Part shown: positions 1 to 64,000 of the stretch, piece by piece
Layout of the letters: every line of letters begins with the position of its first letter
Numbering within the stretch: position 1 is the first letter of the stretch
Assembly: GCF_007197885.1 (NCBI RefSeq)
Contig: NZ_VKKG01000004.1
Location: 62,001-126,000 of the forward strand
Reading direction: 5' to 3'
Source: Tessaracoccus rhinocerotis
GTDB lineage: Bacteria; Actinomycetota; Actinomycetes; Propionibacteriales; Propionibacteriaceae
DNA: 64,000 nt
The notes under the pieces: model-generated
What the model was told of the DNA's origin: nothing
The model's input: only the letters and a program-made list of their open reading frames with translations
Database searches by the model: none
Translations under genes and position numbers: made by a program

Positions 1-1
1 C

Positions 2-64
2 AGCTTCGTCCCCGGCGCCGAGTGGGTGGACGCGACCAACGTCAACCAGTTCCTGCTGGAGTGA
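2..64 (+). CDS. C-terminal end of an upstream gene, unidentified
   Basis: Only the last 20 codons and a TGA stop lie in the window; the readable tail ends in NVNQFLLE. Codon use is typical of the surrounding high-GC coding DNA, and the next gene begins 24 bases downstream on the same strand. The fragment is too short to assign to a family. I infer coding only from the open frame that touches the window edge, so this is a tentative call. Confidence 0.45.
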   Translation, partial: SFVPGAEWVDATNVNQFLLE

Positions 65-88
65 CGCCGCCGGTGCGAGGATGGGGCC

Positions 89-1144
89 ATGCCCAGTGCG
101 AAGAAGCCGGCTCTCGAACTCGAGGTGGGCGGACGGACGGTCCGCCTCTCCAGCCCCGACAAGGTGTACTTCCCGGAGACGGGGCACACCAAGCTCGACG
201 TGGCGAACTACTACCTCGCCGTCGCCGACGGCATCGTCCGTGCGCTGCGTGAGCGCCCTACGATGCTGCACCGCTTCCCGGGCGGGCTGGCGGGCGAGAA
301 GGTCCACCAGAAGCGCATTCCGCGCGGGGCTCCCGACTGGGTCGAGACCGTCGAGCTGTTCTTCCCGCGCTACGAGCTGACCGCCGACGAGCTCTGCGTC
401 ACAGAGGCCGCCCAGGTGCTGTGGGCCGTGCAGATGAGCACCGTCGAGTTCCACCCGTGGAACGTCCGAAGGGACGACGTCGACCGCCCCGACGAGTGGC
501 GCATCGACCTCGACCCCGGGCCGAAGACCAATTTCGCCAAGGTCCGCGCCGTCGCGGCGGCCGCCCACGAACTGCTCGACGAGCTCGGCATCACCGGCTA
601 CCCGAAGACCAGCGGCGGCAGCGGCCTCCACATCTACGTGCGGATCGCGCCCGAGTGGGAGTTCGACGACGTCCGCCGCGCCGCACTCGCCTTCGCCCGC
701 GAGCTGGAGCGGCGCCTGCCTGCCGATGTCACGACGGCTTGGTGGCGCAAGGACCGCGACCCGGCGGCCGTGTTCGTCGACTACAACCAGAACGCGCGCG
801 ACCACACGATCGCCGCCGCCTACTCCCTGCGCGGTGTCCCGTCGGCGACGGTGTCGGCACCCATCCGCTGGGACGAGGTCGGATCCGTCGAGCCGGGGGA
901 CCTGAACCTCGCCACGATGCCGGCCCGCTTCGCCGAACTCGGGGACCTCCACGCGCACATCGACGACGAGTCCTTCCGGCTCGACACCCTCCTCGAGTGG
1001 GCCGGGCGCGACGAGGCCGATCCCGAGACGCAGACCCCTCCCGCCCCGCGCGACGACGGCGGCGCCGGCAAGGGGAAGTCGCGCCAGCAGGTCTCCCCGG
1101 ACCACGTCGCCCGCGTCCGCCGCGCCCGCCGCGACGAAACCTGA
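89..1144 (+). CDS. LigD-type DNA polymerase/primase domain protein
   Basis: This 351-residue protein is a stand-alone LigD polymerase (PolDom, archaeo-eukaryotic primase superfamily). In non-homologous end joining the domain binds Ku-held DNA ends and adds or fills nucleotides, often ribonucleotides. The sequence shows the family landmarks: an N-terminal segment with LSSPDKVYFPE, the metal-binding pair in DLDPGPK (Asp140 and Asp142), the nucleotide-binding SGGSGLHIY, and VFVDYNQNARDHT, which carries the third acidic residue. The last 60 or so residues are charged and low in complexity and end in basic residues. No ligase or phosphoesterase domain is attached and no Ku gene is visible nearby, so partners would lie elsewhere. 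The ATG at 89 is chosen over the out-of-frame ATG at 81 because it opens the conserved domain. Family assignment is firm; role in repair is inferred. Confidence 0.9.
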   Translation: MPSAKKPALELEVGGRTVRLSSPDKVYFPETGHTKLDVANYYLAVADGIVRALRERPTMLHRFPGGLAGEKVHQKRIPRGAPDWVETVELFFPRYELTADELCVTEAAQVLWAVQMSTVEFHPWNVRRDDVDRPDEWRIDLDPGPKTNFAKVRAVAAAAHELLDELGITGYPKTSGGSGLHIYVRIAPEWEFDDVRRAALAFARELERRLPADVTTAWWRKDRDPAAVFVDYNQNARDHTIAAAYSLRGVPSATVSAPIRWDEVGSVEPGDLNLATMPARFAELGDLHAHIDDESFRLDTLLEWAGRDEADPETQTPPAPRDDGGAGKGKSRQQVSPDHVARVRRARRDET

Positions 1145-1193
1145 GGGGCGCAATCCCTTCCGCTGCCGCACGGACTGGGGGATAATTCTCCCC

Positions 1194-1577
1194 ATGGGAC
1201 GGGCTGGCCCCTGGGATCCCGACGTCCGTGACCTCGAGCGGTCCCTCAAGCGGATCGAGGCCGAGTTGCGAGGAGACCTCGATCGCCTCCTCGTGCGCCG
1301 ACTCGTCACCGTCTTGAACCGGCGGTGCCCGCTGCGGACCGTGGGCGCATCTCCCATCAAGGACACCGCGCGCCTCGGGTTCGCCGACGGCCTGTCCGTA
1401 CTCGCCCACTCACCCGAGGGCAGCGTCCTGCTCCGCCTCCTCCTCCCGCTCCACCGGGGGACGTCGGTGCTGCTGGAGCGGGTCGAGCGCACCGAAGCCG
1501 GGGTGGCGGCCACCCTCGGCTGGGCACCGCGCCACCAGTTGAGGGCACTGATCACCGGCTTCGACCAGGTGGACTGA
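1194..1577 (+). CDS. hypothetical protein, 127 aa
   Basis: A short soluble protein with no transmembrane segment or signal peptide. The first 40 residues are rich in Arg, Glu and Leu and probably helical (RDLERSLKRIEAELRGDLDR); the rest alternates hydrophobic and charged stretches, with VLLRLLLPLHRG in the middle. I do not recognise a domain. It stands alone between the LigD-like gene and the LacI regulator, on the same strand as both, with an ATG start shortly after an A/T-rich stretch (GATAATTCTCC). Coding seems likely from codon use and the clean frame, but function is unknown. Confidence 0.6.
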   Translation: MGRAGPWDPDVRDLERSLKRIEAELRGDLDRLLVRRLVTVLNRRCPLRTVGASPIKDTARLGFADGLSVLAHSPEGSVLLRLLLPLHRGTSVLLERVERTEAGVAATLGWAPRHQLRALITGFDQVD

Positions 1578-1627
1578 CTCCCTCCGTCGGCAACCGCCGT
1601 GACGCCGCTCACCTGCGTTGTTCTGTC

Positions 1628-1673
1628 GACACCTGCCCTGTGCGTGGACACCTGCCCTACAAGGCAGGTGTCG
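1628..1673. repeat. ACACCTGCC direct and inverted repeats, hairpin
   Basis: CGACACCTGCC occurs at 1628-1638, GACACCTGCC at 1647-1656, and the inverse GGCAGGTGTCG at 1663-1673. The inner pair makes a 10-bp stem with a 6-base loop; the outer pair makes an alternative 11-bp stem. It sits between the hypothetical gene and the LacI promoter. It may terminate the upstream transcript or be one copy of a dispersed intergenic palindrome; no U-tract follows. Confidence 0.6.
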
Positions 1674-1728
1674 AGGGACAACGCTGGTGTTGAGGCTTCA
1701 AGCGGGGTCTAGGCCCGGCCCCAATTCG

Positions 1729-1784
1729 TGCAAGCGCTTGCATACGTGGACGGAGAGGCTTACAGTTTGGTTAAGCGGTTGCAC
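1729..1784 (+). promoter_or_regulatory. LacI promoter with two operator-like palindromes
   Basis: A perfect 14-bp palindrome TGCAAGCGCTTGCA (1729-1742) has the central CG and AAGCGCTT core typical of LacI-family operators. It overlaps a candidate -35 TTGCAT (1739-1744), which is 16 bp from a -10 TACAGT (1761-1766). A degenerate second site, TTAAGCGGTTGCAC (1771-1784), follows the -10. A strong Shine-Dalgarno AAGGAGG (1790-1796) leads to the ATG at 1806. The layout implies autoregulation and control of the downstream glucan operon. Confidence 0.75.
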
Positions 1785-1805
1785 AGGTCAAGGAGGACCT
1801 CAGGA

Positions 1806-2825
1806 ATGCTCGCAACGATCTATGAAGTGGCCCGTCGTGCAGGAGTCTCCACGGCGACCGTTTCGCGTGCGCTCCGCGACGACCCCCGCATCACCGCCTC
1901 CACCAGGGAGAAGGTGCTGCAGGCCGCCGACGACCTCCACTACGTGCCCAAGGCCGCGGCCCAGGCCCTCGCGGGCTCCGTCACCCGGTCCCTGGGCATG
2001 GTGCTGCCGCACCTGCGCGGCAGCTACTACGCCGAGCTCGCCGTCGGGTTCGAGTCCCGGGCCAGCGAGCTGGACTGCTCGGTGCTGCTGCTGCGGGCCG
2101 ACCCGGCGGCCGACTCCCGATCGGCCGTGCGTCGGCTCGCCGGCCAGGTGGACGCGCTGGCCTTCATGGCCCGCAGCGTGGTCTCCGACGACCTGATCGC
2201 CAAGGTGGGCAAGGGCCGGCCCACCGTCACCGTCGCGCGCGGCCGCGTCACCGGCCACCCCGCCATCTACGCGGAGTCCGAGGCGCCCGCGCACGCCCTG
2301 ACAACCCACCTCATCGAACACGGCCGACGGCGGCTCGCCTTCGTCGGTCCAGCCGGCGACGGCTCCGACATCGCCGCCCGGTACGAGGGATTCTCCCGGG
2401 CGCTCATAGAGGCCGGCCTCGAGGTGCGGCCCAGCATCGACGTCGAACTCGACGAGGACGCCGGTCGACGCCTGGCCCACAAGCTCCACGACGAAGGCCT
2501 CCCGTACGACGCACTGGTCTGCGGCAACGACGAGGTGGCCGCCGCCGTCGTCTTCGAACTACAGGAACTGGGTGTGGACGTCCCCGCCCGGATCGCAGTG
2601 GTCGGCTGGGACGACATCCGGGTATCCCGGTACCTCCGGCCCGGCCTCACGACGGTGCGCCAGCCCGTCACACAACTCGGCGCGACGGCCGCCGAGTTCC
2701 TGCACCGGATGCTCTCCGGTGACGCGGTGGAGGACGTGACGGTGCTCCCGGCAGACCTCGTCCACCGCCAGTCCTGCGGCTGCCCGAAGGGCAGCCCCCT
2801 CACCACCACCCCCCGAACGGAATGA
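1806..2825 (+). CDS. LacI-family transcriptional regulator of the glucan operon
   Basis: A 339-residue repressor. The N-terminal helix-turn-helix reads TIYEVARRAGVSTATVSRAL, followed by the hinge region (LHYVPKAAAQALAGSVTRSL) and a periplasmic-binding-protein-like effector domain ending in CGCPKGSP. The frame is open further upstream, but the ATG at 1806 is preferred: it has AAGGAGG at good spacing and puts the HTH at the extreme N-terminus as in the family. It is the first gene of a tightly packed operon (SBP gene begins 8 bases after its stop) for an ABC importer and glycosidases. By context the inducer is probably a sophoro-oligosaccharide or glucose derivative; this is inferred. Its own promoter bears operator-like palindromes. 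Confidence 0.92.
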   Translation: MLATIYEVARRAGVSTATVSRALRDDPRITASTREKVLQAADDLHYVPKAAAQALAGSVTRSLGMVLPHLRGSYYAELAVGFESRASELDCSVLLLRADPAADSRSAVRRLAGQVDALAFMARSVVSDDLIAKVGKGRPTVTVARGRVTGHPAIYAESEAPAHALTTHLIEHGRRRLAFVGPAGDGSDIAARYEGFSRALIEAGLEVRPSIDVELDEDAGRRLAHKLHDEGLPYDALVCGNDEVAAAVVFELQELGVDVPARIAVVGWDDIRVSRYLRPGLTTVRQPVTQLGATAAEFLHRMLSGDAVEDVTVLPADLVHRQSCGCPKGSPLTTTPRTE

Positions 2826-2833
2826 GGAGAACG

Positions 2834-4117
2834 ATGAACACCAGGAAGCGTGCCCTCGTGGCACTCACGGCAGCACTGTCGCTGCTGAGCATCGCGGCCT
2901 GTGGTCGCGACGACACGGCCGACCCCGGAGAGGAGCCCGCCGGCGGCGAGTCCTCCGAGATCGCCGAGGGCCCCGCCACCGGCAGCCTGGAGGTCTGGGC
3001 GATGGGCGCGGAGGGCGAGAAGCTCCCGGAGCTCGCCGAGGCCTTCATGGCCGAGAACCCCGACCTCGAGATCAACGTCACCCCGGTCCCCTGGGAGTCG
3101 GCGCACGACAAGTTCACGGCGTCGATCGCCGCCGGCACCGCGCCGGACCTGGCGCAGGTGGGCACCACCTGGATGGGTGAGTTCGTAGCGCTCGACGCGC
3201 TCGATCCAACGCCGGCCCTGATCGACCAGGGCAAGTTCTTCGAGGGTGCCCAGCAGACCACCATGGTCAACGAGACCTCGTACGCCGTCCCTTGGTACGT
3301 CGAGACGCGCCTCGTGTTCTACCGGACCGACCTCGCCGAGCAGGCGGGCATCACCGAGACGCCGTCCGACTGGGAGGGCCTGAAGGAGATGGCGAAGGCC
3401 TACCAGGACAACGGTGCCGAGTGGGGCATCAACCTGCAGCCCGGCGGGACCGGGTCCTGGCAGACCGTGCTCCCCCTGATGTGGTCCAACGGCGGCTCCA
3501 TCACCACCGAGGACGGCTCCGAATTCGCCTTCGACTCGGAGGAGAACGTCGAGGCCCTGACCTACTTCCAGTCCTACTTCACCGACGGCATCGCCAACAC
3601 CGCCCCGACGCAGGGCACCACGGAGGCCGACTTCGCATCGGGCGCCGTGCCCATGTTCATCTCCGGTCCCTGGATGATGGCCGCCGTGGAGGCCGCGGGT
3701 GGTGAGGGCTTCGCCGACAAGTACGACGTGATGCCCATGCCGGAGGCCGAGATCAGCGCGTCGTTCATCGGCGGCTCCAACCTCGCCGTGTTCAAGAACA
3801 GCGAGAACCGCGACGCCGCTTGGAAGTTCGTCGACTACCTGACCCAGGAGGAGACCCAGGTGGAATGGTTCGGCCTGACCACCGACCTCCCGTCGGTCCA
3901 GGCCGCCTGGGACGACGAGAGCCTCTCGGGCAACGAGATGCTCTCCAAGTTCGGCACGCAGCTGGAGACCGCGTTCGCGCCCCCGTCGATCCAGACGTGG
4001 GAGCAGATCGCCAACGCTTTCGACTCGCAGGTGGAACAGGTGGCCAAGGCCGACCTGGACCCGGCAGAGGCCATGGCGGCCATCCAGCAGGAGGCCACCT
4101 CGATCGGCATGGGCTGA
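2834..4117 (+). CDS. ABC sugar importer, substrate-binding lipoprotein (family 1)
   Basis: A 427-residue extracellular solute-binding protein. The N-terminus is a lipoprotein signal (MNTRKRALVALTAAL..., lipobox LSIAAC) followed by an acidic linker. The mature part has the family-1 pattern: LEVWAMGAEGEKLPELAEAF near the start, GTAPDLAQVGTTWMGEF, and a C-terminal AAWKFVDYLTQEE segment. The ATG at 2834 is preferred over one at 2822 because TGAGGAGAACG gives an ideal ribosome binding site. It lies between its regulator and two CUT1-type permeases. The gene order SBP-permease-permease with GH3 and GH94 downstream resembles the Listeria innocua sophorose importer locus, so a beta-1,2-gluco-oligosaccharide ligand is likely. 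The ATPase is not encoded here; a shared MsiK-like subunit is presumably used. Confidence 0.88.
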   Translation: MNTRKRALVALTAALSLLSIAACGRDDTADPGEEPAGGESSEIAEGPATGSLEVWAMGAEGEKLPELAEAFMAENPDLEINVTPVPWESAHDKFTASIAAGTAPDLAQVGTTWMGEFVALDALDPTPALIDQGKFFEGAQQTTMVNETSYAVPWYVETRLVFYRTDLAEQAGITETPSDWEGLKEMAKAYQDNGAEWGINLQPGGTGSWQTVLPLMWSNGGSITTEDGSEFAFDSEENVEALTYFQSYFTDGIANTAPTQGTTEADFASGAVPMFISGPWMMAAVEAAGGEGFADKYDVMPMPEAEISASFIGGSNLAVFKNSENRDAAWKFVDYLTQEETQVEWFGLTTDLPSVQAAWDDESLSGNEMLSKFGTQLETAFAPPSIQTWEQIANAFDSQVEQVAKADLDPAEAMAAIQQEATSIGMG

Positions 4118-4119
4118 CC

Positions 4120-5046
4120 ATGACCACCGAGGTCGCTCCCGCAGCCACGGAGCAGCGCCCGCGTGCCGGCAGACGCAACTCGAGCGAGGCCCGGGCCGGG
4201 CTCCTGCTCGCCCTGCCGTTCGTGGTGCTGTTCTCGGTGTTCACGTTGTGGCCGGTGCTGCAGTCGATGTTCATGAGCTTCACCGACACCCGGATCACCG
4301 ACATCAGGACCCCGTTCCAGGTGAACTTCGTGGGCTTCGAGAACTACGCCAAGGCCCTGGGGGACCCGGTCTTCCGCCGGGCCGCGCTCAACACCGGCGT
4401 GTTCGTCGTGGTGGGCGTGCCGCTGACGCTGGCCTGCGGGCTGGCGGCGGCGGTGGCCCTCAACAAGGGCATCACCAAGTTCCGCAGCGTCTTCCGGGTG
4501 GGCTTCTACACGCCCGTGATCACCAGCATCGTTGCCGTCGCCGTGGTGTGGCGGTTCCTGCTGCAGCCCGACTCCGGCCTGGTCAACACCGTGCTCGGCT
4601 GGGTGGGCATCGACGGCCCCAACTGGTTGGGTGACACCCGCACGTCGCTGCTCTCGCTGATCGCGATGGCGGTGTGGCGCAACTTCGGCACCGGCATGAT
4701 CATCTTCCTCGCCGGCCTGCAGGCGGTGCCCTGGAACCTGCACGAGGCGGCCTCCATCGACGGCGCCTCCGCGTGGCAGCGGTTCTGGTACATCACCCTG
4801 CCGATCCTGCGCCCGACGGTGCTGTTCGTCATGGTGACCACCACGATCGGCTACCTGCAGTTCTTCGAGGAGCCGTTCGTCATGACCCAGGGCGGCCCGC
4901 TCAACAGCACGCTGTCCGCCTCGATGTACACCTACCAGCAGTTCGGCTTCGGCAACTACGGCCTGGCCGGCTCGATGGCGTACCTCACGTTTCTGGCGAT
5001 CCTGCTGGTGACACTGGTCCAGTTCCGAGTGACGAGGGAGAAGTGA
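4120..5046 (+). CDS. ABC sugar importer permease, MalF-type
   Basis: A 308-residue membrane protein with about six transmembrane segments, starting with a long hydrophobic helix near residue 25 (LLLALPFVVLFSVFTLWPVL). The cytoplasmic EAA loop that docks to the ATPase is clear: EAASIDGASAWQRFWYITLP. The ATG at 4120 follows the SBP stop by two bases, implying translational coupling, and the 3' end overlaps the next permease start by one base. An in-frame opening upstream lies inside the SBP gene and is not used. It forms the heteromeric channel with the next gene for import of the glycan oligomers bound by the upstream lipoprotein. Confidence 0.92.
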   Translation: MTTEVAPAATEQRPRAGRRNSSEARAGLLLALPFVVLFSVFTLWPVLQSMFMSFTDTRITDIRTPFQVNFVGFENYAKALGDPVFRRAALNTGVFVVVGVPLTLACGLAAAVALNKGITKFRSVFRVGFYTPVITSIVAVAVVWRFLLQPDSGLVNTVLGWVGIDGPNWLGDTRTSLLSLIAMAVWRNFGTGMIIFLAGLQAVPWNLHEAASIDGASAWQRFWYITLPILRPTVLFVMVTTTIGYLQFFEEPFVMTQGGPLNSTLSASMYTYQQFGFGNYGLAGSMAYLTFLAILLVTLVQFRVTREK

Positions 5047-5867
5047 TGAATCAGTCACGCTCGATGGCGGTGCTCTACGTCATCCTCTCCATCCTCCTGC
5101 TGATCGTGATCATGCCGTTCATCTGGATGTTGCTCGGCAGCCTGAAGTCGCAGGGCGAACTGCTCCAGGTGCCGCCGACGTTTCTCCCGGAGGCGCCCTC
5201 GTGGGACAACTTCGCCCGACTCTTCCAACGCCTGGACTTCGGGCGCTACTTCCTCAACTCGACGGTGGTCGCCGTCGTGGTGACCGTCGCCAACCTGGTC
5301 TTCTGCTCGATGCTCGGCTACGCGCTGGCGCACCTCAACTTCCCCGGCAAGAAGATCATCTTCGGTGCAGTACTGGGGACGCTGATGATTCCCGGCCTGG
5401 TGACGTTCATCCCGCAGTTCGTGCTGGTGGTGAACATGGGGCTGGGCAACACGCTGCCGGCGCTGTTCCTGCCGTTCCTGGCCGGCCCGTTCGGCGTGTT
5501 CCTGATGCGGCAGTTCTTCCTCGGCATGCCCCGCGACCTGCTCGAGGCCGGCCGTCTCGACGGGGCCAGCGAGCTGGGGATCTTCTTCCGCCTGTTCCTG
5601 CCCCTGGCCGGACCCGCGCTCGCAACACTCGGGATCCTGACCTTCCTGTCCTCCTGGAACAACTTCCTCTGGCCACTGGTGGTGGCCTCCACTGAGGACA
5701 CCTACACCCTGCCCGTCGCGCTCGCCCTCGTGTCGACGGGACAGAACCAGACCGACTACGGGCTGCTGCTCGCCGGCGCGTGCGTCGTCGTGCTGCCCAT
5801 CCTGCTGGTGTTCCTGTTCTTCCAGCGCTACTTCATCGAGGGCATCGCAACCACTGGAATCAAGTGA
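5046..5867 (+). CDS. ABC sugar importer permease, MalG-type
   Basis: A 273-residue permease with a hydrophobic N-terminal helix (LYVILSILLLIVIMPFIWML), about six membrane spans, and the EAA-like loop EAGRLDGASELGIFFRLFLP. The C-terminal FFQRYFIEGIATTGIK is the usual MalG/CUT1 ending. Its ATG shares one base with the stop of the preceding permease. It completes the membrane part of the importer; no ATP-binding subunit is in the operon, which is common in Gram-positive oligosaccharide systems that share one ATPase. Confidence 0.92.
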   Translation: MNQSRSMAVLYVILSILLLIVIMPFIWMLLGSLKSQGELLQVPPTFLPEAPSWDNFARLFQRLDFGRYFLNSTVVAVVVTVANLVFCSMLGYALAHLNFPGKKIIFGAVLGTLMIPGLVTFIPQFVLVVNMGLGNTLPALFLPFLAGPFGVFLMRQFFLGMPRDLLEAGRLDGASELGIFFRLFLPLAGPALATLGILTFLSSWNNFLWPLVVASTEDTYTLPVALALVSTGQNQTDYGLLLAGACVVVLPILLVFLFFQRYFIEGIATTGIK

Positions 5868-5869
5868 GC

Positions 5870-5889
5870 CCGCGGTACCCCCACCGCGG
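5870..5889 (+). terminator. small GC hairpin between permease and glucanase genes
   Basis: CCGCGGT (5870-5876) and ACCGCGG (5883-5889) form a 7-bp stem with a C-rich 6-base loop. No T-run follows. It may attenuate or stabilise the operon mRNA between transport and enzyme genes; weak evidence. Confidence 0.35.
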
Positions 5890-5913
5890 ACCTGAGTCCC
5901 TAGGAGTTCGAAA

Positions 5914-7431
5914 ATGCGAAACGACAACCTGACCCGCAGGGGTCTGCTCGGCGCAGCGGCCGGAGCCGGTGCGCTCGCCGTCGTGGGCGTCCATCCCGCG
6001 GTCGCCGACACCGGCAGGCCCGGCCGCCACGACGAGCAGCTGCTCACCTGGGCGCGCGACACGTGGGCCTCTCTGGAGGCCATGACCGACCAGAACACCG
6101 GGCTGGTGGCCGACAACATCGACGGCGACCTGGCCAGCCGCAGCGGATACACCTCGCCAACCAACATCGGCGGGCTGCTGTGGAGCGCGATCGTCGCCCG
6201 TGACCTCGGCATCATCAACCCCGGCCACTGCCGCAACCTGATCGCCCGCACCCTCCGGACGCTGGAGCGGATGAAGCGCCATGACGCCAGCGGCATGTAC
6301 TTCAACTGGTACGACGAGGCCACCGCAGACGTGCTGCGTGTGTGGCCGGACAGCGGCGACGTCGTCGTCCCCTTCGTCTCCAGCGTGGACATGGGCTGGC
6401 TCGGGGCGGCGCTGCACCTGGTGGCGGAGGCCGACCCGTCCAACCGCAGGCGCGCCCGCCGACTGTACGAGGGTCTGCGCTGGGACATCTTCTACGACGA
6501 GGCATTCCGCGACGGCGGCGGCATCTACGGCGGCTTCTACGTGGAGGACCCGGGCCGGGACGACGTCGCACTGCTCCCGCCCACCATCGGCGAGGGGCCC
6601 GACCTCTACTACACCGTCAACCACCACTACGACACGGCGATCTCCGAGGCCCGGATGGCCACCTACCTGGGCATCATCCGCGGCCAGATCCCGCCCAAGG
6701 CGTACTTCTCCACGTTCCGGACCTTCCCGCCCGAGTACGACTGGCAGGAGATGCCGCCGGTCGGCGAGTGGGAGGAGCACCTGGGGGTCCCCGTCTACCA
6801 GGGCGCCTACACCTACCGCGGCTTCCAGGTGGTGCCCGGCTGGGGCGGGTCCATGTTCGAGGAGCTGATGCCGGACATCTTCGTGCCCGAGGCCGCCTGG
6901 GGACCCGAGTCCTGGGGCAGGCAGCACCCGCTGCACGTCCGCGCCCAGCGCGAGCACGGCCTCGACGACGCCCGCTACGGCTACTGGGGCTTCTCGCCCT
7001 GCTCGAACCCGGCCGGCGGCTACCGCGAGTACGGCGTCGACGCCCTCGGCCTCAACCCCACGGGCTACTTCTCAGACCAGGAGAACACCGACTACCGCTG
7101 GGACGATCCGCCGACCAGCTACGGCGACGGCGTGGTGACCCCGCACGCGGCGTTCCTGGCGATGATGTACGAGCAGGAGGAGGCCACCGCGAACCTGGCG
7201 GCGCTGCAGGCCGACTTCGACTCCTACGGCCCCGGGGGCTTCTACGACGCCATCGCCGTCCGCAGTGGCCAGGTGGCGCGTCGGCACCTGTCGCTGGACC
7301 AGTCCATGATCATGGGCTCGCTCGGCAACGTCATGCTCGACTCCCGACTGCGCCGGTACTTCGCGAGCCGCGACGTGGCCGGCGCGCTCAGGCCGGTGCT
7401 CGCCCTCGAGGAGTTCAACGTCGGCGCCTGA
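5914..7431 (+). CDS. Tat-exported glucoamylase-family (GH144-like) glucanase
   Basis: A 505-residue secreted protein. The N-terminus LTRRGLLGAAAGAGALAVVG is a twin-arginine signal, with probable cleavage after the Ala-rich VHPAVADT region. The mature part resembles the Glycoamylase/DUF3131 (alpha/alpha)6-barrel family that includes GH144 endo-beta-1,2-glucanases: TSPTNIGGLLWSAIVARDLG, VSSVDMGWLGAALHLV, GGGIYGGFY, and the family-like GFSPCSNPAGGYREYGVDALG block. Tryptophan and acidic residues are abundant, as expected in a glycan cleft. It precedes GH3 and GH94 genes in the same operon. I infer that it cuts beta-1,2-glucan outside the cell and the importer takes up the products. An exact CAZy family cannot be proved from reading alone; another alpha/alpha6 glycosidase specificity is possible. 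Confidence 0.75.
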   Translation: MRNDNLTRRGLLGAAAGAGALAVVGVHPAVADTGRPGRHDEQLLTWARDTWASLEAMTDQNTGLVADNIDGDLASRSGYTSPTNIGGLLWSAIVARDLGIINPGHCRNLIARTLRTLERMKRHDASGMYFNWYDEATADVLRVWPDSGDVVVPFVSSVDMGWLGAALHLVAEADPSNRRRARRLYEGLRWDIFYDEAFRDGGGIYGGFYVEDPGRDDVALLPPTIGEGPDLYYTVNHHYDTAISEARMATYLGIIRGQIPPKAYFSTFRTFPPEYDWQEMPPVGEWEEHLGVPVYQGAYTYRGFQVVPGWGGSMFEELMPDIFVPEAAWGPESWGRQHPLHVRAQREHGLDDARYGYWGFSPCSNPAGGYREYGVDALGLNPTGYFSDQENTDYRWDDPPTSYGDGVVTPHAAFLAMMYEQEEATANLAALQADFDSYGPGGFYDAIAVRSGQVARRHLSLDQSMIMGSLGNVMLDSRLRRYFASRDVAGALRPVLALEEFNVGA

Positions 7432-7432
7432 G

Positions 7433-9262
7433 ATGACCCGCACCCAGTTCCTCCACTCCGACGGCGTGGGGTTCCGCGACCTCAACCACAACGGCCGCCT
7501 CGACCCCTTCGAGGACCCCCGCCGCCCGGTGGCAGAGCGCGTCGAGGACCTGCTGCCGAGGCTCTCGGCCGAGGAGCTGGCAGGCCTGATGTTCCACACG
7601 GTGATCGAGGCCGGACCCGGCGGGGAACTCCTCGCCGGGCCGGGCCGGATCTCCAAGTCCGCCACGCGAGACGTCGTCGTCGGCAAGCGGATGAACCACT
7701 TCAACGTGCACGCGCTCGTCGACGTCCGCCAGGCGGCGACCTGGGCCAACCGCCTGCAGGACCTCGCCTGCGAGACGCCCCACTCCATTCCCGTGACGAT
7801 CTCCACCGACCCCCGCCACGCCGCCGCCGAGAACGCAGGCACGAGCTGGTCCTCGGGGTTCTTCTCCCAGTGGCCCGACGCCCTCGGGCTCGCCGCGCTC
7901 GGCGACGAGGACCTGGTGCGCACCTTCGCCGACGTGGTGCGCCGCGAGTACGTCGCCGTCGGCATCCGCGCGGCACTGCACCCGACGGCCGACCTCGCCA
8001 CCGAGCCCCGCTGGGGCCGCCAGCGCGAGACGTTCGGGCAGGACCACGACCTGGCCGCCCGGCTGACAGTGGCCGCCCTCCAAGGGCTGCAGGGCGACCG
8101 GCTCGGCCCGCACTCGGTCAGCGCCACCACGAAGCACTTCCCCGGCGCCGGGCCGCAGGCCGACGGCGAGGACGCGCACTTCCCCTACGGCCGCGACCAG
8201 GTCTACCCCGGTGGCCGGTTCGACGAGCACCTGCACCCCTTCGAGGCCGCGATCGCCGCCGGCACCGCCGCGATCATGCCCTACTACGGCCGACCCGTCG
8301 GGCTGGTCCTCGACGGCGAACCCGTGGAGGAGGTGGGCTTCGGCTACAACCGGCAGATCCTGACCGGTCTGCTGCGGGAGCGCCTCGGCTACGACGGGGT
8401 CGTCCTCAGCGACTGGGAACTCGTCAACGACAACCTCGTCGGTGAGCAGGTGCTGCCCGCCCGCGCCTGGGGCGTCGAGCACCTCGGCCCGGAGGAGCGG
8501 ATGCTGAAGCTGCTCGACGCCGGTGTCGACCAGTTCGGCGGGGAGGAGTGCGACGAACTCCTGCTGGCGCTGCTCGCCGACGGCCGCGTCGGGCGAGAAC
8601 GCCTCGAGGAGTCCGCGCGCCGGCTGCTGCGCGTCAAGTTCGAGCTGGGCCTGTTCGACGCCCCGTTCGTCGACGTCGACGCTGCGCCGGACGCGGTGGG
8701 CACACCCGAGGCGGTGGAGCTCGGGGTCACGACGCAGGCCCGCTCCGTGGTCGTGTGCGCCGACGACGGCCTGCTCCCTCTGGCGGCCGGCACACGGGTG
8801 TGGCTCGACGGGGTGGCCGAGGACGCCGTCGGGGCCGGGCTGCAGTTGGTGCAGCGCCCGGAGGACGCCGACGTCGGGCTGGTGCGGCTGCACGCCCCGT
8901 TCGAGCCGAGGGACGACCTGTTCCTCGAGGCCTGGTTCCGCCAGGGCAGCCTCGACTTCCCGCCCGGTCTGCGCCACCGGCTGGCCCGGCTGCCGTGCCC
9001 GCTGCTGGTGGACGTCCGCGCCGACCGGCCGGCGGTGCTCACCCCACTGCTCGACGTGGCCCGCGCGCTGACCGTCTCCTTCGGCGTCAGCGACGGCGCC
9101 TGGCTGTTGGCGGTGACCGGTGAGGTGCCGCCCGAGGGGTGTCTGCCGGTGTCGTTCCCCAAGTCCATGGCCGCAGTGCGTGCCGCCCGCGAGGACGTGG
9201 CCGGCGACGCCGACCCGCTGTTCCCCGCCGGCCACCGTGTCCGCATCCAGCCCGTGAGGTGA
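7433..9262 (+). CDS. GH3 beta-glucosidase, cytoplasmic
   Basis: A 609-residue glycoside hydrolase family 3 enzyme without a signal peptide. It opens with the FRDLNHNGRLDPFEDP segment seen in a GH3 subgroup, followed by the (beta/alpha)8 domain with TTKHFPGAG (Lys-His substrate motif) and the catalytic nucleophile Asp327 in VVLSDWELVND. The second alpha/beta sandwich domain is present; the C-terminal fibronectin-like domain is short or missing. ATG at 7433 sits one base after the previous stop. In Listeria a GH3 paired with a GH94 phosphorylase prefers sophorose, so this enzyme probably hydrolyses beta-1,2-linked gluco-oligosaccharides to glucose after import. Specificity is inferred from context. 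Confidence 0.87.
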   Translation: MTRTQFLHSDGVGFRDLNHNGRLDPFEDPRRPVAERVEDLLPRLSAEELAGLMFHTVIEAGPGGELLAGPGRISKSATRDVVVGKRMNHFNVHALVDVRQAATWANRLQDLACETPHSIPVTISTDPRHAAAENAGTSWSSGFFSQWPDALGLAALGDEDLVRTFADVVRREYVAVGIRAALHPTADLATEPRWGRQRETFGQDHDLAARLTVAALQGLQGDRLGPHSVSATTKHFPGAGPQADGEDAHFPYGRDQVYPGGRFDEHLHPFEAAIAAGTAAIMPYYGRPVGLVLDGEPVEEVGFGYNRQILTGLLRERLGYDGVVLSDWELVNDNLVGEQVLPARAWGVEHLGPEERMLKLLDAGVDQFGGEECDELLLALLADGRVGRERLEESARRLLRVKFELGLFDAPFVDVDAAPDAVGTPEAVELGVTTQARSVVVCADDGLLPLAAGTRVWLDGVAEDAVGAGLQLVQRPEDADVGLVRLHAPFEPRDDLFLEAWFRQGSLDFPPGLRHRLARLPCPLLVDVRADRPAVLTPLLDVARALTVSFGVSDGAWLLAVTGEVPPEGCLPVSFPKSMAAVRAAREDVAGDADPLFPAGHRVRIQPVR

Positions 9263-9267
9263 TCGAA

Positions 9268-12200
9268 GTGTCCCCACTGCCCATCCGTGCCGAGTTCACG
9301 TCCGCCGGTGCCCTGGCCCGCCTGTTCGCCGGCGACCTCAGCCTGCTGCAGTACCCGGCCTCCGAACTCGAGGCCGGCCCGCACCAGGTCTGGCTGCGCC
9401 TCCGCTCGCCCCACGGCCACGAGGCCGTCCCCCTGACGGGCCCCGCCCGTCCCGCCCCGGAGCCCACCACCGCTGGTCGAGTAGCGCCGACGAGGGGCGA
9501 GGAGGTGCGTGTCGAGACCACTTCTGGGGTCGCGGAGGGTCTCGACACGGGCGCGGGGCGCCCTACTCGACCACCGGGTTCGGGGGAGCCCTCCACCGTT
9601 GGTCGACCACCGGGTTCGGACGGACCATCCGCCGCTGGTCGACCACCGGGTTCGGGGGAGCCCTCCACTGTTGGTCGACCACCGGGTTCGGGGGAGCCCT
9701 CCACTGTTGGTCGACCACCGGGTTCGGTCGGGCCCACCACCGCTGGTCGAGTAGCGCGCGAGGGACGAGCGCGCGTGTCGAGACCCACCCTCCACGGCAA
9801 CATCCGCGACATCTGCTGGCGGCTGCGGTGGCTGCAACCTGACGGCGGCGGCCGCTTCGGCTGGGAACTGCACGTCACCAACACCGGCGACCACCCCGTG
9901 GAGCTGGACGCGGTCTGGACGGTCGACCCAGCGCTCACGGAATGGGACGCGCTGCGACGCAACGAGTTCTACGTGTCCCAGTACCTGGACCTGACGCCCA
10001 TCCGCGACGGCGCGGACCTACTGCTCGCCGTCCGCCAGAACATGCCCGGCCCGGCCAACCCGTGGCTCGCTCTCGGCGCCACCCGACCCGTGGTGGGTTG
10101 GTGCACCGACGCCCTCCAGTTGCGCCCGGCCGTCCCCGGAACCGGACTGGACCTCACCCGCGACCTCCCGTCGCAGCGACTCCAGCACGAGCACACCCTC
10201 GCCGGTCTCCAGACCGAGCCCTGGCTGCTGGCGCCGGGGGAGGAGGGGGTCGTGGAGTTCCGGGCCGTCGTCGAGGCGGACCACCCGTCCGCCTCCTCCG
10301 ACGCGGACGCAATGCGCATCCGCGACCTCCTCCGCGACGGCTGGGAGACCCCCGAGCCCGACGTCGGTGAGCCACAGCCCGAGGCCGTGTCGACCGTGTT
10401 CAGCCCGGTCTCGTACGCGCACGGCGAACCGTTGCCGGAGGACGAACTCCTCTCCCTGCTGGGCGAGGCGTCAGGGGTCGAGCGAGGCCCGGACGGACGG
10501 GTCTGGTCCTTCTGGGCGGGTGAGTCGCACGTCGTATCGGCCGCGAAGGAGGCGGCCGTGCTGCGGCCCCACGGCCACATCATCCGGACGTCGGAGGGCC
10601 CGTTCCCGCAGGACCACACCGTCGCCGTGACCGTCTGGATGAACGGCAACTTCGCCTCCCAGCTCACGTCCGGCCACGCTTCGGCCGACCCGATCCTGTC
10701 CGTTCGCCGCAGCTACCTCGGCCTGACCCAGGCCGACGGCGTCCGCCTCTTCATCCGCCGCTCAGCCTCCGCCCCCTCCGGTGGTCGACCAGCGCGCCCA
10801 GCGACCTGGCACCTCCTCGGCCAGCCCAGTGCATGGTCGGTCGACCAGACCACGGCCACCTGGTGGTACCGCCTCGAGGACCGCACGATCCGCGTCACCA
10901 CGTCCCTCGCACCGGATGCACTGACGCTGGAGGTTGCGGTCACCGGCGAGCCGATCGACCTGCTCATCTCCACCACCGGCGAGCATGGCGCGGGCGCCGA
11001 TTCCGGCCCCCTCTTCTCCGACGGCGTCCCTCGCGACGGTGACTGGCGAGCGGAGGTGGTCCCGGACGTGGACAACCTCGTCCGGACAGTCCCGCTGGCA
11101 CGGCCCCCCTCGAGGCTCGCAAGCTCGCACCTCAGGGAGACTGGTGCTGGTGTGCGGGAGCCGGCGTTCGGTGCCAGTCGCCCTGAGGTGCGAGCGCCAG
11201 CGAGCCTCGAAGGGCATGCCCCTGGACTGATCGGCGGTGACGCGACCGCGCAACGCCTCGCCGCGCTGCTGCCGTGGCTCGAGCACAATGCCTTCGTCCA
11301 CTACCTCGCGCCGCGGGGGCTGGAGCAGTTCACGGGCGGGGCGTGGGGAACCCGCGACGTCTGCCAGGGCCCTGTCGGCCTGCTGGTGGCCACGGGCAGG
11401 CTCGACGTGATGCGCGACGTTCTGCTGGAGGTGTTCGCGGGCCAGCAGGACGACGGCGACTGGCCGCAATGGTTCGACTACCTCACCTCCCACCGCACCC
11501 CGGGGCACCGGGAGAGCCACGGCGACGTCGTCTACTGGCCGCTGCTGGCGCTGGGGGAGTACCTGCAACTGACCGGGGACCTCACCATCCTCGACGAGGA
11601 GGTCGGGTGGGTGGGCCAGGACCAACTCTTGGCCCCCACACCGGTTCGCGCCCACGTCGCTGCCGCCGTGGAGCACATCCTCGGCGCCCGCAGCGCGGAC
11701 CCGCGACTGCCCGCCTACGGCCACGGCGACTGGAACGACTCCCTCCAGCCTGCGAGCCCGGAACTCGCGCGGCAGATGGTCTCCACCTGGACCGCCGGCC
11801 TGGAGATCAAGGCCCTCGAAGAACTCCTCGTCGGACTGGGAGACGCCGAACCTGGGCTCATCTCCCAGCTCGCAGGGATCATCCGCGGCACCACCGCCGC
11901 GGTGCGGGAGACGCTGCTGGTGGACGGCGAGCTGTGCGGCTACGCCGTGGTCACGACCGACGGCGTGGAACCCCTCGTTCACCCGCGCGACCGCCGGACC
12001 GGGCTGCGGCACGGGTCCCTGCAGATGATCCACGCCATCGCGGACGAGCAACTGGACCCGGAGCAGGCCGCGCACCACGTCGCCGTCATCGACGAGCACC
12101 TCGACGGCCCGGTCGGCATCTACCTGTTCGACCGCCCGGTCGACTACCACGGCGGCGAGACCCACACCTTCCTGCGCGCGGAGGCGGCGTCGTTCTGGGG

Positions 12201-12801
12201 TCGCGAGATCGGACTGATGTACACCCACGCCCACCTGCGCTGGATCGAGGCGCTGCTGCAACTGGGGCTGGCCGAGCGTGCCTGGCGGGCCCTGGACCTG
12301 GTGGTCCCCGACGGCCTCACCGCCAACGTCCCCGGGGCCCGTCCCCGGCAGTCCAACTGCTACTACTCCTCGGTCGACACCGCGTTCAGGGACAGGGTCG
12401 ACGCCGAGCAGCGCGCCGCTTCGATGTTCGACCCCGAGTTCGGATTCGAGGGTGGCTGGCGGGTCTACTCCTCCGGCCCGGGCCTGCTCCTGCGCCTGGT
12501 CACGGAGGGTTTCCTCGGGATCCGCGCGAGCCGCGACGGCGTGGTGGTCGACCCGGTCCTGCCGACCGGAGAGCTGGAGGCAGTGGTCAACGTGGCCGGT
12601 ATGCGGGTCCGGGTCAGCTACGACGTGGCCGCGCCGGGGCACGGCATCATCGGCGTCACGGCCGAGGGGAAGGAGGTGGCGACGCAACCCGTCCAGCGCC
12701 GGTACCGGTCCGGGGGCGTGCGGATCCCGGAATCCGCGTGGCGGGGGCTGGCCGACGGCCGGGACGAGGTGGCGTTGCACGTCCGGGTGGGCCGCACCTG
12801 A
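9268..12801 (+). CDS. GH94 1,2-beta-oligoglucan phosphorylase-like enzyme with repeat insertions
   Basis: A 1177-residue cytoplasmic GH94-type phosphorylase, last gene of the operon. The family splits beta-1,2-gluco-oligosaccharides with phosphate to give glucose 1-phosphate. Resemblance to the Listeria sophoro-oligosaccharide phosphorylase includes YVSQYLDLTPIRDG and AVRQNMPGP near residues 230-260 and CTDALQLRP. The catalytic-domain motif YGHGDWNDSLQP lies near residue 820, and HPRDRRTGLRHGSLQMIHAI and RQSNCYYSSVDTAF follow. The GTG at 9268 is preferred over an upstream ATG at 9139, which is inside the GH3 gene; GAGGTGA precedes the GTG. Two in-frame insertions interrupt the protein: about 107 residues of 12-residue GRPPGSGEPSTV-type repeats (residues about 66-173) and about 34 residues of a palindromic element (about 615-648). 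Without them the length is close to the family norm. Whether the enzyme stays active is unknown. Confidence 0.85.
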   Translation: MSPLPIRAEFTSAGALARLFAGDLSLLQYPASELEAGPHQVWLRLRSPHGHEAVPLTGPARPAPEPTTAGRVAPTRGEEVRVETTSGVAEGLDTGAGRPTRPPGSGEPSTVGRPPGSDGPSAAGRPPGSGEPSTVGRPPGSGEPSTVGRPPGSVGPTTAGRVAREGRARVSRPTLHGNIRDICWRLRWLQPDGGGRFGWELHVTNTGDHPVELDAVWTVDPALTEWDALRRNEFYVSQYLDLTPIRDGADLLLAVRQNMPGPANPWLALGATRPVVGWCTDALQLRPAVPGTGLDLTRDLPSQRLQHEHTLAGLQTEPWLLAPGEEGVVEFRAVVEADHPSASSDADAMRIRDLLRDGWETPEPDVGEPQPEAVSTVFSPVSYAHGEPLPEDELLSLLGEASGVERGPDGRVWSFWAGESHVVSAAKEAAVLRPHGHIIRTSEGPFPQDHTVAVTVWMNGNFASQLTSGHASADPILSVRRSYLGLTQADGVRLFIRRSASAPSGGRPARPATWHLLGQPSAWSVDQTTATWWYRLEDRTIRVTTSLAPDALTLEVAVTGEPIDLLISTTGEHGAGADSGPLFSDGVPRDGDWRAEVVPDVDNLVRTVPLARPPSRLASSHLRETGAGVREPAFGASRPEVRAPASLEGHAPGLIGGDATAQRLAALLPWLEHNAFVHYLAPRGLEQFTGGAWGTRDVCQGPVGLLVATGRLDVMRDVLLEVFAGQQDDGDWPQWFDYLTSHRTPGHRESHGDVVYWPLLALGEYLQLTGDLTILDEEVGWVGQDQLLAPTPVRAHVAAAVEHILGARSADPRLPAYGHGDWNDSLQPASPELARQMVSTWTAGLEIKALEELLVGLGDAEPGLISQLAGIIRGTTAAVRETLLVDGELCGYAVVTTDGVEPLVHPRDRRTGLRHGSLQMIHAIADEQLDPEQAAHHVAVIDEHLDGPVGIYLFDRPVDYHGGETHTFLRAEAASFWGREIGLMYTHAHLRWIEALLQLGLAERAWRALDLVVPDGLTANVPGARPRQSNCYYSSVDTAFRDRVDAEQRAASMFDPEFGFEGGWRVYSSGPGLLLRLVTEGFLGIRASRDGVVVDPVLPTGELEAVVNVAGMRVRVSYDVAAPGHGIIGVTAEGKEVATQPVQRRYRSGGVRIPESAWRGLADGRDEVALHVRVGRT
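9462..9786. repeat. in-frame 36-bp tandem repeats framed by GGTCGAGTAGCG/GTGTCGAGACC elements
   Basis: Inside the GH94 gene, units beginning GGTCGACCACCGGGTTCGG recur at 9601, 9637, 9673 and 9709, an exact 36-bp period, with diverged units before and after. The outer edges are two copies of CACCGCTGGTCGAGTAGCGC, the left starting near 9462 and the right 270 bp further on, each followed by a stretch ending in GTGTCGAGACC. TGGTCGAGTAGC...GTGTCGAGACC is the form of an intergenic palindromic element. All periods are multiples of three and no stop arises, so the reading frame survives and gives a 12-residue repeat. Confidence 0.85.
11110..11210. repeat. in-frame long palindromic element inside the GH94 gene
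   Basis: The left arm at 11110-11137 (starting TCGAGGCTCGC and ending CCTCAGGG) is the near-exact inverse of the right arm at 11181-11210 (starting CCCTGAGGTGCGAGC, ending GAGCCTCGA). Inside them GACTGG and CCAGTC extend the pairing. The element adds about 34 residues (SRLASSHLRETGAG...) in frame, between the N-terminal domain and the catalytic barrel of the phosphorylase. It looks like a mobile intergenic palindrome that landed in coding DNA. Confidence 0.8.
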
Positions 12802-12820
12802 GTGGGCACCGGCGGAGTTC

Positions 12821-12897
12821 GCTGATTCCGAGACCCGGAACGATCCGGCGGCCCTGGTTTGAAACTTTTCATTTTCGTTCCGGGTCGCAGAATCAGC
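12821..12897. terminator. inverted repeat between convergent genes
   Basis: GCTGATTCCGAGACCCGGAACG (12821-12842) pairs with the inverse copy at 12876-12897 (CGTTCCGGGTC ... AATCAGC), with a 3-4 base internal mismatch. The 33-base loop contains an A/T-rich TTGAAACTTTTCATTTT run. It lies between the converging GH94 and baeRF genes and probably ends both transcripts, or is a second family of intergenic palindrome. Confidence 0.65.
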
Positions 12898-12920
12898 GGG
12901 ATGGGCCACAGCCCCTGCAC

Positions 12921-14069
12921 CTAGTAGCGCAGAACCGCCATGACGGGGCTGTCGGGGACCACCTCTCGAGAGGTCGCGTACACAAGACCGCCGTTGGCCA
13001 GCGTGTCGGCCGCAGAGGCGTCGACCTGCTCGCACACCGCGAACCGGTCATCGCCGCCCAACCGCACGACGCTGTCCCCGGCCTCGCCCGTCGCCTCCTC
13101 CCAGCAGTCCGGGTCGGAGCGCATCAGCAGCGTCTCGACCCGACCCTGCTGGGCGGCGTCGCGGATCATGCTGAGGTCGGTCGAGGATCGCCCCGATCCC
13201 TGCAACTGCTGCGCCTTCGCCACCACGTCGTCGCGCTCGGCCTGCAGCCGCGCCTCGACGAGGGGCCACGCCAGGTCGTGCAGTTCCGCCGCGGACAGCT
13301 CGTCGGGGTTGTGACGCACCGCCTCGGACAGCGTGTTCCGGTAGTTGTTGACGCCGCGGTAGGCGTCGATGTTCTTCTCGAGACCCACGAGCACCAACGG
13401 CGCGGACTGCCCGCCGAGGATCTCGTCGAGTCCGGTGGAGACCTGGCGCAGGAAGAACACCAGGTCATCCCTCCTGACGTCCTCGGCGGTGGCGCCGTGG
13501 CCGTAGAACACGGCGGGTCCGCCGCGCCTGCTGCCTATGGGGATGTTCAGGCCGCCGCCCTCCGGGTCCGGTTCCTCCAGTACGTCGGCCACGGCGGTCG
13601 GGATGTCGCCAAGTTGGACCTGTTCGACGGTGTGTCGGCTGCCGTCCATCAGGCGCACCTTGCTCTGGCTGATGGCCAGCAGGAAGAAGTGTTCGTCGGA
13701 GAGCAGGCGCATGAGGGGGCCGGTCACGAAGTGGTCCCCGATCGCGCCCAGCACGGGGAGGCGGGCTGGGATGCGGTAGGTCTGGTGCCAGCCGGGCCGC
13801 AGGAACATGGCCAGGCCGTCGCCCATGTGCTGCCATTGGGGCGAGTCGTTCAGCAGGTCGCGGGCAGGCTCCAGCAGCGCCTCGACGTCTGGGCGCCGCA
13901 GCTCCTCCAGGAGCTTGGTCTCCACCTGGTTCACGAGGTTCTTCCACTGCACCTGGTCTCCCTGGATCTCGGGGCCGGCCCGATGCGTGGGGATGAACAG
14001 TGAGAGGTGGGTTTCGTCTGCCTCGGACGAGGCGAGCGCCTGGATGTCGGTCCGATTCAGCAGGTCCAT
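12921..14069 (-). CDS. baeRF-type (archaeo-eukaryotic release factor-like) protein
   Basis: A 382-residue protein of the bacterial archaeo-eukaryotic release factor (baeRF) superfamily, family-3 style. The N-terminal signature LSLFIPTHRAGPEIQGDQVQWKNL is followed by LVLVGLEKNIDAYRGVNNY and a C-terminal eL30/eRF1-like part in which QQGRVETLLMRSD and VYATSREVV are visible. Such proteins are proposed to act on stalled or hibernating ribosomes; the exact role here is unknown. The ATG at 14069 has AAGGAGGACC just upstream; an upstream in-frame opening lacks such support. It is the last of four minus-strand genes. Confidence 0.75.
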   Translation of the reverse strand: MDLLNRTDIQALASSEADETHLSLFIPTHRAGPEIQGDQVQWKNLVNQVETKLLEELRRPDVEALLEPARDLLNDSPQWQHMGDGLAMFLRPGWHQTYRIPARLPVLGAIGDHFVTGPLMRLLSDEHFFLLAISQSKVRLMDGSRHTVEQVQLGDIPTAVADVLEEPDPEGGGLNIPIGSRRGGPAVFYGHGATAEDVRRDDLVFFLRQVSTGLDEILGGQSAPLVLVGLEKNIDAYRGVNNYRNTLSEAVRHNPDELSAAELHDLAWPLVEARLQAERDDVVAKAQQLQGSGRSSTDLSMIRDAAQQGRVETLLMRSDPDCWEEATGEAGDSVVRLGGDDRFAVCEQVDASAADTLANGGLVYATSREVVPDSPVMAVLRY

Positions 14070-14161
14070 TGGTCCTCCTTGGTTCGGTCGGGCATTCCAC
14101 ACTAGCCGCGGGCGCGCGAGTAGGCGGTGAACAGCACCAGATCGAGCCGGGAGGGCAGGGG

Positions 14162-14626
14162 TCAGCGGTCGGAGACGTCCGCGACCGTCGCGTCGTAGGC
14201 CCGGATCACGTCGTCGGCGGCGACGGTGACCCCGACGCCGTGCGCGCCGCCGCCCATGGAGATGGTGTGGCCGACGATGGACTCGTCCGCGATCACGGGC
14301 CACGGGTGCAGGGCCCCGAACGGGGTGATGGTGCCGCGCTCGTACCCGGTGACGTCGCGGGCGGTGTCGGCGTCGGGCATGGAGAGCCGGCTGACGCCCA
14401 GCAGGGTGCGCAGCTTTGGCCAGGAGAACTCGCGGTCGCCGGGGACGAGCACGAACAGGTAGTCGTCGTCGCCGCGTCGCACGACGAGTGTCTTGATGAG
14501 GTCGCGCGGTTGGATGCCGCGGGCGGCGGCCGCCTCCCCGAGGGAGCGCACCCGGCCGTGCCTGGTGACCGTGTGGTCGATCCTGAGTTCCTGCAGCGCC
14601 GTCACGACCCGCGTCTCACCGTCCAT
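14162..14626 (-). CDS. YbaK/EbsC-family aminoacyl-tRNA deacylase
   Basis: A 154-residue single-domain protein of the YbaK/ProX family, which hydrolyses mischarged tRNA such as Cys-tRNA-Pro or Ala-tRNA-Pro. Characteristic segments are VTRHGRVRSLGEAAAARGI, the conserved lysine in LIKTLVVR, the FVLVPGDREFSW strand, and GTITPFG near residue 98 that shapes the active site. Length matches the family. It begins 39 bases after the alpha-galactosidase stop on the same strand; no functional link to sugar use is apparent. Confidence 0.87.
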   Translation of the reverse strand: MDGETRVVTALQELRIDHTVTRHGRVRSLGEAAAARGIQPRDLIKTLVVRRGDDDYLFVLVPGDREFSWPKLRTLLGVSRLSMPDADTARDVTGYERGTITPFGALHPWPVIADESIVGHTISMGGGAHGVGVTVAADDVIRAYDATVADVSDR

Positions 14627-14665
14627 GGGCCGAGCCTACTCGGGCGACCTGCCCGCAGAACCGGG

Positions 14666-16771
14666 TCACGCCTCCGTCAGGTGGAGCAGCATCGCCTGCA
14701 TCGGCCACAGGGTCGGTAGCTGCAGGCCCACCTCCACCAGGAACGAGCCCGGCAGCGTCACCTCGCCGGCGCTCACCCACGGCGGGAGGTTCCAGCCGCA
14801 CTTCGACTCGATCTCGGTGCGCACCCGCACCCGGTAGTTGCGCGCGGTGTCGAGGCCCGGGATCCGCAGCCGCTCGGCGCGGGCGTCGTCGAGCCCCGCG
14901 ACGGCTGCCAGCACCACGACCGCCGCTGATGCGTCGGGGGCGATGAAGCCGGTGGCCCGCCACGCCGGGTCGACGAGCGGTGGGTGGGTCACGCGGGCGG
15001 AGTGCAGCAGGGGACGCAGTTCCTTGTAGAGGGCCGCGAACCCGCGGATCGCCTCGATCTCGGCGTCGGTGCACTCCAGGACGTTCCACTCCAGGCCCGC
15101 CGAGCCGAGCAGGCTCGTGGCCATCCGCATCCCCAGCGATGTGGTGCGCCCCGAGCTGTGGGACTCGGTGGGCCCGACGTGCGCCCCCACCAGTTCCGGC
15201 GGCAGGAGCAGCCCCGTCCAACGCTGGATGTCCTGGCGCTCGACCGGGTCGTTGGAGTCTGACGCCCAGACCCTGTCGCAGTGCGCCATGATGCCCAGGT
15301 CCGTGCGCGCCCCGCCGCTCGAGCAGGACTCGATCTCCAGGCCCGGGTGGCGTCGCTTCAGCTCGTCGATCATGGCGTAGGTGGCCAGCGTCTGCGCGTG
15401 CGTGCCGGGGCGACCGTCGTGTAGCGGCTCGACGAGGTCGCGGTTGTGGTCCCACTTGATGAAGTCCACGCCCACCTCGTCCACCACCGCCGAGATCTGC
15501 GAGCGGACGTGCTCGTACGCCTCGGGGAGGGCGATGTCGAGCACGAACTGCGTCCGCCAGGACAGCTCGGTCCGGTGGTCGAGGTGGCGCGGGTCGTGCA
15601 GGAACCAGTCGGGATGCGCCCGGGCCAGCTCGGAGTCCCGGCTGACCATCTCCGGCTCGAACCACAGCCCGAACTGCATCCCCAACCCGTGCACGCGGTC
15701 GGCCAGTGGCCTGAGGCCGTCCGGCCACACCGTCGGGTCCACCGTCCAGTCGCCGAGGCTGGTGGTGTCGTCGCGCCGACCGAGGAACCAGCCGTCGTCC
15801 AGCACGAACCGCTCGACGCCGAGTTCCGCGGCGCGCTCGGCCAGCTCGACCAGGTGGCCGGGTCGCTGGTCGAAGTAGACGGCCTCCCAGGTATTGAGGG
15901 TGAAGGGGCGGGGCGTCGACGGGTGCCCCGGCCGCGCTCGCAGCCAGCGGTGGACCCGGTCCGCGACCCCGTCGAGCCCGGCGTCGGAGTGCACGAGGAA
16001 CACCGACGGCGCGGCGTATTCCTCACCCGGTGCGAGCACGATCTCGCCCGGGCGCAGCAGCTCGCCGCCGCCCAGCAGGGGGAGGGCCTCGGAGACGCGG
16101 TCGTAGCGGTAGGTGACGTCGGCGGACCACGCGACGTGGGCCGCCCACACCCGACCCTCGTGCCAGCGCGGCTCGCCGTCGGTGAGCAGGTAGAACATCG
16201 GTGCGTCGTGGCCGGGGCGGCCCCGTCGTGACTGCCGCGTCGTGGACCCGGCCGGGACGGCGGTGGTGACCGGGCGCTTCTCGCGCGCCCAGCGCCCGTC
16301 GAGCGTGGTCAGGTGCGTGGCCGAACGGGGGACGGGGAGGCTGGCCTCCACCCAGTCGACGCCCAGCGAGGCGGAGCCCGTGTTGCGGACGGTGTTGTCG
16401 ACGCGGACCACGCCGCTGGCCCCGATCTCAATCGTGCACACCAGCGAGAGGCCCGCCGTGGCGTCGTGCGCGGTGATCGTCGCTGTGTGGGCGTCGCCCT
16501 CGATCTGGGCATCCCAGCGCGGGTTCAGCAGTCGCCCATCCCGATGCACCTGCAGACCCGGGCGGCCCGACCAGCCGTCTCCCTCCGTCGGCAGCAGCGT
16601 CGGCCACCAGGCCGCGTCCAGCGTTCCTGGCGCGGTCTGCCGGTCGAGGGCCGACGAGACCGCCTCCGCTCCCACCTCCGTCAGCGCGGCGCCCCAGTGC
16701 AGGACGCACGGCAGTCCGGCGGCGGGGGAGTGGAGCAGCAGCGACACGCCGTCGCGGGTCAGCAGGGTCAT
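14666..16771 (-). CDS. GH36 alpha-galactosidase
   Basis: A 701-residue intracellular alpha-galactosidase acting on raffinose-, stachyose- or melibiose-type sugars. It has the GH36 order: N-terminal beta-supersandwich, (beta/alpha)8 barrel, C-terminal sheet. Barrel motifs are RFVLDDGWFLGRRDDTTSLGDW, the nucleophile Asp in FIKWDHNRD, CSSGGAR, and the acid/base Asp in WASDSNDPVERQ. A start at 16771 (MTLLTRDG) is preferred because GAGAGGA precedes it; the frame opens at 16807 as well, adding 12 residues. It follows the orphan binding protein gene on the minus strand by 138 bases, so the two probably form one transcript. No permease genes accompany them. Confidence 0.9.
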   Translation of the reverse strand: MTLLTRDGVSLLLHSPAAGLPCVLHWGAALTEVGAEAVSSALDRQTAPGTLDAAWWPTLLPTEGDGWSGRPGLQVHRDGRLLNPRWDAQIEGDAHTATITAHDATAGLSLVCTIEIGASGVVRVDNTVRNTGSASLGVDWVEASLPVPRSATHLTTLDGRWAREKRPVTTAVPAGSTTRQSRRGRPGHDAPMFYLLTDGEPRWHEGRVWAAHVAWSADVTYRYDRVSEALPLLGGGELLRPGEIVLAPGEEYAAPSVFLVHSDAGLDGVADRVHRWLRARPGHPSTPRPFTLNTWEAVYFDQRPGHLVELAERAAELGVERFVLDDGWFLGRRDDTTSLGDWTVDPTVWPDGLRPLADRVHGLGMQFGLWFEPEMVSRDSELARAHPDWFLHDPRHLDHRTELSWRTQFVLDIALPEAYEHVRSQISAVVDEVGVDFIKWDHNRDLVEPLHDGRPGTHAQTLATYAMIDELKRRHPGLEIESCSSGGARTDLGIMAHCDRVWASDSNDPVERQDIQRWTGLLLPPELVGAHVGPTESHSSGRTTSLGMRMATSLLGSAGLEWNVLECTDAEIEAIRGFAALYKELRPLLHSARVTHPPLVDPAWRATGFIAPDASAAVVVLAAVAGLDDARAERLRIPGLDTARNYRVRVRTEIESKCGWNLPPWVSAGEVTLPGSFLVEVGLQLPTLWPMQAMLLHLTEA

Positions 16772-16909
16772 CGGGTTCCTCTCGGCCACACGGGCTTCTT
16801 CGGCCATGGAGCGGTTGCGGTTAACCCTACTTCCACAACGGCCCGGGGACGGCGGGTTCGCGCGTCAGGCCGGTCCCTGCCGATTCCTCTCCCACCACTT
16901 CCGCCACGA

Positions 16910-18187
16910 TCAGCCGAGGATGACCTCGGCCTCGATGAAGAAGTCGGTCACGGCCTGGTCCACCGTGATGGCGCCCAGTCCGATGGATTTGCCCAGGTCC
17001 CAGAACGTCTGCTCGAGCGAGCCGTAGCCGACCACCGGGACCGGAGGTGCCTCGCCCACACGGTCGGAGACGGACTCGATGTAATCGGCCACCTGCTTGT
17101 CCACGCCCTCCAGAGTCGTGCCGGCCAGTTTGGTCGAGGATGCCGGGAAGCCGAGGGTGGTTCCGAAGATCTCGCCAGCCTCTGGGCTGTTCACGACGAA
17201 GTCCAGGAAGAGCGCTGCTTCCTCTGGGTGCTCGGAGGTCTCGGAGATCGCCATCTGCAGACCGCCCTGCCGGTACAGGTCCTTGGAGCCGGGAACGGCC
17301 GTCGGGGGGGCGACGATCGACATCGACTCAGCGCCGGAGTCGGCGAGATAGCTACCCAGGAAGTTGCTCCAACTCATCTCGGTCGCCGTCAGCCGGGCGC
17401 CGAAGCCAGAGATCGGGCTGAGTTCCTCGAGCCGCTGCTGCGGGGCTGTGACCCCGTCACGCAGGCCGGCGCCCGACTCCCAGTAGTCACGCAGTTCATC
17501 CTCGGTGAAGCCGAGCTGGCCGTCCTCGGTGTACAGGTTCTTGCCATTGGCGCGCAGCACCAGTTCGAAGGTCTGAATTCGTTGCGTGTAGTCGGTGCCG
17601 CCGTAGACCTCGCCGCCGCTGATGTCCGTGAAGTCGGCCATCCACTGGTCGAAGTCCTCGAAACTGGTGTCCCCCTCAGGAGCAGCCACGCCGTGTTCGG
17701 CGAGGAGGTCGTCGTTCACGAAGTTCGCCCACATGCTGTAGCCGGTGGGCAGCGAATACTGGACGTCGTTCAACCGGCCGGTGCCCAGCAACGAGTCCTC
17801 GAAGCTGGAGAAGTCGATGTGTTCCGACATCTCGGCGAGATCCAGTAGGTGACCGGGCTCGGCGTACTGGCGCAGGTAGCTGTCGGAGAACTGGAACACG
17901 TCCGGGAGGCCGCCGCCCGCAACTTCGGTCGCACGCTTCTCCCAGTAGTTCGGGAAGTCGGTGAAGGTCGTCTTGATGGTGATGTTGGGGTGTTTCTCGT
18001 TGAACGCGGTGATCAGTTCGTTGTAGCGGGTCGCACGATCGTCGTTCCCCCAGAACGCGAATGTCAGGCTGACCTCGGAAGCCGGATCGGACTCCGTGCT
18101 GGCCGGCGCGTCGGCGGCGCATCCGGAGAGCGCGAGTGCGCCGGCGAGGAAGGAACTGGCGATCAGGGTACGGCGGCGGAGTCTCAT
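16910..18187 (-). CDS. orphan ABC sugar-binding lipoprotein (family 1)
   Basis: A 425-residue extracellular solute-binding lipoprotein. The signal ends in a lipobox LALSGC near residue 23. The mature domain starts VSLTFAFWGNDDRATRYNEL and contains GGGLPDVFQFSDSYLRQYAE, typical of CUT1 oligosaccharide binders. It sits alone upstream of the GH36 gene; the neighbouring genes on the other side diverge. With no permeases present, it must use membrane subunits encoded elsewhere or is a remnant of a larger alpha-galactoside operon. LacI-type palindromes lie in its promoter. Ligand inferred from the alpha-galactosidase neighbour. Confidence 0.87.
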   Translation of the reverse strand: MRLRRRTLIASSFLAGALALSGCAADAPASTESDPASEVSLTFAFWGNDDRATRYNELITAFNEKHPNITIKTTFTDFPNYWEKRATEVAGGGLPDVFQFSDSYLRQYAEPGHLLDLAEMSEHIDFSSFEDSLLGTGRLNDVQYSLPTGYSMWANFVNDDLLAEHGVAAPEGDTSFEDFDQWMADFTDISGGEVYGGTDYTQRIQTFELVLRANGKNLYTEDGQLGFTEDELRDYWESGAGLRDGVTAPQQRLEELSPISGFGARLTATEMSWSNFLGSYLADSGAESMSIVAPPTAVPGSKDLYRQGGLQMAISETSEHPEEAALFLDFVVNSPEAGEIFGTTLGFPASSTKLAGTTLEGVDKQVADYIESVSDRVGEAPPVPVVGYGSLEQTFWDLGKSIGLGAITVDQAVTDFFIEAEVILG

Positions 18188-18303
18188 TCAAGGCCTTTCG
18201 GTCGGTCCCAAGAGGTGAGTTGGGTATCTGAGAGTGGGCTGTGACGCAGTGAGCGGCTGCGACGACGCTCAACCGGAGCTTCTTCGGCAACGGTAGCCAG
18301 CGT

Positions 18304-18353
18304 GGAAAGCGCTTGCCAAGGGCAAGATTACTGGTTTTTGAAACGTTACGCAA
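18304..18353 (-). promoter_or_regulatory. two LacI-type operator sites before the SBP-GH36 genes
   Basis: GGAAAGCGCTTGCC (18304-18317) has the AAGCGCTT core also seen in the operator at 1729. Read on the minus strand, it overlaps a candidate -35 TTGGCA, 18 bp from TACCGT. A second site, TTGAAACGTTACGCAA (18338-18353), carries the AACGTT core. Both point to LacI-family control of the orphan SBP and alpha-galactosidase. Confidence 0.6.
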
Positions 18354-18445
18354 TGGTCGCGACGCGGGTGATTTCCCGTTCGAAGGTTCTTGGCTGTGTG
18401 GTGGCCGCTGCGGTGCGGCGCCGCCAGAGCGCTCGTGGGGCCCCA

Positions 18446-18510
18446 TTGACTTCTATGCAACACTGACTGTAGATTCGCCGCATACCAGTGCGATGTTGAA
18501 TGAATATGCA
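18446..18510 (+). promoter_or_regulatory. promoter and SorC operator-like site of the importer operon
   Basis: A -35-like TTGACT (18446-18451) and -10-like TAGATT (18470-18475), 18 bp apart, precede TTGAATGAATATGCA (18496-18510). The same 15-base arm (YTGAATGRATATGCA) occurs at the two transketolase promoters at 23142 and 54886. The left half of the palindrome is degenerate here. A shared regulator, probably the SorC protein at 27.4 kb, is inferred. Confidence 0.6.
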
Positions 18511-18536
18511 TCACGAGTCAGAGCCGACGAGGACCA

Positions 18537-19202
18537 ATGATGAGCAACGCTCCCGAGCGACCCTTCTGGAAGAGCCCACTGTTGTGGAGAACTGTGATGT
18601 GGATCGGAGTCATGGCCGTGATCCTTGGCGGCACGCGCTTCTACGCTCCGGGCACAGAGCCCGCCGACGAAGCCGTCGGTGACGAGAACGTCATCGCTGA
18701 CCCCGTGAGCTACGCGCAGGAGATCTACGAGGCGCAGGTGGTGCCCAACATCACGGACAACGCCGTGGACCTGGTGACCCTCCTGGACGCCATCGATGCT
18801 GACCCTGAGCAGGCGGGTGCAGAGCACGGCCATCGCAATGGCGACTCCCCGTTCTCCTACCCGGTGCGCGTCACCGGAACGGTGGTCGAGGGCACGTTCG
18901 GTGAGGCAGGGCTCGAGGTTGAGGGGACGGGGGACGTCACGGTAGGGGTCCAGACCGGGCCGGCCATCACGGGTACCGCAGTGCGCGACGCCACCGGACT
19001 GGTCACCTTCGAGATGTTCCTGAACCAGATCGACTTCGCCGCAGTCGCGACCGAACTCAACAACCAGGTCAAGTCCACGGTCCTCGCCGGTACCGACTTC
19101 GAGGCGCTCCTGGGCTCCGAGGTCACCGTTCTGGGCGCCTTCACCTACGACGACCCGGCGCACATCACGATCACCCCGATCCAGATCGAGGCCGACCAGT
19201 GA
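18537..19202 (+). CDS. DUF2291 family membrane-anchored protein
   Basis: A 221-residue protein with one N-terminal membrane anchor (LWRTVMWIGVMAVILGG, residues about 15-31) and an extracytoplasmic domain. DUF2291 proteins are found as the first gene of ribose/erythritol-type ABC importer operons; their job is unknown, perhaps as a lipoprotein-like accessory to sugar capture. Here it begins the operon and its stop overlaps the ATPase start. An ATG at 18540 is an equally good start (the sequence is ATGATG); GACGAGGACC serves as ribosome binding site. The C-terminal FEALLGSEVTVLGAFTY...ITPIQIE matches the family's closing OB-like strands. Confidence 0.82.
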   Translation: MMSNAPERPFWKSPLLWRTVMWIGVMAVILGGTRFYAPGTEPADEAVGDENVIADPVSYAQEIYEAQVVPNITDNAVDLVTLLDAIDADPEQAGAEHGHRNGDSPFSYPVRVTGTVVEGTFGEAGLEVEGTGDVTVGVQTGPAITGTAVRDATGLVTFEMFLNQIDFAAVATELNNQVKSTVLAGTDFEALLGSEVTVLGAFTYDDPAHITITPIQIEADQ

Positions 19203-20779
19203 CGGCGCACCCCGCCCACGCGCTCGACGAGGTGGTGATGTCGGCCCGCGGCATCTCCAAGGTCTACGGCGGCACCCGCGCACTCAACAGCGTCGACTTC
19301 GACATCCGTGCGGGCAAGGTCACCGTCCTCTACGGGGAGAACGGCGCAGGCAAGTCCACCCTGATGCGCATCATGTCGGGCGTGGAGTCCCCGACGGCGG
19401 GCACCCTCACCCTCGACGGCGAGGAGGTCACCTTCGCCAGTCCCGCCCAGGCGGAGGCCCGCGGCGTAGCGATCATCCACCAGGAACTGAACCTCAGCGC
19501 GAACATGACCGTCGCCGAGTCGATCTTCCTCGGGCGCGAGATCAAGCGGTTCGGCTTCGTCGACACCAAGGAGCAGGTCAGGCGCACCCAAGCCGTGCTG
19601 GACCTGCTCGAGGAGCCGATCGATCCCCGCGCCACCATCAGCAACCTGCGCCTCGGCCAGCAGCAGCTCGTCGAGATCGCCCGTGCCCTCGACGAGGATG
19701 CCCGCGTCCTGATCATGGACGAGCCGACGTCGGCGCTGTCGGCCACGGAGGTGGAGGTGCTCTTCCGCGTCATCCGGGACCTCACGGACAAGGGTGTGGC
19801 CATCGTCTACATCTCGCACCACCTCGACGAGACCCTCGAGATCGGCGACCACGCCGTCGTCTTCCGCGACGGCGAACTGGTGGCCACGGCGGAGATGCGC
19901 GACATCGACCTGAAGTGGATCGTCTCGGCAATGGTGGGCCGGTCCACCGACGACATGTTCACCGTCATCGACGCCGCCGTCGGGGACACCGTGCTGGAGG
20001 TGGACGGCCTCACCGTGGCAGACCCCACGCAGCCGGGCCGGCTCGCCGTCGACGACCTCTCGCTCTCGGTACGAGCCGGTGAGGTGGTGGGCATCTACGG
20101 GCTGATGGGTGCCGGCCGCACCGAACTGTTCGAGACCCTGATCGGCCGCAACCGCGCCCAGGCCGGGTCCGTCCGACTGTTCGGCAGGGACGTCACCAAC
20201 ACCAGCATCGGCGACCGGATCGCCCGCGGGATGTACCTCGTTCCGGAGGACCGGCAGAAGGACGGACTGGTCCAGGGCCAGTCGGTGGGGGCCAACCTCT
20301 CGCTCGCCTCGGTCACCCGTTTCACGAGGCTCGGCATCACCGACGGCAAGGCCGAGCGCAGCCGCAACGCCGACGTCATCGGCTCGGTGCGCGTCAAGGC
20401 CTCCAGCCAGGGTGCGCCCATCGGGTCCCTTTCCGGAGGCAACCAGCAGAAGGTGGTGGTCGGCAAGGCCCTCCTCACCGAACCGCAACTGATCCTGCTC
20501 GACGAGCCGACCCGTGGGGTCGACATCGGTGCGAAGGCGGACATCTTCAAGTTCATGGCCGAACTCGCCGGCAGCGGCGTGGGCGTACTGTTCGCCACCT
20601 CCGAGGTGGCAGAGGTGCTCAACTCCACCACCCGCATCCTCGTGATGTCCCGTGGTCGCGTGGCTGCCGAGTTCACCCCGGCATCAGCCACGCGCGAGGC
20701 CGTCCTCGCCGCCGCCGACGACTCAGAGCTCGTCGAACTCGAACACCAGCAGATGGAAACGGAAGGAGCAGCCGAATGA
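19199..20779 (+). CDS. ribose-type ABC importer ATPase, two ABC domains
   Basis: A 526-residue RbsA/MglA-like ATPase with two fused nucleotide-binding domains. Domain 1 has Walker A GENGAGKST, a signature LRLGQQQLVEIARAL and Walker B VLIMDEPTSAL. Domain 2 has the usual degenerate Walker A (GLMGAGRTEL), the canonical signature LSGGNQQKVVVGKAL and LILLDEPTRGVDIGAK. The GTG start at 19199 overlaps the DUF2291 stop. It powers uptake by the permease and binding protein that follow. In the pathway proposed here the substrate would be D-apiose or another branched/short aldose. Confidence 0.93.
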   Translation: MTAHPAHALDEVVMSARGISKVYGGTRALNSVDFDIRAGKVTVLYGENGAGKSTLMRIMSGVESPTAGTLTLDGEEVTFASPAQAEARGVAIIHQELNLSANMTVAESIFLGREIKRFGFVDTKEQVRRTQAVLDLLEEPIDPRATISNLRLGQQQLVEIARALDEDARVLIMDEPTSALSATEVEVLFRVIRDLTDKGVAIVYISHHLDETLEIGDHAVVFRDGELVATAEMRDIDLKWIVSAMVGRSTDDMFTVIDAAVGDTVLEVDGLTVADPTQPGRLAVDDLSLSVRAGEVVGIYGLMGAGRTELFETLIGRNRAQAGSVRLFGRDVTNTSIGDRIARGMYLVPEDRQKDGLVQGQSVGANLSLASVTRFTRLGITDGKAERSRNADVIGSVRVKASSQGAPIGSLSGGNQQKVVVGKALLTEPQLILLDEPTRGVDIGAKADIFKFMAELAGSGVGVLFATSEVAEVLNSTTRILVMSRGRVAAEFTPASATREAVLAAADDSELVELEHQQMETEGAAE

Positions 20780-21897
20780 CCGCTGCAGCCCAGCAGCCGA
20801 CCCGGAACCGGGCGGCGCAGATGATCCTCGGCAACCGCTCGCTCGGTGAGTTCGTCCTCGACCAGCGCGCGTTCATCGCGCTGATCGTCCTCATCATCGT
20901 CTTCGCCAGCATGTCGGACACGTTCCTGTCCGGCTCGAACCTGGTGACCATGACCAGGCACGTCGCCTACAACGCGATCCTCGCCCTCGGCATGCTGCTG
21001 GTCATCCTGACCGCCGGCATCGACCTGTCCGTGGGATCCATCGTCGGGCTCTCCGGCATCGTCGCCGGCGTGATGCTGAAGGGGATGAACCTCACCCTGG
21101 GGGACCTCCTCAACACCACCGCCTACCCGTCGGTCCTGGTGGTGGTGCTCGTCTCGATCCTTGTCGGCACGTTCGTGGGCTGGATCAACGGCGTGCTCAT
21201 CACGAGGTTCAACGTGGCACCGTTCATCGCCACCCTCGGCACCCTCTACATGGCCCGGGGCGCGGCACTGCTCATCTCAAACGGCTCCACCTTCCCCAAC
21301 CTGCGCGGCAGCGAGGCCCTGGGCAACACCGGGTTCTCGTTCATCGGGACCGGGCGCCCGCTGGGGGTCCCGACGCAGATCTGGCTGATGGTCATCGTCG
21401 CCGTGCTGGTGTGGGTGCTCGTGGCGAAGACCCCGTTCGGTCGCTGGCTCTACGCCACCGGCGGCAACGCCCGCGCCGCCGAACTCTCGGGCGTCCCCGT
21501 CAAGCGCGTGACCACCCGCGTCTACATGATCTCCGGCGCCTGCGCCGCCCTCGCCGGCCTGATCATCGCCTCGGAGCTCACGTCCGCCGCTCCACAGGCC
21601 GGTGAGACCTTCGAGCTCAACGCCATCGCGGCGGTCGTCATCGGCGGTGCCTCGCTGGCCGGTGGCCGGGGCAGCGTGAAGGGCACACTCATCGGTGCCT
21701 TCGTGATCGGCTTCCTCTCCGACGGTCTCGTCCTGGTGGGCGTCTCCAGCTTCTGGCAGGTGTTCATCAAGGGAGCCGTCATCGTCCTGGCGGTCATGCT
21801 CGACCAGGTCCAGGAGCGACTCTCCACCGCCCGGGCGGCCGCGGCCGCCGCGGCCAGCGTGAAGAAGGAGAAGGAGGTGGCTGCCCGATCCACCTGA
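20776..21897 (+). CDS. ribose-type ABC importer permease
   Basis: A 373-residue RbsC/XylH-like permease with eight to ten hydrophobic helices, starting after a 30-residue cytoplasmic tail. Family landmarks are NAILALGMLLVILTAGIDLSVGS, APFIATLGTLYMARG, YATGGNARAAELSGVPV and AIAAVVIGGASLAGGRGSV. The ATG at 20776 overlaps the ATPase stop (ATGA). The charged Ala/Lys-rich C-terminus (AASVKKEKEVAARST) is unusual but short. It acts with the preceding ATPase and following binding protein. Confidence 0.93.
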   Translation: MTAAAQQPTRNRAAQMILGNRSLGEFVLDQRAFIALIVLIIVFASMSDTFLSGSNLVTMTRHVAYNAILALGMLLVILTAGIDLSVGSIVGLSGIVAGVMLKGMNLTLGDLLNTTAYPSVLVVVLVSILVGTFVGWINGVLITRFNVAPFIATLGTLYMARGAALLISNGSTFPNLRGSEALGNTGFSFIGTGRPLGVPTQIWLMVIVAVLVWVLVAKTPFGRWLYATGGNARAAELSGVPVKRVTTRVYMISGACAALAGLIIASELTSAAPQAGETFELNAIAAVVIGGASLAGGRGSVKGTLIGAFVIGFLSDGLVLVGVSSFWQVFIKGAVIVLAVMLDQVQERLSTARAAAAAAASVKKEKEVAARST

Positions 21898-21964
21898 TCA
21901 CGCCACCTTCCCCCAATACCCCCGAAGAATCCAGAAAACCCGCGTACACATTCGAAGGAGAATC

Positions 21965-23017
21965 ATGCGCAACAACGTGTTCGTAAAGCTGGTCATCGCC
22001 ATGGTGGTCGGCGCATTCGCCCTCACCGGCTGCTCCGGCGGCACCGAGGCCGAGCCCACCCCTGATCCGACCACCGAGGCCCCGGCCGAGACCACCCCGG
22101 CAGAGACCACCGAGGAGGCCCCGGCGGAGACGGAGCCTGCCGGTGAGGCGGGCGGCCTGATCGCCGTCATCACCCCCTCCCACTCCAACCCGTTCTTCAA
22201 GGCGGAGGCCGACGCGGCAGTCGCCAAGGCAGAAGAGCTCGGCTACGAGACCACGTCTGACTCCCACGACGACGACCCGAACAAGCAGTCCCAGCTGATC
22301 GACTCGGCCATCTCCAACAACGCCGTCGCCATCATCCTGGACAACGCCGGCGCCGACGTCACCATCGGTGCGGTCGAGAAGGCCGAGGCCGCCGGCATCC
22401 CCGTCTTCCTCATCGACCGTGAGATCAACAAGACGGGCGTCGCGAAGGCGCAGATCGTCGCCAACAACTCCCAGGGCGCTGGACTCGTCGGCGAGGCCTT
22501 CGGAGCAGCACTCGAGGGCAAGGGCACCTACGTCGAACTCCTCGGCCGCGAGACCGACACCAACGCCGCGGTCCGCTCCGAGGCGTACCACGCCATTCTG
22601 GACCAGTACCCGGACATGGAAATGGTGGCCCAGGAGACCGCGAACTGGGACCAGCAGGAGGCCTTCACCAAGGTGGAGACGCTGCTGCAGCGCTACCCGG
22701 ACCTGAACGGCATCATCGCCGGCAACGACACGATGGCCCTCGGAGCGGTTGCCGCCGTCGCGGCCGCCGGGAAGTCCGACCAGATCATCGTCGCCGGTTT
22801 CGACGGTGCACCTGATGCGGTCGAGGCCATCAAGGAGGGCACGCTGCTGGCCACCGGTCTGCAGCCCGCCGTCCTGATCTCCCAGATGGCGGTCGAGCAG
22901 GCCGACTCCTTCATCCGCACCGGGGACACCGGCGCTCCCGAGAAGCAGTCGGTCGACTGCATCCTCATCGACGCCTCGAACGCGGACAAGTACACCCTGT
23001 TCGGGCTCGAGGACTGA
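21965..23017 (+). CDS. ABC importer substrate-binding lipoprotein, Peripla_BP_4 type
   Basis: A 350-residue RbsB-like lipoprotein. The signal ends in lipobox ALTGC, followed by a Thr/Glu/Pro linker of repeated PAETTPAETTEEAPAE type that spaces the domain from the membrane. The ligand-binding fold begins GLIAVITPSHSNPFFKA and includes PVFLIDREINKTG, GIIAGNDTMALGAVAAV and VAGFDGAPDAVEAIKEG. GAAGGAGAATC precedes the ATG. Proteins of this family were among those shown to bind D-apiose in characterised apiose operons; the ligand here is inferred from the downstream enzymes. A hairpin terminator follows. Confidence 0.92.
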   Translation: MRNNVFVKLVIAMVVGAFALTGCSGGTEAEPTPDPTTEAPAETTPAETTEEAPAETEPAGEAGGLIAVITPSHSNPFFKAEADAAVAKAEELGYETTSDSHDDDPNKQSQLIDSAISNNAVAIILDNAGADVTIGAVEKAEAAGIPVFLIDREINKTGVAKAQIVANNSQGAGLVGEAFGAALEGKGTYVELLGRETDTNAAVRSEAYHAILDQYPDMEMVAQETANWDQQEAFTKVETLLQRYPDLNGIIAGNDTMALGAVAAVAAAGKSDQIIVAGFDGAPDAVEAIKEGTLLATGLQPAVLISQMAVEQADSFIRTGDTGAPEKQSVDCILIDASNADKYTLFGLED

Positions 23018-23035
23018 GCCGCAAACCGCTGTGAT

Positions 23036-23070
23036 CCGGGGAGGCGTGCCGCTCTCGGCCGCCTCCCCGG
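23036..23070 (+). terminator. GC hairpin terminator after the importer genes
   Basis: CCGGGGAGGCG (23036-23046) and CGCCTCCCCGG (23060-23070) form a perfect 11-bp stem with a 13-base loop. It separates the importer operon from the transketolase promoter. No strong T-run follows. Confidence 0.7.
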
Positions 23071-23095
23071 CCCTCTCCAGGACACCATCCGCGGG

Positions 23096-23148
23096 TTGAC
23101 ACCAGACCACTCGCGGGTAGACTGAAGGCAAACATTCAAGCTTGAATG
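23096..23148 (+). promoter_or_regulatory. transketolase-operon promoter with palindromic operator
   Basis: TTGACA (23096-23101) and TAGACT (23118-23123), 16 bp apart, make a strong promoter. Ten bases past the -10 is a perfect 16-bp palindrome CATTCAAGCTTGAATG (23133-23148) followed by GATATGCA. The spacing and elements are identical to those at 54840-54892. Probably bound by the SorC regulator encoded downstream. Confidence 0.8.
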
Positions 23149-23166
23149 GATATGCAAAGGACATCC

Positions 23167-24045
23167 ATGCTCCAGACAGACGAATCCAGGGCCGGTGCCT
23201 GGCGAGAGTTGCGCCGGAAGGTCGACGCGGCCGATCCCGCAGAGCGGGAATCGCTCATCGCGGACCAGGCCCGCATCATCCGCCGCCACATCATCACCAC
23301 CATCGACGCCGCCCGCGCGGGCCACATCGGCGGTGACCTCAGCATCACCGACGTGCTCGCGACGCTCTACTTCGGAGTCCTCCGTCTGGACCCGTCCGAG
23401 GGCGACAGGCTCGAAAGGGACCGCTTCATCCTCTCCAAGGGGCACTGCGCCGCGGCGCTGTACTCGACGCTTGCCCGCGTCGGCTACTTCGCGGAGGACG
23501 AGCTGGCCAGCTTCATGGCCGCCGGTTCCGCGCTCAACGGGCACCCCAACCGCAACAAGGTGCCCGGCATCGAGACCAACACCGGCCCGCTCGGGCACGG
23601 CCTGCCCGTCGCCGTCGGCGAGGCAATCGGCCTCCGCCTCCAGGGGGTCGACTCCCGGGTTTTCGTCGCCACGGGCGACGGCGAACTGCAGGAGGGGTCC
23701 AACTGGGAGGCCCTGATGTCTGCAGGGCACTACGGCCTGGAGAACCTGACCGTCATCGTGGACCGGAACCGGCTGCAGCAGGGCGCTGGAACCGAGGAGA
23801 CCAACGGACTCGACCCGTTGCCCGAGCGCCTGGCGGCGTTCGGCTGCGAGGTCCGCGAGGTCGACGGCCACTCCGTCGCCGAGCTGCTGGCGGCGTTCGG
23901 GCCCTCGACCACGGGCAAGCCCGTCGCCGTCGTGGCGAACACCACCAAGGGCAAGGGCGTTTCATTCATCGAGGACCGCGTCGAGTGGCACCACAAGGTA
24001 CCCACCGCCGAGCAGGTCGCACTGGCACTGGAGGAGCTCGCATGA
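23167..24045 (+). CDS. transketolase N-terminal half, apulose-4-phosphate transketolase subunit A candidate
   Basis: A 292-residue thiamine-diphosphate-binding subunit. It carries HIGGDLSITDVLATLYFGVL, LSKGHCAAALYSTLARVG, the catalytic-region HPNRNKVPGIETNTGPLGHGL and the ThDP/Mg motif TGDGELQEGSNWEA...DRNRLQQ. The start at ATG 23167 (MLQTDESRAG) is preferred to ATGs at 23146 and 23152 because AAAGGA precedes it and the broken homologue at 54912 begins at the same codon (MLQATHTRAG). It overlaps the C-half gene by four bases. Together with an FGGY kinase and a TIM-barrel isomerase this is the enzyme set of the transketolase D-apiose pathway, in which apulose 4-phosphate and glyceraldehyde 3-phosphate give dihydroxyacetone phosphate and xylulose 5-phosphate. 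Substrate is inferred. Confidence 0.85.
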   Translation: MLQTDESRAGAWRELRRKVDAADPAERESLIADQARIIRRHIITTIDAARAGHIGGDLSITDVLATLYFGVLRLDPSEGDRLERDRFILSKGHCAAALYSTLARVGYFAEDELASFMAAGSALNGHPNRNKVPGIETNTGPLGHGLPVAVGEAIGLRLQGVDSRVFVATGDGELQEGSNWEALMSAGHYGLENLTVIVDRNRLQQGAGTEETNGLDPLPERLAAFGCEVREVDGHSVAELLAAFGPSTTGKPVAVVANTTKGKGVSFIEDRVEWHHKVPTAEQVALALEELA

Positions 24046-24971
24046 CCGAGACTTTCGACAACCGCAAGGCATTCGCCGAGACCCTGATCGAACTGGCCGC
24101 CGACGACGAGCGGGTCGTCGCCGTCTGCAATGACTCGGTCGGCTCGTCCAACCTCGGCGGGTTCAAGGAGGCCTACCCGGACCGCCTCATCAACGTCGGC
24201 ATCGCCGAGCAGAACATGGTGGGCGTGGCCGCCGGACTGGCCGCGACCGGCCTGGTCCCGTTCGTCTGCTCCGCCGGGCCGTTCCTCACCGGCCGTGCCA
24301 CCGAACAGATCAAGGCCGACATCGCCTACTCGGGACACAAGGTGATCCTCTGCGGCATGAGCCCGGGAATGGCATACGGGGAACTGGGTCCCACCCACCA
24401 CTCGGTCGAGGACCTGTCCTGGATGCGGGCCCTGCCCGGCCTCGACGTCGCCGTCCCCGCCGATCCCCGCCAGACCCGGCAGGCGCTGGAGGCGCTCGTT
24501 GCGGAACCGCGCGGGACGTACCTGCGCATCGGTCGCCACAAGGTCCCCACCGTCACGGACGAGGACTCCACGTGGGAACGCGGTAGGTTCAACAGCGTGC
24601 GTGAAGGCAAGGACGTCACCCTCATCGGGCTGGGAACCACGGTCGCCCGCACCATCGAGGCCGCCGACCTGCTCGCTGCCGACGGCGTGAGCGCCCGCGT
24701 GCTCAATGCGGCCTGGGTGTCCCCGCTGGACCGGGACGCCATCGTCGCGGCCGCCGAGGAGACCAGGGTGATCGTCGTGGCGGAGGAGGCCAACATCTCC
24801 GGAGGCTTGTCCGCCGCCGTCGCGCAGGTGGTGGCGGAGCTGGGGATCGGTACGAAGGTGATCCCCGTCGGCCTCACCGAGTTCGCGCCCACCGGCAGCA
24901 ACGACTGGCTCCTCGAGCACTTCGGCCTGACCGGTGGCAACATCGCCGAGGTCGCCCGGGAAGCACTGTGA
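24042..24971 (+). CDS. transketolase C-terminal half, apulose-4-phosphate transketolase subunit B candidate
   Basis: A 309-residue subunit with the pyrimidine-binding and C-terminal domains of transketolase: INVGIAEQNMVGVAAGLA supplies the catalytic Glu for thiamine activation, GPTHHSVEDLSWMRALP the substrate-side histidines, and VLNAAWVSPLDRDAI the third domain. It starts with ATG overlapping the stop of the N-half and ends overlapping the kinase start, implying a coupled, stoichiometric complex. Split transketolases occur in several sugar pathways; the neighbours point to D-apiose. Confidence 0.87.
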   Translation: MTETFDNRKAFAETLIELAADDERVVAVCNDSVGSSNLGGFKEAYPDRLINVGIAEQNMVGVAAGLAATGLVPFVCSAGPFLTGRATEQIKADIAYSGHKVILCGMSPGMAYGELGPTHHSVEDLSWMRALPGLDVAVPADPRQTRQALEALVAEPRGTYLRIGRHKVPTVTDEDSTWERGRFNSVREGKDVTLIGLGTTVARTIEAADLLAADGVSARVLNAAWVSPLDRDAIVAAAEETRVIVVAEEANISGGLSAAVAQVVAELGIGTKVIPVGLTEFAPTGSNDWLLEHFGLTGGNIAEVAREAL

Positions 24972-26365
24972 TCCTCGCCGTCGACCAGGGCACCAGCTCC
25001 ACGAAGGCCACGCTCTTCGATGCGTCCGGTGCCCCCGTGGCCAGCGCCGCCGTGCCGTTGGTCCAGTCCCACCCCTCCCCGGGATGGGTGGAGCAGGACG
25101 CAGTCCTGATTCTCGGCAGCGTCCGGGAGGTGATCGCCCGCATCGCGGACGAGCACGCGGTGGAGGCCGTCGCGCTCAGCACCCAGCGGGAGTCGGCGCT
25201 GGTCTGGGACAGGGCCAGCGGGCAGCCGGTGGGGCCGATGCTCGGCTGGCAGGATCGTCGCACCGCCTCCCGGGCCGTGGCCCACGCCGCCCAGGCGGCC
25301 CGGGTGAGGGCGATCACGGGCCTGCCGCTGGATCCGATGTTCTCGGCGCTCAAGCTGGCCTGGCTGCTCGACCGGGTGGACCCGGACAGGTCCCGCTCAA
25401 GGCGGGGCGAGCTGGCCGTAGGAACCGTCGATTCCTGGCTGGTCACCGCCCTCACCGGGGAGCACCGCATCGAGGCTGGAAACGCATCGCGCACCCAACT
25501 GCTGGACCTCGGCACGGGCGAGTGGAGCGAGGAGTTGTGCGAGCTGTTCGACATCCCCGACGCCCTGCTGCCCCGCGTCGCGGCCTCCGACGAGCCCACC
25601 GCGGAACTCACCGACCTGCCGGGGCGCAGCATCCACGCGATCCTCGGGGACTCCCATGCCGCACTGTTCGGCCACGGCGTGCGCCGGCCGGGCGCTGTCA
25701 AGGCAACCTACGGCACCGGCTCCTCGGTGATGGGCCTGGCCGCCGATGCCGGCGACATCCCCGACGGTCTCGTCGGCACCCTGGCCTGGCGGCTGGGCGA
25801 CGTCCCACAGGTGGCCTTCGAGGGAAACATCCTCGCCAGCGGCGCCACCCTGGCGTGGCTGTCCCGACTGCTCTCACGACCCGTGGAAGAACTGGTGGCG
25901 TTGGCCCGGGACGTCCCGAGCACGCACGGCGTCACGCTCGTGCCGGCCATGTCCGGCCTGGGCGCACCGCACTGGGATCCGGATGCGCGCGCCGTGCTCG
26001 TGGGCTTCGACCTGGGCACAGAGCCCGCCGTCCTTGCCAGAGCAGCGATGGAAGCCATCGCGCACCAGATCACGGACGTCCTGGATGCCGCCGCCACCGC
26101 CGCCCCGATCGAGAGCATCCTCGCCGACGGCGCACCCGCTGCCGACGACTTCCTCATGCAGTTGCAGGCCGACGTCGCCGGCCGAACGGTGCGCCGCCCC
26201 GAACTGACCGGACTGTCCGCACGCGGAGCCGCCCAGCTGGCGGCCGAAACCATCGGTGGATCCTTCGACGCCGTCGAGTCCACCACCTTCACCCCCGCCG
26301 GGGACAACCGGGCCACGCGCGCCCAGTGGTCCCGGGCACTCAACCTCACCCGCAAGGAGAACTGA
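24968..26365 (+). CDS. FGGY-family sugar kinase, apulose kinase candidate
   Basis: A 465-residue ATP-dependent carbohydrate kinase. The FGGY fold is marked by [17 protein letters not shown] (phosphate 1), [24 protein letters not shown], the catalytic Asp in [15 protein letters not shown], and [10 protein letters not shown] and [14 protein letters not shown] further on. A GTG start at 24968 overlaps the stop of the transketolase gene. In the proposed pathway it phosphorylates D-apulose at C4. Family members also use xylulose, ribulose, glycerol or erythritol, so the substrate is assigned from context only. Confidence 0.87.
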
Positions 26366-26366
26366 C

Positions 26367-27344
26367 ATGTCCAACCTCCGCTTCGGTGCCGGCATCTGGC
26401 ACTTCGCCACCTACGTGGACCGCTACGCCACCGACGGCTACGGCGACTCCCGCAGCATCCTCGACGCCATCGAGCTCGCCGGCAAAGTCGACGACCTCTC
26501 CGTCGTCGACCTGAACTACCCCTTCTTCGGCGGGGACTTCACCAACGAGCAGGTCAAGACCGCGCTCGAGGCGCAGAACCTGTCCGTCATCGGCATCACC
26601 CCGGAGATCTACACCAAGGTCTTCCGCAAGGGCGCCTTCACGAACCCCGACCCGGGGGTCCGGCGCCTCGCCCACGACCTCATTACCGAGGCCGCTGACG
26701 TCGTGCGCTACTTCGGTGCGGACTACGTGAAGCTGTGGCCGGGCCAGGACGGCTGGGACTACCCGTTCCAGGTCAACCACCGCCGGCTCTGGGAGCTCTC
26801 GCTCGAGGGCCTCGGCCAGCTCGCCGAGGAGAACCCCGACCTGAAGTTCGTCGTCGAGTACAAGCCGCGCGAGCCGCGCAACCACATGTCCTTCGACTCG
26901 GTGTCCCGCACGCTCCTGGGAATCGAGAAGATCGGCCTGCCCAACATCGGCATCCTGCTCGACTTCGGCCACGCGCTGTACGGCGGCGAGTCCCCGGCGG
27001 ACTCCGCCCAGCTGGCCATCGACTACGGGCGTCTGTTCGGGATGGACGTGAACGACAACCTTCGTTCATGGGACGACGACATGATCGCCGGAACCGTCCA
27101 CCCCATCGAGTTGATGGAGTTCTTCCACGTGCTGCGCAGCAACAACTGGGAGGGCGTGTGGCAGCTGGACCAGTTCCCCTTCCGGGAGGACTCCGTCGAC
27201 GCCGCCAACATGGCCATCGACTTCCTGAAGCGGATCGACGCAGCCCTGAACCGTCTCGACGTCGAAGAACTCACCGCCGCGCAGGAGGCCCAGGACGCGG
27301 TCAAGGCCAACCGACTCGTGCAGCAGGCCCTCTACGGAGGCTGA
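26367..27344 (+). CDS. TIM-barrel sugar isomerase, D-apiose isomerase candidate
   Basis: A 325-residue xylose-isomerase-like (AP endonuclease 2 fold) protein. It opens [21 protein letters not shown] and holds metal-ligand-type acidic residues in [24 protein letters not shown] and MDVNDN. AAGGAGAACTG leads to the ATG at 26367, one base past the kinase stop; an upstream in-frame opening lies inside the kinase gene. D-apiose isomerase of the transketolase pathway belongs to this fold and converts D-apiose to D-apulose. L-rhamnose-, tagatose- or inosose-type epimerases share the fold, so a purified-enzyme assay would be decisive. Confidence 0.78.
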
Positions 27345-27361
27345 GCCCCTGTCAGACGGAC

Positions 27362-27392
27362 TTGAGATGAATAGCCATTCAGGTGCTAGCTT
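27362..27392 (+). promoter_or_regulatory. regulator promoter with TGAAT-N4-ATTCA palindrome
   Basis: TTGAGA (27362-27367) and an extended -10 TGCTAGCTT (TAGCTT at 27387-27392) flank the palindrome TGAATAGCCATTCA (27368-27381) that fills the spacer. The half-sites match those of the transketolase promoter but in the opposite arrangement. Spacer length is 19 bp, on the long side. The predicted transcription start falls at the GTG codon 27400, suggesting a leaderless mRNA. Confidence 0.55.
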
Positions 27393-27399
27393 TCGGAGC

Positions 27400-28392
27400 G
27401 TGCCAACACGCGACGCATCCGAACGGCTCCCGCTGATCGTCAAGGTCTCCCGGCTCTACCACGAGCAGGGACTCAGACAGCCGGAGATCGCGGCGCGCCT
27501 GAACATGTCACAGTCGCGGGTCTCCCGGCTCCTCAAGGAGGGCGTTTCGGAGGGCATCGTCCGCACCATCGTCGTCGAGCCGCCCGGCCTGTTCTCGGCG
27601 CTCGAGGACGAGGTCCGGGAGTCCTACAACCTCCGGGACGTCGTCGTGGCCGGGGTCGCCGTCGAGGACGCAGGCAACGACTCCCAGGTCCTCAACGCGA
27701 TCGGGGCAGCGGGGGCCAGGTACCTCGAGTCCACCATGCTGCCCAGCGACCACGTGGGTCTTTCCTCGTGGTCGACTTCCCTGCTGGCGCTGGTGGAGGC
27801 GATGTCCCCGCGCTCGATGCGCACCGCTGAGTCCATCGTGCAGGTCATCGGCGGTGTGGGCGACCCCAGGGCGCAGGTGCAGGCCACCCGACTGGCCGAG
27901 AGGCTCGGCAGGGTCACCGGTGCCGCCGTCAAGTACTTCCCGGCTCCCGGTGTGGTGGCCAGCAAGGAGGTGCGGGACTCCCTGCTCACTGATCCGCAGA
28001 TCTCCTCGGTGCGCGATTCCTGGAGCGAGCTCACCATGGCCCTGGTAGGCATCGGCAGCGCCGAGCCGTCGCCCCTGCTCGTCTCCTCGGGCAACACCCT
28101 TCCGGAGGCCGACCTGACCCGGCTGGCCGAGCAGGGCGCCGTCGGGGACGTCTGCCTCAACTTTTTCGACGCCGACGGGGTCCATGTGGAGTCGGACCTC
28201 GTGGGCCGGACCCTTGGCATCGACGAGGCCACGCTCAAGGCGGTGCCACGTCGTGTCGGCGTGGCCGGCGGACCGCGTAAGCTCGCCGCCATCCGCGCAG
28301 CGCTGCTCGGCGGCTGGTGCGACGTCCTGATCACCGACTCGAACACCGCGCGCGCTCTGCTGGATCTGAGGGCGCAGCCCGCCGGGGCGTGA
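27400..28392 (+). CDS. SorC/DeoR-type sugar-binding transcriptional regulator
   Basis: A 330-residue regulator of the SorC family. The N-terminal winged HTH reads PLIVKVSRLYHEQGLRQPEIAARL and NMSQSRVSRLLKEGVSEG; the rest is the sugar-phosphate-binding domain with LGSTxxS-like ASSWSTSLLALVEAM and GVAGGPRKLAAIRAALLGG near the end. GTG at 27400 is favoured as a leaderless start; an ATG at 27367 would overlap the promoter palindrome and lacks a ribosome binding site. Located at the end of the isomerase operon, it probably senses a pathway intermediate and controls the CATTCA...TGAATG sites at 18.5, 23.1, 27.4 and 54.9 kb. Confidence 0.85.
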   Translation: MPTRDASERLPLIVKVSRLYHEQGLRQPEIAARLNMSQSRVSRLLKEGVSEGIVRTIVVEPPGLFSALEDEVRESYNLRDVVVAGVAVEDAGNDSQVLNAIGAAGARYLESTMLPSDHVGLSSWSTSLLALVEAMSPRSMRTAESIVQVIGGVGDPRAQVQATRLAERLGRVTGAAVKYFPAPGVVASKEVRDSLLTDPQISSVRDSWSELTMALVGIGSAEPSPLLVSSGNTLPEADLTRLAEQGAVGDVCLNFFDADGVHVESDLVGRTLGIDEATLKAVPRRVGVAGGPRKLAAIRAALLGGWCDVLITDSNTARALLDLRAQPAGA

Positions 28393-28523
28393 CCACGGTC
28401 CGCGACACGCCGGTGGCCCCGCACTGCAGTGGCACCGAAATCGCTTTCTCGCGAGCGCTGGTCACCAACCCCTCCGGACACCTGTTGCCCGGTGTCGGGT
28501 CGCCGCCCCAATAGGCTCGGACC

Positions 28524-30488
28524 ATGGATCCCGAGGCGCGGCAGCAGCTCCGTCGGGTCGCGGCGCGCGTGGAGGCGATGGCGGAGCTGGCCGAGCCGGT
28601 CCTCGCCCACCGCGCGGCGGTGGCGGCCGAGGCGGACGCGGCGGCGCAGCGACTGAGGGAGGCCGCCGTCGAGGTTCGATCCGACGGTGAACACGCCTGG
28701 ACCGTCCTGCCCCTGGGGCCCGACGACGAACCGGACCTGGGCGCGCTCCTCCGGCAGCGGCTACTACCGACGCTGGGTTTCCGGGAGTCGGAACTCATCC
28801 AGCAGCTCCACCACCGGGTCGGACCCCTGCTGGCGGAGGTGCGCAACCTCTCCGGGTGGCGCCGGTTCTTCGCCGGGCGCCGCACCAGGGACAAGGCGCA
28901 CGCCGCGGCCCGGGAGCTGACGCAGATCCACGACGCCGTCCGCGACGCCGACCTCGTGGGCAGGCTTCCCGGCCTCGCAGAGGACGCCGGGGCGCCGTCC
29001 GTGCTGGTGGGCGACGCGCTGGACCCGCGCGTGGGACTCGGCGCCCACGTCGAACCCCACCACGGCCAGCAGCGCCTGCTGCCCGTCTCGGAACTCGCGG
29101 GCGCCGAGTCCGCGGTCGCCGTGCTGCTGATCGCCCTCCACACGGAGATGGAGTTCCGCGACGCTGCCCGCAGCGCCTGCGAGGACATCCGGCTCGCCGA
29201 GGCCCGAGAGGTCCTGGCCGCCATGCCCGTCGAGGCCATCCGGGACGCCAGCCGCGAACGGATCCCGATCGGCCCACTCCGGGTCGGGGGAGTCACCACG
29301 GTCCTCGACGTCCACCAGCGGCTGCACGAGTTGGAGGAGTTCCCGGGGATCGGCGAGATGTCGGCCACCCGGATCCGGGCGGCGGCCACGACCCTGTGGA
29401 ACACCACCTACGACACCACCCCCGTCCACGTCGACGCCGTCGCCCGCCCCGCGCACGCCACCGCCCTCCTCGCCCGGCTGGCGGTCTGGGACGGGGTGCG
29501 CACCAGCACGGACCCGGCGGCGGACCTCGCCCGGGCCGAGGCGGCGGACCGGGTGCTGCGGGCGCTCGATCCGGGGGACGAATGGCTCGCCGTCTTCTGC
29601 GTCGGGGAGCGCACCGTCGACGAGTTCGAAGCGGAACTGGCCGCCGTCGCGGAGCGCGCCGCGGCTGCCAGGGTGCCGTCCGTCGCGCAGGTGCCGCAGG
29701 ACCCCTGGATGGACTTCCTCGCCCGCCCCGCGCACTACTACGCCCTCCTCTCGGAGCTCGGGTTCCTCTCCGAGCACGGCGGCAGGTTCGAGGGCGACGT
29801 TCCCTCCGACGTCGTCGACGCCATCCGCGCACTGGACCTCAACACCATGTACCTGGAGGCCTCGCTGCGCGGCTACCAGGACTTCGCCGCCAGGTTCGCG
29901 CTGGTGCAGGAGCGCGTCGTCATCGGCGATGAGATGGGACTCGGCAAGACCGTGGAGGCGCTGGCCGTACTCGCCCACCTGCGGGCACAGGGCCAAACGC
30001 ACTTCCTCGTGATCAGTCCGGCCGCCGTGGTCACCAACTGGGTCCGCGAGGTCCCCCTCCACACCCGGCTGGAGGTGCACCGCCTCCACGGTGAGGGCCG
30101 GCGGGCCGCCCTCGAGGCGTGGCGACGAGACGGTGGGGTGGCCGTGACGAGCTTCGGCACGCTGCGCTGGGCGGTGCACCAGGAACTGCCGGTGGAGCAG
30201 GTGGGGTGCGTCGTCGTCGACGAGGCCCACTACATCAAGAACCCGGCGGCGAAGCGCTCCCGGCGCACCGCCGACATCCTCGACCGGGTGCCCCGGGTGC
30301 TCCTGATGACGGGCACCCCGCTGGCCAACCGGATCGACGAGTTCTGCCCGCGACGACGAGGTCCACGCCGTCGAGGGACGGGGCGTCGCGCACTGGGGAG
30401 CACGAGACGTCGTGGCCCTGCTCACGGAACGCGCCCGCGAGGATGTCCGCGACGTCGCGCGTCGCGCCGGCCCGGGTGGCGTGGGTGA
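28524..30488 (+). pseudogene. N-terminal part of a split SNF2-type helicase
   Basis: The first 608 codons (to 30347) encode the start of a SNF2-like DEAD/DEAH helicase. Residues 1-430 form a poorly characterised N-terminal region with a helix-hairpin-helix-like LEEFPGIGEMSATRIRAAATTLW; helicase lobe 1 follows with Walker A GDEMGLGKTVEAL, motif II VVVDEAHYIKN and motif III LMTGTPLANR. After RIDEFC homology to the right-hand part stops; the frame runs on 46 codons through antisense flavodoxin sequence, rich in Arg and clearly non-native, ending at 30488. Lobe 2 lies at 55.6-56.4 kb. The left fragment keeps nucleotide-binding motifs but lacks motifs IV-VI, so it cannot be a working translocase unless the intervening DNA is excised. 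Confidence 0.9.
30076..30347 (+). repeat. left copy of the 272-bp helicase direct repeat
   Basis: This segment, from TGCACCGCCTCCACGGTGAG to CGACGAGTTCTGC, is repeated at 55339-55610 in the same orientation, offset 25,263 bp. I count about five mismatches in 272 bp. It encodes part of helicase lobe 1 (RLHGEGRRAALEAW to RIDEFC). The two copies define the borders of the island. Confidence 0.93.
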
Positions 30489-30504
30489 TGAGGATGCGTG
30501 CCAT
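30348..30504 (-). pseudogene. truncated flavodoxin-domain gene (5' end)
   Basis: The minus-strand frame from ATG 30504 encodes 52 residues matching the start of a flavodoxin/HemG-like domain: MARILITHATRAGATRDVAD, with the FMN phosphate-loop Thr/Gly region, then GHDVSCSPVRDAPSLDGVDL and VVAG. It ends abruptly where the helicase repeat begins, so the rest of the fold, including the second FMN loop, is missing. The fragment marks the left junction of the island. Confidence 0.72.
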
Positions 30505-30705
30505 GCCGACGAGCGTAGGCACACGGCTTCTGGAGATAACCGGCGGGGCTGGCGAAGCGTCAGCAGGGCGGGCGGTTCCGATCCGTCCACGCGATTTCAG
30601 GCGAAGCCTCCGGGACCGCGGCCCACCGGATTTGCGTTCGACGGAAGCAGGGCGGAAGCCAGCAAATACGGGCCTGTACGTTACGAAGTCGTGACCACCT
30701 GCTGC

Positions 30706-30764
30706 TTGACGTGGTGTAAGGTCCCCCGTACTGTGATGGAGAACGTTCCATAGAGAACGTTGTT
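30706..30764 (+). promoter_or_regulatory. importer-operon promoter with tandem AACGTT operators
   Basis: TTGACG (30706-30711) and TACTGT (30729-30734), 17 bp apart, are followed by TGGAGAACGTTCCA (30737-30750) and GAGAACGTTGTT (30753-30764). The two AACGTT cores are 14 bp apart and cover the transcription start, a repression arrangement. The same core and the same 14-bp spacing recur at 52609-52631. Confidence 0.78.
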
Positions 30765-30818
30765 CATGGCTTCGGAATGGACCTGAGTCATGGAGTGGTT
30801 ACTCACAAGGGAGTAGAG

Positions 30819-32393
30819 ATGACTCGCACATCATTTCGTCGCTGGCTTACAGCAGGAGCCGTTGCGACCATGGCTGCAGCACTCGTGGCATGTTCGGGGG
30901 GCACGGAAGCTGGCAACGCGCCTTCGCCCGACGCCACCGGAGATCCGGGTGCTGGGGCAACCGCCGACACGGGTGGAAGCAAGGGCGTGCTTCGGCTCGC
31001 CATGAACCAGGACATCCAGGGCTGGGACATCGGCAATCAGCCCGGCTACATGGGCTGGCCCGCTGAAGCAGTGTGGGACACACTCTTCAAGTGTGATGCC
31101 TTCAACGAGCTGGAGCCGGACATCGCCGAGTCCTGGGAGATCAACGAGGACCGCTCTGGTGTCACGGCTCACATCCGGGAAGGCATGGAGTTCTCTGACG
31201 GGACGCCGGTGGACTCGGCAGCCGTGGAGGCCAGCTTCACCTACATCAAGGAGACGAGCAGCCGCGCTGCCGACTACGCCTCACTGGTGATCGAGACCCC
31301 CGACGCCTACACCGTCTCTCTCACCTGGGACGAGCCGCAGGTCACCCTCGAGGACAAGGTCTGCGCGCCCAAGATCACCACGCCCGCGCTGATTGAGTCG
31401 GGCAACACCAATGACGAGCCCATCGGCTCGGGACCTTACGTCCTGGACGCCGCCAAGACCACGCGTGGGTCCGTGTACGCGTTCGCCAAGAATGAGAACC
31501 ACTGGAATGCGGACCACTACCCGTACGAGGAACTGCTCGTCAGCGTTATCGAGAGTGAGACCGCTACCGTGTCGGCGCTCAAGACCGGCCAGCTCGACGG
31601 TGCCCGCGTCACCGCGCCTAGCGTGGCTGAGGTCGAAGCTTCCGGACTCAACACGAAGCAGTACCGAGCCCAGGTGCCTCGCCTCATCCTGAGCGATCGC
31701 ACGGGTGAGAAGATCCCGGCACTGGGCGATGTCCGCGTCCGACAGGCCATCAACATGGTCTTCGACAAGGAGACTGTCGCTCAGGCGCTGTACCTCGGTC
31801 ACGCCGAGCCCACTGCCCAGGTCTTCCGTCCCGGGTCGCGGGCCCACATCGAAGGCCTCGAGGATCCCTATCCGTTCGATGTCGAGAAGGCCAGGGAGCT
31901 CATGGCAGAGGCGGGCTACGCCGACGGATTTTCCATTGAACTCCCGACCATGACGGGTCAGAACCACGAGACGGTGCTGCCGTACATCACGCAGCAGCTC
32001 GCTGAGATCAACATCACCGTCGAGCAGGTCCCTCTCTCCGGCGCCAATGCCATTGGTGACCTTCTGAGTGGCACCTACCCGGTCGTATTCTGGGAGCTGG
32101 GTAACATCGGTGACTCCGCCATGCAGATTTACATCGAGGCCACTCCCGATGGCTGGTGGAACCTTCAGCACCAGCCCAACGAGTACGTCGATTCGCGGTT
32201 CGAGCAGATGGCGTCGGCTGACGAGGCCACCAGCGAGAAGCTTCAGCAGGAGATTAACCAGTACATCGTTGACGAGGCATGGTTCGCTCCACTGGTGTAC
32301 GCCGGAGGATTCTGGGCGTTTACCGATGACGTCCAGATCCCGACGGACTCCTTTGTCGAAGGGCTCCACCCGGCGCTCCGCGATTTCAAGTAG
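30819..32393 (+). CDS. Opp/Dpp-type ABC importer substrate-binding lipoprotein (family 5)
   Basis: A 524-residue family-5 solute-binding lipoprotein. The signal ends in lipobox ALVAC, followed by a Gly/Thr/Asp linker. The mature protein has GVLRLAMNQDIQGWDIGNQP, AESWEINEDRSGVTAHIREG, GSGPYVLDAAKTTRG and DVRVRQAINMVFDKETVAQAL, the usual SBP_bac_5 blocks. ATG 30819 is preferred (AAGGGAG upstream) over 30777, which lies upstream in frame. It heads an operon with glycosidases; family-5 proteins in such contexts bind oligosaccharides rather than peptides. The likely ligand is a plant-derived glycan fragment or glycoside containing rhamnose, inferred from the GH78 gene downstream. Confidence 0.88.
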   Translation: MTRTSFRRWLTAGAVATMAAALVACSGGTEAGNAPSPDATGDPGAGATADTGGSKGVLRLAMNQDIQGWDIGNQPGYMGWPAEAVWDTLFKCDAFNELEPDIAESWEINEDRSGVTAHIREGMEFSDGTPVDSAAVEASFTYIKETSSRAADYASLVIETPDAYTVSLTWDEPQVTLEDKVCAPKITTPALIESGNTNDEPIGSGPYVLDAAKTTRGSVYAFAKNENHWNADHYPYEELLVSVIESETATVSALKTGQLDGARVTAPSVAEVEASGLNTKQYRAQVPRLILSDRTGEKIPALGDVRVRQAINMVFDKETVAQALYLGHAEPTAQVFRPGSRAHIEGLEDPYPFDVEKARELMAEAGYADGFSIELPTMTGQNHETVLPYITQQLAEINITVEQVPLSGANAIGDLLSGTYPVVFWELGNIGDSAMQIYIEATPDGWWNLQHQPNEYVDSRFEQMASADEATSEKLQQEINQYIVDEAWFAPLVYAGGFWAFTDDVQIPTDSFVEGLHPALRDFK

Positions 32394-32409
32394 TCACCGG
32401 AGCTGAGAA

Positions 32410-33351
32410 ATGACCCGTCACCTGCTATTCAACCTTGGACGTTCAGTGCTCGTGCTGTTCGTTGTCACCTTCATCGTCTTCGCCCTGATGTACGGCGACG
32501 GCTACGGAATCGCCTACTCGGTGCTTGGCCTCACGGCGACACCCGAGGCGGTTGAGGCCAAGGTGGTTGCCCTGGGGCTGGACCGCCCCTTGCTCACGCA
32601 GTTTGGTGACTGGCTCGGCGGGGCATTCACGGGAGACCTGGGAAGGTCCTTCTACACGGGACAATCCGTGTCAGAAGCGCTCTCCACCCGGGTCCCCGTG
32701 ACTCTCTCAGTCGTCATTCCGACTCTCGTCCTCACGGCGGTCATCAGCGTCTTGCTGGGAGTGACCGCAGCCGTCAGGGGCGGTGTGGTGGACCGTGTCG
32801 TGCAGGTGATCTCGGTCGGCGGTACGGCAGTGCCATCCTTCATCGTCGCCATCGCCCTGGTGTTCACTTTCGCCATCAGATGGCGGTTCTTCCCGGCGAC
32901 GGGATACACCAAGCTCTCTGACAGCCCCACCGCGTGGCTCGCCTCCGTGGCGTTGCCCATGGTCGCCCTCCTGATCGGTGCCGTGGCGAGCGCCGCGCAG
33001 CAGTTCCGAACAGCAGTGCTCGACACGATCGGGCGGGACTACGTCCGGACGTTGAGGGCGCGTGGGGTCCGTGAATCCAACATCATCTTCGGCCACGTCC
33101 TGCGGAACGCCGCGGCACCCGGGCTCACTGTCATCAGCCTGACGGTGTTCGGACTGCTGGGCGGTGCTGTCTTCATCGAGCAGGTGTTCGTCCTGCCGGG
33201 AATGGGGCAGCTGGCCAACATGTCTGCACAGATCTCCGATGTCCCCATGGTCATGGGGACTGTCCTGGTGATGGTGCTCATCGTGCTGGTCGTCAACTTC
33301 ACCACTGACCTGGCCATCAATCTTCTCAACCCGAAGGCGAGGACCCGATGA
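32410..33351 (+). CDS. Opp/Dpp-type ABC permease, DppB-like
   Basis: A 313-residue permease with about six membrane helices. It begins with a helix at residues 10-30 (SVLVLFVVTFIVFALMYGDG), has the GLDRPLLTQFGDWLGGAFTGD and LGRSFYTGQSVSEALSTRVP region typical of DppB, and the EAA-like loop YVRTLRARGVRESNIIFGHV. Its stop overlaps the ATG of the following permease-ATPase gene. It forms the channel with the permease half of that protein. Confidence 0.9.
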   Translation: MTRHLLFNLGRSVLVLFVVTFIVFALMYGDGYGIAYSVLGLTATPEAVEAKVVALGLDRPLLTQFGDWLGGAFTGDLGRSFYTGQSVSEALSTRVPVTLSVVIPTLVLTAVISVLLGVTAAVRGGVVDRVVQVISVGGTAVPSFIVAIALVFTFAIRWRFFPATGYTKLSDSPTAWLASVALPMVALLIGAVASAAQQFRTAVLDTIGRDYVRTLRARGVRESNIIFGHVLRNAAAPGLTVISLTVFGLLGGAVFIEQVFVLPGMGQLANMSAQISDVPMVMGTVLVMVLIVLVVNFTTDLAINLLNPKARTR

Positions 33352-35132
33352 CCGACGTGGCCACCACCATCCCACTGACCGGTGATGCCCGTCGGAGCAA
33401 CAAGTCGGTCCTTCGCCGACTGGTCGCCAACCCGCAGGCCGTGATTTGTCTGGTCTGGCTGCTCGGTGTTCTTCTGGTCGGTGCCCTGGCTCCTTGGTTG
33501 GCCACCAGCGATCCCAACACCACCTTCCTGGCGGAGACCAATGCCGGACCCGGCACCCCGGGGCACCCGCTCGGTGTGGACAGTGCGGGCCGCGATGTCC
33601 TCAATCGCCTCATCTGGGGCGCCCGCGAGTCGGCGATGGCCGTCGCCGTCGTCACCGTGGTCTCAGTGGCTTTGGGGGTCTCCACCGGCCTCATCGCAGG
33701 CTTCTACCGGGGTCGCTTCGAGAGCATCGCAGGCTTCATCACCGACGTCGTCCTCTCGATGCCCGGCATCGTGCTCCTCATCGCGCTCTACGCCCTGACC
33801 GGACCGGATGTCTTGGCGGCCATGGCCGTCTACGGCGTCCTGTTGGCGCCCTCGTACTACCGACTCGTACGGTCCATCGTGCTGGGGGTGCGAAACGAGT
33901 TGTACGTCGACGCCGCGCGCGTGGTCGGCCTCTCGGACTGGAGGATCGTCGGGCGGCACGTCTTGTGGGCAGTCCGTGCGCCCGTCATCATCCAGAGCTC
34001 CTTCGTCATGGCCTCCGGTATCGGGATTGAGGCCGGGGTGTCCTTCTTGGGGCTAGGCGATCCCACGAGTTCTTCATGGGGCATCATGCTCCAACAGTCG
34101 TTCAACTCGATCTACAACAACCCGATCCTCGTGCTGTGGCCCGCTCTGGTCGTGAGCATCACCATCCTCGCCCTCATCCTCTTCGGTAACGCGCTGAGTG
34201 ATGTGCTGCAGGCATCGGCCCGCAGCAAGGTGCTCCCGCCACGAGCCAGGCGACGGGCGCTGGCGGCTGCCCGGGAAGCCCTCCCCGGACCGACGACGGA
34301 ACCGACACCGCTCGGCAGCTCAGACGACGTCATCCTCTCCATCCGGGACCTGCGGATCGGCTATCCAGCTCCTGACAACTCGGTCAACCAAGTGGTCCAC
34401 GGAGTCGACCTGGATGTCCGGCGTGGCGAGATTCATGGGCTCGTAGGCGAGTCCGGCTCGGGCAAGTCGCAGATTGCCTTCTCAACCCTCGGAATCCTCC
34501 CGAAGGAAGCGCTCGTCGTCAGCGGACACGTGATGCTCGACGGCGAGGACCTCCTGGCCGACGACACCAAGCTTGCGGAGGCCCGCGGAACTCGGATCGG
34601 ATATGTGCCACAGGAGCCGATGACGAACCTGGATCCCTCCTTCACCATTGGTAGGCAACTGGTCAAGGGACTGCGGGCAGCGCGGCCGATGTCCAAGGCC
34701 GACGCCCGGAAGCGGCTCGAGGAACTGCTCGTCAGCGTGGGCATCACGGACCCCGACAGGGTGATGGGCCTGTACCCCCACGAAATATCGGGTGGGATGG
34801 CCCAGCGCGTCCTGATCTGCGGTGCCATCGCCTCGCAGCCGGACATCATCGTCGCCGACGAGCCGACGACGGCGCTGGACGTGACGGTGCAAGCGGAGGT
34901 GCTGGAGATCCTGCGCAATCTCAGTCTCGAGCGGGGGATGGCCATGATCTTGGTGACGCACAACCTGGGGGTCGTTGCGGACCTCTGCGACACCGTCAGT
35001 GTCATGAAGGACGGCCTGATCGTGGAGAGCGCCGATGTCGAGGAGCTCTTCTCCAACCCCCGCGAGGAGTACACCCAACAGCTGCTGGCCTCATCGCGCA
35101 GCGTCGAACTGATGGAGGACAACGATGAGTGA
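33348..35132 (+). CDS. fused Opp-type permease (DppC) and ATPase (DppD)
   Basis: A 594-residue protein that joins two subunits. Residues 1-290 are a DppC-like permease: NPQAVICLVWLLGVLLVGAL, GTPGHPLGVDSAGRDVLNRL and the EAA-like loop DAARVVGLSDWRIVGRHVLW. After an Arg/Ala/Pro linker (about 290-325) comes an ABC ATPase with Walker A GESGSGKSQ, Q-loop YVPQEPMTNLDPSF, signature ISGGMAQRVLI and Walker B IIVADEPTTALDVT. Both parts look intact. Similar permease/ATP-binding fusions occur in actinobacterial peptide/nickel/sugar importers. The second ATPase follows with an 8-base overlap. Confidence 0.9.
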   Translation: MTDVATTIPLTGDARRSNKSVLRRLVANPQAVICLVWLLGVLLVGALAPWLATSDPNTTFLAETNAGPGTPGHPLGVDSAGRDVLNRLIWGARESAMAVAVVTVVSVALGVSTGLIAGFYRGRFESIAGFITDVVLSMPGIVLLIALYALTGPDVLAAMAVYGVLLAPSYYRLVRSIVLGVRNELYVDAARVVGLSDWRIVGRHVLWAVRAPVIIQSSFVMASGIGIEAGVSFLGLGDPTSSSWGIMLQQSFNSIYNNPILVLWPALVVSITILALILFGNALSDVLQASARSKVLPPRARRRALAAAREALPGPTTEPTPLGSSDDVILSIRDLRIGYPAPDNSVNQVVHGVDLDVRRGEIHGLVGESGSGKSQIAFSTLGILPKEALVVSGHVMLDGEDLLADDTKLAEARGTRIGYVPQEPMTNLDPSFTIGRQLVKGLRAARPMSKADARKRLEELLVSVGITDPDRVMGLYPHEISGGMAQRVLICGAIASQPDIIVADEPTTALDVTVQAEVLEILRNLSLERGMAMILVTHNLGVVADLCDTVSVMKDGLIVESADVEELFSNPREEYTQQLLASSRSVELMEDNDE

Positions 35133-35958
35133 GCCGCTTCTCCAGGTCACTGATCTGGTGGTCCGTTTTACTGGCCGCCGAGGTGCATACAAGGAGGTCA
35201 TCAGGGGCGTCTCGTTCGATCTCGCAGCGGGTGAGACGCTCAGCATCGTTGGGGAGTCGGGTTCGGGCAAGACCACCATCGGGCGGGCGATCCTCGGATT
35301 GGCTCCCGTCACCGCGGGCACCATCTCGTTTCGTGGCAGTCCCATCAATACGCTCTCCAGGGCTGACCGTCGACGTCAGGCCAAGGACATCCAGGTGGTG
35401 TTCCAAGACCCGTACTCGTCACTCAACCCAGCCATGACGGTGGAGGCCATTCTCGTCGAACCGCTGCGTGCAGCCGGGATCGAGGGCGGACGGAACAGGG
35501 TGCAGGAGCTACTCGATGCAGTAGGCCTGCCCGCCAACGCCGGCACCCGGTACCCGCGCGAGTTCTCTGGCGGACAGCGGCAGCGCATCGCCATCGCCCG
35601 CGCCCTCGCGCTGGAGCCGGCCGTGATCGTGTGCGACGAACCCACCAGTGCACTCGACGTCACGACCCAGGCCACGGTGCTCAATCTCTTCAAGGACCTC
35701 CAGGAAGCGACCGGTGTCGCCTACCTCTTCATCAGCCATGACCTCGGCGTGGTCAACAGGGTGAGCGATCGGATCGCCGTCCTCCACGAGGGGGCGCTGG
35801 TCGAACTCGGGCCGGCACGCCAGATTGCCACCGCACCGCGACACCCCTACACACGACGCCTCCAGATGGCAGCCCCCGTGGCAGACCCAACGATCCAGCG
35901 TCGACGGCGGGAGGAGCGCCTCCTCATGCTCGAACAGAGCGACAGCCAATCGACCTAG
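35125..35958 (+). CDS. Opp/Dpp-type ABC ATPase, DppF-like
   Basis: A 277-residue ATPase with Walker A GESGSGKTTIGRAIL, Q-loop VVFQDPYSSLNPAMTVE, signature FSGGQRQRIAIARAL and Walker B VIVCDEPTSALDVTTQ, followed by FISHDLGVVNRVSDRI (H-loop). The family's C-terminal tail APRHPYTRRLQ is present. It overlaps the preceding fusion gene and is the last transport gene; the GH78 gene starts 35 bases later. It pairs with the fused ATPase domain to drive oligosaccharide import. Confidence 0.92.
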   Translation: MSEPLLQVTDLVVRFTGRRGAYKEVIRGVSFDLAAGETLSIVGESGSGKTTIGRAILGLAPVTAGTISFRGSPINTLSRADRRRQAKDIQVVFQDPYSSLNPAMTVEAILVEPLRAAGIEGGRNRVQELLDAVGLPANAGTRYPREFSGGQRQRIAIARALALEPAVIVCDEPTSALDVTTQATVLNLFKDLQEATGVAYLFISHDLGVVNRVSDRIAVLHEGALVELGPARQIATAPRHPYTRRLQMAAPVADPTIQRRRREERLLMLEQSDSQST

Positions 35959-35993
35959 CGCGTCAGCCCTATCACACAACGGAGAGTCTCCCC

Positions 35994-38825
35994 ATGTCAT
36001 TGACAGCAGTTCCCAGCGCTCCTCAGTTCGAGCACCGGACCCGTGCCGACCGGGTACTGGGCCTCGGTTCCCCGGCTCCACGGCTGTCCTGGACCGTGAC
36101 CGATGCTTCGCCGGACTTCGTGCAGACCGCCTATGAGGTGGAGACCACCCGGGGTGGGCAGGTCAGCACGCACAGGGTGTCGTCCCCCGATCAGGTGCTC
36201 GTCCCCTGGCCCGGGGAGACGCTGGCATCACGCGAGGCCGTATCGGTCCGGGTTCGTGTCGCAGCTGGGGAGTCCTGGGGGCCGTGGGGTCCGGTCGCGA
36301 CGGCGGAAGCTGGACTGCTTTCCCCGTCGGACTGGACGGCAGCGTTCATCAGCCCCCTGCACATCGGCGCCATGGATGCGCCGGCCCCCGTGCTGTCCCG
36401 CCGCTTCACCATTCCGCGCCAGGTGGCCTCAGCCCGCCTGTACGCCACGGCGCACGGCATCTACGAAGCGAGTCTCAACGGGAGACGCGTGGACGACACC
36501 GTGCTGGCTCCTGGATGGACCTCATACGACCACCGGCTTCGCTATCACGCCTATGACGTCACGCACCTGCTCCAGCAAGGCGAGAACGAGCTCTCCGCGC
36601 TGATCGGTAATGGGTGGTACCGCGGATGGCTCGGGTACCTGGGCAAGCGGGCCCTCTACGGGGACCGGTTGGCGATGTTGGCCCAGTTGGAAGTGACCCT
36701 CGTCGACGGCACTGTCGTGGTGGTGGGTACTGACGAGACCTGGTGCGCCCGCGAGAGTGAAGTCATCGAGGATGACCTCTACAACGGTCAGACCACGGAC
36801 CTGCGCCGGCTGGATGCCGACCTGCCGACGTCACCGGTCGAGGTGGTCGACGTAGGTGTGGCCCGTCTCGTGGCCCCCGAGGCGCCGCCGATCCGCCCGC
36901 TGGGGACGCGGGCGGCGGAGGCCATCTGGGCGTCCCCGTCCGGCAGGACTCTGGTGGACTTCGGCCAGAATGCCGTCGGTTGGGTTCGGCTGCGGGTGCG
37001 CGGCCTCGCGGCTGGCCAGGAGGTGAGGGTGCGGCATGCCGAAGTGCTCGAGGATGACGAACTGGGTACGCGCCCGCTTCGTGCAGCCCGTGCGACTGAC
37101 ACATGGGTGATGGCAGGGCCGGACGAGGTGGTCCTCGAGCCTTCCCTGACGATCCATGGGTTCCGTTATGCGGAGGTCACCGGTGTGCCACTACTGCGCG
37201 CTGAAGACATCGACATGGTGCTGGTGGGTACTGATCTGGAACGGACCGGCTGGTTCTCCAGCTCGCACGACCTCATCAACCGGCTGCATGAAAACGTGGT
37301 GTGGAGCACTCTGACCAATTTCGTTGACATTCCCACGGACTGCCCTCAGCGTGACGAACGCCTGGGATGGACCGGTGACATCCAGGTCTTCGGACCCACA
37401 GCCCTGTACTTGTACGGCACCGCCGGACTTCTGACGACATGGTTGTCCGACTTGGCCGTCGACCAGTACGAAGACGGCCGTGTCCCTCATGTGGTCCCCG
37501 ACCTCGAACGAGGCGGCAGTAATGACCCGGCCGCGGCGGCTTGGGGTGACGCGGCAGTGCTGGTGCCCTGGCAGATCTATCAGGCCACTGGCGACGTTGA
37601 GATTCTGCGACGGCAGCTCCCCAGCATGCGTGCATGGGTCGACCACGTCACCCACCTGGCCGGGCCCAGCCGTCTGTGGGACAGTGGTTTCCAGTTCGGG
37701 GACTGGCTGGACCCGACAGCGCCTCCGGAGAGTCCCGGCGAGGCCAAGGCAGCCAGCGAATTGGTGGCCACTGCCCATCTCGTCCGTTCCGCTCGCATCG
37801 TCGCCCGAACCGGCGAGGTCCTCGGCCAGTCTGACGTGGCCAGCCAGTACGGGACTCTCGCCGACGAAGTCCAGGCCGCCTTCGTGGCCGCCTACGTCAC
37901 TCCCTCCGGTCGACTGATGTCCGAGGCCCAGACGGCGTACGCGGTGGCCATCGTGTGGGACCTGTTGCCCACCCCTGAACAGCGATCGATGGCCGGCCGT
38001 AGACTCGCGGACCTCGTACGAACCAGCGGGTTCCGGATCGCCACCGGCTTCGTTGGGACGCCCCTCGTCTGCGACGCACTGGCGGCCACCGGCCACCTCG
38101 CGGTGGCGCACCGCCTGGTGCTCCAGACCCAGTGCCCTTCTTGGCTCTATCCGGTCACGATGGGTGCGACCACCGTCTGGGAACGCTGGGACAGCATGTT
38201 GCCCGACGGCTCGATCAACCCGGGCGAGATGACATCGTTCAATCACTACGCACTCGGTGCGATTGCCGACTGGCTCCACCGGTCCGTGGCGGGACTGGCA
38301 CCATCTGAACCGGGCTGGCGTCGTGTCACGATCAAGCCGCAACCCCCGATCACCCTTGCGTGGGCCGAGGCGCGGCATGAGAGCTCATACGGCCTCGTTT
38401 CCTCTCGGTGGGAGCGTTCCGGCGGGCAGTTCCTGTTGGAGGTGACCCTGCCTGCCGGTGTCACCGCCGATGTGTGGTTGCCGGGCCATCGGGAGCCGAT
38501 GGTGGTGCACCACGGTCGGCACTCATGGTCCGTCGTTGACACCACACTGCCGTCCGGTTCGACCGACTTCAGCACATCCGGGATACGCGCACTCATCGAC
38601 GATGAAGCGACGTGGCGGGAAGTGGTCAGTGCTGCCATTGACGTGGGTGTTCCCATCCGTGACGACATCCATGCCAGCAGCATGATGGCACCCTTCCTCG
38701 ACTTGCCGGCCGCTGATGTCGTGGATGTGTTCTCGTTGCTGTCCCACAGGCGTTTCGGGCCGGAGGACAGCTCGTACCGCGACATCCAGGAACTGGTCCT
38801 GGGGCCGGATCGGAGCTTCCGTTGA
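35994..38825 (+). CDS. GH78 alpha-L-rhamnosidase
   Basis: A 943-residue cytoplasmic alpha-L-rhamnosidase that removes terminal rhamnose from glycosides or rhamnogalacturonan fragments. It has the multidomain GH78 plan: N-terminal beta domains with VLGLGSPAPRLSWTV and SRRFTIPRQVASARLYATAHG, then an (alpha/alpha)6 barrel with the catalytic acid region DCPQRDERLGWTGDIQVFG (Asp near residue 454) and the base Glu in TTVWERWDSMLPDG, then a C-terminal beta domain (VTIKPQPPITLAWAEARHES). About 100 extra residues follow that domain, ending in a short helical region I do not recognise (REVVSAAIDVGVPIRDDIHA). ATG at 35994; GGAGAG upstream. It lacks a signal peptide, so it acts on imported substrate. Confidence 0.92.
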   Translation: MSLTAVPSAPQFEHRTRADRVLGLGSPAPRLSWTVTDASPDFVQTAYEVETTRGGQVSTHRVSSPDQVLVPWPGETLASREAVSVRVRVAAGESWGPWGPVATAEAGLLSPSDWTAAFISPLHIGAMDAPAPVLSRRFTIPRQVASARLYATAHGIYEASLNGRRVDDTVLAPGWTSYDHRLRYHAYDVTHLLQQGENELSALIGNGWYRGWLGYLGKRALYGDRLAMLAQLEVTLVDGTVVVVGTDETWCARESEVIEDDLYNGQTTDLRRLDADLPTSPVEVVDVGVARLVAPEAPPIRPLGTRAAEAIWASPSGRTLVDFGQNAVGWVRLRVRGLAAGQEVRVRHAEVLEDDELGTRPLRAARATDTWVMAGPDEVVLEPSLTIHGFRYAEVTGVPLLRAEDIDMVLVGTDLERTGWFSSSHDLINRLHENVVWSTLTNFVDIPTDCPQRDERLGWTGDIQVFGPTALYLYGTAGLLTTWLSDLAVDQYEDGRVPHVVPDLERGGSNDPAAAAWGDAAVLVPWQIYQATGDVEILRRQLPSMRAWVDHVTHLAGPSRLWDSGFQFGDWLDPTAPPESPGEAKAASELVATAHLVRSARIVARTGEVLGQSDVASQYGTLADEVQAAFVAAYVTPSGRLMSEAQTAYAVAIVWDLLPTPEQRSMAGRRLADLVRTSGFRIATGFVGTPLVCDALAATGHLAVAHRLVLQTQCPSWLYPVTMGATTVWERWDSMLPDGSINPGEMTSFNHYALGAIADWLHRSVAGLAPSEPGWRRVTIKPQPPITLAWAEARHESSYGLVSSRWERSGGQFLLEVTLPAGVTADVWLPGHREPMVVHHGRHSWSVVDTTLPSGSTDFSTSGIRALIDDEATWREVVSAAIDVGVPIRDDIHASSMMAPFLDLPAADVVDVFSLLSHRRFGPEDSSYRDIQELVLGPDRSFR

Positions 38826-38889
38826 GCTACCACCCGTCGCCGGATCTTCCGGGCGCGGCCATTCGCGGAACCTCATTCCAGGAGTACAG

Positions 38890-41289
38890 ATGACTGAGCA
38901 CGCGCACCTCGACGCCTCACTGCCCACGGAAGATCGGGTGGAACTGCTGTTGCAGGAGATGACGGTCCTGGAGCAGGCATACCAGCTCACCGCCGTCGCT
39001 CCGTGGTATCTAGCAGCACCCACGGGGGGAGATCCCGAGGACGTCGACCACTGGTTGGCCCGGAATCCGGGCCACATCTCCAATCTGGTCACCGATGATC
39101 CGCTGGCCACGGCGGACCTCGTGACGAGGATCCAGAGGGCCAGCACCGAGCGGACACGCCTGGGGATCCCCGTGCTGATCCATTCCGAGGCGCTGAATGG
39201 GTTCATGTCCGGGGGTCACATGGTCTTCCCCACGGGAATCGGTCTGGCCAGCACATGGAGCCCGGACCTCGTTCAGGAGATGGCCGACCTCATCAGGCGC
39301 CAGATGCGACGCCTCGGGATCAGGCAGGCGCTCTCTCCCAACATGGACGTCGCGCTCGACCCGAGATGGGGTCGTGTGCACGAATCCTACGGAGAGGACC
39401 CCTACCTGGCCGCAGCGTTCAGCGTGGCCTACGCGTCAGGCCTGCAGGGGCCCGATCTGGCCGACGGTGTCATCGCCACCGGCAAGCACTTCGTGGGGTA
39501 CGGCAAACCCGAGGGTGGCATCAACCTCGGGGCGACAGAGATCGGTTGGCGGACCCTGCGAGACCTCTTCTGCTTCCCGTTCGAGGCCGCCATCCATGAG
39601 GCTGGGATGGCGTCGGTCATGAACTCCTACTCCGACATCGACGGCGTCCCTGTGGGCGCCTCGCGGGAGGTGCTGACCACTCTCCTGCGCGATACCCTGC
39701 AGTTCGAGGGGTTTGTGACGTCTGACTACACGACATTGGACCACTTCGTGGACCGGCAGCGCGTGGCCGCGGACGCAGCCGAGGCGGGGCGTCTTGCCCT
39801 AGTCGCTGGTCTGGACACCGAGAACCCGCTCCCGTTCGGGTACGGAGACGTCCTGGCAGAAGGGGTTGACCGTGGCGAGGTGCCTCTGGAACTCTTGCGG
39901 ACTTCGGTCCGACGGATCCTCACTGCGAAGTTCGAACTGGGACTCTTCGAAAACCCCTACCCGAGCGAGTCCATCGATGTGCGATCAATAGCGGAGGAAG
40001 GACGCGAACTTTCCGAGGAACTGGCCCGCCGTTCCGTCATCCTCCTCGGCAACGACGGCATCCTGCCCCTGCGGCCGGGTGCGCAGTCGGTGGCCCTAGT
40101 TGGTCCGCATGCGGATGCCGTCGACCTCCAATTCCCCACCTACACCTTCCCCGCGTTCCGGGAGATGACGTTGTTCATGTCTCGCGGCGGCTTCGGCGGT
40201 GCCGTCGGGGTCGACCCGGGAATGGCGGCCTGGAATGCCAAGATCCTGCCGGACCAGGCGACCTCCGAACTCGTCCGCGAACGGTACGGCGCCACGTCGC
40301 TTGCCGAAGTGCTCCGAGGGGATGCAGCCGACCTTGTCGTGGAACCCGCCACCACGCTGCGCGACGAGCTCGACGGTGGACTGGAGCGTGCGGTGGCCGC
40401 CGCTGAGGATGCTGAGGTCGTGGTGCTCGCCCTGGGCGGCGCCAGTCTGTGGTTCACGGGTGAACGCACCGAGGGTGAGGCCTCGGATTCGGCCGACATT
40501 GCCCTGCCCGCGGCGCAGGTCAGGCTAGCCGAGGCAATCGCGGCATTGGGCAAGCCCATGGTGGTAGTGCTGGTGCAGGGGCGTGCGTACACACTGCCTC
40601 CAGCTGTCCGGGAAGCTGCTGCCACGGTCGTGCTGCCTTACGGAGGCCCCTTCGGACCGCAGGCCGTGGCAGATGTCCTGTTTGGCCGGGTGAACCCGAG
40701 CGGGAAGCTGCCCTACTCCATCCCGCTCCACCCCGGGCAGGTTCCGGTCTACCACCACCAGAAGGCGGGGACGGGGCGTCGGATCGGCCTCCCTCCCGGC
40801 GTACCAGACCTCTACCTGGATTCCAGCGCGGAACCGCTCCACGCCTTCGGCCACGGTCTCAGCTACACCGAGTTCGCCCTTTCCGAGCTGGAAGTGAGTG
40901 AACAGGCCGACACCACCGGGTCCTTCCAGGTCTCCGTCAACGTGAGCAACATGGGCGACCGGGACGGAGCCACCACGGTGCAGCTCTACCTGCGCGCCAA
41001 CACGTCGGGCGTCACCCGGCCTGCCCAGCAGTTGGCCGGCATCGCCCGAGTGGAGTTGGCGGTGACGGAGTCGCAGCGTGTGACCTTCTCGCTTGACTCC
41101 TCCCAGCTCGGCTACACCAACATGGCGCGCGAGTTCGCCGTCGAACCGTGTCGGGTCGACGTGATGGTCGGGTTCGACGCGGACAGGCACGACCTGTGCG
41201 CGTCGCTCGACCTCGTTGGCGAGCGTGCGGTCCTCACTGCCCGTGAGCGCAGCTTCCTGACGAAAGTCCACTACGAGGAGATCTCATGA
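38890..41289 (+). CDS. GH3 beta-glycosidase, first of two in the island
   Basis: A 799-residue GH3 enzyme without signal peptide. The barrel contains LSPNMDVALDPRWGRVHESYGEDP, ATGKHFVGYG (Lys-His pair) and the nucleophile Asp in FVTSDYTTLDHF. The sandwich domain has VLALGGASLWFTGERTEGEA, and a fibronectin-like C-terminal domain follows HAFGHGLSYTEFALSELEVS. ATG 38890 is preferred: GGAGTACAG precedes it, and the upstream open stretch lies in the GH78 tail. GH3 of this architecture are beta-glucosidases, beta-xylosidases or bifunctional arabinofuranosidases; the adjacent GH43 suggests xylose- or arabinose-containing substrate. Confidence 0.9.
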   Translation: MTEHAHLDASLPTEDRVELLLQEMTVLEQAYQLTAVAPWYLAAPTGGDPEDVDHWLARNPGHISNLVTDDPLATADLVTRIQRASTERTRLGIPVLIHSEALNGFMSGGHMVFPTGIGLASTWSPDLVQEMADLIRRQMRRLGIRQALSPNMDVALDPRWGRVHESYGEDPYLAAAFSVAYASGLQGPDLADGVIATGKHFVGYGKPEGGINLGATEIGWRTLRDLFCFPFEAAIHEAGMASVMNSYSDIDGVPVGASREVLTTLLRDTLQFEGFVTSDYTTLDHFVDRQRVAADAAEAGRLALVAGLDTENPLPFGYGDVLAEGVDRGEVPLELLRTSVRRILTAKFELGLFENPYPSESIDVRSIAEEGRELSEELARRSVILLGNDGILPLRPGAQSVALVGPHADAVDLQFPTYTFPAFREMTLFMSRGGFGGAVGVDPGMAAWNAKILPDQATSELVRERYGATSLAEVLRGDAADLVVEPATTLRDELDGGLERAVAAAEDAEVVVLALGGASLWFTGERTEGEASDSADIALPAAQVRLAEAIAALGKPMVVVLVQGRAYTLPPAVREAAATVVLPYGGPFGPQAVADVLFGRVNPSGKLPYSIPLHPGQVPVYHHQKAGTGRRIGLPPGVPDLYLDSSAEPLHAFGHGLSYTEFALSELEVSEQADTTGSFQVSVNVSNMGDRDGATTVQLYLRANTSGVTRPAQQLAGIARVELAVTESQRVTFSLDSSQLGYTNMAREFAVEPCRVDVMVGFDADRHDLCASLDLVGERAVLTARERSFLTKVHYEEIS

Positions 41290-42743
41290 CCACGCTGAGC
41301 GCTGCCAGCACACCGGTGATCGCCGGCTTCCAGCCGGATCCGACCATCGTTCGGGTGGGTGCTGACTACTACCTGGCCGCGTCCAGTTTCGAGTACTTCC
41401 CCGCAGTGCCCATCTTCCACAGCACCAACCTTCTGGAGTGGACGCAGGTTGGCAACATCCTCACCCGTCCCGCCCAATTCGACCCCACAGGCGTGCAACC
41501 CTCAGCAGGCATCTATGCCGGCACGCTGCGCCACCACCATGGCCGCTTCTACTACATCACCAGCAACGTCAGCGATCATGACGCCGGCCAATTCATCGTC
41601 ACAGCTGAACACCCGGAGGGGCCGTGGAGCGATCCCATCCATGTACCCGGGGCCATCGGAATTGATCCTGACCTGTGTTGGGATGACGAGGACCGATGCC
41701 TGCTCACGTGGCACGTCCTCGACTTCCACGTCGGTGGTCAAGCAGTGCGTCAGGCTCCGATCGACGTGACCACCGGAGAACTACTCGCAACCCCCGTGGA
41801 TGTGTGGCAGGGCAGTGGTCTGCCAGCCGCTGAGGGACCACACCTGTACCGCATCGGGCAGTGGTGGTACCTGCTCTTCGCGGAGGGCGGGACAGAACGG
41901 GGTCATTGCGTGACCGTGGCACGCTCGCGCCACCCGGAGGGACCGTACGAGGGCTCCCCGAACAACCCCATCTTCACCCGCCGAAGCACTTTCGAACCCG
42001 TCATGAACACCGGACACGCGGATCTCGTGCAGACGCCAGACGGAGGCTGGGCGGCCGTTTACCTCGGCGTCCGCACCCAAGGACCCACCCCGGGGTTCCA
42101 CGTCTTGGGCCGGGAGACCTTCTTGGCCGGCATCGATTGGGTGGACGACTGGCCGGTGTTCGTGCCAGACCGCTTCACCCTGCCTGCTTTGACCTCGAGC
42201 TTCGTGGATGACTTCTCAACTGATGCACTCGATCACCGCTGGGTGTCTCCGGGCGATGATCCTTCGCGGTTTGCCACGGTGCGTCCCGAAGGACTCCGGA
42301 TCCGGGGAACGGGCTCACTGTGTTTTCGGGTGCGTGACCTCAGGTGGGCCGCCGAGGCGGCGCCGGTGGGGAGCGGCACATTCAGCCTGCGGTTGGATCC
42401 CCGTCACTGGTACGGGCTCGAGGTGCACGACGGTGAAGTGCAGGCCGTGGCGCGCATCGGCGACGTCCGGTCAGTCGTCGGGTCGATGGCCGCGGACCCG
42501 GATGACATGATGCTCCACATCCGGGCGGTTGATCCGGCCATCCCCTCCGTTCCGTTCGGCCATGCTGGTCCCGACGACATCACTCTGGCAGTCACCACCG
42601 GCGGCCAAACGACAGAACTTGCCCGCCTGGACGGCCGCTACCTGTCCACCGAAGTGGCGGCAGGATTCACCGGACGGATGCTCTGCCTTGGGCCGCTCCG
42701 CGGCACGGGCTCCTTCCACAGCGTCGCCTACACGGCCAACTGA
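41286..42743 (+). CDS. GH43 beta-xylosidase/alpha-arabinofuranosidase
   Basis: A 485-residue GH43 enzyme. The five-bladed propeller shows the three catalytic carboxylates: base Asp in GFQPDPTIVRVG, pKa-modulating Asp in GIDPDLCWDDED and the acid Glu in LPAAEGPHLYRIGQWW. The C-terminal third (from SFVDDFSTDALDHRWVSP) is the beta-sandwich seen in subfamily 11/12-like xylosidases. The ATG overlaps the GH3 stop. Cytoplasmic; it would cleave imported xylo- or arabino-oligosaccharides. Confidence 0.9.
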   Translation: MTTLSAASTPVIAGFQPDPTIVRVGADYYLAASSFEYFPAVPIFHSTNLLEWTQVGNILTRPAQFDPTGVQPSAGIYAGTLRHHHGRFYYITSNVSDHDAGQFIVTAEHPEGPWSDPIHVPGAIGIDPDLCWDDEDRCLLTWHVLDFHVGGQAVRQAPIDVTTGELLATPVDVWQGSGLPAAEGPHLYRIGQWWYLLFAEGGTERGHCVTVARSRHPEGPYEGSPNNPIFTRRSTFEPVMNTGHADLVQTPDGGWAAVYLGVRTQGPTPGFHVLGRETFLAGIDWVDDWPVFVPDRFTLPALTSSFVDDFSTDALDHRWVSPGDDPSRFATVRPEGLRIRGTGSLCFRVRDLRWAAEAAPVGSGTFSLRLDPRHWYGLEVHDGEVQAVARIGDVRSVVGSMAADPDDMMLHIRAVDPAIPSVPFGHAGPDDITLAVTTGGQTTELARLDGRYLSTEVAAGFTGRMLCLGPLRGTGSFHSVAYTAN

Positions 42744-42782
42744 CGACTCACCAGCCGGCAGTGTCCGGGCAAAGGACTCACC

Positions 42783-45215
42783 ATGACGCGTATTTCATTC
42801 AACGAAGGCTGGCAGGTCCAGCCGAAGATCAGCATCTTCACCAAGCTCTTCCAGCCAGCCGAAGATCAAGAGTTGGTCCGCCTGCCCCATGACGCCATGT
42901 TGGACATTCCACGTGTTCCGGACATGCAGGGTGGGCCCAGCACGGCGTACTTCCCCGGTGGCGCTGTCGAGTACCGCAACACCCTCGACCTGCCGGAGGA
43001 CTTTGACATCCGCCGGTACACGCTAGAGTTCCAAGGGGTGTACCGGGATGCGATGGTTTTCGTCAATGGCGCTTTCGCTGGACAGTGCCCCGGGGGTTAC
43101 ACGACCTTCCACGTCGCGCTCGACGCGTTCTTGCATGCCGGGACCAACCACATCCGCGTGGAGGCCAGAGCCCACCAGGATTCGCGGTGGTACTCCGGTC
43201 TTGGGATCCACCGCGACGTGGTGCTCATCGAGAGCGGACTGGTGCATCTGGCCGCCACGGGGCCCCGTGTCCGACCCGAGATCGTCGATGACTCCACAGC
43301 GATGATTGAGGTCATGGCCGACGTCCTCAATGAATCCACCACCACGCGGACTGTCCGTGTTGCCGTCGACCTGCTGGATGCCGACGCTGATGTCGTGGGC
43401 ACGGGGGCAGCCCCGGTCACCGTCCTGGCAGGGCAGTCCGTGGTCAGTCGCCAGCGCATCCCCGTCCACCGTGCCCGACGCTGGAGTGTCGAGAACCCGT
43501 ACCTCTACCGTGCCCGCGTCCGCATCCTGGATGCTGATGACGAGTGCGATGCCGTCGAGACGACCTTCGGGGTACGCACGGTTCAGGCCGATCCGATCCA
43601 CGGCCTGCGCATCAATGGAGAAGTGGTCAAGCTGCGTGGCGCCTGCGTGCACCATGACAATGGTGTGCTCGGCGCGGCAGCGCCCCGGGCGGCGGAGGAC
43701 CGCCGCATCCGGCTCCTCAAGGGTGCAGGATTCAACGCAATCCGAGCGGCCCACAACCCGTTGAGCCAGCGGATGTTGGATGCCTGCGACCGGCTGGGCA
43801 TGCTGGTCATGGATGAGGCCTTCGACATGTGGACGGACTCAAAGAGCAATTTCGACCAGTCGATCACCTTCCCCACGTGGTGGGAGAGTGACCTCGAAGC
43901 CATGGTCCATAAGGACTACAACCACCCGAGCGTCATCATGTACTCGATCGGTAACGAGGTCCTGGAGGCCGCGTCATCCCATGGCGCGCTCTGGGCCAGG
44001 AAACTGGCTGAGAAGGTACGCGGCCTGGACGACACGCGACTGGTCACCAATGGTGTGAGCGGCAATGTCGGCATCATCACTCAGCTGCTCACTGAGTTCC
44101 AGGAAAAGGCTGCCGTCATCCGGGAGCAGGGCAACGTCAACGACCTGGTGGCGGAACTGCATGACCTCCTTGACGAGGTGGCCGCGCCGGGTCTCATCAC
44201 GGGCATGACCGAGGAGATCCACTCGGTGGTGGACGTCGTGGGACACAACTATGACGATGACCGCTACGCCGGGGACCTCGAGCGGTTCCCGCACCGCGTC
44301 GTCGTGGGAACCGAGTCGCTGGCCCCGCGGATCGACCTCATCTGGGACCAGGTCATGGCACATCGCCACGTGATCGGCGACTTCACCTGGACTGGTTGGG
44401 ACTACATCGGGGAGGTGGGAATCGGCCGCGTCGACCACGTCCGGGACGACCAGACGGCGCCCGGCCCGCACCACCCCTGGCTGCTGGCGTGGTGTGGAGA
44501 CATCGACATCACTGGGTACCGCCGCCCGGCGTCCTACTTCCGGGAGATGGTGTTCGGGTTGCGTACTGAGCCGTACATCGCCGTCGCCCGTCCCGCGCAG
44601 CCCGGGACCAGGCCCATCGGCCTCAACTGGTCCTGGACGGACACCCTCGGCAGCTGGACCTTCGACGTCGAGGCTGGCACGCCGATGGAGGTGGAGGTCT
44701 ACAGCGATGCCTCTGAGGTGGAACTCTTCCTCAACGGTCGTTCCCTCGGAGTGGCTCCGGCAGGGTCCGCCCACCGTTACCGCGCCCGATTCGAGGTGGA
44801 CTACGAGCCGGGCGAACTCGTCGCCGTGGCACGGAGGGATGGGGTTGCGCAGGAGCGCACGACCTTGAAGTCAGCAGGTCCGGTGTCCTCGCTCCGGCTC
44901 CTGACGGACCGGCTGGAGCTCAAGGCGGCAGACGGTGCGTTGGGGTTCGTGGAAATTGAGTTGGTCGATGGACACGGAATCCTGTCCACGGCTGCTGACC
45001 GGCAGGTCAGGGTGAGAGTGGAGGGTGACGGTGAACTTGTAGCCCTCGGTAGCGCCAACCCGGTGCAGGACCCCGACTTCGGGGCGGCAGAGTGCCGGAC
45101 CTTCGAAGGCAGGGCAATGGCTGTGGTGCGTCCCACCGGTCCGGGGACGCTGAGGGTTCGTGTGTCGACCGACGGCCTCCCGGGGCATGTCATCGATCTC
45201 CACGTCGAAGCCTGA
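42783..45215 (+). CDS. GH2 beta-glycosidase
   Basis: An 810-residue GH2 enzyme with the sugar-binding jelly roll (ISFNEGWQVQPKI..., GAVEYRNTLDLP, RDAMVFVNGAFAG), immunoglobulin-like domain and catalytic barrel. The acid/base Glu lies in MYSIGNEVLEAASS and the nucleophile Glu in VVVGTESLAPRIDL; the conserved LRGACVHHDNGVLG and IRAAHNPLSQRMLDACD blocks precede them. C-terminal domains (DUF4982-like and an Ig-like segment) complete the protein. AAGGACTCACC precedes the ATG. Specificity could be beta-galactosidase, beta-glucuronidase or other; it is the last gene of the importer operon. Confidence 0.9.
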   Translation: MTRISFNEGWQVQPKISIFTKLFQPAEDQELVRLPHDAMLDIPRVPDMQGGPSTAYFPGGAVEYRNTLDLPEDFDIRRYTLEFQGVYRDAMVFVNGAFAGQCPGGYTTFHVALDAFLHAGTNHIRVEARAHQDSRWYSGLGIHRDVVLIESGLVHLAATGPRVRPEIVDDSTAMIEVMADVLNESTTTRTVRVAVDLLDADADVVGTGAAPVTVLAGQSVVSRQRIPVHRARRWSVENPYLYRARVRILDADDECDAVETTFGVRTVQADPIHGLRINGEVVKLRGACVHHDNGVLGAAAPRAAEDRRIRLLKGAGFNAIRAAHNPLSQRMLDACDRLGMLVMDEAFDMWTDSKSNFDQSITFPTWWESDLEAMVHKDYNHPSVIMYSIGNEVLEAASSHGALWARKLAEKVRGLDDTRLVTNGVSGNVGIITQLLTEFQEKAAVIREQGNVNDLVAELHDLLDEVAAPGLITGMTEEIHSVVDVVGHNYDDDRYAGDLERFPHRVVVGTESLAPRIDLIWDQVMAHRHVIGDFTWTGWDYIGEVGIGRVDHVRDDQTAPGPHHPWLLAWCGDIDITGYRRPASYFREMVFGLRTEPYIAVARPAQPGTRPIGLNWSWTDTLGSWTFDVEAGTPMEVEVYSDASEVELFLNGRSLGVAPAGSAHRYRARFEVDYEPGELVAVARRDGVAQERTTLKSAGPVSSLRLLTDRLELKAADGALGFVEIELVDGHGILSTAADRQVRVRVEGDGELVALGSANPVQDPDFGAAECRTFEGRAMAVVRPTGPGTLRVRVSTDGLPGHVIDLHVEA

Positions 45216-45260
45216 TCGGCACGGGTGGCGGGGGCGGCTTGGCCGCAGGCTACGGGATCC

Positions 45261-45304
45261 TTGCCGGTTCCTGCCATCCCCCGTAGGCTGCCATAGAACG
45301 TTCT
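45261..45304 (+). promoter_or_regulatory. promoter and AGAACGTTCT operator of the second GH3 gene
   Basis: TTGCCG (45261-45266) and TAGGCT (45284-45289), 17 bp apart, lead to the perfect palindrome AGAACGTTCT (45295-45304). It matches the AACGTT-core sites of the island LacI regulon. No clear second site lies 14 bp away. Confidence 0.68.
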
Positions 45305-45382
45305 CTAGAGTTCAGAAGTCCGGCGCCCGATCGTCCGGCACGCGGGAAACTCCGCGTCCAGGCCATCGATGAGGAGCGCCCC

Positions 45383-47791
45383 ATGCCACACCACAGCGAC
45401 CCCGCCCTGCCGCCGAAGGTCCGTGCTGACCTGCTCCTCCGGGAGTTGACGCCTGAGCAGAAGTTGGCCCAGGTGTCCTGCTACATGCCGACTGATATCG
45501 CTGACACGAGCGATTTCCTGTCCCGCCATCCCCACGGCGTCGGTCATGTGTCCACTCTGGAGGTGAGGCGGGCGACCTCGCTCGCTGACGTGGTCGACTT
45601 CCAGAGGCACCTGCAGGAGGTCGTGATGAAGGCCAGCGGTCACGGCATCCCAGCCACCTTCCACATGGAGGGTCTGTCCGGCGCGTATCTGCCCGGCGCC
45701 ACGAGCTTCCCATCCGGGATCGCCCGAGCCTCCTCGTGGGATCCGGATCTCGAGCGGGACGTTGGACGTATTGTCTCCCGGCAGGAGCGGTCTGTTGGCA
45801 TCACCCAGACCTTCGCCCCGGTGCTGGATGTGGGACGGGACCCACGCATGGGCCGACACGGGGAGACCTACGGCGAGGACCCCACTCTTGCCGCAGCCCT
45901 TGGTGTCGCCTTCACCCAGGGCATCCAGGAGCAGACGGATGAGGGTCTGCGCTCCGACGCAGTCGCAAAGCACTTCCTCGGCTTCCATCACAGCGAAGGT
46001 GGCATCCACGGCGCCCATTGCAACATTCCGGACAGGCTCCTCCTCGAGGTGTATGGCAAGCCCTTCCAGGCCGCCATCAGCCTCGCCGGACTACGGGGAA
46101 TCATGCCGTGTTACGGCTCGATCGGGGGAGAGCCCGTGTCTGCGTCCCGACACTTCCTGACCGAGATGCTGCGCGGAGAGATGGGCTTCGACGGCCTCGT
46201 GGTCTCCGACTACGGCGCAATCGGGAACCTCCACTCCGTCCAGCGGGTCGCCGAGTCATTCGCACATGCCGGTCTGGCCGCGATGACCGCTGGCCTCGAT
46301 GTCGAACTCCATTTCCCGCAGGGTTTCAACAGGACACTCCTGGGGTGGTTCACCGATGGCACGGCGGATCCCGCGATCCTCGACCAGGCGGTGGCGCGGG
46401 TTCTGGAATCCAAGTTCCGTATGGGGATTTTCGATCAACCGTTGGCCTGCGAAGCCAGTCCGAGTCTCTCCACGCCCGCGGACAGGGCGGTCAGCCTCCG
46501 TGCGGCAAGGGAATCGCTGGTCCTCCTCAAGAACGAGGGCGTCCTGCCGCTGGACCAAGCAACGCCGACGGTGGCCGTCATCGGCTGTCATGCGGTGAAC
46601 CCCCGCTTCTTCTTCGGCGGCTACAGCCATGTGTCCATGGTGGAAGGAGCTCTAGCGGCGCGGGCCTCCATGGCAGGGATGACGACGGGCGATGGCCATA
46701 CCGATGTTTCCGACTCCATGGTGCCTGGCACGCAAATCCAGTCTGATGGGGGGCCCGAGTTTGAAGGAATCCTTGACTGGCAGCACCCAGGGATTCACAG
46801 TCTCGTCGATGAGTTGCGTCTGCGGATGCCGGCCGCCGCGGTCGACTGGGCCTTTGGCTACCCGATCGCCGGTGCCGACGAGTCGGGACACGCGGAGGCT
46901 CTGGAGGTGGCAGGACGCGCTGACGTGGTGATCCTGACTCTCGGAGGCAAGCACGGCACTTCCTCCATTGCGACGATGGGTGAGGGCATCGACGCCACAA
47001 ACATCAACCTGCCGCCATGTCAGGAACAACTGATCGGCAAGCTCGCGACGCTGGGAAAGCCCATGGTGGGGGTTCATCTGGATGGGCGCCCTATCTCGAG
47101 CGATGCGGCGGAACTGTATCTGGATGCGTTGGTGGAGGCGTGGAACCCCGCCGAGTCGGGTGCGGAGGCCCTGGTGGACCTCCTGCTGGGCGACATCAAC
47201 CCCAGTGGCCGTCTCCCGGTGAGCGTCGCCCAGAACGCCGGTCAGGTCCCCATCTACTACAACCATCCGAACGGGTCTGCGTGGCACCAGGGCGCGAGCA
47301 TCGGCTTCCCTGAGTACGTCGACTCCCCGCACACGCCACGCTTCCCCTTCGGTCATGGACTCAGCTACACCGAGTTCTCCTATGCTGACCTCGAGGTGTC
47401 GGCTGACGCGATCCCTGCTTCCGGACGCGTGGAGGTCTCCCTGACCGTGACCAACACGGGGGAACGGGACGGAAGCGATGTGGTGCAGCTCTATGTGCGG
47501 GACGTGTTCGCCTCCCTGTCGCGCCCAGTCCTGGAGCTGGCTGGGTTCCAGCGGGTGGAACTGGCTGCCGGTGCCTCTGCGAGGGTGCACTTCACACTGG
47601 AGGCCAGTCAGTTGGCCTTCCTCGACCACCACATGAAATGGTTCGTCGAAGCGGGTGACTTCGATGTCATGGTGGGGGCCTCGTCCCGGGACCTTCGACT
47701 CGCCGACACTTTCACGGTCACCAACAGCAGCCATGTCGAGGGCCGGACGCGAGCTTTCGTGGCTGCGTCCGGCGCCTCGCCTGTGGCATGA
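45383..47791 (+). CDS. GH3 beta-glycosidase, second of two in the island
   Basis: An 802-residue GH3 enzyme, only distantly like its neighbour at 38.9 kb. Barrel motifs: FAPVLDVGRDPRMGRHGETYGEDP, VAKHFLGFHHSEGG and the nucleophile Asp in LVVSDYGAIGNL. The middle domain has VIGCHAVNPRFFFGGYSHV, and FGHGLSYTEFSYADLEVS opens the fibronectin-like C-terminus. It has its own LacI-type promoter and converges with the minus-strand DUF5060 gene, ending only 24 bases from it. No signal peptide. Substrate unknown; a xylosidase/glucosidase role is plausible. Confidence 0.9.
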   Translation: MPHHSDPALPPKVRADLLLRELTPEQKLAQVSCYMPTDIADTSDFLSRHPHGVGHVSTLEVRRATSLADVVDFQRHLQEVVMKASGHGIPATFHMEGLSGAYLPGATSFPSGIARASSWDPDLERDVGRIVSRQERSVGITQTFAPVLDVGRDPRMGRHGETYGEDPTLAAALGVAFTQGIQEQTDEGLRSDAVAKHFLGFHHSEGGIHGAHCNIPDRLLLEVYGKPFQAAISLAGLRGIMPCYGSIGGEPVSASRHFLTEMLRGEMGFDGLVVSDYGAIGNLHSVQRVAESFAHAGLAAMTAGLDVELHFPQGFNRTLLGWFTDGTADPAILDQAVARVLESKFRMGIFDQPLACEASPSLSTPADRAVSLRAARESLVLLKNEGVLPLDQATPTVAVIGCHAVNPRFFFGGYSHVSMVEGALAARASMAGMTTGDGHTDVSDSMVPGTQIQSDGGPEFEGILDWQHPGIHSLVDELRLRMPAAAVDWAFGYPIAGADESGHAEALEVAGRADVVILTLGGKHGTSSIATMGEGIDATNINLPPCQEQLIGKLATLGKPMVGVHLDGRPISSDAAELYLDALVEAWNPAESGAEALVDLLLGDINPSGRLPVSVAQNAGQVPIYYNHPNGSAWHQGASIGFPEYVDSPHTPRFPFGHGLSYTEFSYADLEVSADAIPASGRVEVSLTVTNTGERDGSDVVQLYVRDVFASLSRPVLELAGFQRVELAAGASARVHFTLEASQLAFLDHHMKWFVEAGDFDVMVGASSRDLRLADTFTVTNSSHVEGRTRAFVAASGASPVA

Positions 47792-47815
47792 GCTACTACT
47801 GAGGGACTACCTGTT

Positions 47816-49552
47816 TCAGTCGATCGTGGTGAGCCGGATGGCCATCCAGGGGCGCGCGGGCAGGTCCACCCGGACCTTGCCGGTGTGCTCACCCGGCACT
47901 GCAGTGATGCTCATCGCCCAGGTGTCGATGACGTCGATCCGGCTTGAGCGGCCCTCCGGGATGACGAGATCGCGGAACAGTGGGCGATGTTGGCCGAAGT
48001 AGTGCACTTCGTACTGGTCGGCGACGCCCCCGACGAGTGCGTCGAAGGGGCCCGGCAGCGGCTCGATGCGGCCGGTCGGGGACGCTTCGCAGATCTCGGA
48101 CAGGAATCTGATCCGGGCGGGGGCTTCGCCGCGGAGGGAACCCCCCTTGGCCCAGAAGATGATCTCCTCGGGGTTCCAGAAGGTCTCGCCATGAGTGGCA
48201 TAGCCACCCGCGAGCGTGGTCTCCCAGAACTGCTGCGTCACGGCTTCGGCCGTGAGGTTGCCCCAACCCTGATCGAGGTCGCCTTCGTAGCCGAACTCGT
48301 CGACGACGACCGGCTTGCCCCAGCGGTGGCGCCACTGGCCGACCTTCTTTCCCAGGAGTTCCCCGTACTGGAGTGAGCAGTGCGTGGCCCAGGGTGACGA
48401 GTAGTCCCACAGATAGGTCCAGTTGTGGATGGACAGGAGGTGCCCGACGTGGTCCTCCTCGGCGATGATCGCCGCGATGCGGTCCCAGTCGGCATCCGTC
48501 TTCGAGTGGAGAAGGTCGTACTCGTTGGCCAAGGACCACCAGACGTTGGGGAAGGCGCTGAGCCGGCGCGTGAGGTATCTCAGGTAGCGCTCGTCGATGG
48601 CCGCGCTCCGCGTGGCGAAGCCCCAGCGATCATAGGGGTGGAAGAGGATGAGGTCGGCCTGGATGCCCAGTCCCTCGAGCTGCTGGATCCGACGTTCCAG
48701 GTCCTGCCAGTAGGACGGATCGAATCGCGTGAAATCAAAGGTGCCCTCCTCCCTCCGGCTCCATGCGAAGTTCAGTGGCTCGTTGCTGTTGTAGATGAAG
48801 TCCTTGGGGAAGATGCCCATGCGGACCTTGTTGAACGGTGCCGCGGCGAGCGAGCGGAGGGTCTCGTCGGCCAGCTCATCGCCTTGGTGGGTCCAGGCGT
48901 AAGCAGTGGTGCCGACGGGACGGAACGGCTGTCCGTTGGCATGGGCGAAGTGGAACTTGTCGCTGACCCGGACCGGCCCGGGACGTTCCGACGCGGCCAC
49001 CGAGAACGAGCCGACGACACCGTCGAGCGAGCGCGCGTTGGACCGGGTGGAGAACGTCCAGTCCCCGGTCGTGGGGGCGAGGAACCGGATGACGTATCGG
49101 CCCTCGCCGTCGTAGAAGCCGCCGACCGTGATGGTGGTGTGGCCCTGCGTGAAGTCAGAGTGCAGTTCGACGTCCGTGAACGGATTGCCGTGCGACGGGC
49201 CCTCCAGAACGACCTCGGCCATGCGGTGAAGTTCTGCACCCGAGGGAAGGTGGAGGATGGCGCTACCAGCGGCCACATCGTCGCCCTCGTAGTCAGGGCG
49301 ACATCCGGGGGCGGCCTCATCAGGTTCGGTTGGAGTGGTGTCCTCGATCTTGGCCAGGCGGTCCATGATGGTGGGAATCCGTGAGTCGTGCTCGCCGAGG
49401 GCGAGTCCCAGCACCCACTCGACGGGAAAGGCGCTCCATTGCTGCAGCGTGGGTGAGTTCTCCAGCTCCGGGGCCGCGCTGGCGAGCACTTGCCATGCCT
49501 CGGGATTCTCCAGAACGGCGGATGTGAGGGAACGCTTGTGGAACATGACCAT
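47816..49552 (-). CDS. DUF5060/DUF4038 (apiosidase-like)/DUF5605 glycosidase
   Basis: A 578-residue predicted intracellular glycoside hydrolase. An acidic leader (residues 1-110) includes a DUF-like helical region; then comes a DUF5060 beta domain (VVLEGPSHGNPFTDVELHSDF, GGFYDGEGRYVIRFLAPTTGDW), then an apiosidase-like TIM barrel: VSDKFHFAHANGQPFRPVGT, FNKVRMGIFPKDFIYN, NVWWSLANEYD (a likely catalytic Glu in NEYD) and PVVVDEFGYEGDLDQ (likely nucleophile Glu), ending with a DUF5605-type beta domain. The ATG at 49552 is chosen because CTGGAGATC precedes it; upstream codons run through the operator. The barrel family includes GH140 apiosidases, and an apiose-type pathway lies 20 kb away, so apiosidase activity is a reasonable hypothesis, not a proof. 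Confidence 0.75.
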   Translation of the reverse strand: MVMFHKRSLTSAVLENPEAWQVLASAAPELENSPTLQQWSAFPVEWVLGLALGEHDSRIPTIMDRLAKIEDTTPTEPDEAAPGCRPDYEGDDVAAGSAILHLPSGAELHRMAEVVLEGPSHGNPFTDVELHSDFTQGHTTITVGGFYDGEGRYVIRFLAPTTGDWTFSTRSNARSLDGVVGSFSVAASERPGPVRVSDKFHFAHANGQPFRPVGTTAYAWTHQGDELADETLRSLAAAPFNKVRMGIFPKDFIYNSNEPLNFAWSRREEGTFDFTRFDPSYWQDLERRIQQLEGLGIQADLILFHPYDRWGFATRSAAIDERYLRYLTRRLSAFPNVWWSLANEYDLLHSKTDADWDRIAAIIAEEDHVGHLLSIHNWTYLWDYSSPWATHCSLQYGELLGKKVGQWRHRWGKPVVVDEFGYEGDLDQGWGNLTAEAVTQQFWETTLAGGYATHGETFWNPEEIIFWAKGGSLRGEAPARIRFLSEICEASPTGRIEPLPGPFDALVGGVADQYEVHYFGQHRPLFRDLVIPEGRSSRIDVIDTWAMSITAVPGEHTGKVRVDLPARPWMAIRLTTID

Positions 49553-49608
49553 CGTGATCTCCAGTGATGTGGGGTTCGCGCACAGGTGCGCAACGAGCTT
49601 GACCCGAC

Positions 49609-49629
49609 TATAGTGTAAAACGTTCTCCA
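49609..49629. promoter_or_regulatory. operator in the divergent region between glycosidase and LacI genes
   Basis: AAAACGTTCTCC (49617-49628) carries the AACGTT core of the island operators. It adjoins a palindromic ACTATAGT, a possible -10 in either direction. The site lies between the divergent DUF5060 and LacI genes and could control both. Confidence 0.6.
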
Positions 49630-49711
49630 TCGGCCAGTGCCCATGGGGGCCGTCGACATGATCCAACATGGCAGAAGGAGGTCTTCGCATGAAGACACGG
49701 AAGGAGCAGGC

Positions 49712-50755
49712 GTGAGCTCGAGTCCAGAAGCACTGGGTCGGCGGCGGCGCGTGACCATTGTTGATGTGGCCAAGCACGCCGGTGTGTCCACGGCGTCCGC
49801 TTCGAAAGTACTGCGCAACGCGTACGGCGCGAGCGAGGCCATGCGGGAGAAGGTGCGTGCTTCCATGGAGGAACTCGGGTACCGGCCCCATGGCCCGGCC
49901 CGGGGCATGCGTGGCCGGACGTACACGATCGGGGTCCTGGTCTCGGACATCGACAACCCATTCTTCAGTTTGCTGGCCGATGGGGTGTCCAGTGTCATCC
50001 GGGCCCACTCCTATGAGCTACTGCTGTCTCCCGCGGGGTTCACCCGCTCCGGACAGAGGAACGTCAAGGATGCGTTGATCGACCACCAGATGGACGGGCT
50101 TGTCCTTGTGTCCCCTCTCATGAGTTCCGAGGAACTGGAGGAGACCGCGCGTGACATCCCGCTCTGCGTCGTCGGCCACCACAGTGACAGCGACCTGTTC
50201 GACAGTGTGGCCGGTGACGATGAGCTGGGTGCTTCTTTGGTTGTGGACCACCTCGTTGAGCTCGGTCACGAACGTATCGCCTTCGTCATGAACCATGACG
50301 GGCGCATGGACCCGGCCCGTCCGGAGTACCACCGCCTCGCCGGGTACCGGGCCGCCATGGAGCGACACGGTCTGACGGACCAGGCCGCGGTGTTGGATGC
50401 ATCCTGGAGCTTTGAGGGTGGGGTCACGGCGGCCCGGCTCGTCGATGAGCTCCCCGTTCAGCCGACGGCCGTCCATGCGGGGGCGGACATAGTCGCCCTG
50501 GCCATGATGAACGAACTCTGGCGGCAGGAGCGCTTCATCCCGGAGGCCTACTCCCTGGCTGGGTATGACAACTCCAGGACGTCGGCCTTGGGGCCGATTC
50601 GTCTCACGACGGTCGATCAGTCCGGTCGTCAGATGGGTGAGACGGTTGGACGGCTGCTCGTCGAGCGAATCGAGGGGCGGACCGATTCCCGGCACGAGTT
50701 GATGGAACCGACGCTGATGGCGCGGTCCACCACCGTGGCGCCGAGGGGCGAGTGA
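49712..50755 (+). CDS. LacI-family regulator of the island genes
   Basis: A 347-residue repressor with HTH VTIVDVAKHAGVSTASASKVL and the DNA-minor-groove hinge GYRPHGPARGMRGRTYTIGVL, then the effector domain (IDNPFFSLLADGVSSVIRAH, MDGLVLVSPL, GYDNSRTSALGPIRLTTV). GTG 49712 is preferred because AAGGAGCAGG precedes it and places the HTH near residue 14; the frame is open further up. Since AACGTT-type operators lie before the importer, GH3, DUF5060 and secreted hydrolase genes and before itself, it probably controls the island. Effector unknown. Confidence 0.9.
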   Translation: MSSSPEALGRRRRVTIVDVAKHAGVSTASASKVLRNAYGASEAMREKVRASMEELGYRPHGPARGMRGRTYTIGVLVSDIDNPFFSLLADGVSSVIRAHSYELLLSPAGFTRSGQRNVKDALIDHQMDGLVLVSPLMSSEELEETARDIPLCVVGHHSDSDLFDSVAGDDELGASLVVDHLVELGHERIAFVMNHDGRMDPARPEYHRLAGYRAAMERHGLTDQAAVLDASWSFEGGVTAARLVDELPVQPTAVHAGADIVALAMMNELWRQERFIPEAYSLAGYDNSRTSALGPIRLTTVDQSGRQMGETVGRLLVERIEGRTDSRHELMEPTLMARSTTVAPRGE

Positions 50756-50853
50756 CTGCTGGTCGCTGGTAGCGTTTCGCATTGGATAGCCGGTCTACGC
50801 CGACCCCGGGAGATCCTCACCTCCCACGAATGTTCGGCGCAGGAGATTTGCGT

Positions 50854-52098
50854 ATGGCTTCCACTCATGTCCCCTCGGAGCGCACCTCGAGCGTTCCGCC
50901 GGGGCGGCTCATTGTGATGTTGGGCCTGTTGTCCATCCTTGGCCCCCTCACGATTGACCTCTATCTTCCGGCCTTTCCCCAGATCGAGAACGAACTGGCC
51001 ACGACGCCGTTTGCCGTCCAGCTCACGCTGAGCGGTGCCACGCTGGGCTTCGCACTCGGGCAACTGGTGGTGGGGCCGTGGAGTGACTCCATCGGTCGAC
51101 GGCTACCGCTGCTCATCGGAACGGGAGTGCATGTGGCGGCCAGTGTGGCAATCGCGGCATCGCCCGATATCGAGTGGCTGATCGTGTTGCGCGTCCTCCA
51201 GGGGGCCGGCTCGTCTGGCGCTGGTGTGGTGGCCATGGCCATGATCCGGGACGTCGCCGAGGGCAGCTCCCTCATCAAGGGCCTGGCTCGGGTTGCGCTG
51301 TTCAGCGGCACGGCCCCCATCGTCGCGCCCTTCCTTGGCGCCCAACTCATGCACCTGTTCAGCTGGCGTGGGATCTTTGTTGTTGTCGCCGCCTACGGGG
51401 GTGTGGTGCTCGTGCTGGCTGCCGCCTTCATTCCTGAGACGCTCTCGCCGGAGAGGCGCCTCGGGGGGCGTGGCCGAGGCAGGGTGCTGCGCAGTTACCG
51501 CTTGTTGCTGAGGGACCGGTCCTTCGTCGGTGTGGCTCTGGTCGGGGGGATGATGGTGTCGTCGGTTTTCGCCTACCTCTCCACGTCGTCGTTCATGTTC
51601 CAGCAGGCCTTCGGTTTGGCGCCACAGACGTATGGACTGATCTCGGGGATCAACGGATTGATGTTTGTGGTGGGGACGCAGGTGTCCGCGGCGCTGGCTG
51701 TGCGGCAGGGCCCTCATCGCGTCCTGGCGATGATCCTCCTGGGCATGGTGCTGATCCCCGCCGCGCTCATCCTGCTCTCGTGGGTCTGGCCAGGTCTGGC
51801 TGGCGTCGTCATCGCGATGGCTCTCTTCCTGCTGCTTGCAGGGGGATGCGGGCCCTGTCTCTCGGCCCTCGGGCTGGCGGAGCACGGTGAGCGCGCAGGG
51901 ACGGCAGCCGCTCTTCTGGGGGCCGCCAACTTCGGTCTGGCGGGAGTGGCGTCGCCCGTGGTTGGGCTGCTGGGTGTCACATCGTTTGCACCGTTGGGGG
52001 CCGTGATGGCGGCGGCGATGCTTCTGGCGAACCTGGCGTTCTGGTTCATGATCGCACCGCGCCGTAGGCGTCCGGGCGGCCAGGCGCTTGACCGATAG
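50854..52098 (+). CDS. Bcr/CflA-like MFS transporter
   Basis: A 414-residue major facilitator protein with twelve predicted membrane helices. The pattern LGLLSILGPLTIDLYLPAFP, LTLSGATLGFALGQLVVGPWSDSIGRR (the conserved MFS loop 2-3 motif) and RVLQGAGSSGAGVVAMAMIRD belongs to the drug-H+ antiporter 12-TMS (Bcr/CflA) group. AGGAGATTTG leads to ATG 50854; the frame opens further up without a site. It may export a toxic aglycone freed by the glycosidases, or a drug. It is the only MFS protein in the window and follows the LacI gene. Confidence 0.86.
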   Translation: MASTHVPSERTSSVPPGRLIVMLGLLSILGPLTIDLYLPAFPQIENELATTPFAVQLTLSGATLGFALGQLVVGPWSDSIGRRLPLLIGTGVHVAASVAIAASPDIEWLIVLRVLQGAGSSGAGVVAMAMIRDVAEGSSLIKGLARVALFSGTAPIVAPFLGAQLMHLFSWRGIFVVVAAYGGVVLVLAAAFIPETLSPERRLGGRGRGRVLRSYRLLLRDRSFVGVALVGGMMVSSVFAYLSTSSFMFQQAFGLAPQTYGLISGINGLMFVVGTQVSAALAVRQGPHRVLAMILLGMVLIPAALILLSWVWPGLAGVVIAMALFLLLAGGCGPCLSALGLAEHGERAGTAAALLGAANFGLAGVASPVVGLLGVTSFAPLGAVMAAAMLLANLAFWFMIAPRRRRPGGQALDR

Positions 52099-52103
52099 AG
52101 AAC

Positions 52104-52576
52104 GTTATCGAGGCGAGCAAGGCGGCCTCGCCCGGCGACCCACTCTTCGTCACCTTCCTGGGGCCGCTGGCCAATGTCGTCTTTGGGCAGGCGTCGGGCT
52201 CTGGCAGGTCCCGGCCACCATCTACACGATGGTCTCGGTCGGCTATGCCGAACTGGAGGAGAAGCTCCGCGGCACCAGCCGGCTCGCCGACTACCTCATC
52301 GACCAACTCGTGGAGTGGAACGCCACCGTGCCGGTGGGTGAGCCTTTGAGCACCGCTCCCTGGGTGACTCGCCAGCCATTGGACTGGTCTGGATCCGACG
52401 GGCGGCTCTTCCGCACGGTGCCGGCGCCTCGTTTCGGCCGGGAGGGTGGCTACCTTCCCGGGGCCGGGCATCCTATTCGTGTGTTCGACCAGGTGGACGT
52501 GCGCTACCTGCTGGAAGACATGTTTGCCAAGATCCGCCTCTTTGGTCGGGAGGAAGTCTCGCGCCTGGGTCATTGA
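52104..52576 (+). pseudogene. nucleoside hydrolase remnant, N-terminus lost and frameshifted
   Basis: The first frame (from about 52107) reads IEASKAASPGDPLFVTFLGP followed by LANVV, the DxLxVTFLGPLTN block of inosine-uridine nucleoside hydrolases. A frameshift near 52170-52190, where bases look deleted, switches to LWQVPATIYTMVSVGYAELE and ends DVRYLLEDMFAKIRLFG, typical of the family's C-terminus. The N-terminal Asp-rich ribose-binding part (DTDPGxDD) is missing. So this is a decayed gene next to the MFS gene. Confidence 0.65.
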
Positions 52577-52631
52577 CACTGGAGATCCCCACGCCTTAGG
52601 GTCGTGAGTACGTTCTATGGAGAACGTTCTC
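52573..52631 (+). promoter_or_regulatory. promoter and tandem operators of the secreted hydrolase gene
   Basis: TTGACA (52573-52578) and TAGGGT (52597-52602), 18 bp apart, precede TACGTTCTA (52609-52617) and the perfect GAGAACGTTCTC (52620-52631). The cores are 14 bp apart, as at the importer promoter. Start codon at 52657. Confidence 0.75.
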
Positions 52632-52656
52632 TCAAGTCCCCGAAGAAGTGAGGACC

Positions 52657-54684
52657 ATGACTTTGTCGTCCCAGCTCAGGAATCGCGTTGTCGGAGCAGC
52701 CGCTGCTGCCGTGCTGTTTGCCGGTAGCCTCGTCCAACCCAGCGCCGCAGCGCCGCCCACGTGTAGCAGCGAGGGCGGCGCCTTGCAGGTCACTGCCGAC
52801 TGTGTCGACCCGACCTATGCCTCCCCGGTCGTCGACAGCACAACCGACGAGACGTCACCCTTGCCGCACCGTCGGATTCGGGGGCACTTCGAAGGCACTG
52901 ACATCCAATTCACCGTCTATTTCCACGCCGAGGAGAGCAAGTCGGCGTGGGAGGGCCGGTTCTTCCAGTTCACCTACCCGACGACCTTCGCCCCAGGCGA
53001 GGACCTCTCCCAAGCTACGGATCGTGCCATCAGCTTTGCGCTGGGCGGTGGCGGCTACGCGGTCCAGGCCGGCAATTCCAGTGTCTCGCTTGGCTACGCG
53101 CACGGGGCCGCGGCAGCGAAGTTCGCCAAGACCCTTGCCGCCGACTACTACGCCCAGGAGGGGCCGATCCATGGCTATCTCTACGGGCCCAGCGGCGGCT
53201 CCTTCCAGACCCTCGGTGCGGCCGAGAACACCACCGGAGTGTGGGACGGCTTCGTCTCGATGGTGCAAGCCGTGCCGCAGCCGACGTCGTACCAGTTCCA
53301 GGCCCGCGCCGCCGGTGACCTGATCCTCACTGACAAGGCCGCCCAGATCCAAGCAGCGATGCTGCCCGGTGGCAGCGGGGACCCATTCGCCGGTCTGGAT
53401 GAGGCTGAGAGCGCCATGCTGGAGGAGATGCATCGGCTGGGTGTGCCGTGGCAGGCGTGGGAGTACCCCGACTACCTGCTTGGCCAGACCGAGCAGTACG
53501 CAAATGGCCTGACGTCCAGCGATCCGTTGCGGTTCGATCCGACCTACGCCGATGATTTCTGGAATGCCCCGGGTTACCTCGGTGTCGAGGACTCGGCGCT
53601 GGGGGAGCGCGTCCGCAGTGTTCTCGCGGAGATGGGCGACACCGAGGAGAACCGGTGGGACATCGCCAACCGGTTCTACTACCGCTACCAGGTGCCCCCC
53701 GAAGAGGAGGGCTGGGTGGCCTTCGACCAGTTCCGCGGGTCCGATGGGACGCCGATCCATCCCCAGCGGGTGGCCAAGGACAGCGGCTTCCACGGCTTCG
53801 TCTCCGGTAACACGGCATTTGACGGATCCATCAACGGCAAGTTCATCGCGGTGTCCAACCTGTACGACACAGATGCCCTGCCCCTGCACACGGACTGGTA
53901 CCGCAGGCAGGTTGAAGCCAGCCTTGGGCATGCGGCTGCTGACCACTACCGCGTGTACTTCAATGACCACGCTGACCACCAGGACGCTCCGGTGTCAGGG
54001 GAGAGGGCGAAACACCTCGTCGACTGGTACGGCATGGTGGAGCAAGCGCTGCGGGATATCGCCAACTGGGCGGAAGACGGCGTCGAACCGCCGGCGTCCA
54101 CACAGTATGACGTCGTGAACGGGCAGATCGTCGTGCCGGACGGAGCCACTGACCGACTCGGTATCCAGCCCACCGTCTCCCTGACGGGTGGTGGCCTCGA
54201 GCGTGTCCAGGCCAAGGTTGGTGAGCCCGTCGCCCTGACGGCGACCGTGCAGGTGCCACCGGGTGCCGGTGAGATCATTCGGGTCGAGTGGGATCTCGAC
54301 GGCGACGGTGACTATGAGGAAGCTCCGCCCGTTCCTGCAGGCGCCTGGCTCGCGGCGCGAACCTCGTTTGAGGCCACCGCGTCGTTCGAGGAGGCGGGCA
54401 CGCATTTCGTCGGGGTGCGCGTCACCGCGGAACGCAACGGGGACGTCGAAGCGCAGCACGCATGGGTGCTGAACCTGGACCGGGTGCAGATCGTCGTCAG
54501 CGGCGACACAGGGGAGCCGGGCGACACCGATCCGCCGGTTGAGCCCACACCAGGGAACGATCTTCCGATGGAGCCCACACCCGATGCGGATCCGTCCGCT
54601 CAACCCATCAGGCCGCCGGTTCCCGGGATTCCGCCCGGCCTGCCGAGCACCGGTGCGGACGCGTCCCCCGGCGAGGTCGGCTGA
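52657..54684 (+). CDS. secreted alpha/beta hydrolase with PKD-like domain and cut-off LPXTG
   Basis: A 675-residue secreted protein. Residues 1-33 are a Sec signal (RNRVVGAAAAAVLFAGSLVQ, Ala-rich cleavage). The catalytic part is an alpha/beta hydrolase: oxyanion/nucleophile elbow YGPSGGSFQ with Ser near residue 179, an acid residue in SNLYDTDALPLHTDW and the catalytic His in YFNDHADHQD. A PKD-like domain follows (IIRVEWDLDGDGDYEE). The end is a proline/threonine-rich linker and LPSTGADASPGEVG, a sortase motif not followed by a membrane helix or basic tail. ATG 52657 has GAAGTGAGG; a GTG at 52648 is also open. It may be an esterase acting on acylated polysaccharide; substrate unknown. Regulated like the glycosidases. 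Confidence 0.8.
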   Translation: MTLSSQLRNRVVGAAAAAVLFAGSLVQPSAAAPPTCSSEGGALQVTADCVDPTYASPVVDSTTDETSPLPHRRIRGHFEGTDIQFTVYFHAEESKSAWEGRFFQFTYPTTFAPGEDLSQATDRAISFALGGGGYAVQAGNSSVSLGYAHGAAAAKFAKTLAADYYAQEGPIHGYLYGPSGGSFQTLGAAENTTGVWDGFVSMVQAVPQPTSYQFQARAAGDLILTDKAAQIQAAMLPGGSGDPFAGLDEAESAMLEEMHRLGVPWQAWEYPDYLLGQTEQYANGLTSSDPLRFDPTYADDFWNAPGYLGVEDSALGERVRSVLAEMGDTEENRWDIANRFYYRYQVPPEEEGWVAFDQFRGSDGTPIHPQRVAKDSGFHGFVSGNTAFDGSINGKFIAVSNLYDTDALPLHTDWYRRQVEASLGHAAADHYRVYFNDHADHQDAPVSGERAKHLVDWYGMVEQALRDIANWAEDGVEPPASTQYDVVNGQIVVPDGATDRLGIQPTVSLTGGGLERVQAKVGEPVALTATVQVPPGAGEIIRVEWDLDGDGDYEEAPPVPAGAWLAARTSFEATASFEEAGTHFVGVRVTAERNGDVEAQHAWVLNLDRVQIVVSGDTGEPGDTDPPVEPTPGNDLPMEPTPDADPSAQPIRPPVPGIPPGLPSTGADASPGEVG

Positions 54685-54698
54685 TCCTGATCTGTGCT

Positions 54699-54734
54699 GT
54701 GGGGAGGTGGGCGCTCGGGCTCCCACCTCCCCAC
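54699..54734 (+). terminator. GC hairpin terminator after the secreted hydrolase gene
   Basis: GTGGGGAGGTGGG (54699-54711) and CCCACCTCCCCAC (54722-54734) form a perfect 13-bp stem with a 10-base loop, 15 bases past the stop. It closes the island's last transcription unit. Confidence 0.8.
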
Positions 54735-54839
54735 ACCCCGTCGCCGCAGTTTCGAGGGATGCGCACCGTCGTTAGTTGCGGGCATCGCAGCCAGCAGCAG
54801 CCGTGCTCAGCGCATGCCCTGCCGGGTGTCGACGGGCAG

Positions 54840-54892
54840 TTGACAGCAGGACCTTGACCCGTAGACTGGCACCGCTCATTCAGGACTGAATG
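54840..54892 (+). promoter_or_regulatory. second transketolase promoter with palindromic operator
   Basis: TTGACA (54840-54845), 16-bp spacer, TAGACT (54862-54867), then CATTCAGGACTGAATG (54877-54892) followed by AATATGCA. Element order and spacing copy those at 23096-23148, including 10 bp from -10 to operator. It drives the broken transketolase copy, so the promoter appears intact while its gene is not. Confidence 0.78.
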
Positions 54893-54911
54893 AATATGCA
54901 CGAGGAGGCCA

Positions 54912-55338
54912 TTGCTCCAGGCAACCCACACGCGCGCCGGTGAGTGGCGCGACCTGCGCAGGCCAATCGCCAATGCCTCACCAGCCGAGCGCGACGAGCT
55001 CATCGGCGCTGAGGCCAAGGCCATCCGTCGTCACGTCGTCACGACTATCGACGCCGCGCGTGCGGGCCACATCGGCGGGGACCTCAGCATCACCGACGTG
55101 TTGGCCACGCTGTACTTCGGCGTGCTGCGTCTCGACCCTGCGGACCCGGACGGGGCCGAGGGGTCTGCTGCACGAGCGCTGACGAGTTCATCCTGTCCAA
55201 GGGACACTGCGCCGCCGCGCTGTACGCGACGCTCGCCAGTGTCGGCTACTTCTCCACCGACGAGCTGTCGACGTTCATGGCGCGGGGTTCAGCCCTCAAC
55301 GGTCACCCCAACCGCAACATGCTGCCCGGCGTCGAGAC
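54912..55338 (+). pseudogene. broken second copy of transketolase N-half gene
   Basis: The reading starts at TTG 54912 (MLQATHTRAGEWRDLRRPIA) after GAGGAGG and matches the intact copy at 23167, though protein identity is well short of complete (nucleotide divergence throughout). After LYFGVLRLDPADPDGAEG a one-base shift near 55180 puts the true continuation (DEFILSKGHCAAALYATLAS, FMARGSALNGHPNRN) in another frame. Homology then stops at GVET, where the helicase repeat begins. It is a 5' fragment, probably from a related apiose operon. Confidence 0.85.
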
Positions 55339-55610
55339 TGCACCGCCTCCACGGTGAGGACCGGCGGGCCGCCCTCGAGGCGTGGCGACGAGACGGTGGG
55401 GTGGCGGTGACGAGCTTCGGCACGCTGCGCTGGGCGGTGCACCAGGAGTTGCCGGTGGAGCAGGTGGGGTGCGTCGTCGTCGACGAGGCCCACTACATCA
55501 AGAACCCGGCGGCGAAGCGCTCCCGGCGCACCGCCGACATCCTCGACCGGGTGCCGCGGGTGCTCCTGATGACGGGCACCCCGCTGGCCAACCGGATCGA
55601 CGAGTTCTGC
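55339..55610 (+). repeat. right copy of the 272-bp helicase direct repeat
   Basis: Direct repeat of 30076-30347, offset 25,263 bp, with about five scattered differences (for example GGACCGG against GGGCCGG, and GGAGTTGCC against GGAACTGCC). It joins the transketolase fragment on its left and continues as native helicase sequence on its right. Confidence 0.93.
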
Positions 55611-56414
55611 GCACTCGTCCAGCAGGCTCGCCCGGACCTGCTGGAGGACCTCGTGGAGTCGCCGACGGCGCACGACTTCCGGCAGGCCGTCGCGCCCGTC
55701 TACCTGCGGCGCAACCAGGAGGACGTGCTCACCGAGTTGCCCGAATTGGTGGAGGTCGACGAGTGGGTCCCGATGTCCGCCGTGGACCAGGGCGTCTACC
55801 GAGAGGCGGTGGAGGCGGGCAACTTCATGGCGATGCGGCAGGCGGCGTGCACGCAGGGCGCGTCGTCGGGGAAGCTGCGGAGGCTGTGCGAGATCGTCGC
55901 CGAGGCGGAGGCCAACGGACGCCGCGTGATCGTGTACTCGCACTTCCGAGAAGTGCTCGCGCAGGTGGCTGCCCTGCTGCCGGGCCCGGTGTTCGGGCCA
56001 CTGACCGGCTCGGTGCCGCCGACCGAACGCCAGAGGATCATCGACGACTTCACCGCAGCCCCCGGCGGGGCCGCACTGGTGGCGCAGATCGTCGCCGCCG
56101 GCGTCGGCCTGAACATCCAGGCCGCGTCCGTCGTGGTGATCTGCGAGCCACAGCTCACCCCGACCACCGAGTGGCAGGCCATCGCCCGCGCGCACAGGAT
56201 GGGTCAGCTGCGCAGCGTCCAGGTGCACCGGCTGCTCTCCGACGAGGGCGTCGACGAGCGGCTGACCGAGATCCTCGCCCGGAAGCGGGCCGTGTTCGAC
56301 GACTTCGCCCGCGTCAGCGAGCTCGCTCACAGTGCACCCGAGGCGTTCGACATCACGGAGACCGACCTGGCGAGGGAGGTGGTGGCGGCTGAGCGGGAGC
56401 GGCTGCTGGGGTAA
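55339..56414 (+). pseudogene. C-terminal part of the split SNF2-type helicase
   Basis: From the repeat onward the frame gives RRAALEAWRRDGGVAVTSFG and VVVDEAHYIKN, then the native continuation ALVQQARPDLLEDLVESPTA. It carries lobe 2 with the motif V/VI region: IVAAGVGLNIQAASVVVICEPQ and AIARAHRMGQLRSVQVHRLL. The 5' end is missing: Walker A and the first 500 or so residues remain at 28.5-30.1 kb. The fragment is in frame with the transketolase remnant upstream, so an unbroken 500-codon frame runs 54912-56414 from a transketolase promoter; this chimera is probably accidental. Confidence 0.88.
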
Positions 56415-56425
56415 CATCGGGGGGC

Positions 56426-56550
56426 ATTTCACCGAGTACGACACCCGACTGGCCGCCTACGCCCTCCTCGTCAACGACGCCGACGACATCTACTGACCTG
56501 GTTCAACGGCCACGGTGGCGCCGAGCAGCGTCAGCAAACTCAGGTGCGCT
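56426..56550 (+). pseudogene. NUDIX hydrolase remnant, 5' end only
   Basis: HFTEYDTRLAAYALLVNDAD at 56426 resembles the start of a NUDIX hydrolase. A one-base deletion near 56495 breaks the frame; the next frame reads LLTWFNGHGGAEQ, the usual continuation. The NUDIX box itself is absent. The stretch between helicase stop (56414) and DUF2277 (56570) holds only this remnant. Confidence 0.5.
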
Positions 56551-56569
56551 GACGGCCGGTGCGCCTGGC

Positions 56570-56851
56570 TCAGCCCGCGTTCGCGTAGCGGCCTGACTTC
56601 TCGGCGCGGGCGCGCGCCTTCGCGTACTCCTCCTCGCGATTCTTGGGAGGCGCGGTGGTCACCAGCGCCTCCAGGAGGTGCTCGGTGGCGTGGGCGACGG
56701 CGTGGACCGCCTGGTCGAACGCCTCCTGGTTGGCCTTGGAGGGCTTCGTCGTGCCCGCGATCTTGCGCACGTACTGCAGCGCGGCGGCGTGCACTTCCTC
56801 GGAGGTGGCGGCCGGCTCGAAGTTGTGGAGCGTGTGGATGTTTCGGCACAT
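56570..56851 (-). CDS. DUF2277 domain protein
   Basis: A 93-residue protein: MCRNIHTLHNFEPAATSEEV at the start is the hallmark of DUF2277, with VHAAALQYVRKIAGTTKPSK and a helical Ala/Glu-rich tail. Length fits the family. The ATG at 56851 is preferred over one at 56881 because the family starts with MCRNI. Function unknown; the conserved Cys-Arg-Asn suggests a metal or cofactor site. Confidence 0.85.
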   Translation of the reverse strand: MCRNIHTLHNFEPAATSEEVHAAALQYVRKIAGTTKPSKANQEAFDQAVHAVAHATEHLLEALVTTAPPKNREEEYAKARARAEKSGRYANAG

Positions 56852-57045
56852 GCCACGAACGCTACGCCGCGGGTGGTGCAAGGTCGACGCCCGGGCGGAA
56901 ATCCCGGATCGCGACTACGCCTTTCGTGGGCGCCAACCTCGCAGTTTGTCCGATCTGACGGCGGAATGACCCCCTCTCGCGTAGTGTCGATCCCCCGACA
57001 ATCGGGGAAGACCTCGGTCTCCAGACAAGACCCTTTGGAGGAAAG

Positions 57046-58011
57046 ATGACGTACCCCAGTCAGTCTCAGCCCTTCGATCCCAACCGCCCCCCAGGCGGTC
57101 AGGACCCCAACAGGATGCCCGGAGGGACCCAACCGCCACTTGCCCCGGGTCACCCCGGGACAGTTCCGGGACCCACAGTGCCCGGACCCACAGGACCCGG
57201 CGGGGGAGACCGCTCCTCGGCGCCGCCGGAGCGGAGCGCGGCCGAGCCCTTCATCGTCGACGAGGGCGAGTACCGACCCCGCACCGACGACACTTCTGGT
57301 TCCAAGGAGGAGGCCAAGCGCGTCGCATCGGGTGCTGCTGATCGCAGCCGTGAAGTCGCCGACACCGCCAAGCAGGAGGCCTCCGCCGTCGCCGAGACGG
57401 CCAGGGCCGAGGGTGGCCACGTCATCGACTCGGCCAAGGAGGAGGCCGGCCACGTCGTGGACGAGGCCAAGTTCCAGACCCGTCGCATCCTCGACGAGGG
57501 GGTCGGCGAGCTGAAGCAGCAGGCTGAGGTCGGCCAGCGAAGGCTCGCTGAGGTGGTGCGCTCGATGTCGGGTGAACTGCACTCCATGACCGACTCGACC
57601 ACCGAGTCCGGGCCCGTGGTGGAGTTCGCCGGGCGCGTCCAACGATTCGGGGACGACGCCGCGGACTGGCTGGAGCAGAACCGCCCCGAGGAGGTGCTGG
57701 ACTCGGTGCGCCGCTTCGCCGCCCGCAGGCCGTGGACCTTCCTCGCCATCTCGGCGGGTGTCGGCTTCGTGGGTGCCCGGCTGGTGCGGGGACTCTCCGA
57801 CGGCGACGACTCGGGCCCAGCCAGCCCGACGGGCGGACGGCGCCTTGACGCCCCCAGCTACAGCGACGACGTCGACAGGCTCGGGCGTGGCTCGCAGCCG
57901 CTGGGTGGACCACCGCCGACGCAGAGCGTCCGCGGTGAGCAGGTGACGCGACCCGACGACGGGTTCACCACGCCGCCGACCCCGGGCGCCCGAGGTGGGG
58001 AACTGCGATGA
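57046..58011 (+). CDS. Ala/Glu-rich membrane-associated protein, stress-type
   Basis: A 321-residue protein. Residues 1-75 are Pro/Gly-rich and probably disordered; residues 80-190 are charged Ala/Glu/Lys helices with LEA-like repeats (AKQEASAVAETARAEGGHVI, SAKEEAGHVVDEAKFQTRRI); a hydrophobic helix (WTFLAISAGVGFVGARLVRG) near residue 225 inserts in the membrane; the C-terminus is again Pro/Gly-rich. GGAGGAAAG precedes the ATG. The gene overlaps the holin-like gene and forms a cluster with it and the DUF3618 gene, a set common in high-GC actinobacteria. Role perhaps envelope stress; inferred. Confidence 0.75.
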   Translation: MTYPSQSQPFDPNRPPGGQDPNRMPGGTQPPLAPGHPGTVPGPTVPGPTGPGGGDRSSAPPERSAAEPFIVDEGEYRPRTDDTSGSKEEAKRVASGAADRSREVADTAKQEASAVAETARAEGGHVIDSAKEEAGHVVDEAKFQTRRILDEGVGELKQQAEVGQRRLAEVVRSMSGELHSMTDSTTESGPVVEFAGRVQRFGDDAADWLEQNRPEEVLDSVRRFAARRPWTFLAISAGVGFVGARLVRGLSDGDDSGPASPTGGRRLDAPSYSDDVDRLGRGSQPLGGPPPTQSVRGEQVTRPDDGFTTPPTPGARGGELR

Positions 58012-58565
58012 CGTCGTATCCACAGCAGCCGGTGCCGGGACGCGATCCCGGGCCACCGGAGCCCCGGTACCCCGATCCCGCGGGGACCGCCGCCGCAGGC
58101 GTCGGCCCGAGGGTCGGTGAACCGCTCAGCGAGGAGGACGCCAGCTACCGCCGCTACCAGCAGGAGGACCGCTCGATCGGCGAGATCGCCTCGGACGTCC
58201 TCGACAACGCCTCCACGCTCATCCGACAGGAGTTGGACCTGGCCAAGGCCGAGGTCAAGCAATCAGCCACCCAGGCCGGCAAGGGGGCGGGCATGCTCGC
58301 CGGTGCCGGCGTCGCGGGACACCTGATGCTGATCTCGCTGACGCTCACCGTCTGGTGGGCGCTCGCCGTCGCCATCGGGGACAGCGAGGAGCCCGCACTG
58401 GGCTGGAGCGGCCTGATCGTCACGATCATCTGGGCGGTGGTCGCCGCAGTGCTCGCCCTCGTCGGAAAGAACGAACTCTCGAACGTCCAGGGCGTCCCCA
58501 GGACGCAGGACACCGTCAAGAAGATTCCCAACGCGGCCACAGGCAACGAGGAGAAGAACCGATGA
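58008..58565 (+). CDS. YqjE/phage-holin-like membrane protein
   Basis: A 185-residue protein with an N-terminal Pro-rich stretch, a conserved segment SIGEIASDVLDNASTLIRQELDLAKAEVK and two membrane helices (MLISLTLTVWWALAVAIG and LIVTIIWAVVAAVLALVG). This is the putative actinobacterial holin superfamily/YqjE type. Its ATG overlaps the preceding stop, and its stop overlaps the DUF3618 start, so translation is coupled. Function unknown. Confidence 0.87.
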   Translation: MTSYPQQPVPGRDPGPPEPRYPDPAGTAAAGVGPRVGEPLSEEDASYRRYQQEDRSIGEIASDVLDNASTLIRQELDLAKAEVKQSATQAGKGAGMLAGAGVAGHLMLISLTLTVWWALAVAIGDSEEPALGWSGLIVTIIWAVVAAVLALVGKNELSNVQGVPRTQDTVKKIPNAATGNEEKNR

Positions 58566-59218
58566 GCAATCCAGAAGAGATCCGCCGAGACATCGAGCGC
58601 ACCCGGGCGGAACTGAGCGACAACGTCAACGCGCTCGAGGACCGCAGCAAGCCCGGCAACATCGCCCGCAGCCAGGTGGACAAGGTCAAGGGCGGCGTAA
58701 ACGACATCAAGGAGCGGGTCTTCGGATCACCCTACGACCCGACTGACTCCGGTGCCGTCGGCGACATGGGCGACCAGGTCTCCGGCGCCGTCCACGACGC
58801 ACGCGACGCCGTGGCCGACGCCCCGCAGCAGGTCAAGCGACGCACCCGGGGCAACCCGATCGCCGCCGGACTGATCGCTGCCGGCGTCGGGGCGCTGATC
58901 GGTGGCCTGATCCCGTCCAGCCGCGCCGAACAGGAGGCCGCCCAGAAGGTGAAGGAGGCCGCCGAGCCGTTGACCGACGAGGTCAAGGGCATGGCGCAGG
59001 AGGCGCGGGACCACCTGCAGCCGATGGCACAGGAGGCGGCTGACGAGGTCCGGCTCACGGCCGAGGACGCCGCCGGCACGGTCAAGCAGGACGCGCAGGC
59101 CGCCAAGGACAACGTCGCCGAGCAGGCGAGGGAGTCCGGCGAGCACGTCAAGCAGGACGGCGCCGACGCGGCGCGGGAGACGAAGGATGATGTCCAACGC
59201 AGCCCCGACAACCTCTGA
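58562..59218 (+). CDS. DUF3618 domain protein
   Basis: A 218-residue protein. The start MSNPEEIRRDIERTRAELSD defines DUF3618; a GNPIAAGLIAAGVGALIGGL membrane helix lies near residue 105, and the remainder is Ala/Glu-rich coiled helix with repeated AQEARDHLQPMAQEAADEV type segments. ATG 58562 overlaps the holin-like stop. It completes the three-gene cluster and ends at a strong terminator. Confidence 0.87.
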   Translation: MSNPEEIRRDIERTRAELSDNVNALEDRSKPGNIARSQVDKVKGGVNDIKERVFGSPYDPTDSGAVGDMGDQVSGAVHDARDAVADAPQQVKRRTRGNPIAAGLIAAGVGALIGGLIPSSRAEQEAAQKVKEAAEPLTDEVKGMAQEARDHLQPMAQEAADEVRLTAEDAAGTVKQDAQAAKDNVAEQARESGEHVKQDGADAARETKDDVQRSPDNL

Positions 59219-59231
59219 GTGACACCGACCG

Positions 59232-59266
59232 GGCCGGGGCCCGTCCGCAATGGACGGGCCCCGGCC
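59232..59266. terminator. bidirectional hairpin terminator
   Basis: GGCCGGGGCCCGTCC (59232-59246) and GGACGGGCCCCGGCC (59252-59266) make a perfect 15-bp stem with a 5-base loop, between the convergent DUF3618 and dnaB genes. It can stop both transcripts. Confidence 0.9.
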
Positions 59267-59273
59267 TGCGCCG

Positions 59274-60635
59274 TCAGAACGGAGGGTTCGTGAACCGCGA
59301 GTAGTGGCCCTGGAACAGGGCGTCGATCTTGCCGGTCTCGCCGTTTCGGTGCTTGGGGATGTGGAACGCCGCGAGCCCGCGTTCCTCGTCGGTGGGGTTC
59401 TGGGAGTACATCTCGGGGCGGTGCAGCATCAGGACGATGTCCGCGTCCTGCTCGAGCGAGCCGGACTCTCGCAGGTCCGACAGGGCGGGGATGCCGTCCT
59501 TGCGCTGCTCGGTGTTGCGGCTCAGCTGGCTGAGCGCGATCACCGGGATCTCCAGCTCCTTGGCCAGCAGCTTGATCTGGCGGGAGAACTCGGAGACCTC
59601 GAGCTGGCGGGACTCCACCTTCTTGCCGGAGGTCATCAGCTGGATGTAGTCGATGGCGATGAGCTTGAGGTCGTGGCGCTGCTTGAGGCGGCGGGCCTTG
59701 GCGCGGATCTCCATCATCGTCAGGTTCGGCGAGTCGTCGATGAAGAACGGCTTCTCGGTCATCTGCACGGACTTGTCGGTGATGCGCTGCCAGTCCGACT
59801 CGTCCATCTTCCCGCCGCGGATCTTCTTCAGCGGCACCGAAGCCTCTGCCGAGAGCACCTTCATCACGATCTCCGTGCGGCTCATCTCGAGCGAGAAGAA
59901 CGCCGTGGCCATGTCGTGGTGGATGGCCGCCGAGCGGCAGACGTCGAGCGCGAAGGTGGACTTGCCGACGCCGGGGCGGGCGGCGACGATGATCATCTGG
60001 CCCGAGTGCAGGCCGTTGGTCATCCGGTCCAGTTCGATGAAGCCCGTGGGGACGCCGGAGAGCCCGTCACCCGAGTTGCTGATCGCCTCCATCTCGTCGA
60101 ACGTCGGCTCCATCAGCTCGCGCAGGCTCTTGTAGTCCTCCGAGGACTTGCTCTCGGTGACCTCGAAGAGCGTCTGCTGCGCCTCGTCGACGATGTTGTC
60201 CACCTCGCCCTGGCCCAGGTAGCCGAGCTGGGCGATGCGGATGGAGGCGTTCACCAGCCGTCGAAGGATGGCCTTTTCGCGGACGAGCTCCGCGTAGTAG
60301 GAGGCGTTGGCGGCGATCGATACCGAGGCCAGCAGGTCGTGCAGGTAGACCGCGCCGCCGACCTTGCTCAGCTCGCCCTGCTTGCCCAGTTCGCCGGCCA
60401 CCGTGATCGGGTCGGCTGGCTCCCCGCGCCCGTAGAGGTTGATGATGGCCTCGAAGATGGACTCGTGGTTCGGGCGGTAGAAGTCCACCCCCCTCAGCAC
60501 CTCGACGACGTCGGAGATGGCGTCCTTGCTCATCATCATGGCGCCCAGGACGCTCTGCTCGGCGGCAAGGTCCTGCGGCGGGGTACGGTCCAGTTCGCTG
60601 ACCGCGCCACCGCCGTTGATGTGCTGTACGGACAT
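59274..60635 (-). CDS. dnaB: replicative DNA helicase DnaB
   Basis: A 453-residue hexameric helicase that unwinds the replication fork. The N-terminal domain has RTPPQDLAAEQSVLGAMMMS and DPITVAGELGKQGEL; the RecA core has Walker A VAARPGVGKSTFALDV, FFSLEMSRTEIVMK, Walker B LKLIAIDYIQLM, and IALSQLSRNTEQR with ADIVLMLHRPEMY near the end. No intein is present. The ATG at 60635 is preferred (GGAGGGTCACGA upstream) over an upstream in-frame opening at 60761. It stands alone on the minus strand, closed by the shared terminator. Confidence 0.95.
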   Translation of the reverse strand: MSVQHINGGGAVSELDRTPPQDLAAEQSVLGAMMMSKDAISDVVEVLRGVDFYRPNHESIFEAIINLYGRGEPADPITVAGELGKQGELSKVGGAVYLHDLLASVSIAANASYYAELVREKAILRRLVNASIRIAQLGYLGQGEVDNIVDEAQQTLFEVTESKSSEDYKSLRELMEPTFDEMEAISNSGDGLSGVPTGFIELDRMTNGLHSGQMIIVAARPGVGKSTFALDVCRSAAIHHDMATAFFSLEMSRTEIVMKVLSAEASVPLKKIRGGKMDESDWQRITDKSVQMTEKPFFIDDSPNLTMMEIRAKARRLKQRHDLKLIAIDYIQLMTSGKKVESRQLEVSEFSRQIKLLAKELEIPVIALSQLSRNTEQRKDGIPALSDLRESGSLEQDADIVLMLHRPEMYSQNPTDEERGLAAFHIPKHRNGETGKIDALFQGHYSRFTNPPF

Positions 60636-60829
60636 CGGTTCGTGACCCTCCTGATCGTCGTGGTTCGAGCCGGGCCACGTGCACCGGAAGCACAACACGT
60701 TAGTGCACCACCGCCGACCCACCCACATGTCTACGCGCCACCACTGACAAGCTGGGGACAACGTGCCCGTAGCCGTGGAATAGCCTGTTGAACGGCTGTG
60801 GGAAGCGGTGGACGGGCAGTCTCAAAGGC

Positions 60830-61001
60830 TGTGGAAAGAAGATTCCGACACGCCGCGACGGCCGTTACCGAATCGTTATCAACGGCTCCCGGCTCGGCGA
60901 GAAGTGCCGTCGGACGAGGGCTGCGGCTCTTGTCGCAGGAGTTTCGGCGAATGTTTCGGAGGCGCCGAACTCTCCACAACCCAAGGTTCGCCTGTGGACA
61001 A
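60830..61001. other. gene-free stretch with DnaA-box-like sequences
   Basis: The region between dnaB (60635) and copZ (61124) has no credible gene. It contains TGTGGACAA (60993-61001, inverse of the actinobacterial box TTGTCCACA), CTCTCCACA (60970-60978) and TGTGGAAAG (60830-60838). These are suggestive of DnaA binding but few, so a replication or regulatory role is speculative. Confidence 0.3.
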
Positions 61002-61022
61002 CACCGAAGCCGCAACCCCCGC

Positions 61023-61050
61023 TTGCGCCCATACCCCTAGGGGGTATGAT
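61023..61050 (+). promoter_or_regulatory. CsoR-type copper operator and promoter of copZ-copA
   Basis: CATACCCCTAGGGGGTATG (61030-61048) is the near-perfect GC palindrome of CsoR copper-sensing repressors. It overlaps a -10 TATGAT (61045-61050), with TTGCGC (61023-61028) 16 bp upstream as -35. Copper would release CsoR and open transcription. No csoR gene is in the window. Confidence 0.85.
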
Positions 61051-61123
61051 GTGTTTGTTGGGTGGCAGCATGCCCTATGGCCCCAACCCTGGCGCCCGCC
61101 GAGTCCGACGAGAGGAATCCGAC

Positions 61124-61333
61124 ATGATCACCAACTACACCGTCACTGGAATGACCTGTGGAAACTGCGTCCACCACGTCACCGAGGAGGTCTCCGAGAT
61201 CGCCGGTGTCAAGAAGGTCGACGTCACGCTCGAGGGCGGCAACATGGCCGTCGAGTCCGACGCCCCCATCGCCTTCTCCGACATCGTCGCCGCCGTCGAG
61301 GAGGCCGGCGAGTACGCCGTCGCCCAGGCCTGA
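61124..61333 (+). CDS. CopZ-like copper chaperone
   Basis: A 69-residue heavy-metal-associated domain. The metal site is GMTCGNCVHHV (CxxC), with the beta-alpha-beta pattern AGVKKVDVTLEGG and IVAAVEEAGEYAV. AGAGGAATCC leads to the ATG. It carries Cu(I) to the CopA ATPase encoded 41 bases downstream and is controlled by the CsoR box. Confidence 0.9.
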   Translation: MITNYTVTGMTCGNCVHHVTEEVSEIAGVKKVDVTLEGGNMAVESDAPIAFSDIVAAVEEAGEYAVAQA

Positions 61334-61374
61334 CCAGAATCCAGCGCCCGCCGTGGCGCAATGAGGAGACAGCA

Positions 61375-63603
61375 GTGTCAACCACCACCGAGAAGCCGAC
61401 GGCCAGCCCGGTCTCGCTCGACATCGACGGCATGACGTGCGCGTCGTGCGCCAACCGGATCGAGAAACGGCTGAACAAGGTGGGGGGCGTCACCGCCACC
61501 GTCAACTACGCCACCGAGAAGGCCAGCGTCCGCGCCCCAGAGGGTGTGACCACCGAGCAGCTCGTCGAGGTGGTGCGCGCCGCAGGCTACGACGCGCGGC
61601 TGACCAGCCCCGACGTCGTCCGGCCGAACCACGCGCAGGTGCTGCGCCCACGGATGCTGCTGGCGTTCGCGCTGGGCATCCCAGTGGTGGCTGTGTCGAT
61701 GGTGCCCGTGCTGCAGTTCCCCGCGTGGCAGTGGGTGGCCCTCGTGTTCACCGCCGTCATCGTGTTCTGGTGCGGACGGTCCTTCCATGCGGCCACTTGG
61801 AACAACCTGCGCCACGGCTCCACCACCATGGACACCCTCGTGACCATCGGCACCGTCGCGGCGTTCGGGTGGTCGCTGGTCGCCATGGTCTTCGGCGGCG
61901 CAGGGATGATCGGGATGCGCCACGAATTCACCCTCTCGCTCGGCAGCACGGACCCGCTCGAGGCGATCTACTTCGAGGCGGCCGCCGCGATCATCGCCTT
62001 CCTGCTGCTCGGCCGTTGGATCGAGGCCCGCTCCAAGCAGGAGGCGGGCGCGGCCGTCCGCGCACTCTTGGAGGTCGGCGCCAAACGCGCCAATGTCGTG
62101 CGTGACGGCGTGGAGTCCACCGTCGCCGTCGACAGCCTCGCCGTGGGCGACGTCGTCGTCGTGCGCCCGGGTGAGAAGGTCGCGGCCGACGGCGAGGTCG
62201 TCGAGGGCCAGTCCGCCGTCGACGCCTCCATCATCACCGGTGAGTCGATGCCGGTGGAGGTCGCGCCCGGCGCCCACGTCGTCGGAGGTTCCCTGAACAC
62301 CACCGGCAGACTGCTCGTGCGCGCCACCGCCGTGGGCGCCCAGACCCAGCTCGCCCAGATCGCAAGGCTCGTCGAGGAGGCGCAGACCGACAAGTCCAAC
62401 GCCCAGCGCCTCGCCGACAGGGTCACCGGGTGGTTCGTGCCCGCCGTCATCGGCACCGCCGTCGTCACGCTCCTGGTGCACCTCTTGGTGGGCAACGGCC
62501 TCACCTTCGCCCTGACCGCCGCGATCGCGGTGCTGATCATCGCGTGCCCCTGCGCACTGGGCCTCGCCACGCCGTCTGCGCTGCTGGCCGGAACGGGGCG
62601 GGGCGCGCAGCTCGGCACCGTGATCCGTGGCGCCCAGGCGCTGGAGAAGGCCAGCAAGATCGACACGATCGTCCTCGACAAGACCGGCACGCTCACCACC
62701 GGCACCATGGCCGTGCTGGCGGTCGAGGCGGCCGACGGTGTCACCGAGTCCCGGCTGCTGGCCGTCGCCGCCGCAGTTGAGGCCGGTTCCGAGCACCCGA
62801 TCGCCCGCGCCGTCGTGGCCCACGCCCGGGCCGCCGGCGTCGACGAGGTGGAGGCAGACGGTTTCCGAATCGTCGCCGGGCACGGCGTCACCGCCAGTGT
62901 CCGCATCGACGGCCACACGGGGGATGCCCTCGTCGGCAACTCGCGGCTCGTCACCAACGCTCCGGCAGCCGGCGGCGACGTCGTGGGCAGCGAGGTGCTC
63001 GTTTCCCTCGCCGGCACCTACCTCGGCCGCATCGTCGTCGGCGACGAGCTCAAGCCCGGTGCCGCCGCAGCGATCTCGCGCCTGCGCGAACTCGGCCTGC
63101 GCCCGGTCCTGCTGACCGGCGACAACCGCGCCGCGGCGGAGAAGGTGGCGGCCGAGGCCGGCATCACCGACATCAGCGCCGACGTCCTGCCCCAGGGCAA
63201 GGCGCAGGTGGTCGCCGACCTGCAGGCCCAGGGCCGCAACGTCGCAATGGTGGGCGACGGCGTGAACGACGCCGCAGCCCTCGCCCGGGCGGACCTGGGG
63301 ATCGCCATGGGACAGGGCACCGACGCGGCCATCGCCGCGAGCGACATCACCCTGATGCGCGACGACCTCGCCTCCGTGGTCGACGCCGTCCGCCTGTCCC
63401 GCGCCACCGACCGCACCATCAAGTCCAACCTGGTGTGGGCGTTCGCCTACAACGTGGCGGCCATCCCGATCGCGGCCCTCGGGCTGCTGACGCCGATGAT
63501 CGCGGGCGCGGCCATGGCCTTCTCCAGCGTGTTCGTGGTGCTCAACAGCCTGCGGCTCAAGGCGTTCCGGGCGGAGCGTCGGCCCACTGCGGCGCGGCGC
63601 TGA
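61375..63603 (+). CDS. copper-exporting P1B-type ATPase CopA
   Basis: A 742-residue copper pump. One N-terminal metal-binding domain (GMTCASCANRIEKRL), eight predicted membrane helices, the intramembrane CPCALGLATP site, phosphorylation motif DKTGTLTTGT, TGES in the actuator domain (ITGESMPVE), HP in the N-domain (SEHPIARAVV) and the hinge GDGVNDAAAL are all present. GTG 61375 with AATGAGGAGAC is the start; the frame is open well upstream, but that part lies within copZ DNA in another frame. It expels Cu(I) received from CopZ and follows it in the CsoR-controlled operon. Confidence 0.94.
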   Translation: MSTTTEKPTASPVSLDIDGMTCASCANRIEKRLNKVGGVTATVNYATEKASVRAPEGVTTEQLVEVVRAAGYDARLTSPDVVRPNHAQVLRPRMLLAFALGIPVVAVSMVPVLQFPAWQWVALVFTAVIVFWCGRSFHAATWNNLRHGSTTMDTLVTIGTVAAFGWSLVAMVFGGAGMIGMRHEFTLSLGSTDPLEAIYFEAAAAIIAFLLLGRWIEARSKQEAGAAVRALLEVGAKRANVVRDGVESTVAVDSLAVGDVVVVRPGEKVAADGEVVEGQSAVDASIITGESMPVEVAPGAHVVGGSLNTTGRLLVRATAVGAQTQLAQIARLVEEAQTDKSNAQRLADRVTGWFVPAVIGTAVVTLLVHLLVGNGLTFALTAAIAVLIIACPCALGLATPSALLAGTGRGAQLGTVIRGAQALEKASKIDTIVLDKTGTLTTGTMAVLAVEAADGVTESRLLAVAAAVEAGSEHPIARAVVAHARAAGVDEVEADGFRIVAGHGVTASVRIDGHTGDALVGNSRLVTNAPAAGGDVVGSEVLVSLAGTYLGRIVVGDELKPGAAAAISRLRELGLRPVLLTGDNRAAAEKVAAEAGITDISADVLPQGKAQVVADLQAQGRNVAMVGDGVNDAAALARADLGIAMGQGTDAAIAASDITLMRDDLASVVDAVRLSRATDRTIKSNLVWAFAYNVAAIPIAALGLLTPMIAGAAMAFSSVFVVLNSLRLKAFRAERRPTAARR

Positions 63604-63731
63604 GGAACCGGCTCCCGTAGCAGGAATCTGAGAGATTCTCAGAAAGAGTTTGGGATTCATTCAGGTTCGGGTTAACCTGATGAGGCCGGACAACTCCGGC
63701 ACCACCTCAGATTCACTGGAGTAGTACCTGT

Positions 63732-64000
63732 ATGGCCAAGAAGATCTGGATCCCCGTAGCCGCCGGCACCGCCGCGCTGGCACTGGTCGGCACGGCTGGG
63801 GTCGCCACCGCGCTGCACAAGAATGACGTGGTCCTCGTCGTCGACGGCGTCGCCACCTCGATGGCCGTCCGCGAGGACACCGTCGCCGAGGTCCTCGAGC
63901 TCGAGGGCATCAACGTCGGCGAGCACGACGTGGTCCTGCCGGCGCAGGAGTCCACCATCACCCAGGACATGGAGATCACCGTCAACTACGGCCGGCCGCT
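63732..64000 (+). CDS. DUF348 (ubiquitin-like) protein, RpfB-type, cut by the window edge
   Basis: The readable 89 residues begin with a membrane anchor or signal (KKIWIPVAAGTAALALVGTAGV) and continue into a DUF348 repeat: DVVLVVDGVATSMAVREDTV followed by AEVLELEGINVGEHDVVLPA. Such repeats, a G5 domain and a resuscitation-promoting-factor transglycosylase domain make up RpfB; only the first repeat is in view. RpfB remodels peptidoglycan during growth. No near-consensus ribosome binding site is evident before ATG 63732. Between copA and this gene lies CTGAGAGATTCTCAG, a short palindrome. Confidence 0.8.
   Translation, partial: MAKKIWIPVAAGTAALALVGTAGVATALHKNDVVLVVDGVATSMAVREDTVAEVLELEGINVGEHDVVLPAQESTITQDMEITVNYGRP

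Follow-up and report, generated by a model that had tools for sequence, protein, structure and literature searches.

Organisation of the locus

The window analysed here is a stretch of 64,000 nucleotides from Tessaracoccus rhinocerotis (assembly GCF_007197885.1, contig NZ_VKKG01000004.1, positions 62,001 to 126,000 of the forward strand). Its features are collected in Table 1. A sugar operon is followed by the gene for an SNF2-family helicase, which is split in two by inserted DNA. The operon encodes a DUF2291 protein, a ribose-type ABC transporter, the N and C subunits of a transketolase, an FGGY kinase, a xylose-isomerase-like protein and a sugar-binding SorC-type regulator, and is putatively concerned with apiose catabolism. 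A literature search found no description of the locus.

Table 1. Positions of the features discussed in the text, numbered from the first base of the window.
Feature	Position	Strand	Basis
LigD primase-polymerase domain protein (end-joining)	89..1144	+	Pfam PF21686, 304.5 bits
Resident sugar operon adjoining the helicase	18537..28392	+	Pfam
SNF2-family helicase, 5' part, codons 1-608	28524..30347	+	ORFs, Pfam, alignment to the unbroken protein P0001
Direct repeat copy 1, 272 bp	30076..30347	+	blastn of the window on itself
Inserted foreign fragment, 24,991 bp, GC 65.3%, mean GC3 0.79	30348..55338		Junctions, composition
Flavodoxin-like gene, first 52 codons, truncated at the left junction	30348..30504	-	Translation
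Solute-binding protein and peptide-type (Opp) ABC transporter genes	30777..35958	+	Pfam
Glycosidases: rhamnosidase (GH78), GH3, GH43, GH2, GH3	35994..47791	+	Pfam
DUF5060/Apiosidase/DUF5605 protein and 254-aa ORF without Pfam match	47816..50782	-	Pfam
MFS transporter, 162-aa ORF without Pfam match, 678-aa PKD-like protein	50782..54684	+	Pfam
Transketolase N-subunit gene start with upstream palindrome, frameshifted, truncated at the right junction	54877..55338	+	DNA identity
Direct repeat copy 2, 272 bp, 5 mismatches to copy 1	55339..55610	+	blastn of the window on itself
Helicase, 3' part, codons 519-875, 5'-truncated	55341..56414	+	ORFs, Pfam, alignment

The first part of the helicase, truncated at its 3' end, consists of the N-terminal region and most of RecA lobe 1. 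The break falls in lobe 1, directly behind the TGTP motif; from there the reading frame runs on for 46 foreign codons into the insert, up to a stop at 30488. The second part consists of what remains of lobe 1, followed by lobe 2, and sits in an ORF of 500 residues that starts at 54912, inside the transketolase fragment. Pfam identifies SNF2-rel_dom in both halves and Helicase_C in the second only, and neither half contains an internal stop or a frameshift. A first-pass annotation had placed the end of codons 1-608 at 30347 and had joined the halves into one unbroken frame of 875 codons. Translation and alignment to P0001 confirm the first point, and the second holds whichever copy of the repeat is used to join the flanks, with a single terminal stop in each case. 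As it now stands, the split helicase is most likely inactive.

The direct repeats

The two copies of the repeat lie on the same strand, offset by 25,263 bp, and align without gaps at 267 of 272 positions (blastn of the window against itself, E 4e-132), in line with the first description. This is the strongest repeat listed in that comparison. The mismatches, at 30097, 30143, 30185, 30186 and 30293 in copy 1, amount to 1.8% divergence and leave exact runs of 21, 45, 41, 106 and 54 bp. The repeat starts within codon 518; in copy 2 the helicase frame opens with codon 519 (55341) and is read through to the stop at 56414. When the region 30300-30700 was searched against the whole genome, the 3' end of the repeat was found elsewhere only in the second copy.

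Four of the five mismatches are synonymous, which has a probability of 0.020-0.031 under neutral mutation if the copies began identical. This bias is a better fit to two alleles that diverged while functional than to an exact duplication. Both copies have a cysteine at codon 608, where 181 of 213 motif-bearing relatives have arginine (231 proteins were examined, and 18 lack the motif). The shared cysteine suggests a common origin of the two copies, and does not separate the routes by which they may have arisen. It was rejected as proof of a single parent allele; the three bases that close the repeat could also match by chance.

The inserted fragment

The first-pass annotation described a 25.3-kb island without an integrase of its own. 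The insertion is real, and the insert proper is 24,991 bp long, the larger figure including one copy of the repeat. No integrase, resolvase, transposase, recombinase or replication gene was found by Pfam (E 1e-3) among the 14 larger ORFs of the insert, and there is no tRNA gene in the window. The 678-residue protein is called PKD-like on a weak match (22.1 bits, under the cut-off of 23.5).

The insert begins and ends in truncated genes, not at the boundaries of an element. At the left end is a fragment which we take, from the look of its sequence, to be flavodoxin-like; its DNA is 80% identical to another contig of the same genome (C23:2791-2933) and 79% identical to the genus-mate G028. At the right end, the transketolase fragment and its resident counterpart at 23133-23576 are 73% identical in DNA. 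The ends occur at one site in the assembly, which holds no second copy of them, although an assembly would not reveal a circle present in a minority. As the two broken genes are unrelated, the insert has the look of a random fragment rather than of a discrete element.

The insert is compositionally foreign. Its tetranucleotide distance is 17.2, against 7.3-13.8 in 10 of the 11 readable stretches taken from the same genome (12 were drawn; one was masked and left out). The eleventh stretch is at 33.4, higher than the insert, and a foreign composition is thus not unique to it. All 14 insert ORFs have a GC3 of 0.835 or less, compared with 41 of 143 ORFs sampled from the genome at 0.84 or less.

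Searches with six sequences from the insert (PKD-like, solute-binding, rhamnosidase, GH2, transketolase and flavodoxin-like) identified no close donor. In the counts that follow the genome itself is included. Relatives of the PKD-like protein are present in 3 of 197 genomes of the family, those of the solute-binding protein in 2 of 198 (best 35% identity in the family, at E 1e-80) and those of the flavodoxin-like fragment in 3 of 198. The rhamnosidase is more widespread (70 of 197 genomes), at no more than 57% identity outside the genome itself. The transketolase fragment is found in 8 of 198 genomes, the best match elsewhere being 76% over 303 bases. For GH2, where scoring covered the 8000 candidates with the most words in common, identity does not exceed 58% among the best 120 of at least 5928 hits; with no listed relative above this value, the insert does not track the helicase. 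A plasmid origin finds no support either. The eight plasmid records for the PKD-like protein are all below 60% identity, and of the three plasmid records that match the N-terminal half of the helicase at E 1e-40, none covers 80% of it.

The difference in composition between insert and flanks would also be expected if an intact helicase locus and some other molecule had been wrongly joined through the shared 272 bp, and the genome is a draft of 49 contigs. We regard such an assembly chimera as improbable. Both novel junctions are at the edges of the repeat and not within it, so that a chimera would still require a second molecule, with a piece of helicase fused to both ends of the insert. In addition, the copies differ at five sites, and the assembly has a completeness of 100 and a contamination of 0.16.

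The helicase and its surroundings in other genomes

The first-pass annotation had proposed a search for an intact helicase in related genomes, and this is what they contain. The gene is unbroken at the split point in all 80 loci inspected, these being the best 80 of at least 559 confirmed, and the public data include the unbroken protein P0001, which is 97-98% identical. An old, family-wide division of the gene is rejected on the strength of these 80 loci. The differences from P0001 number 17 in 517 residues, 2-3 in 91 and 3 in 267 for the three successive parts of the helicase. The C-terminal part is the more conserved also in two further proteins, P0002 and P0003. Decay of the broken gene was dropped as a clock, the differences from P0001 being too few for dating.

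The same comparison bears on whether the two halves might both still be in use, as a helicase in two pieces. The halves are free of stops, and the C-terminal one belongs to an ORF that begins in the transketolase fragment, behind the palindrome upstream of it. Against this, the 80 contiguous loci include no precedent for a divided protein, and the first half ends within lobe 1 with its foreign tail. We therefore give the idea a probability close to negligible.

The surroundings of the helicase vary between species. In G028, window positions 4357-12795 adjoin 59273-64000, and the intervening 46 kb are missing. In two other genomes, G036 and G037, a transketolase operon is preceded, at a distance of about 3 kb, by glycosidase genes, and the G037 stretch also has Opp genes. 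In G037 no more than 2 kb separates the block from the core gene seen in the window, while in G036 block and core gene are on different contigs. In neither of these two stretches is there a helicase beside the operon.

These arrangements raise the alternative that cassettes were stacked: a second version of the locus, made up of insert, transketolase operon and helicase, would have been placed in tandem with the resident one, and a deletion from the transketolase to helicase codon 518 would then have removed the redundant middle. The 272 bp would then simply be where two truncated helicase copies overlap. The transketolase and helicase fragments are ordered and oriented as in the resident locus, the glycosidases of G036 and G037 are placed appropriately, and the synonymous bias of the mismatches would suit two such alleles. 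We nevertheless think this unlikely. Identity to the resident counterpart is only 73% for the transketolase fragment and 98% for the helicase repeat, which means that they do not have a single shared history. The flavodoxin-like end has its place at another locus, in this genome as well as in G028, next to a gene that we take to be phosphofructokinase-like. Finally, core gene and block are on separate contigs in G036, and both stretches lack the helicase at the required place.

Origin of the insertion

On the basis of these observations, we consider it likely that a random foreign fragment of about 25 kb, carrying genes for plant glycans (pectin/apiose-type), was inserted by accident at a variable locus and broke an accessory SNF2 helicase. 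The insertion would have been additive, with 272 bp of the target duplicated. There are two possible routes. In one, the foreign fragment would be end-joined into a staggered break; in the other, a circularised molecule carrying a short piece of the helicase would integrate by one crossover. Two features argue against a purely random landing: the transketolase start followed by helicase at the right end of the insert repeats the resident order and orientation, and the resident transketolase operon is only a few kb away from this end.

The host genes for the first route are present, in the form of the LigD polymerase domain in the window and a Ku protein of this genome (profile search, 171 bits over the cut-off). 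Capture by Ku/LigD end-joining would account for insert ends that lie inside genes. The present case differs in its target duplication: 272 bp would call for nicks far apart, followed by fill-in, and after a literature search we have no bacterial precedent to cite for this.

For the second route, it had been pointed out at the outset that this anatomy is what remains when a circle with an internal gene fragment integrates by single crossover, and the structure of repeat and junctions agrees. As in Campbell-type insertion-duplication, the target-gene repeat is present at both ends of the insert in direct orientation, with copy 1 truncated at 3' and copy 2 at 5', giving 5' part and repeat, insert, repeat and 3' part. 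In E. coli after conjugation, a PCR product of the duplication was obtained in 56 of 60 clones, and the duplications in 14 sequenced clones were 109-950 bp long (PMC3240628). The circle there was a plasmid with cloned homology (PMC3240628), whereas here no replicon is recognised. The single-crossover route also needs the helicase piece to have first been joined to foreign DNA that ends in two other genes. Direct end-joining accounts for the same anatomy without a circle.

Homology-facilitated illegitimate recombination, proposed for stacked gene arrays in Vibrio (PMC5361080), likewise places foreign DNA near related sequence with at least one non-homologous junction. It combines a homologous crossover at one end with an illegitimate join at the other. 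A deletion in the target would be expected from it (PMC3240628), whereas in T. rhinocerotis there is a target duplication, and the insert shows no homology to the helicase at either of its two joins. Additive variants of the mechanism are conceivable.

If the accidental origin is correct, the locus would be a natural case in which 25 kb of sugar-use genes were gained without recognisable mobile-element machinery, at the cost of one accessory gene. Such an insertion leaves behind gene-internal repeats that resemble a designed switch. It also documents a locus in Tessaracoccus at which sugar cassettes vary between species.

Can the insertion be reversed?

Repeats of this length are in principle sufficient for RecA. 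Judged from the sequence, recombination between them could remove the insert and restore the helicase gene; as nothing recognisable would allow the released circle to replicate, such events would be rare and go in one direction only. The first-pass annotation went further and proposed a helicase that is reversibly on or off through excision of the island, in linkage with a glycan-use cassette. The direct repeats with their exact run of 106 bp, the frame restored through either copy and the absence of stops and frameshifts within the halves are all compatible with this. The remaining evidence does not support it, and we judge a reversible switch exceedingly improbable. The insert ends in broken genes, the repeats have diverged, the transketolase fragment is frameshifted, and the 14 ORFs contain no integrase, transposase or replication gene, so that an excised circle would probably be neither kept nor re-inserted and excision would probably mean loss. 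The single site of the insert ends in the assembly points the same way, indirectly, given that a minority circle is invisible there.

Like the present insert of about 25 kb, integrative islands with a site-specific recombinase bring accessory metabolic genes to a variable locus and are flanked by direct repeats. They differ from it in that here no recombinase was found, the window has no tRNA gene, and the repeats are within a coding gene. The repeats also exceed the usual length of attachment sites.

A natural selectable module, in which RecA swaps cells between glycan users without the helicase and non-users with it, is very improbable. Were it true, it would amount to a population-level trade-off between sugar use and the role of the SNF2 helicase.

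It is worth adding an observation on the helicase family. P0001 matches the PADLOC profile for DpdE (PDLC02852) over its full length with 764 bits. With the NCBIfam model for DpdE it scores 82.3 bits, below the curated cut-off of 500 for a DpdE-type SNF2 helicase. By its resemblance to the PADLOC profile, the helicase is possibly a phage-defence protein.

The split helicase gene

The genome is a 3.55-Mb draft in 49 contigs, and the window corresponds to bases 62001-126000 of a 417-kb contig. The first-pass annotation described a 272-bp direct repeat, a helicase gene split between its two copies, and a reading frame that could be restored by joining the halves, all of which are borne out by analysis of the window. 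The two repeat arms are 98% identical, with an exact run of 106 bp, and a search of the whole genome using bases 30300-30700 located the 3' end of the repeat at the two helicase places only. Codon 608 of the helicase, which is the final codon of the repeat, encodes Cys in both copies; among 213 motif-bearing relatives, 181 carry Arg there.

The helicase is a SNF2-type protein of 875 residues with a long N-terminal region. A search of 39 genomes of the genus at E 1e-60 gave a relative in only three, this one included, and the gene is therefore accessory. The two other relatives in the genus are 45% and 57% identical. The best relative overall is the 874-residue protein P0001 (97% identical to the N-terminal half and 98% to the C-terminal half), followed by P0002 and P0003 at 75-87%. 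Because P0001 is unbroken, almost the same gene is known as an intact allele. The split point is likewise uninterrupted in all 80 helicase loci inspected (the best 80 of at least 559 confirmed in the genome collection), with the match in several restricted to the later portion of the N-terminal half. The first half of the split gene stops just past the TGTP motif and continues into 46 foreign residues, while the second half has no ATP-binding motif; the function of the helicase has thus most likely been lost. The top PADLOC profile for P0001 is the DpdE model, matched over its full length, but P0001 lies far under the NCBI cut-off for DpdE, and this assignment was not adopted.

Content and origin of the insert

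The insert between the repeats is 24,991 bp long. Its 14 larger ORFs are open, with functions that are predicted, and include transport genes and glycosidases.

Features of the insert and related sites (window coordinates unless stated)
Feature	Position	Strand	Remarks
LigD primase-polymerase gene	89-1144
Resident sugar operon	18537-28392
Insert	30348-55338		between the repeats
Helicase codon 608	30345-30347, 55608-55610		Cys in both copies
Flavodoxin-like gene, first 52 residues	30504-30348	minus	cut at left junction
Transketolase subunit gene start (stub)	54877-55338		73% identical to resident copy at 23133; frameshifted, cut at right junction
Transport genes of insert			peptide-type ABC transporter and its binding protein; MFS transporter
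Glycosidases of insert (five)			GH78, GH3, GH43, GH2, GH3
Other genes of insert			apiosidase-like DUF5060/DUF5605 protein; protein with weak PKD match
254-residue ORF	50018-50782		no Pfam match
Palindrome, exact copies	23133-23148, 54877-54892		resident; stub
Palindrome in G036	L142:10610-10625		fetched stretch of G036
Second motif	30740-30763, 45289-45310, 49617, 50508, 52093-52108, 52607-52636, 54548

Because both ends of the insert are cut genes, neither looks like an element boundary. The flavodoxin-like fragment at the left end has counterparts in contig C23 of the same genome (80% identical) and in the related genome G028 (79%), and both counterparts adjoin a phosphofructokinase-like gene; flavodoxin-like and phosphofructokinase-like are names that we presume from the look of the sequences.

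The insert differs in GC, GC3 and tetranucleotides from its flanks and from 10 of the 11 readable stretches of the genome. GC3 is 0.835 or less in all 14 ORFs, against a mean of 0.90 in the left flank, but 41 of 143 ORFs sampled from the genome are also at 0.84 or less, so GC3 alone is no proof of foreign origin. The eleventh stretch, positions 100001-120000 of contig C1 (GC 61.8%, tetranucleotide distance 33.4), deviates even more than the insert, and is probably another foreign region.

Searches for relatives found no close source of the insert. Two other genomes of the genus, G036 and G037, contain GH3, GH43 and GH78 counterparts of insert genes at 32-47% protein identity, located about 3 kb upstream of genes for transketolase N and C, a kinase, an isomerase and a SorC regulator. 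Since these glycosidases precede a transketolase operon, the stub by analogy probably marks the point at which the donor's own operon continued. Opp genes (60-62%) are present in the G037 stretch, and were not seen in 20 kb of G036. The resident operon is likewise of the transketolase/kinase/isomerase/SorC kind, and has a putative role in the use of apiose.

Origin and persistence of the arrangement

The earlier idea that the island had inserted into the helicase gene is right in outline. There are two new joins, one between helicase codon 608 and the flavodoxin-like gene and the other between the transketolase gene and helicase codon 518. A foreign fragment could have been end-joined into a break with a 272-bp stagger; Ku is encoded on contig C1 and the LigD primase-polymerase within the window, and this route needs the fewest pieces. 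Alternatively, a circularised molecule carrying a 272-bp piece of the helicase gene would have integrated by a single crossover. PMC3240628 gives experimental precedent for such integration, with duplications of 109-950 bp. Four of the five mismatches between the repeats are synonymous (P 0.020-0.031), an excess that leans towards two alleles. A third route, in which one version of the locus was stacked on another before the middle part was deleted, agrees with gene order and orientation but not with the identities (73% vs 98%), and carries less weight than the other two, which are roughly equal. The insertion is an instructive yet ordinary kind of event.

Given the similarity of the arms, recombination between them is possible, and would restore the helicase gene at the cost of the insert. 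The first-pass annotation went further and proposed that the island could leave and return, turning the helicase reversibly on and off. This switch is without support: return would need a persisting circle, and the insert has no recognised gene for replicating one. The divergence of the repeats and the frameshift in the stub suggest an arrangement of some age, though both could instead have come with the DNA.

A variable locus

Among the genus-mates, G028 matches the core gene orf513 best. On its contig C7, the counterparts of window positions 4357-12795 and 59273-64000 are directly adjacent, with 72-81% DNA identity. The approximately 46 kb between them (12800-59270), with the resident operon, the helicase and the insert inside it, is therefore variable. 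Within the genus, 36 of 39 genomes carry orf513, this one included. In G037 a transketolase operon belonging to a different sugar cassette lies less than 2 kb from orf513; in G036 the two are on separate contigs. The locus thus looks like a site of sugar-cassette gain and loss, and such turnover may partly explain how two related operons came to meet here.

Candidate regulatory motifs

An operator-like motif has 11 matches in the window at three or fewer mismatches (1.4 expected; at most 5 in 100 shuffles), although the pattern was itself derived from repeats within the insert, making this a lead and not a test. The matches partly overlap, giving about seven places, all within the insert, and stand ahead of the binding-protein, second GH3 and PKD-like genes among others. 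The insert may therefore carry its own regulon. A Pfam search of the insert recognised no regulator.

A different motif, a 16-base palindrome with six-base arms and a four-base spacer, stands ahead of both transketolase genes in the window. There are no further copies in the window even allowing two mismatches, a level at which two matches also turn up in 8 of 100 shuffles. An exact copy is absent from the G037 stretch. The palindrome is also found ahead of the transketolase N gene of G036, and is a candidate operator for the SorC-type regulator.
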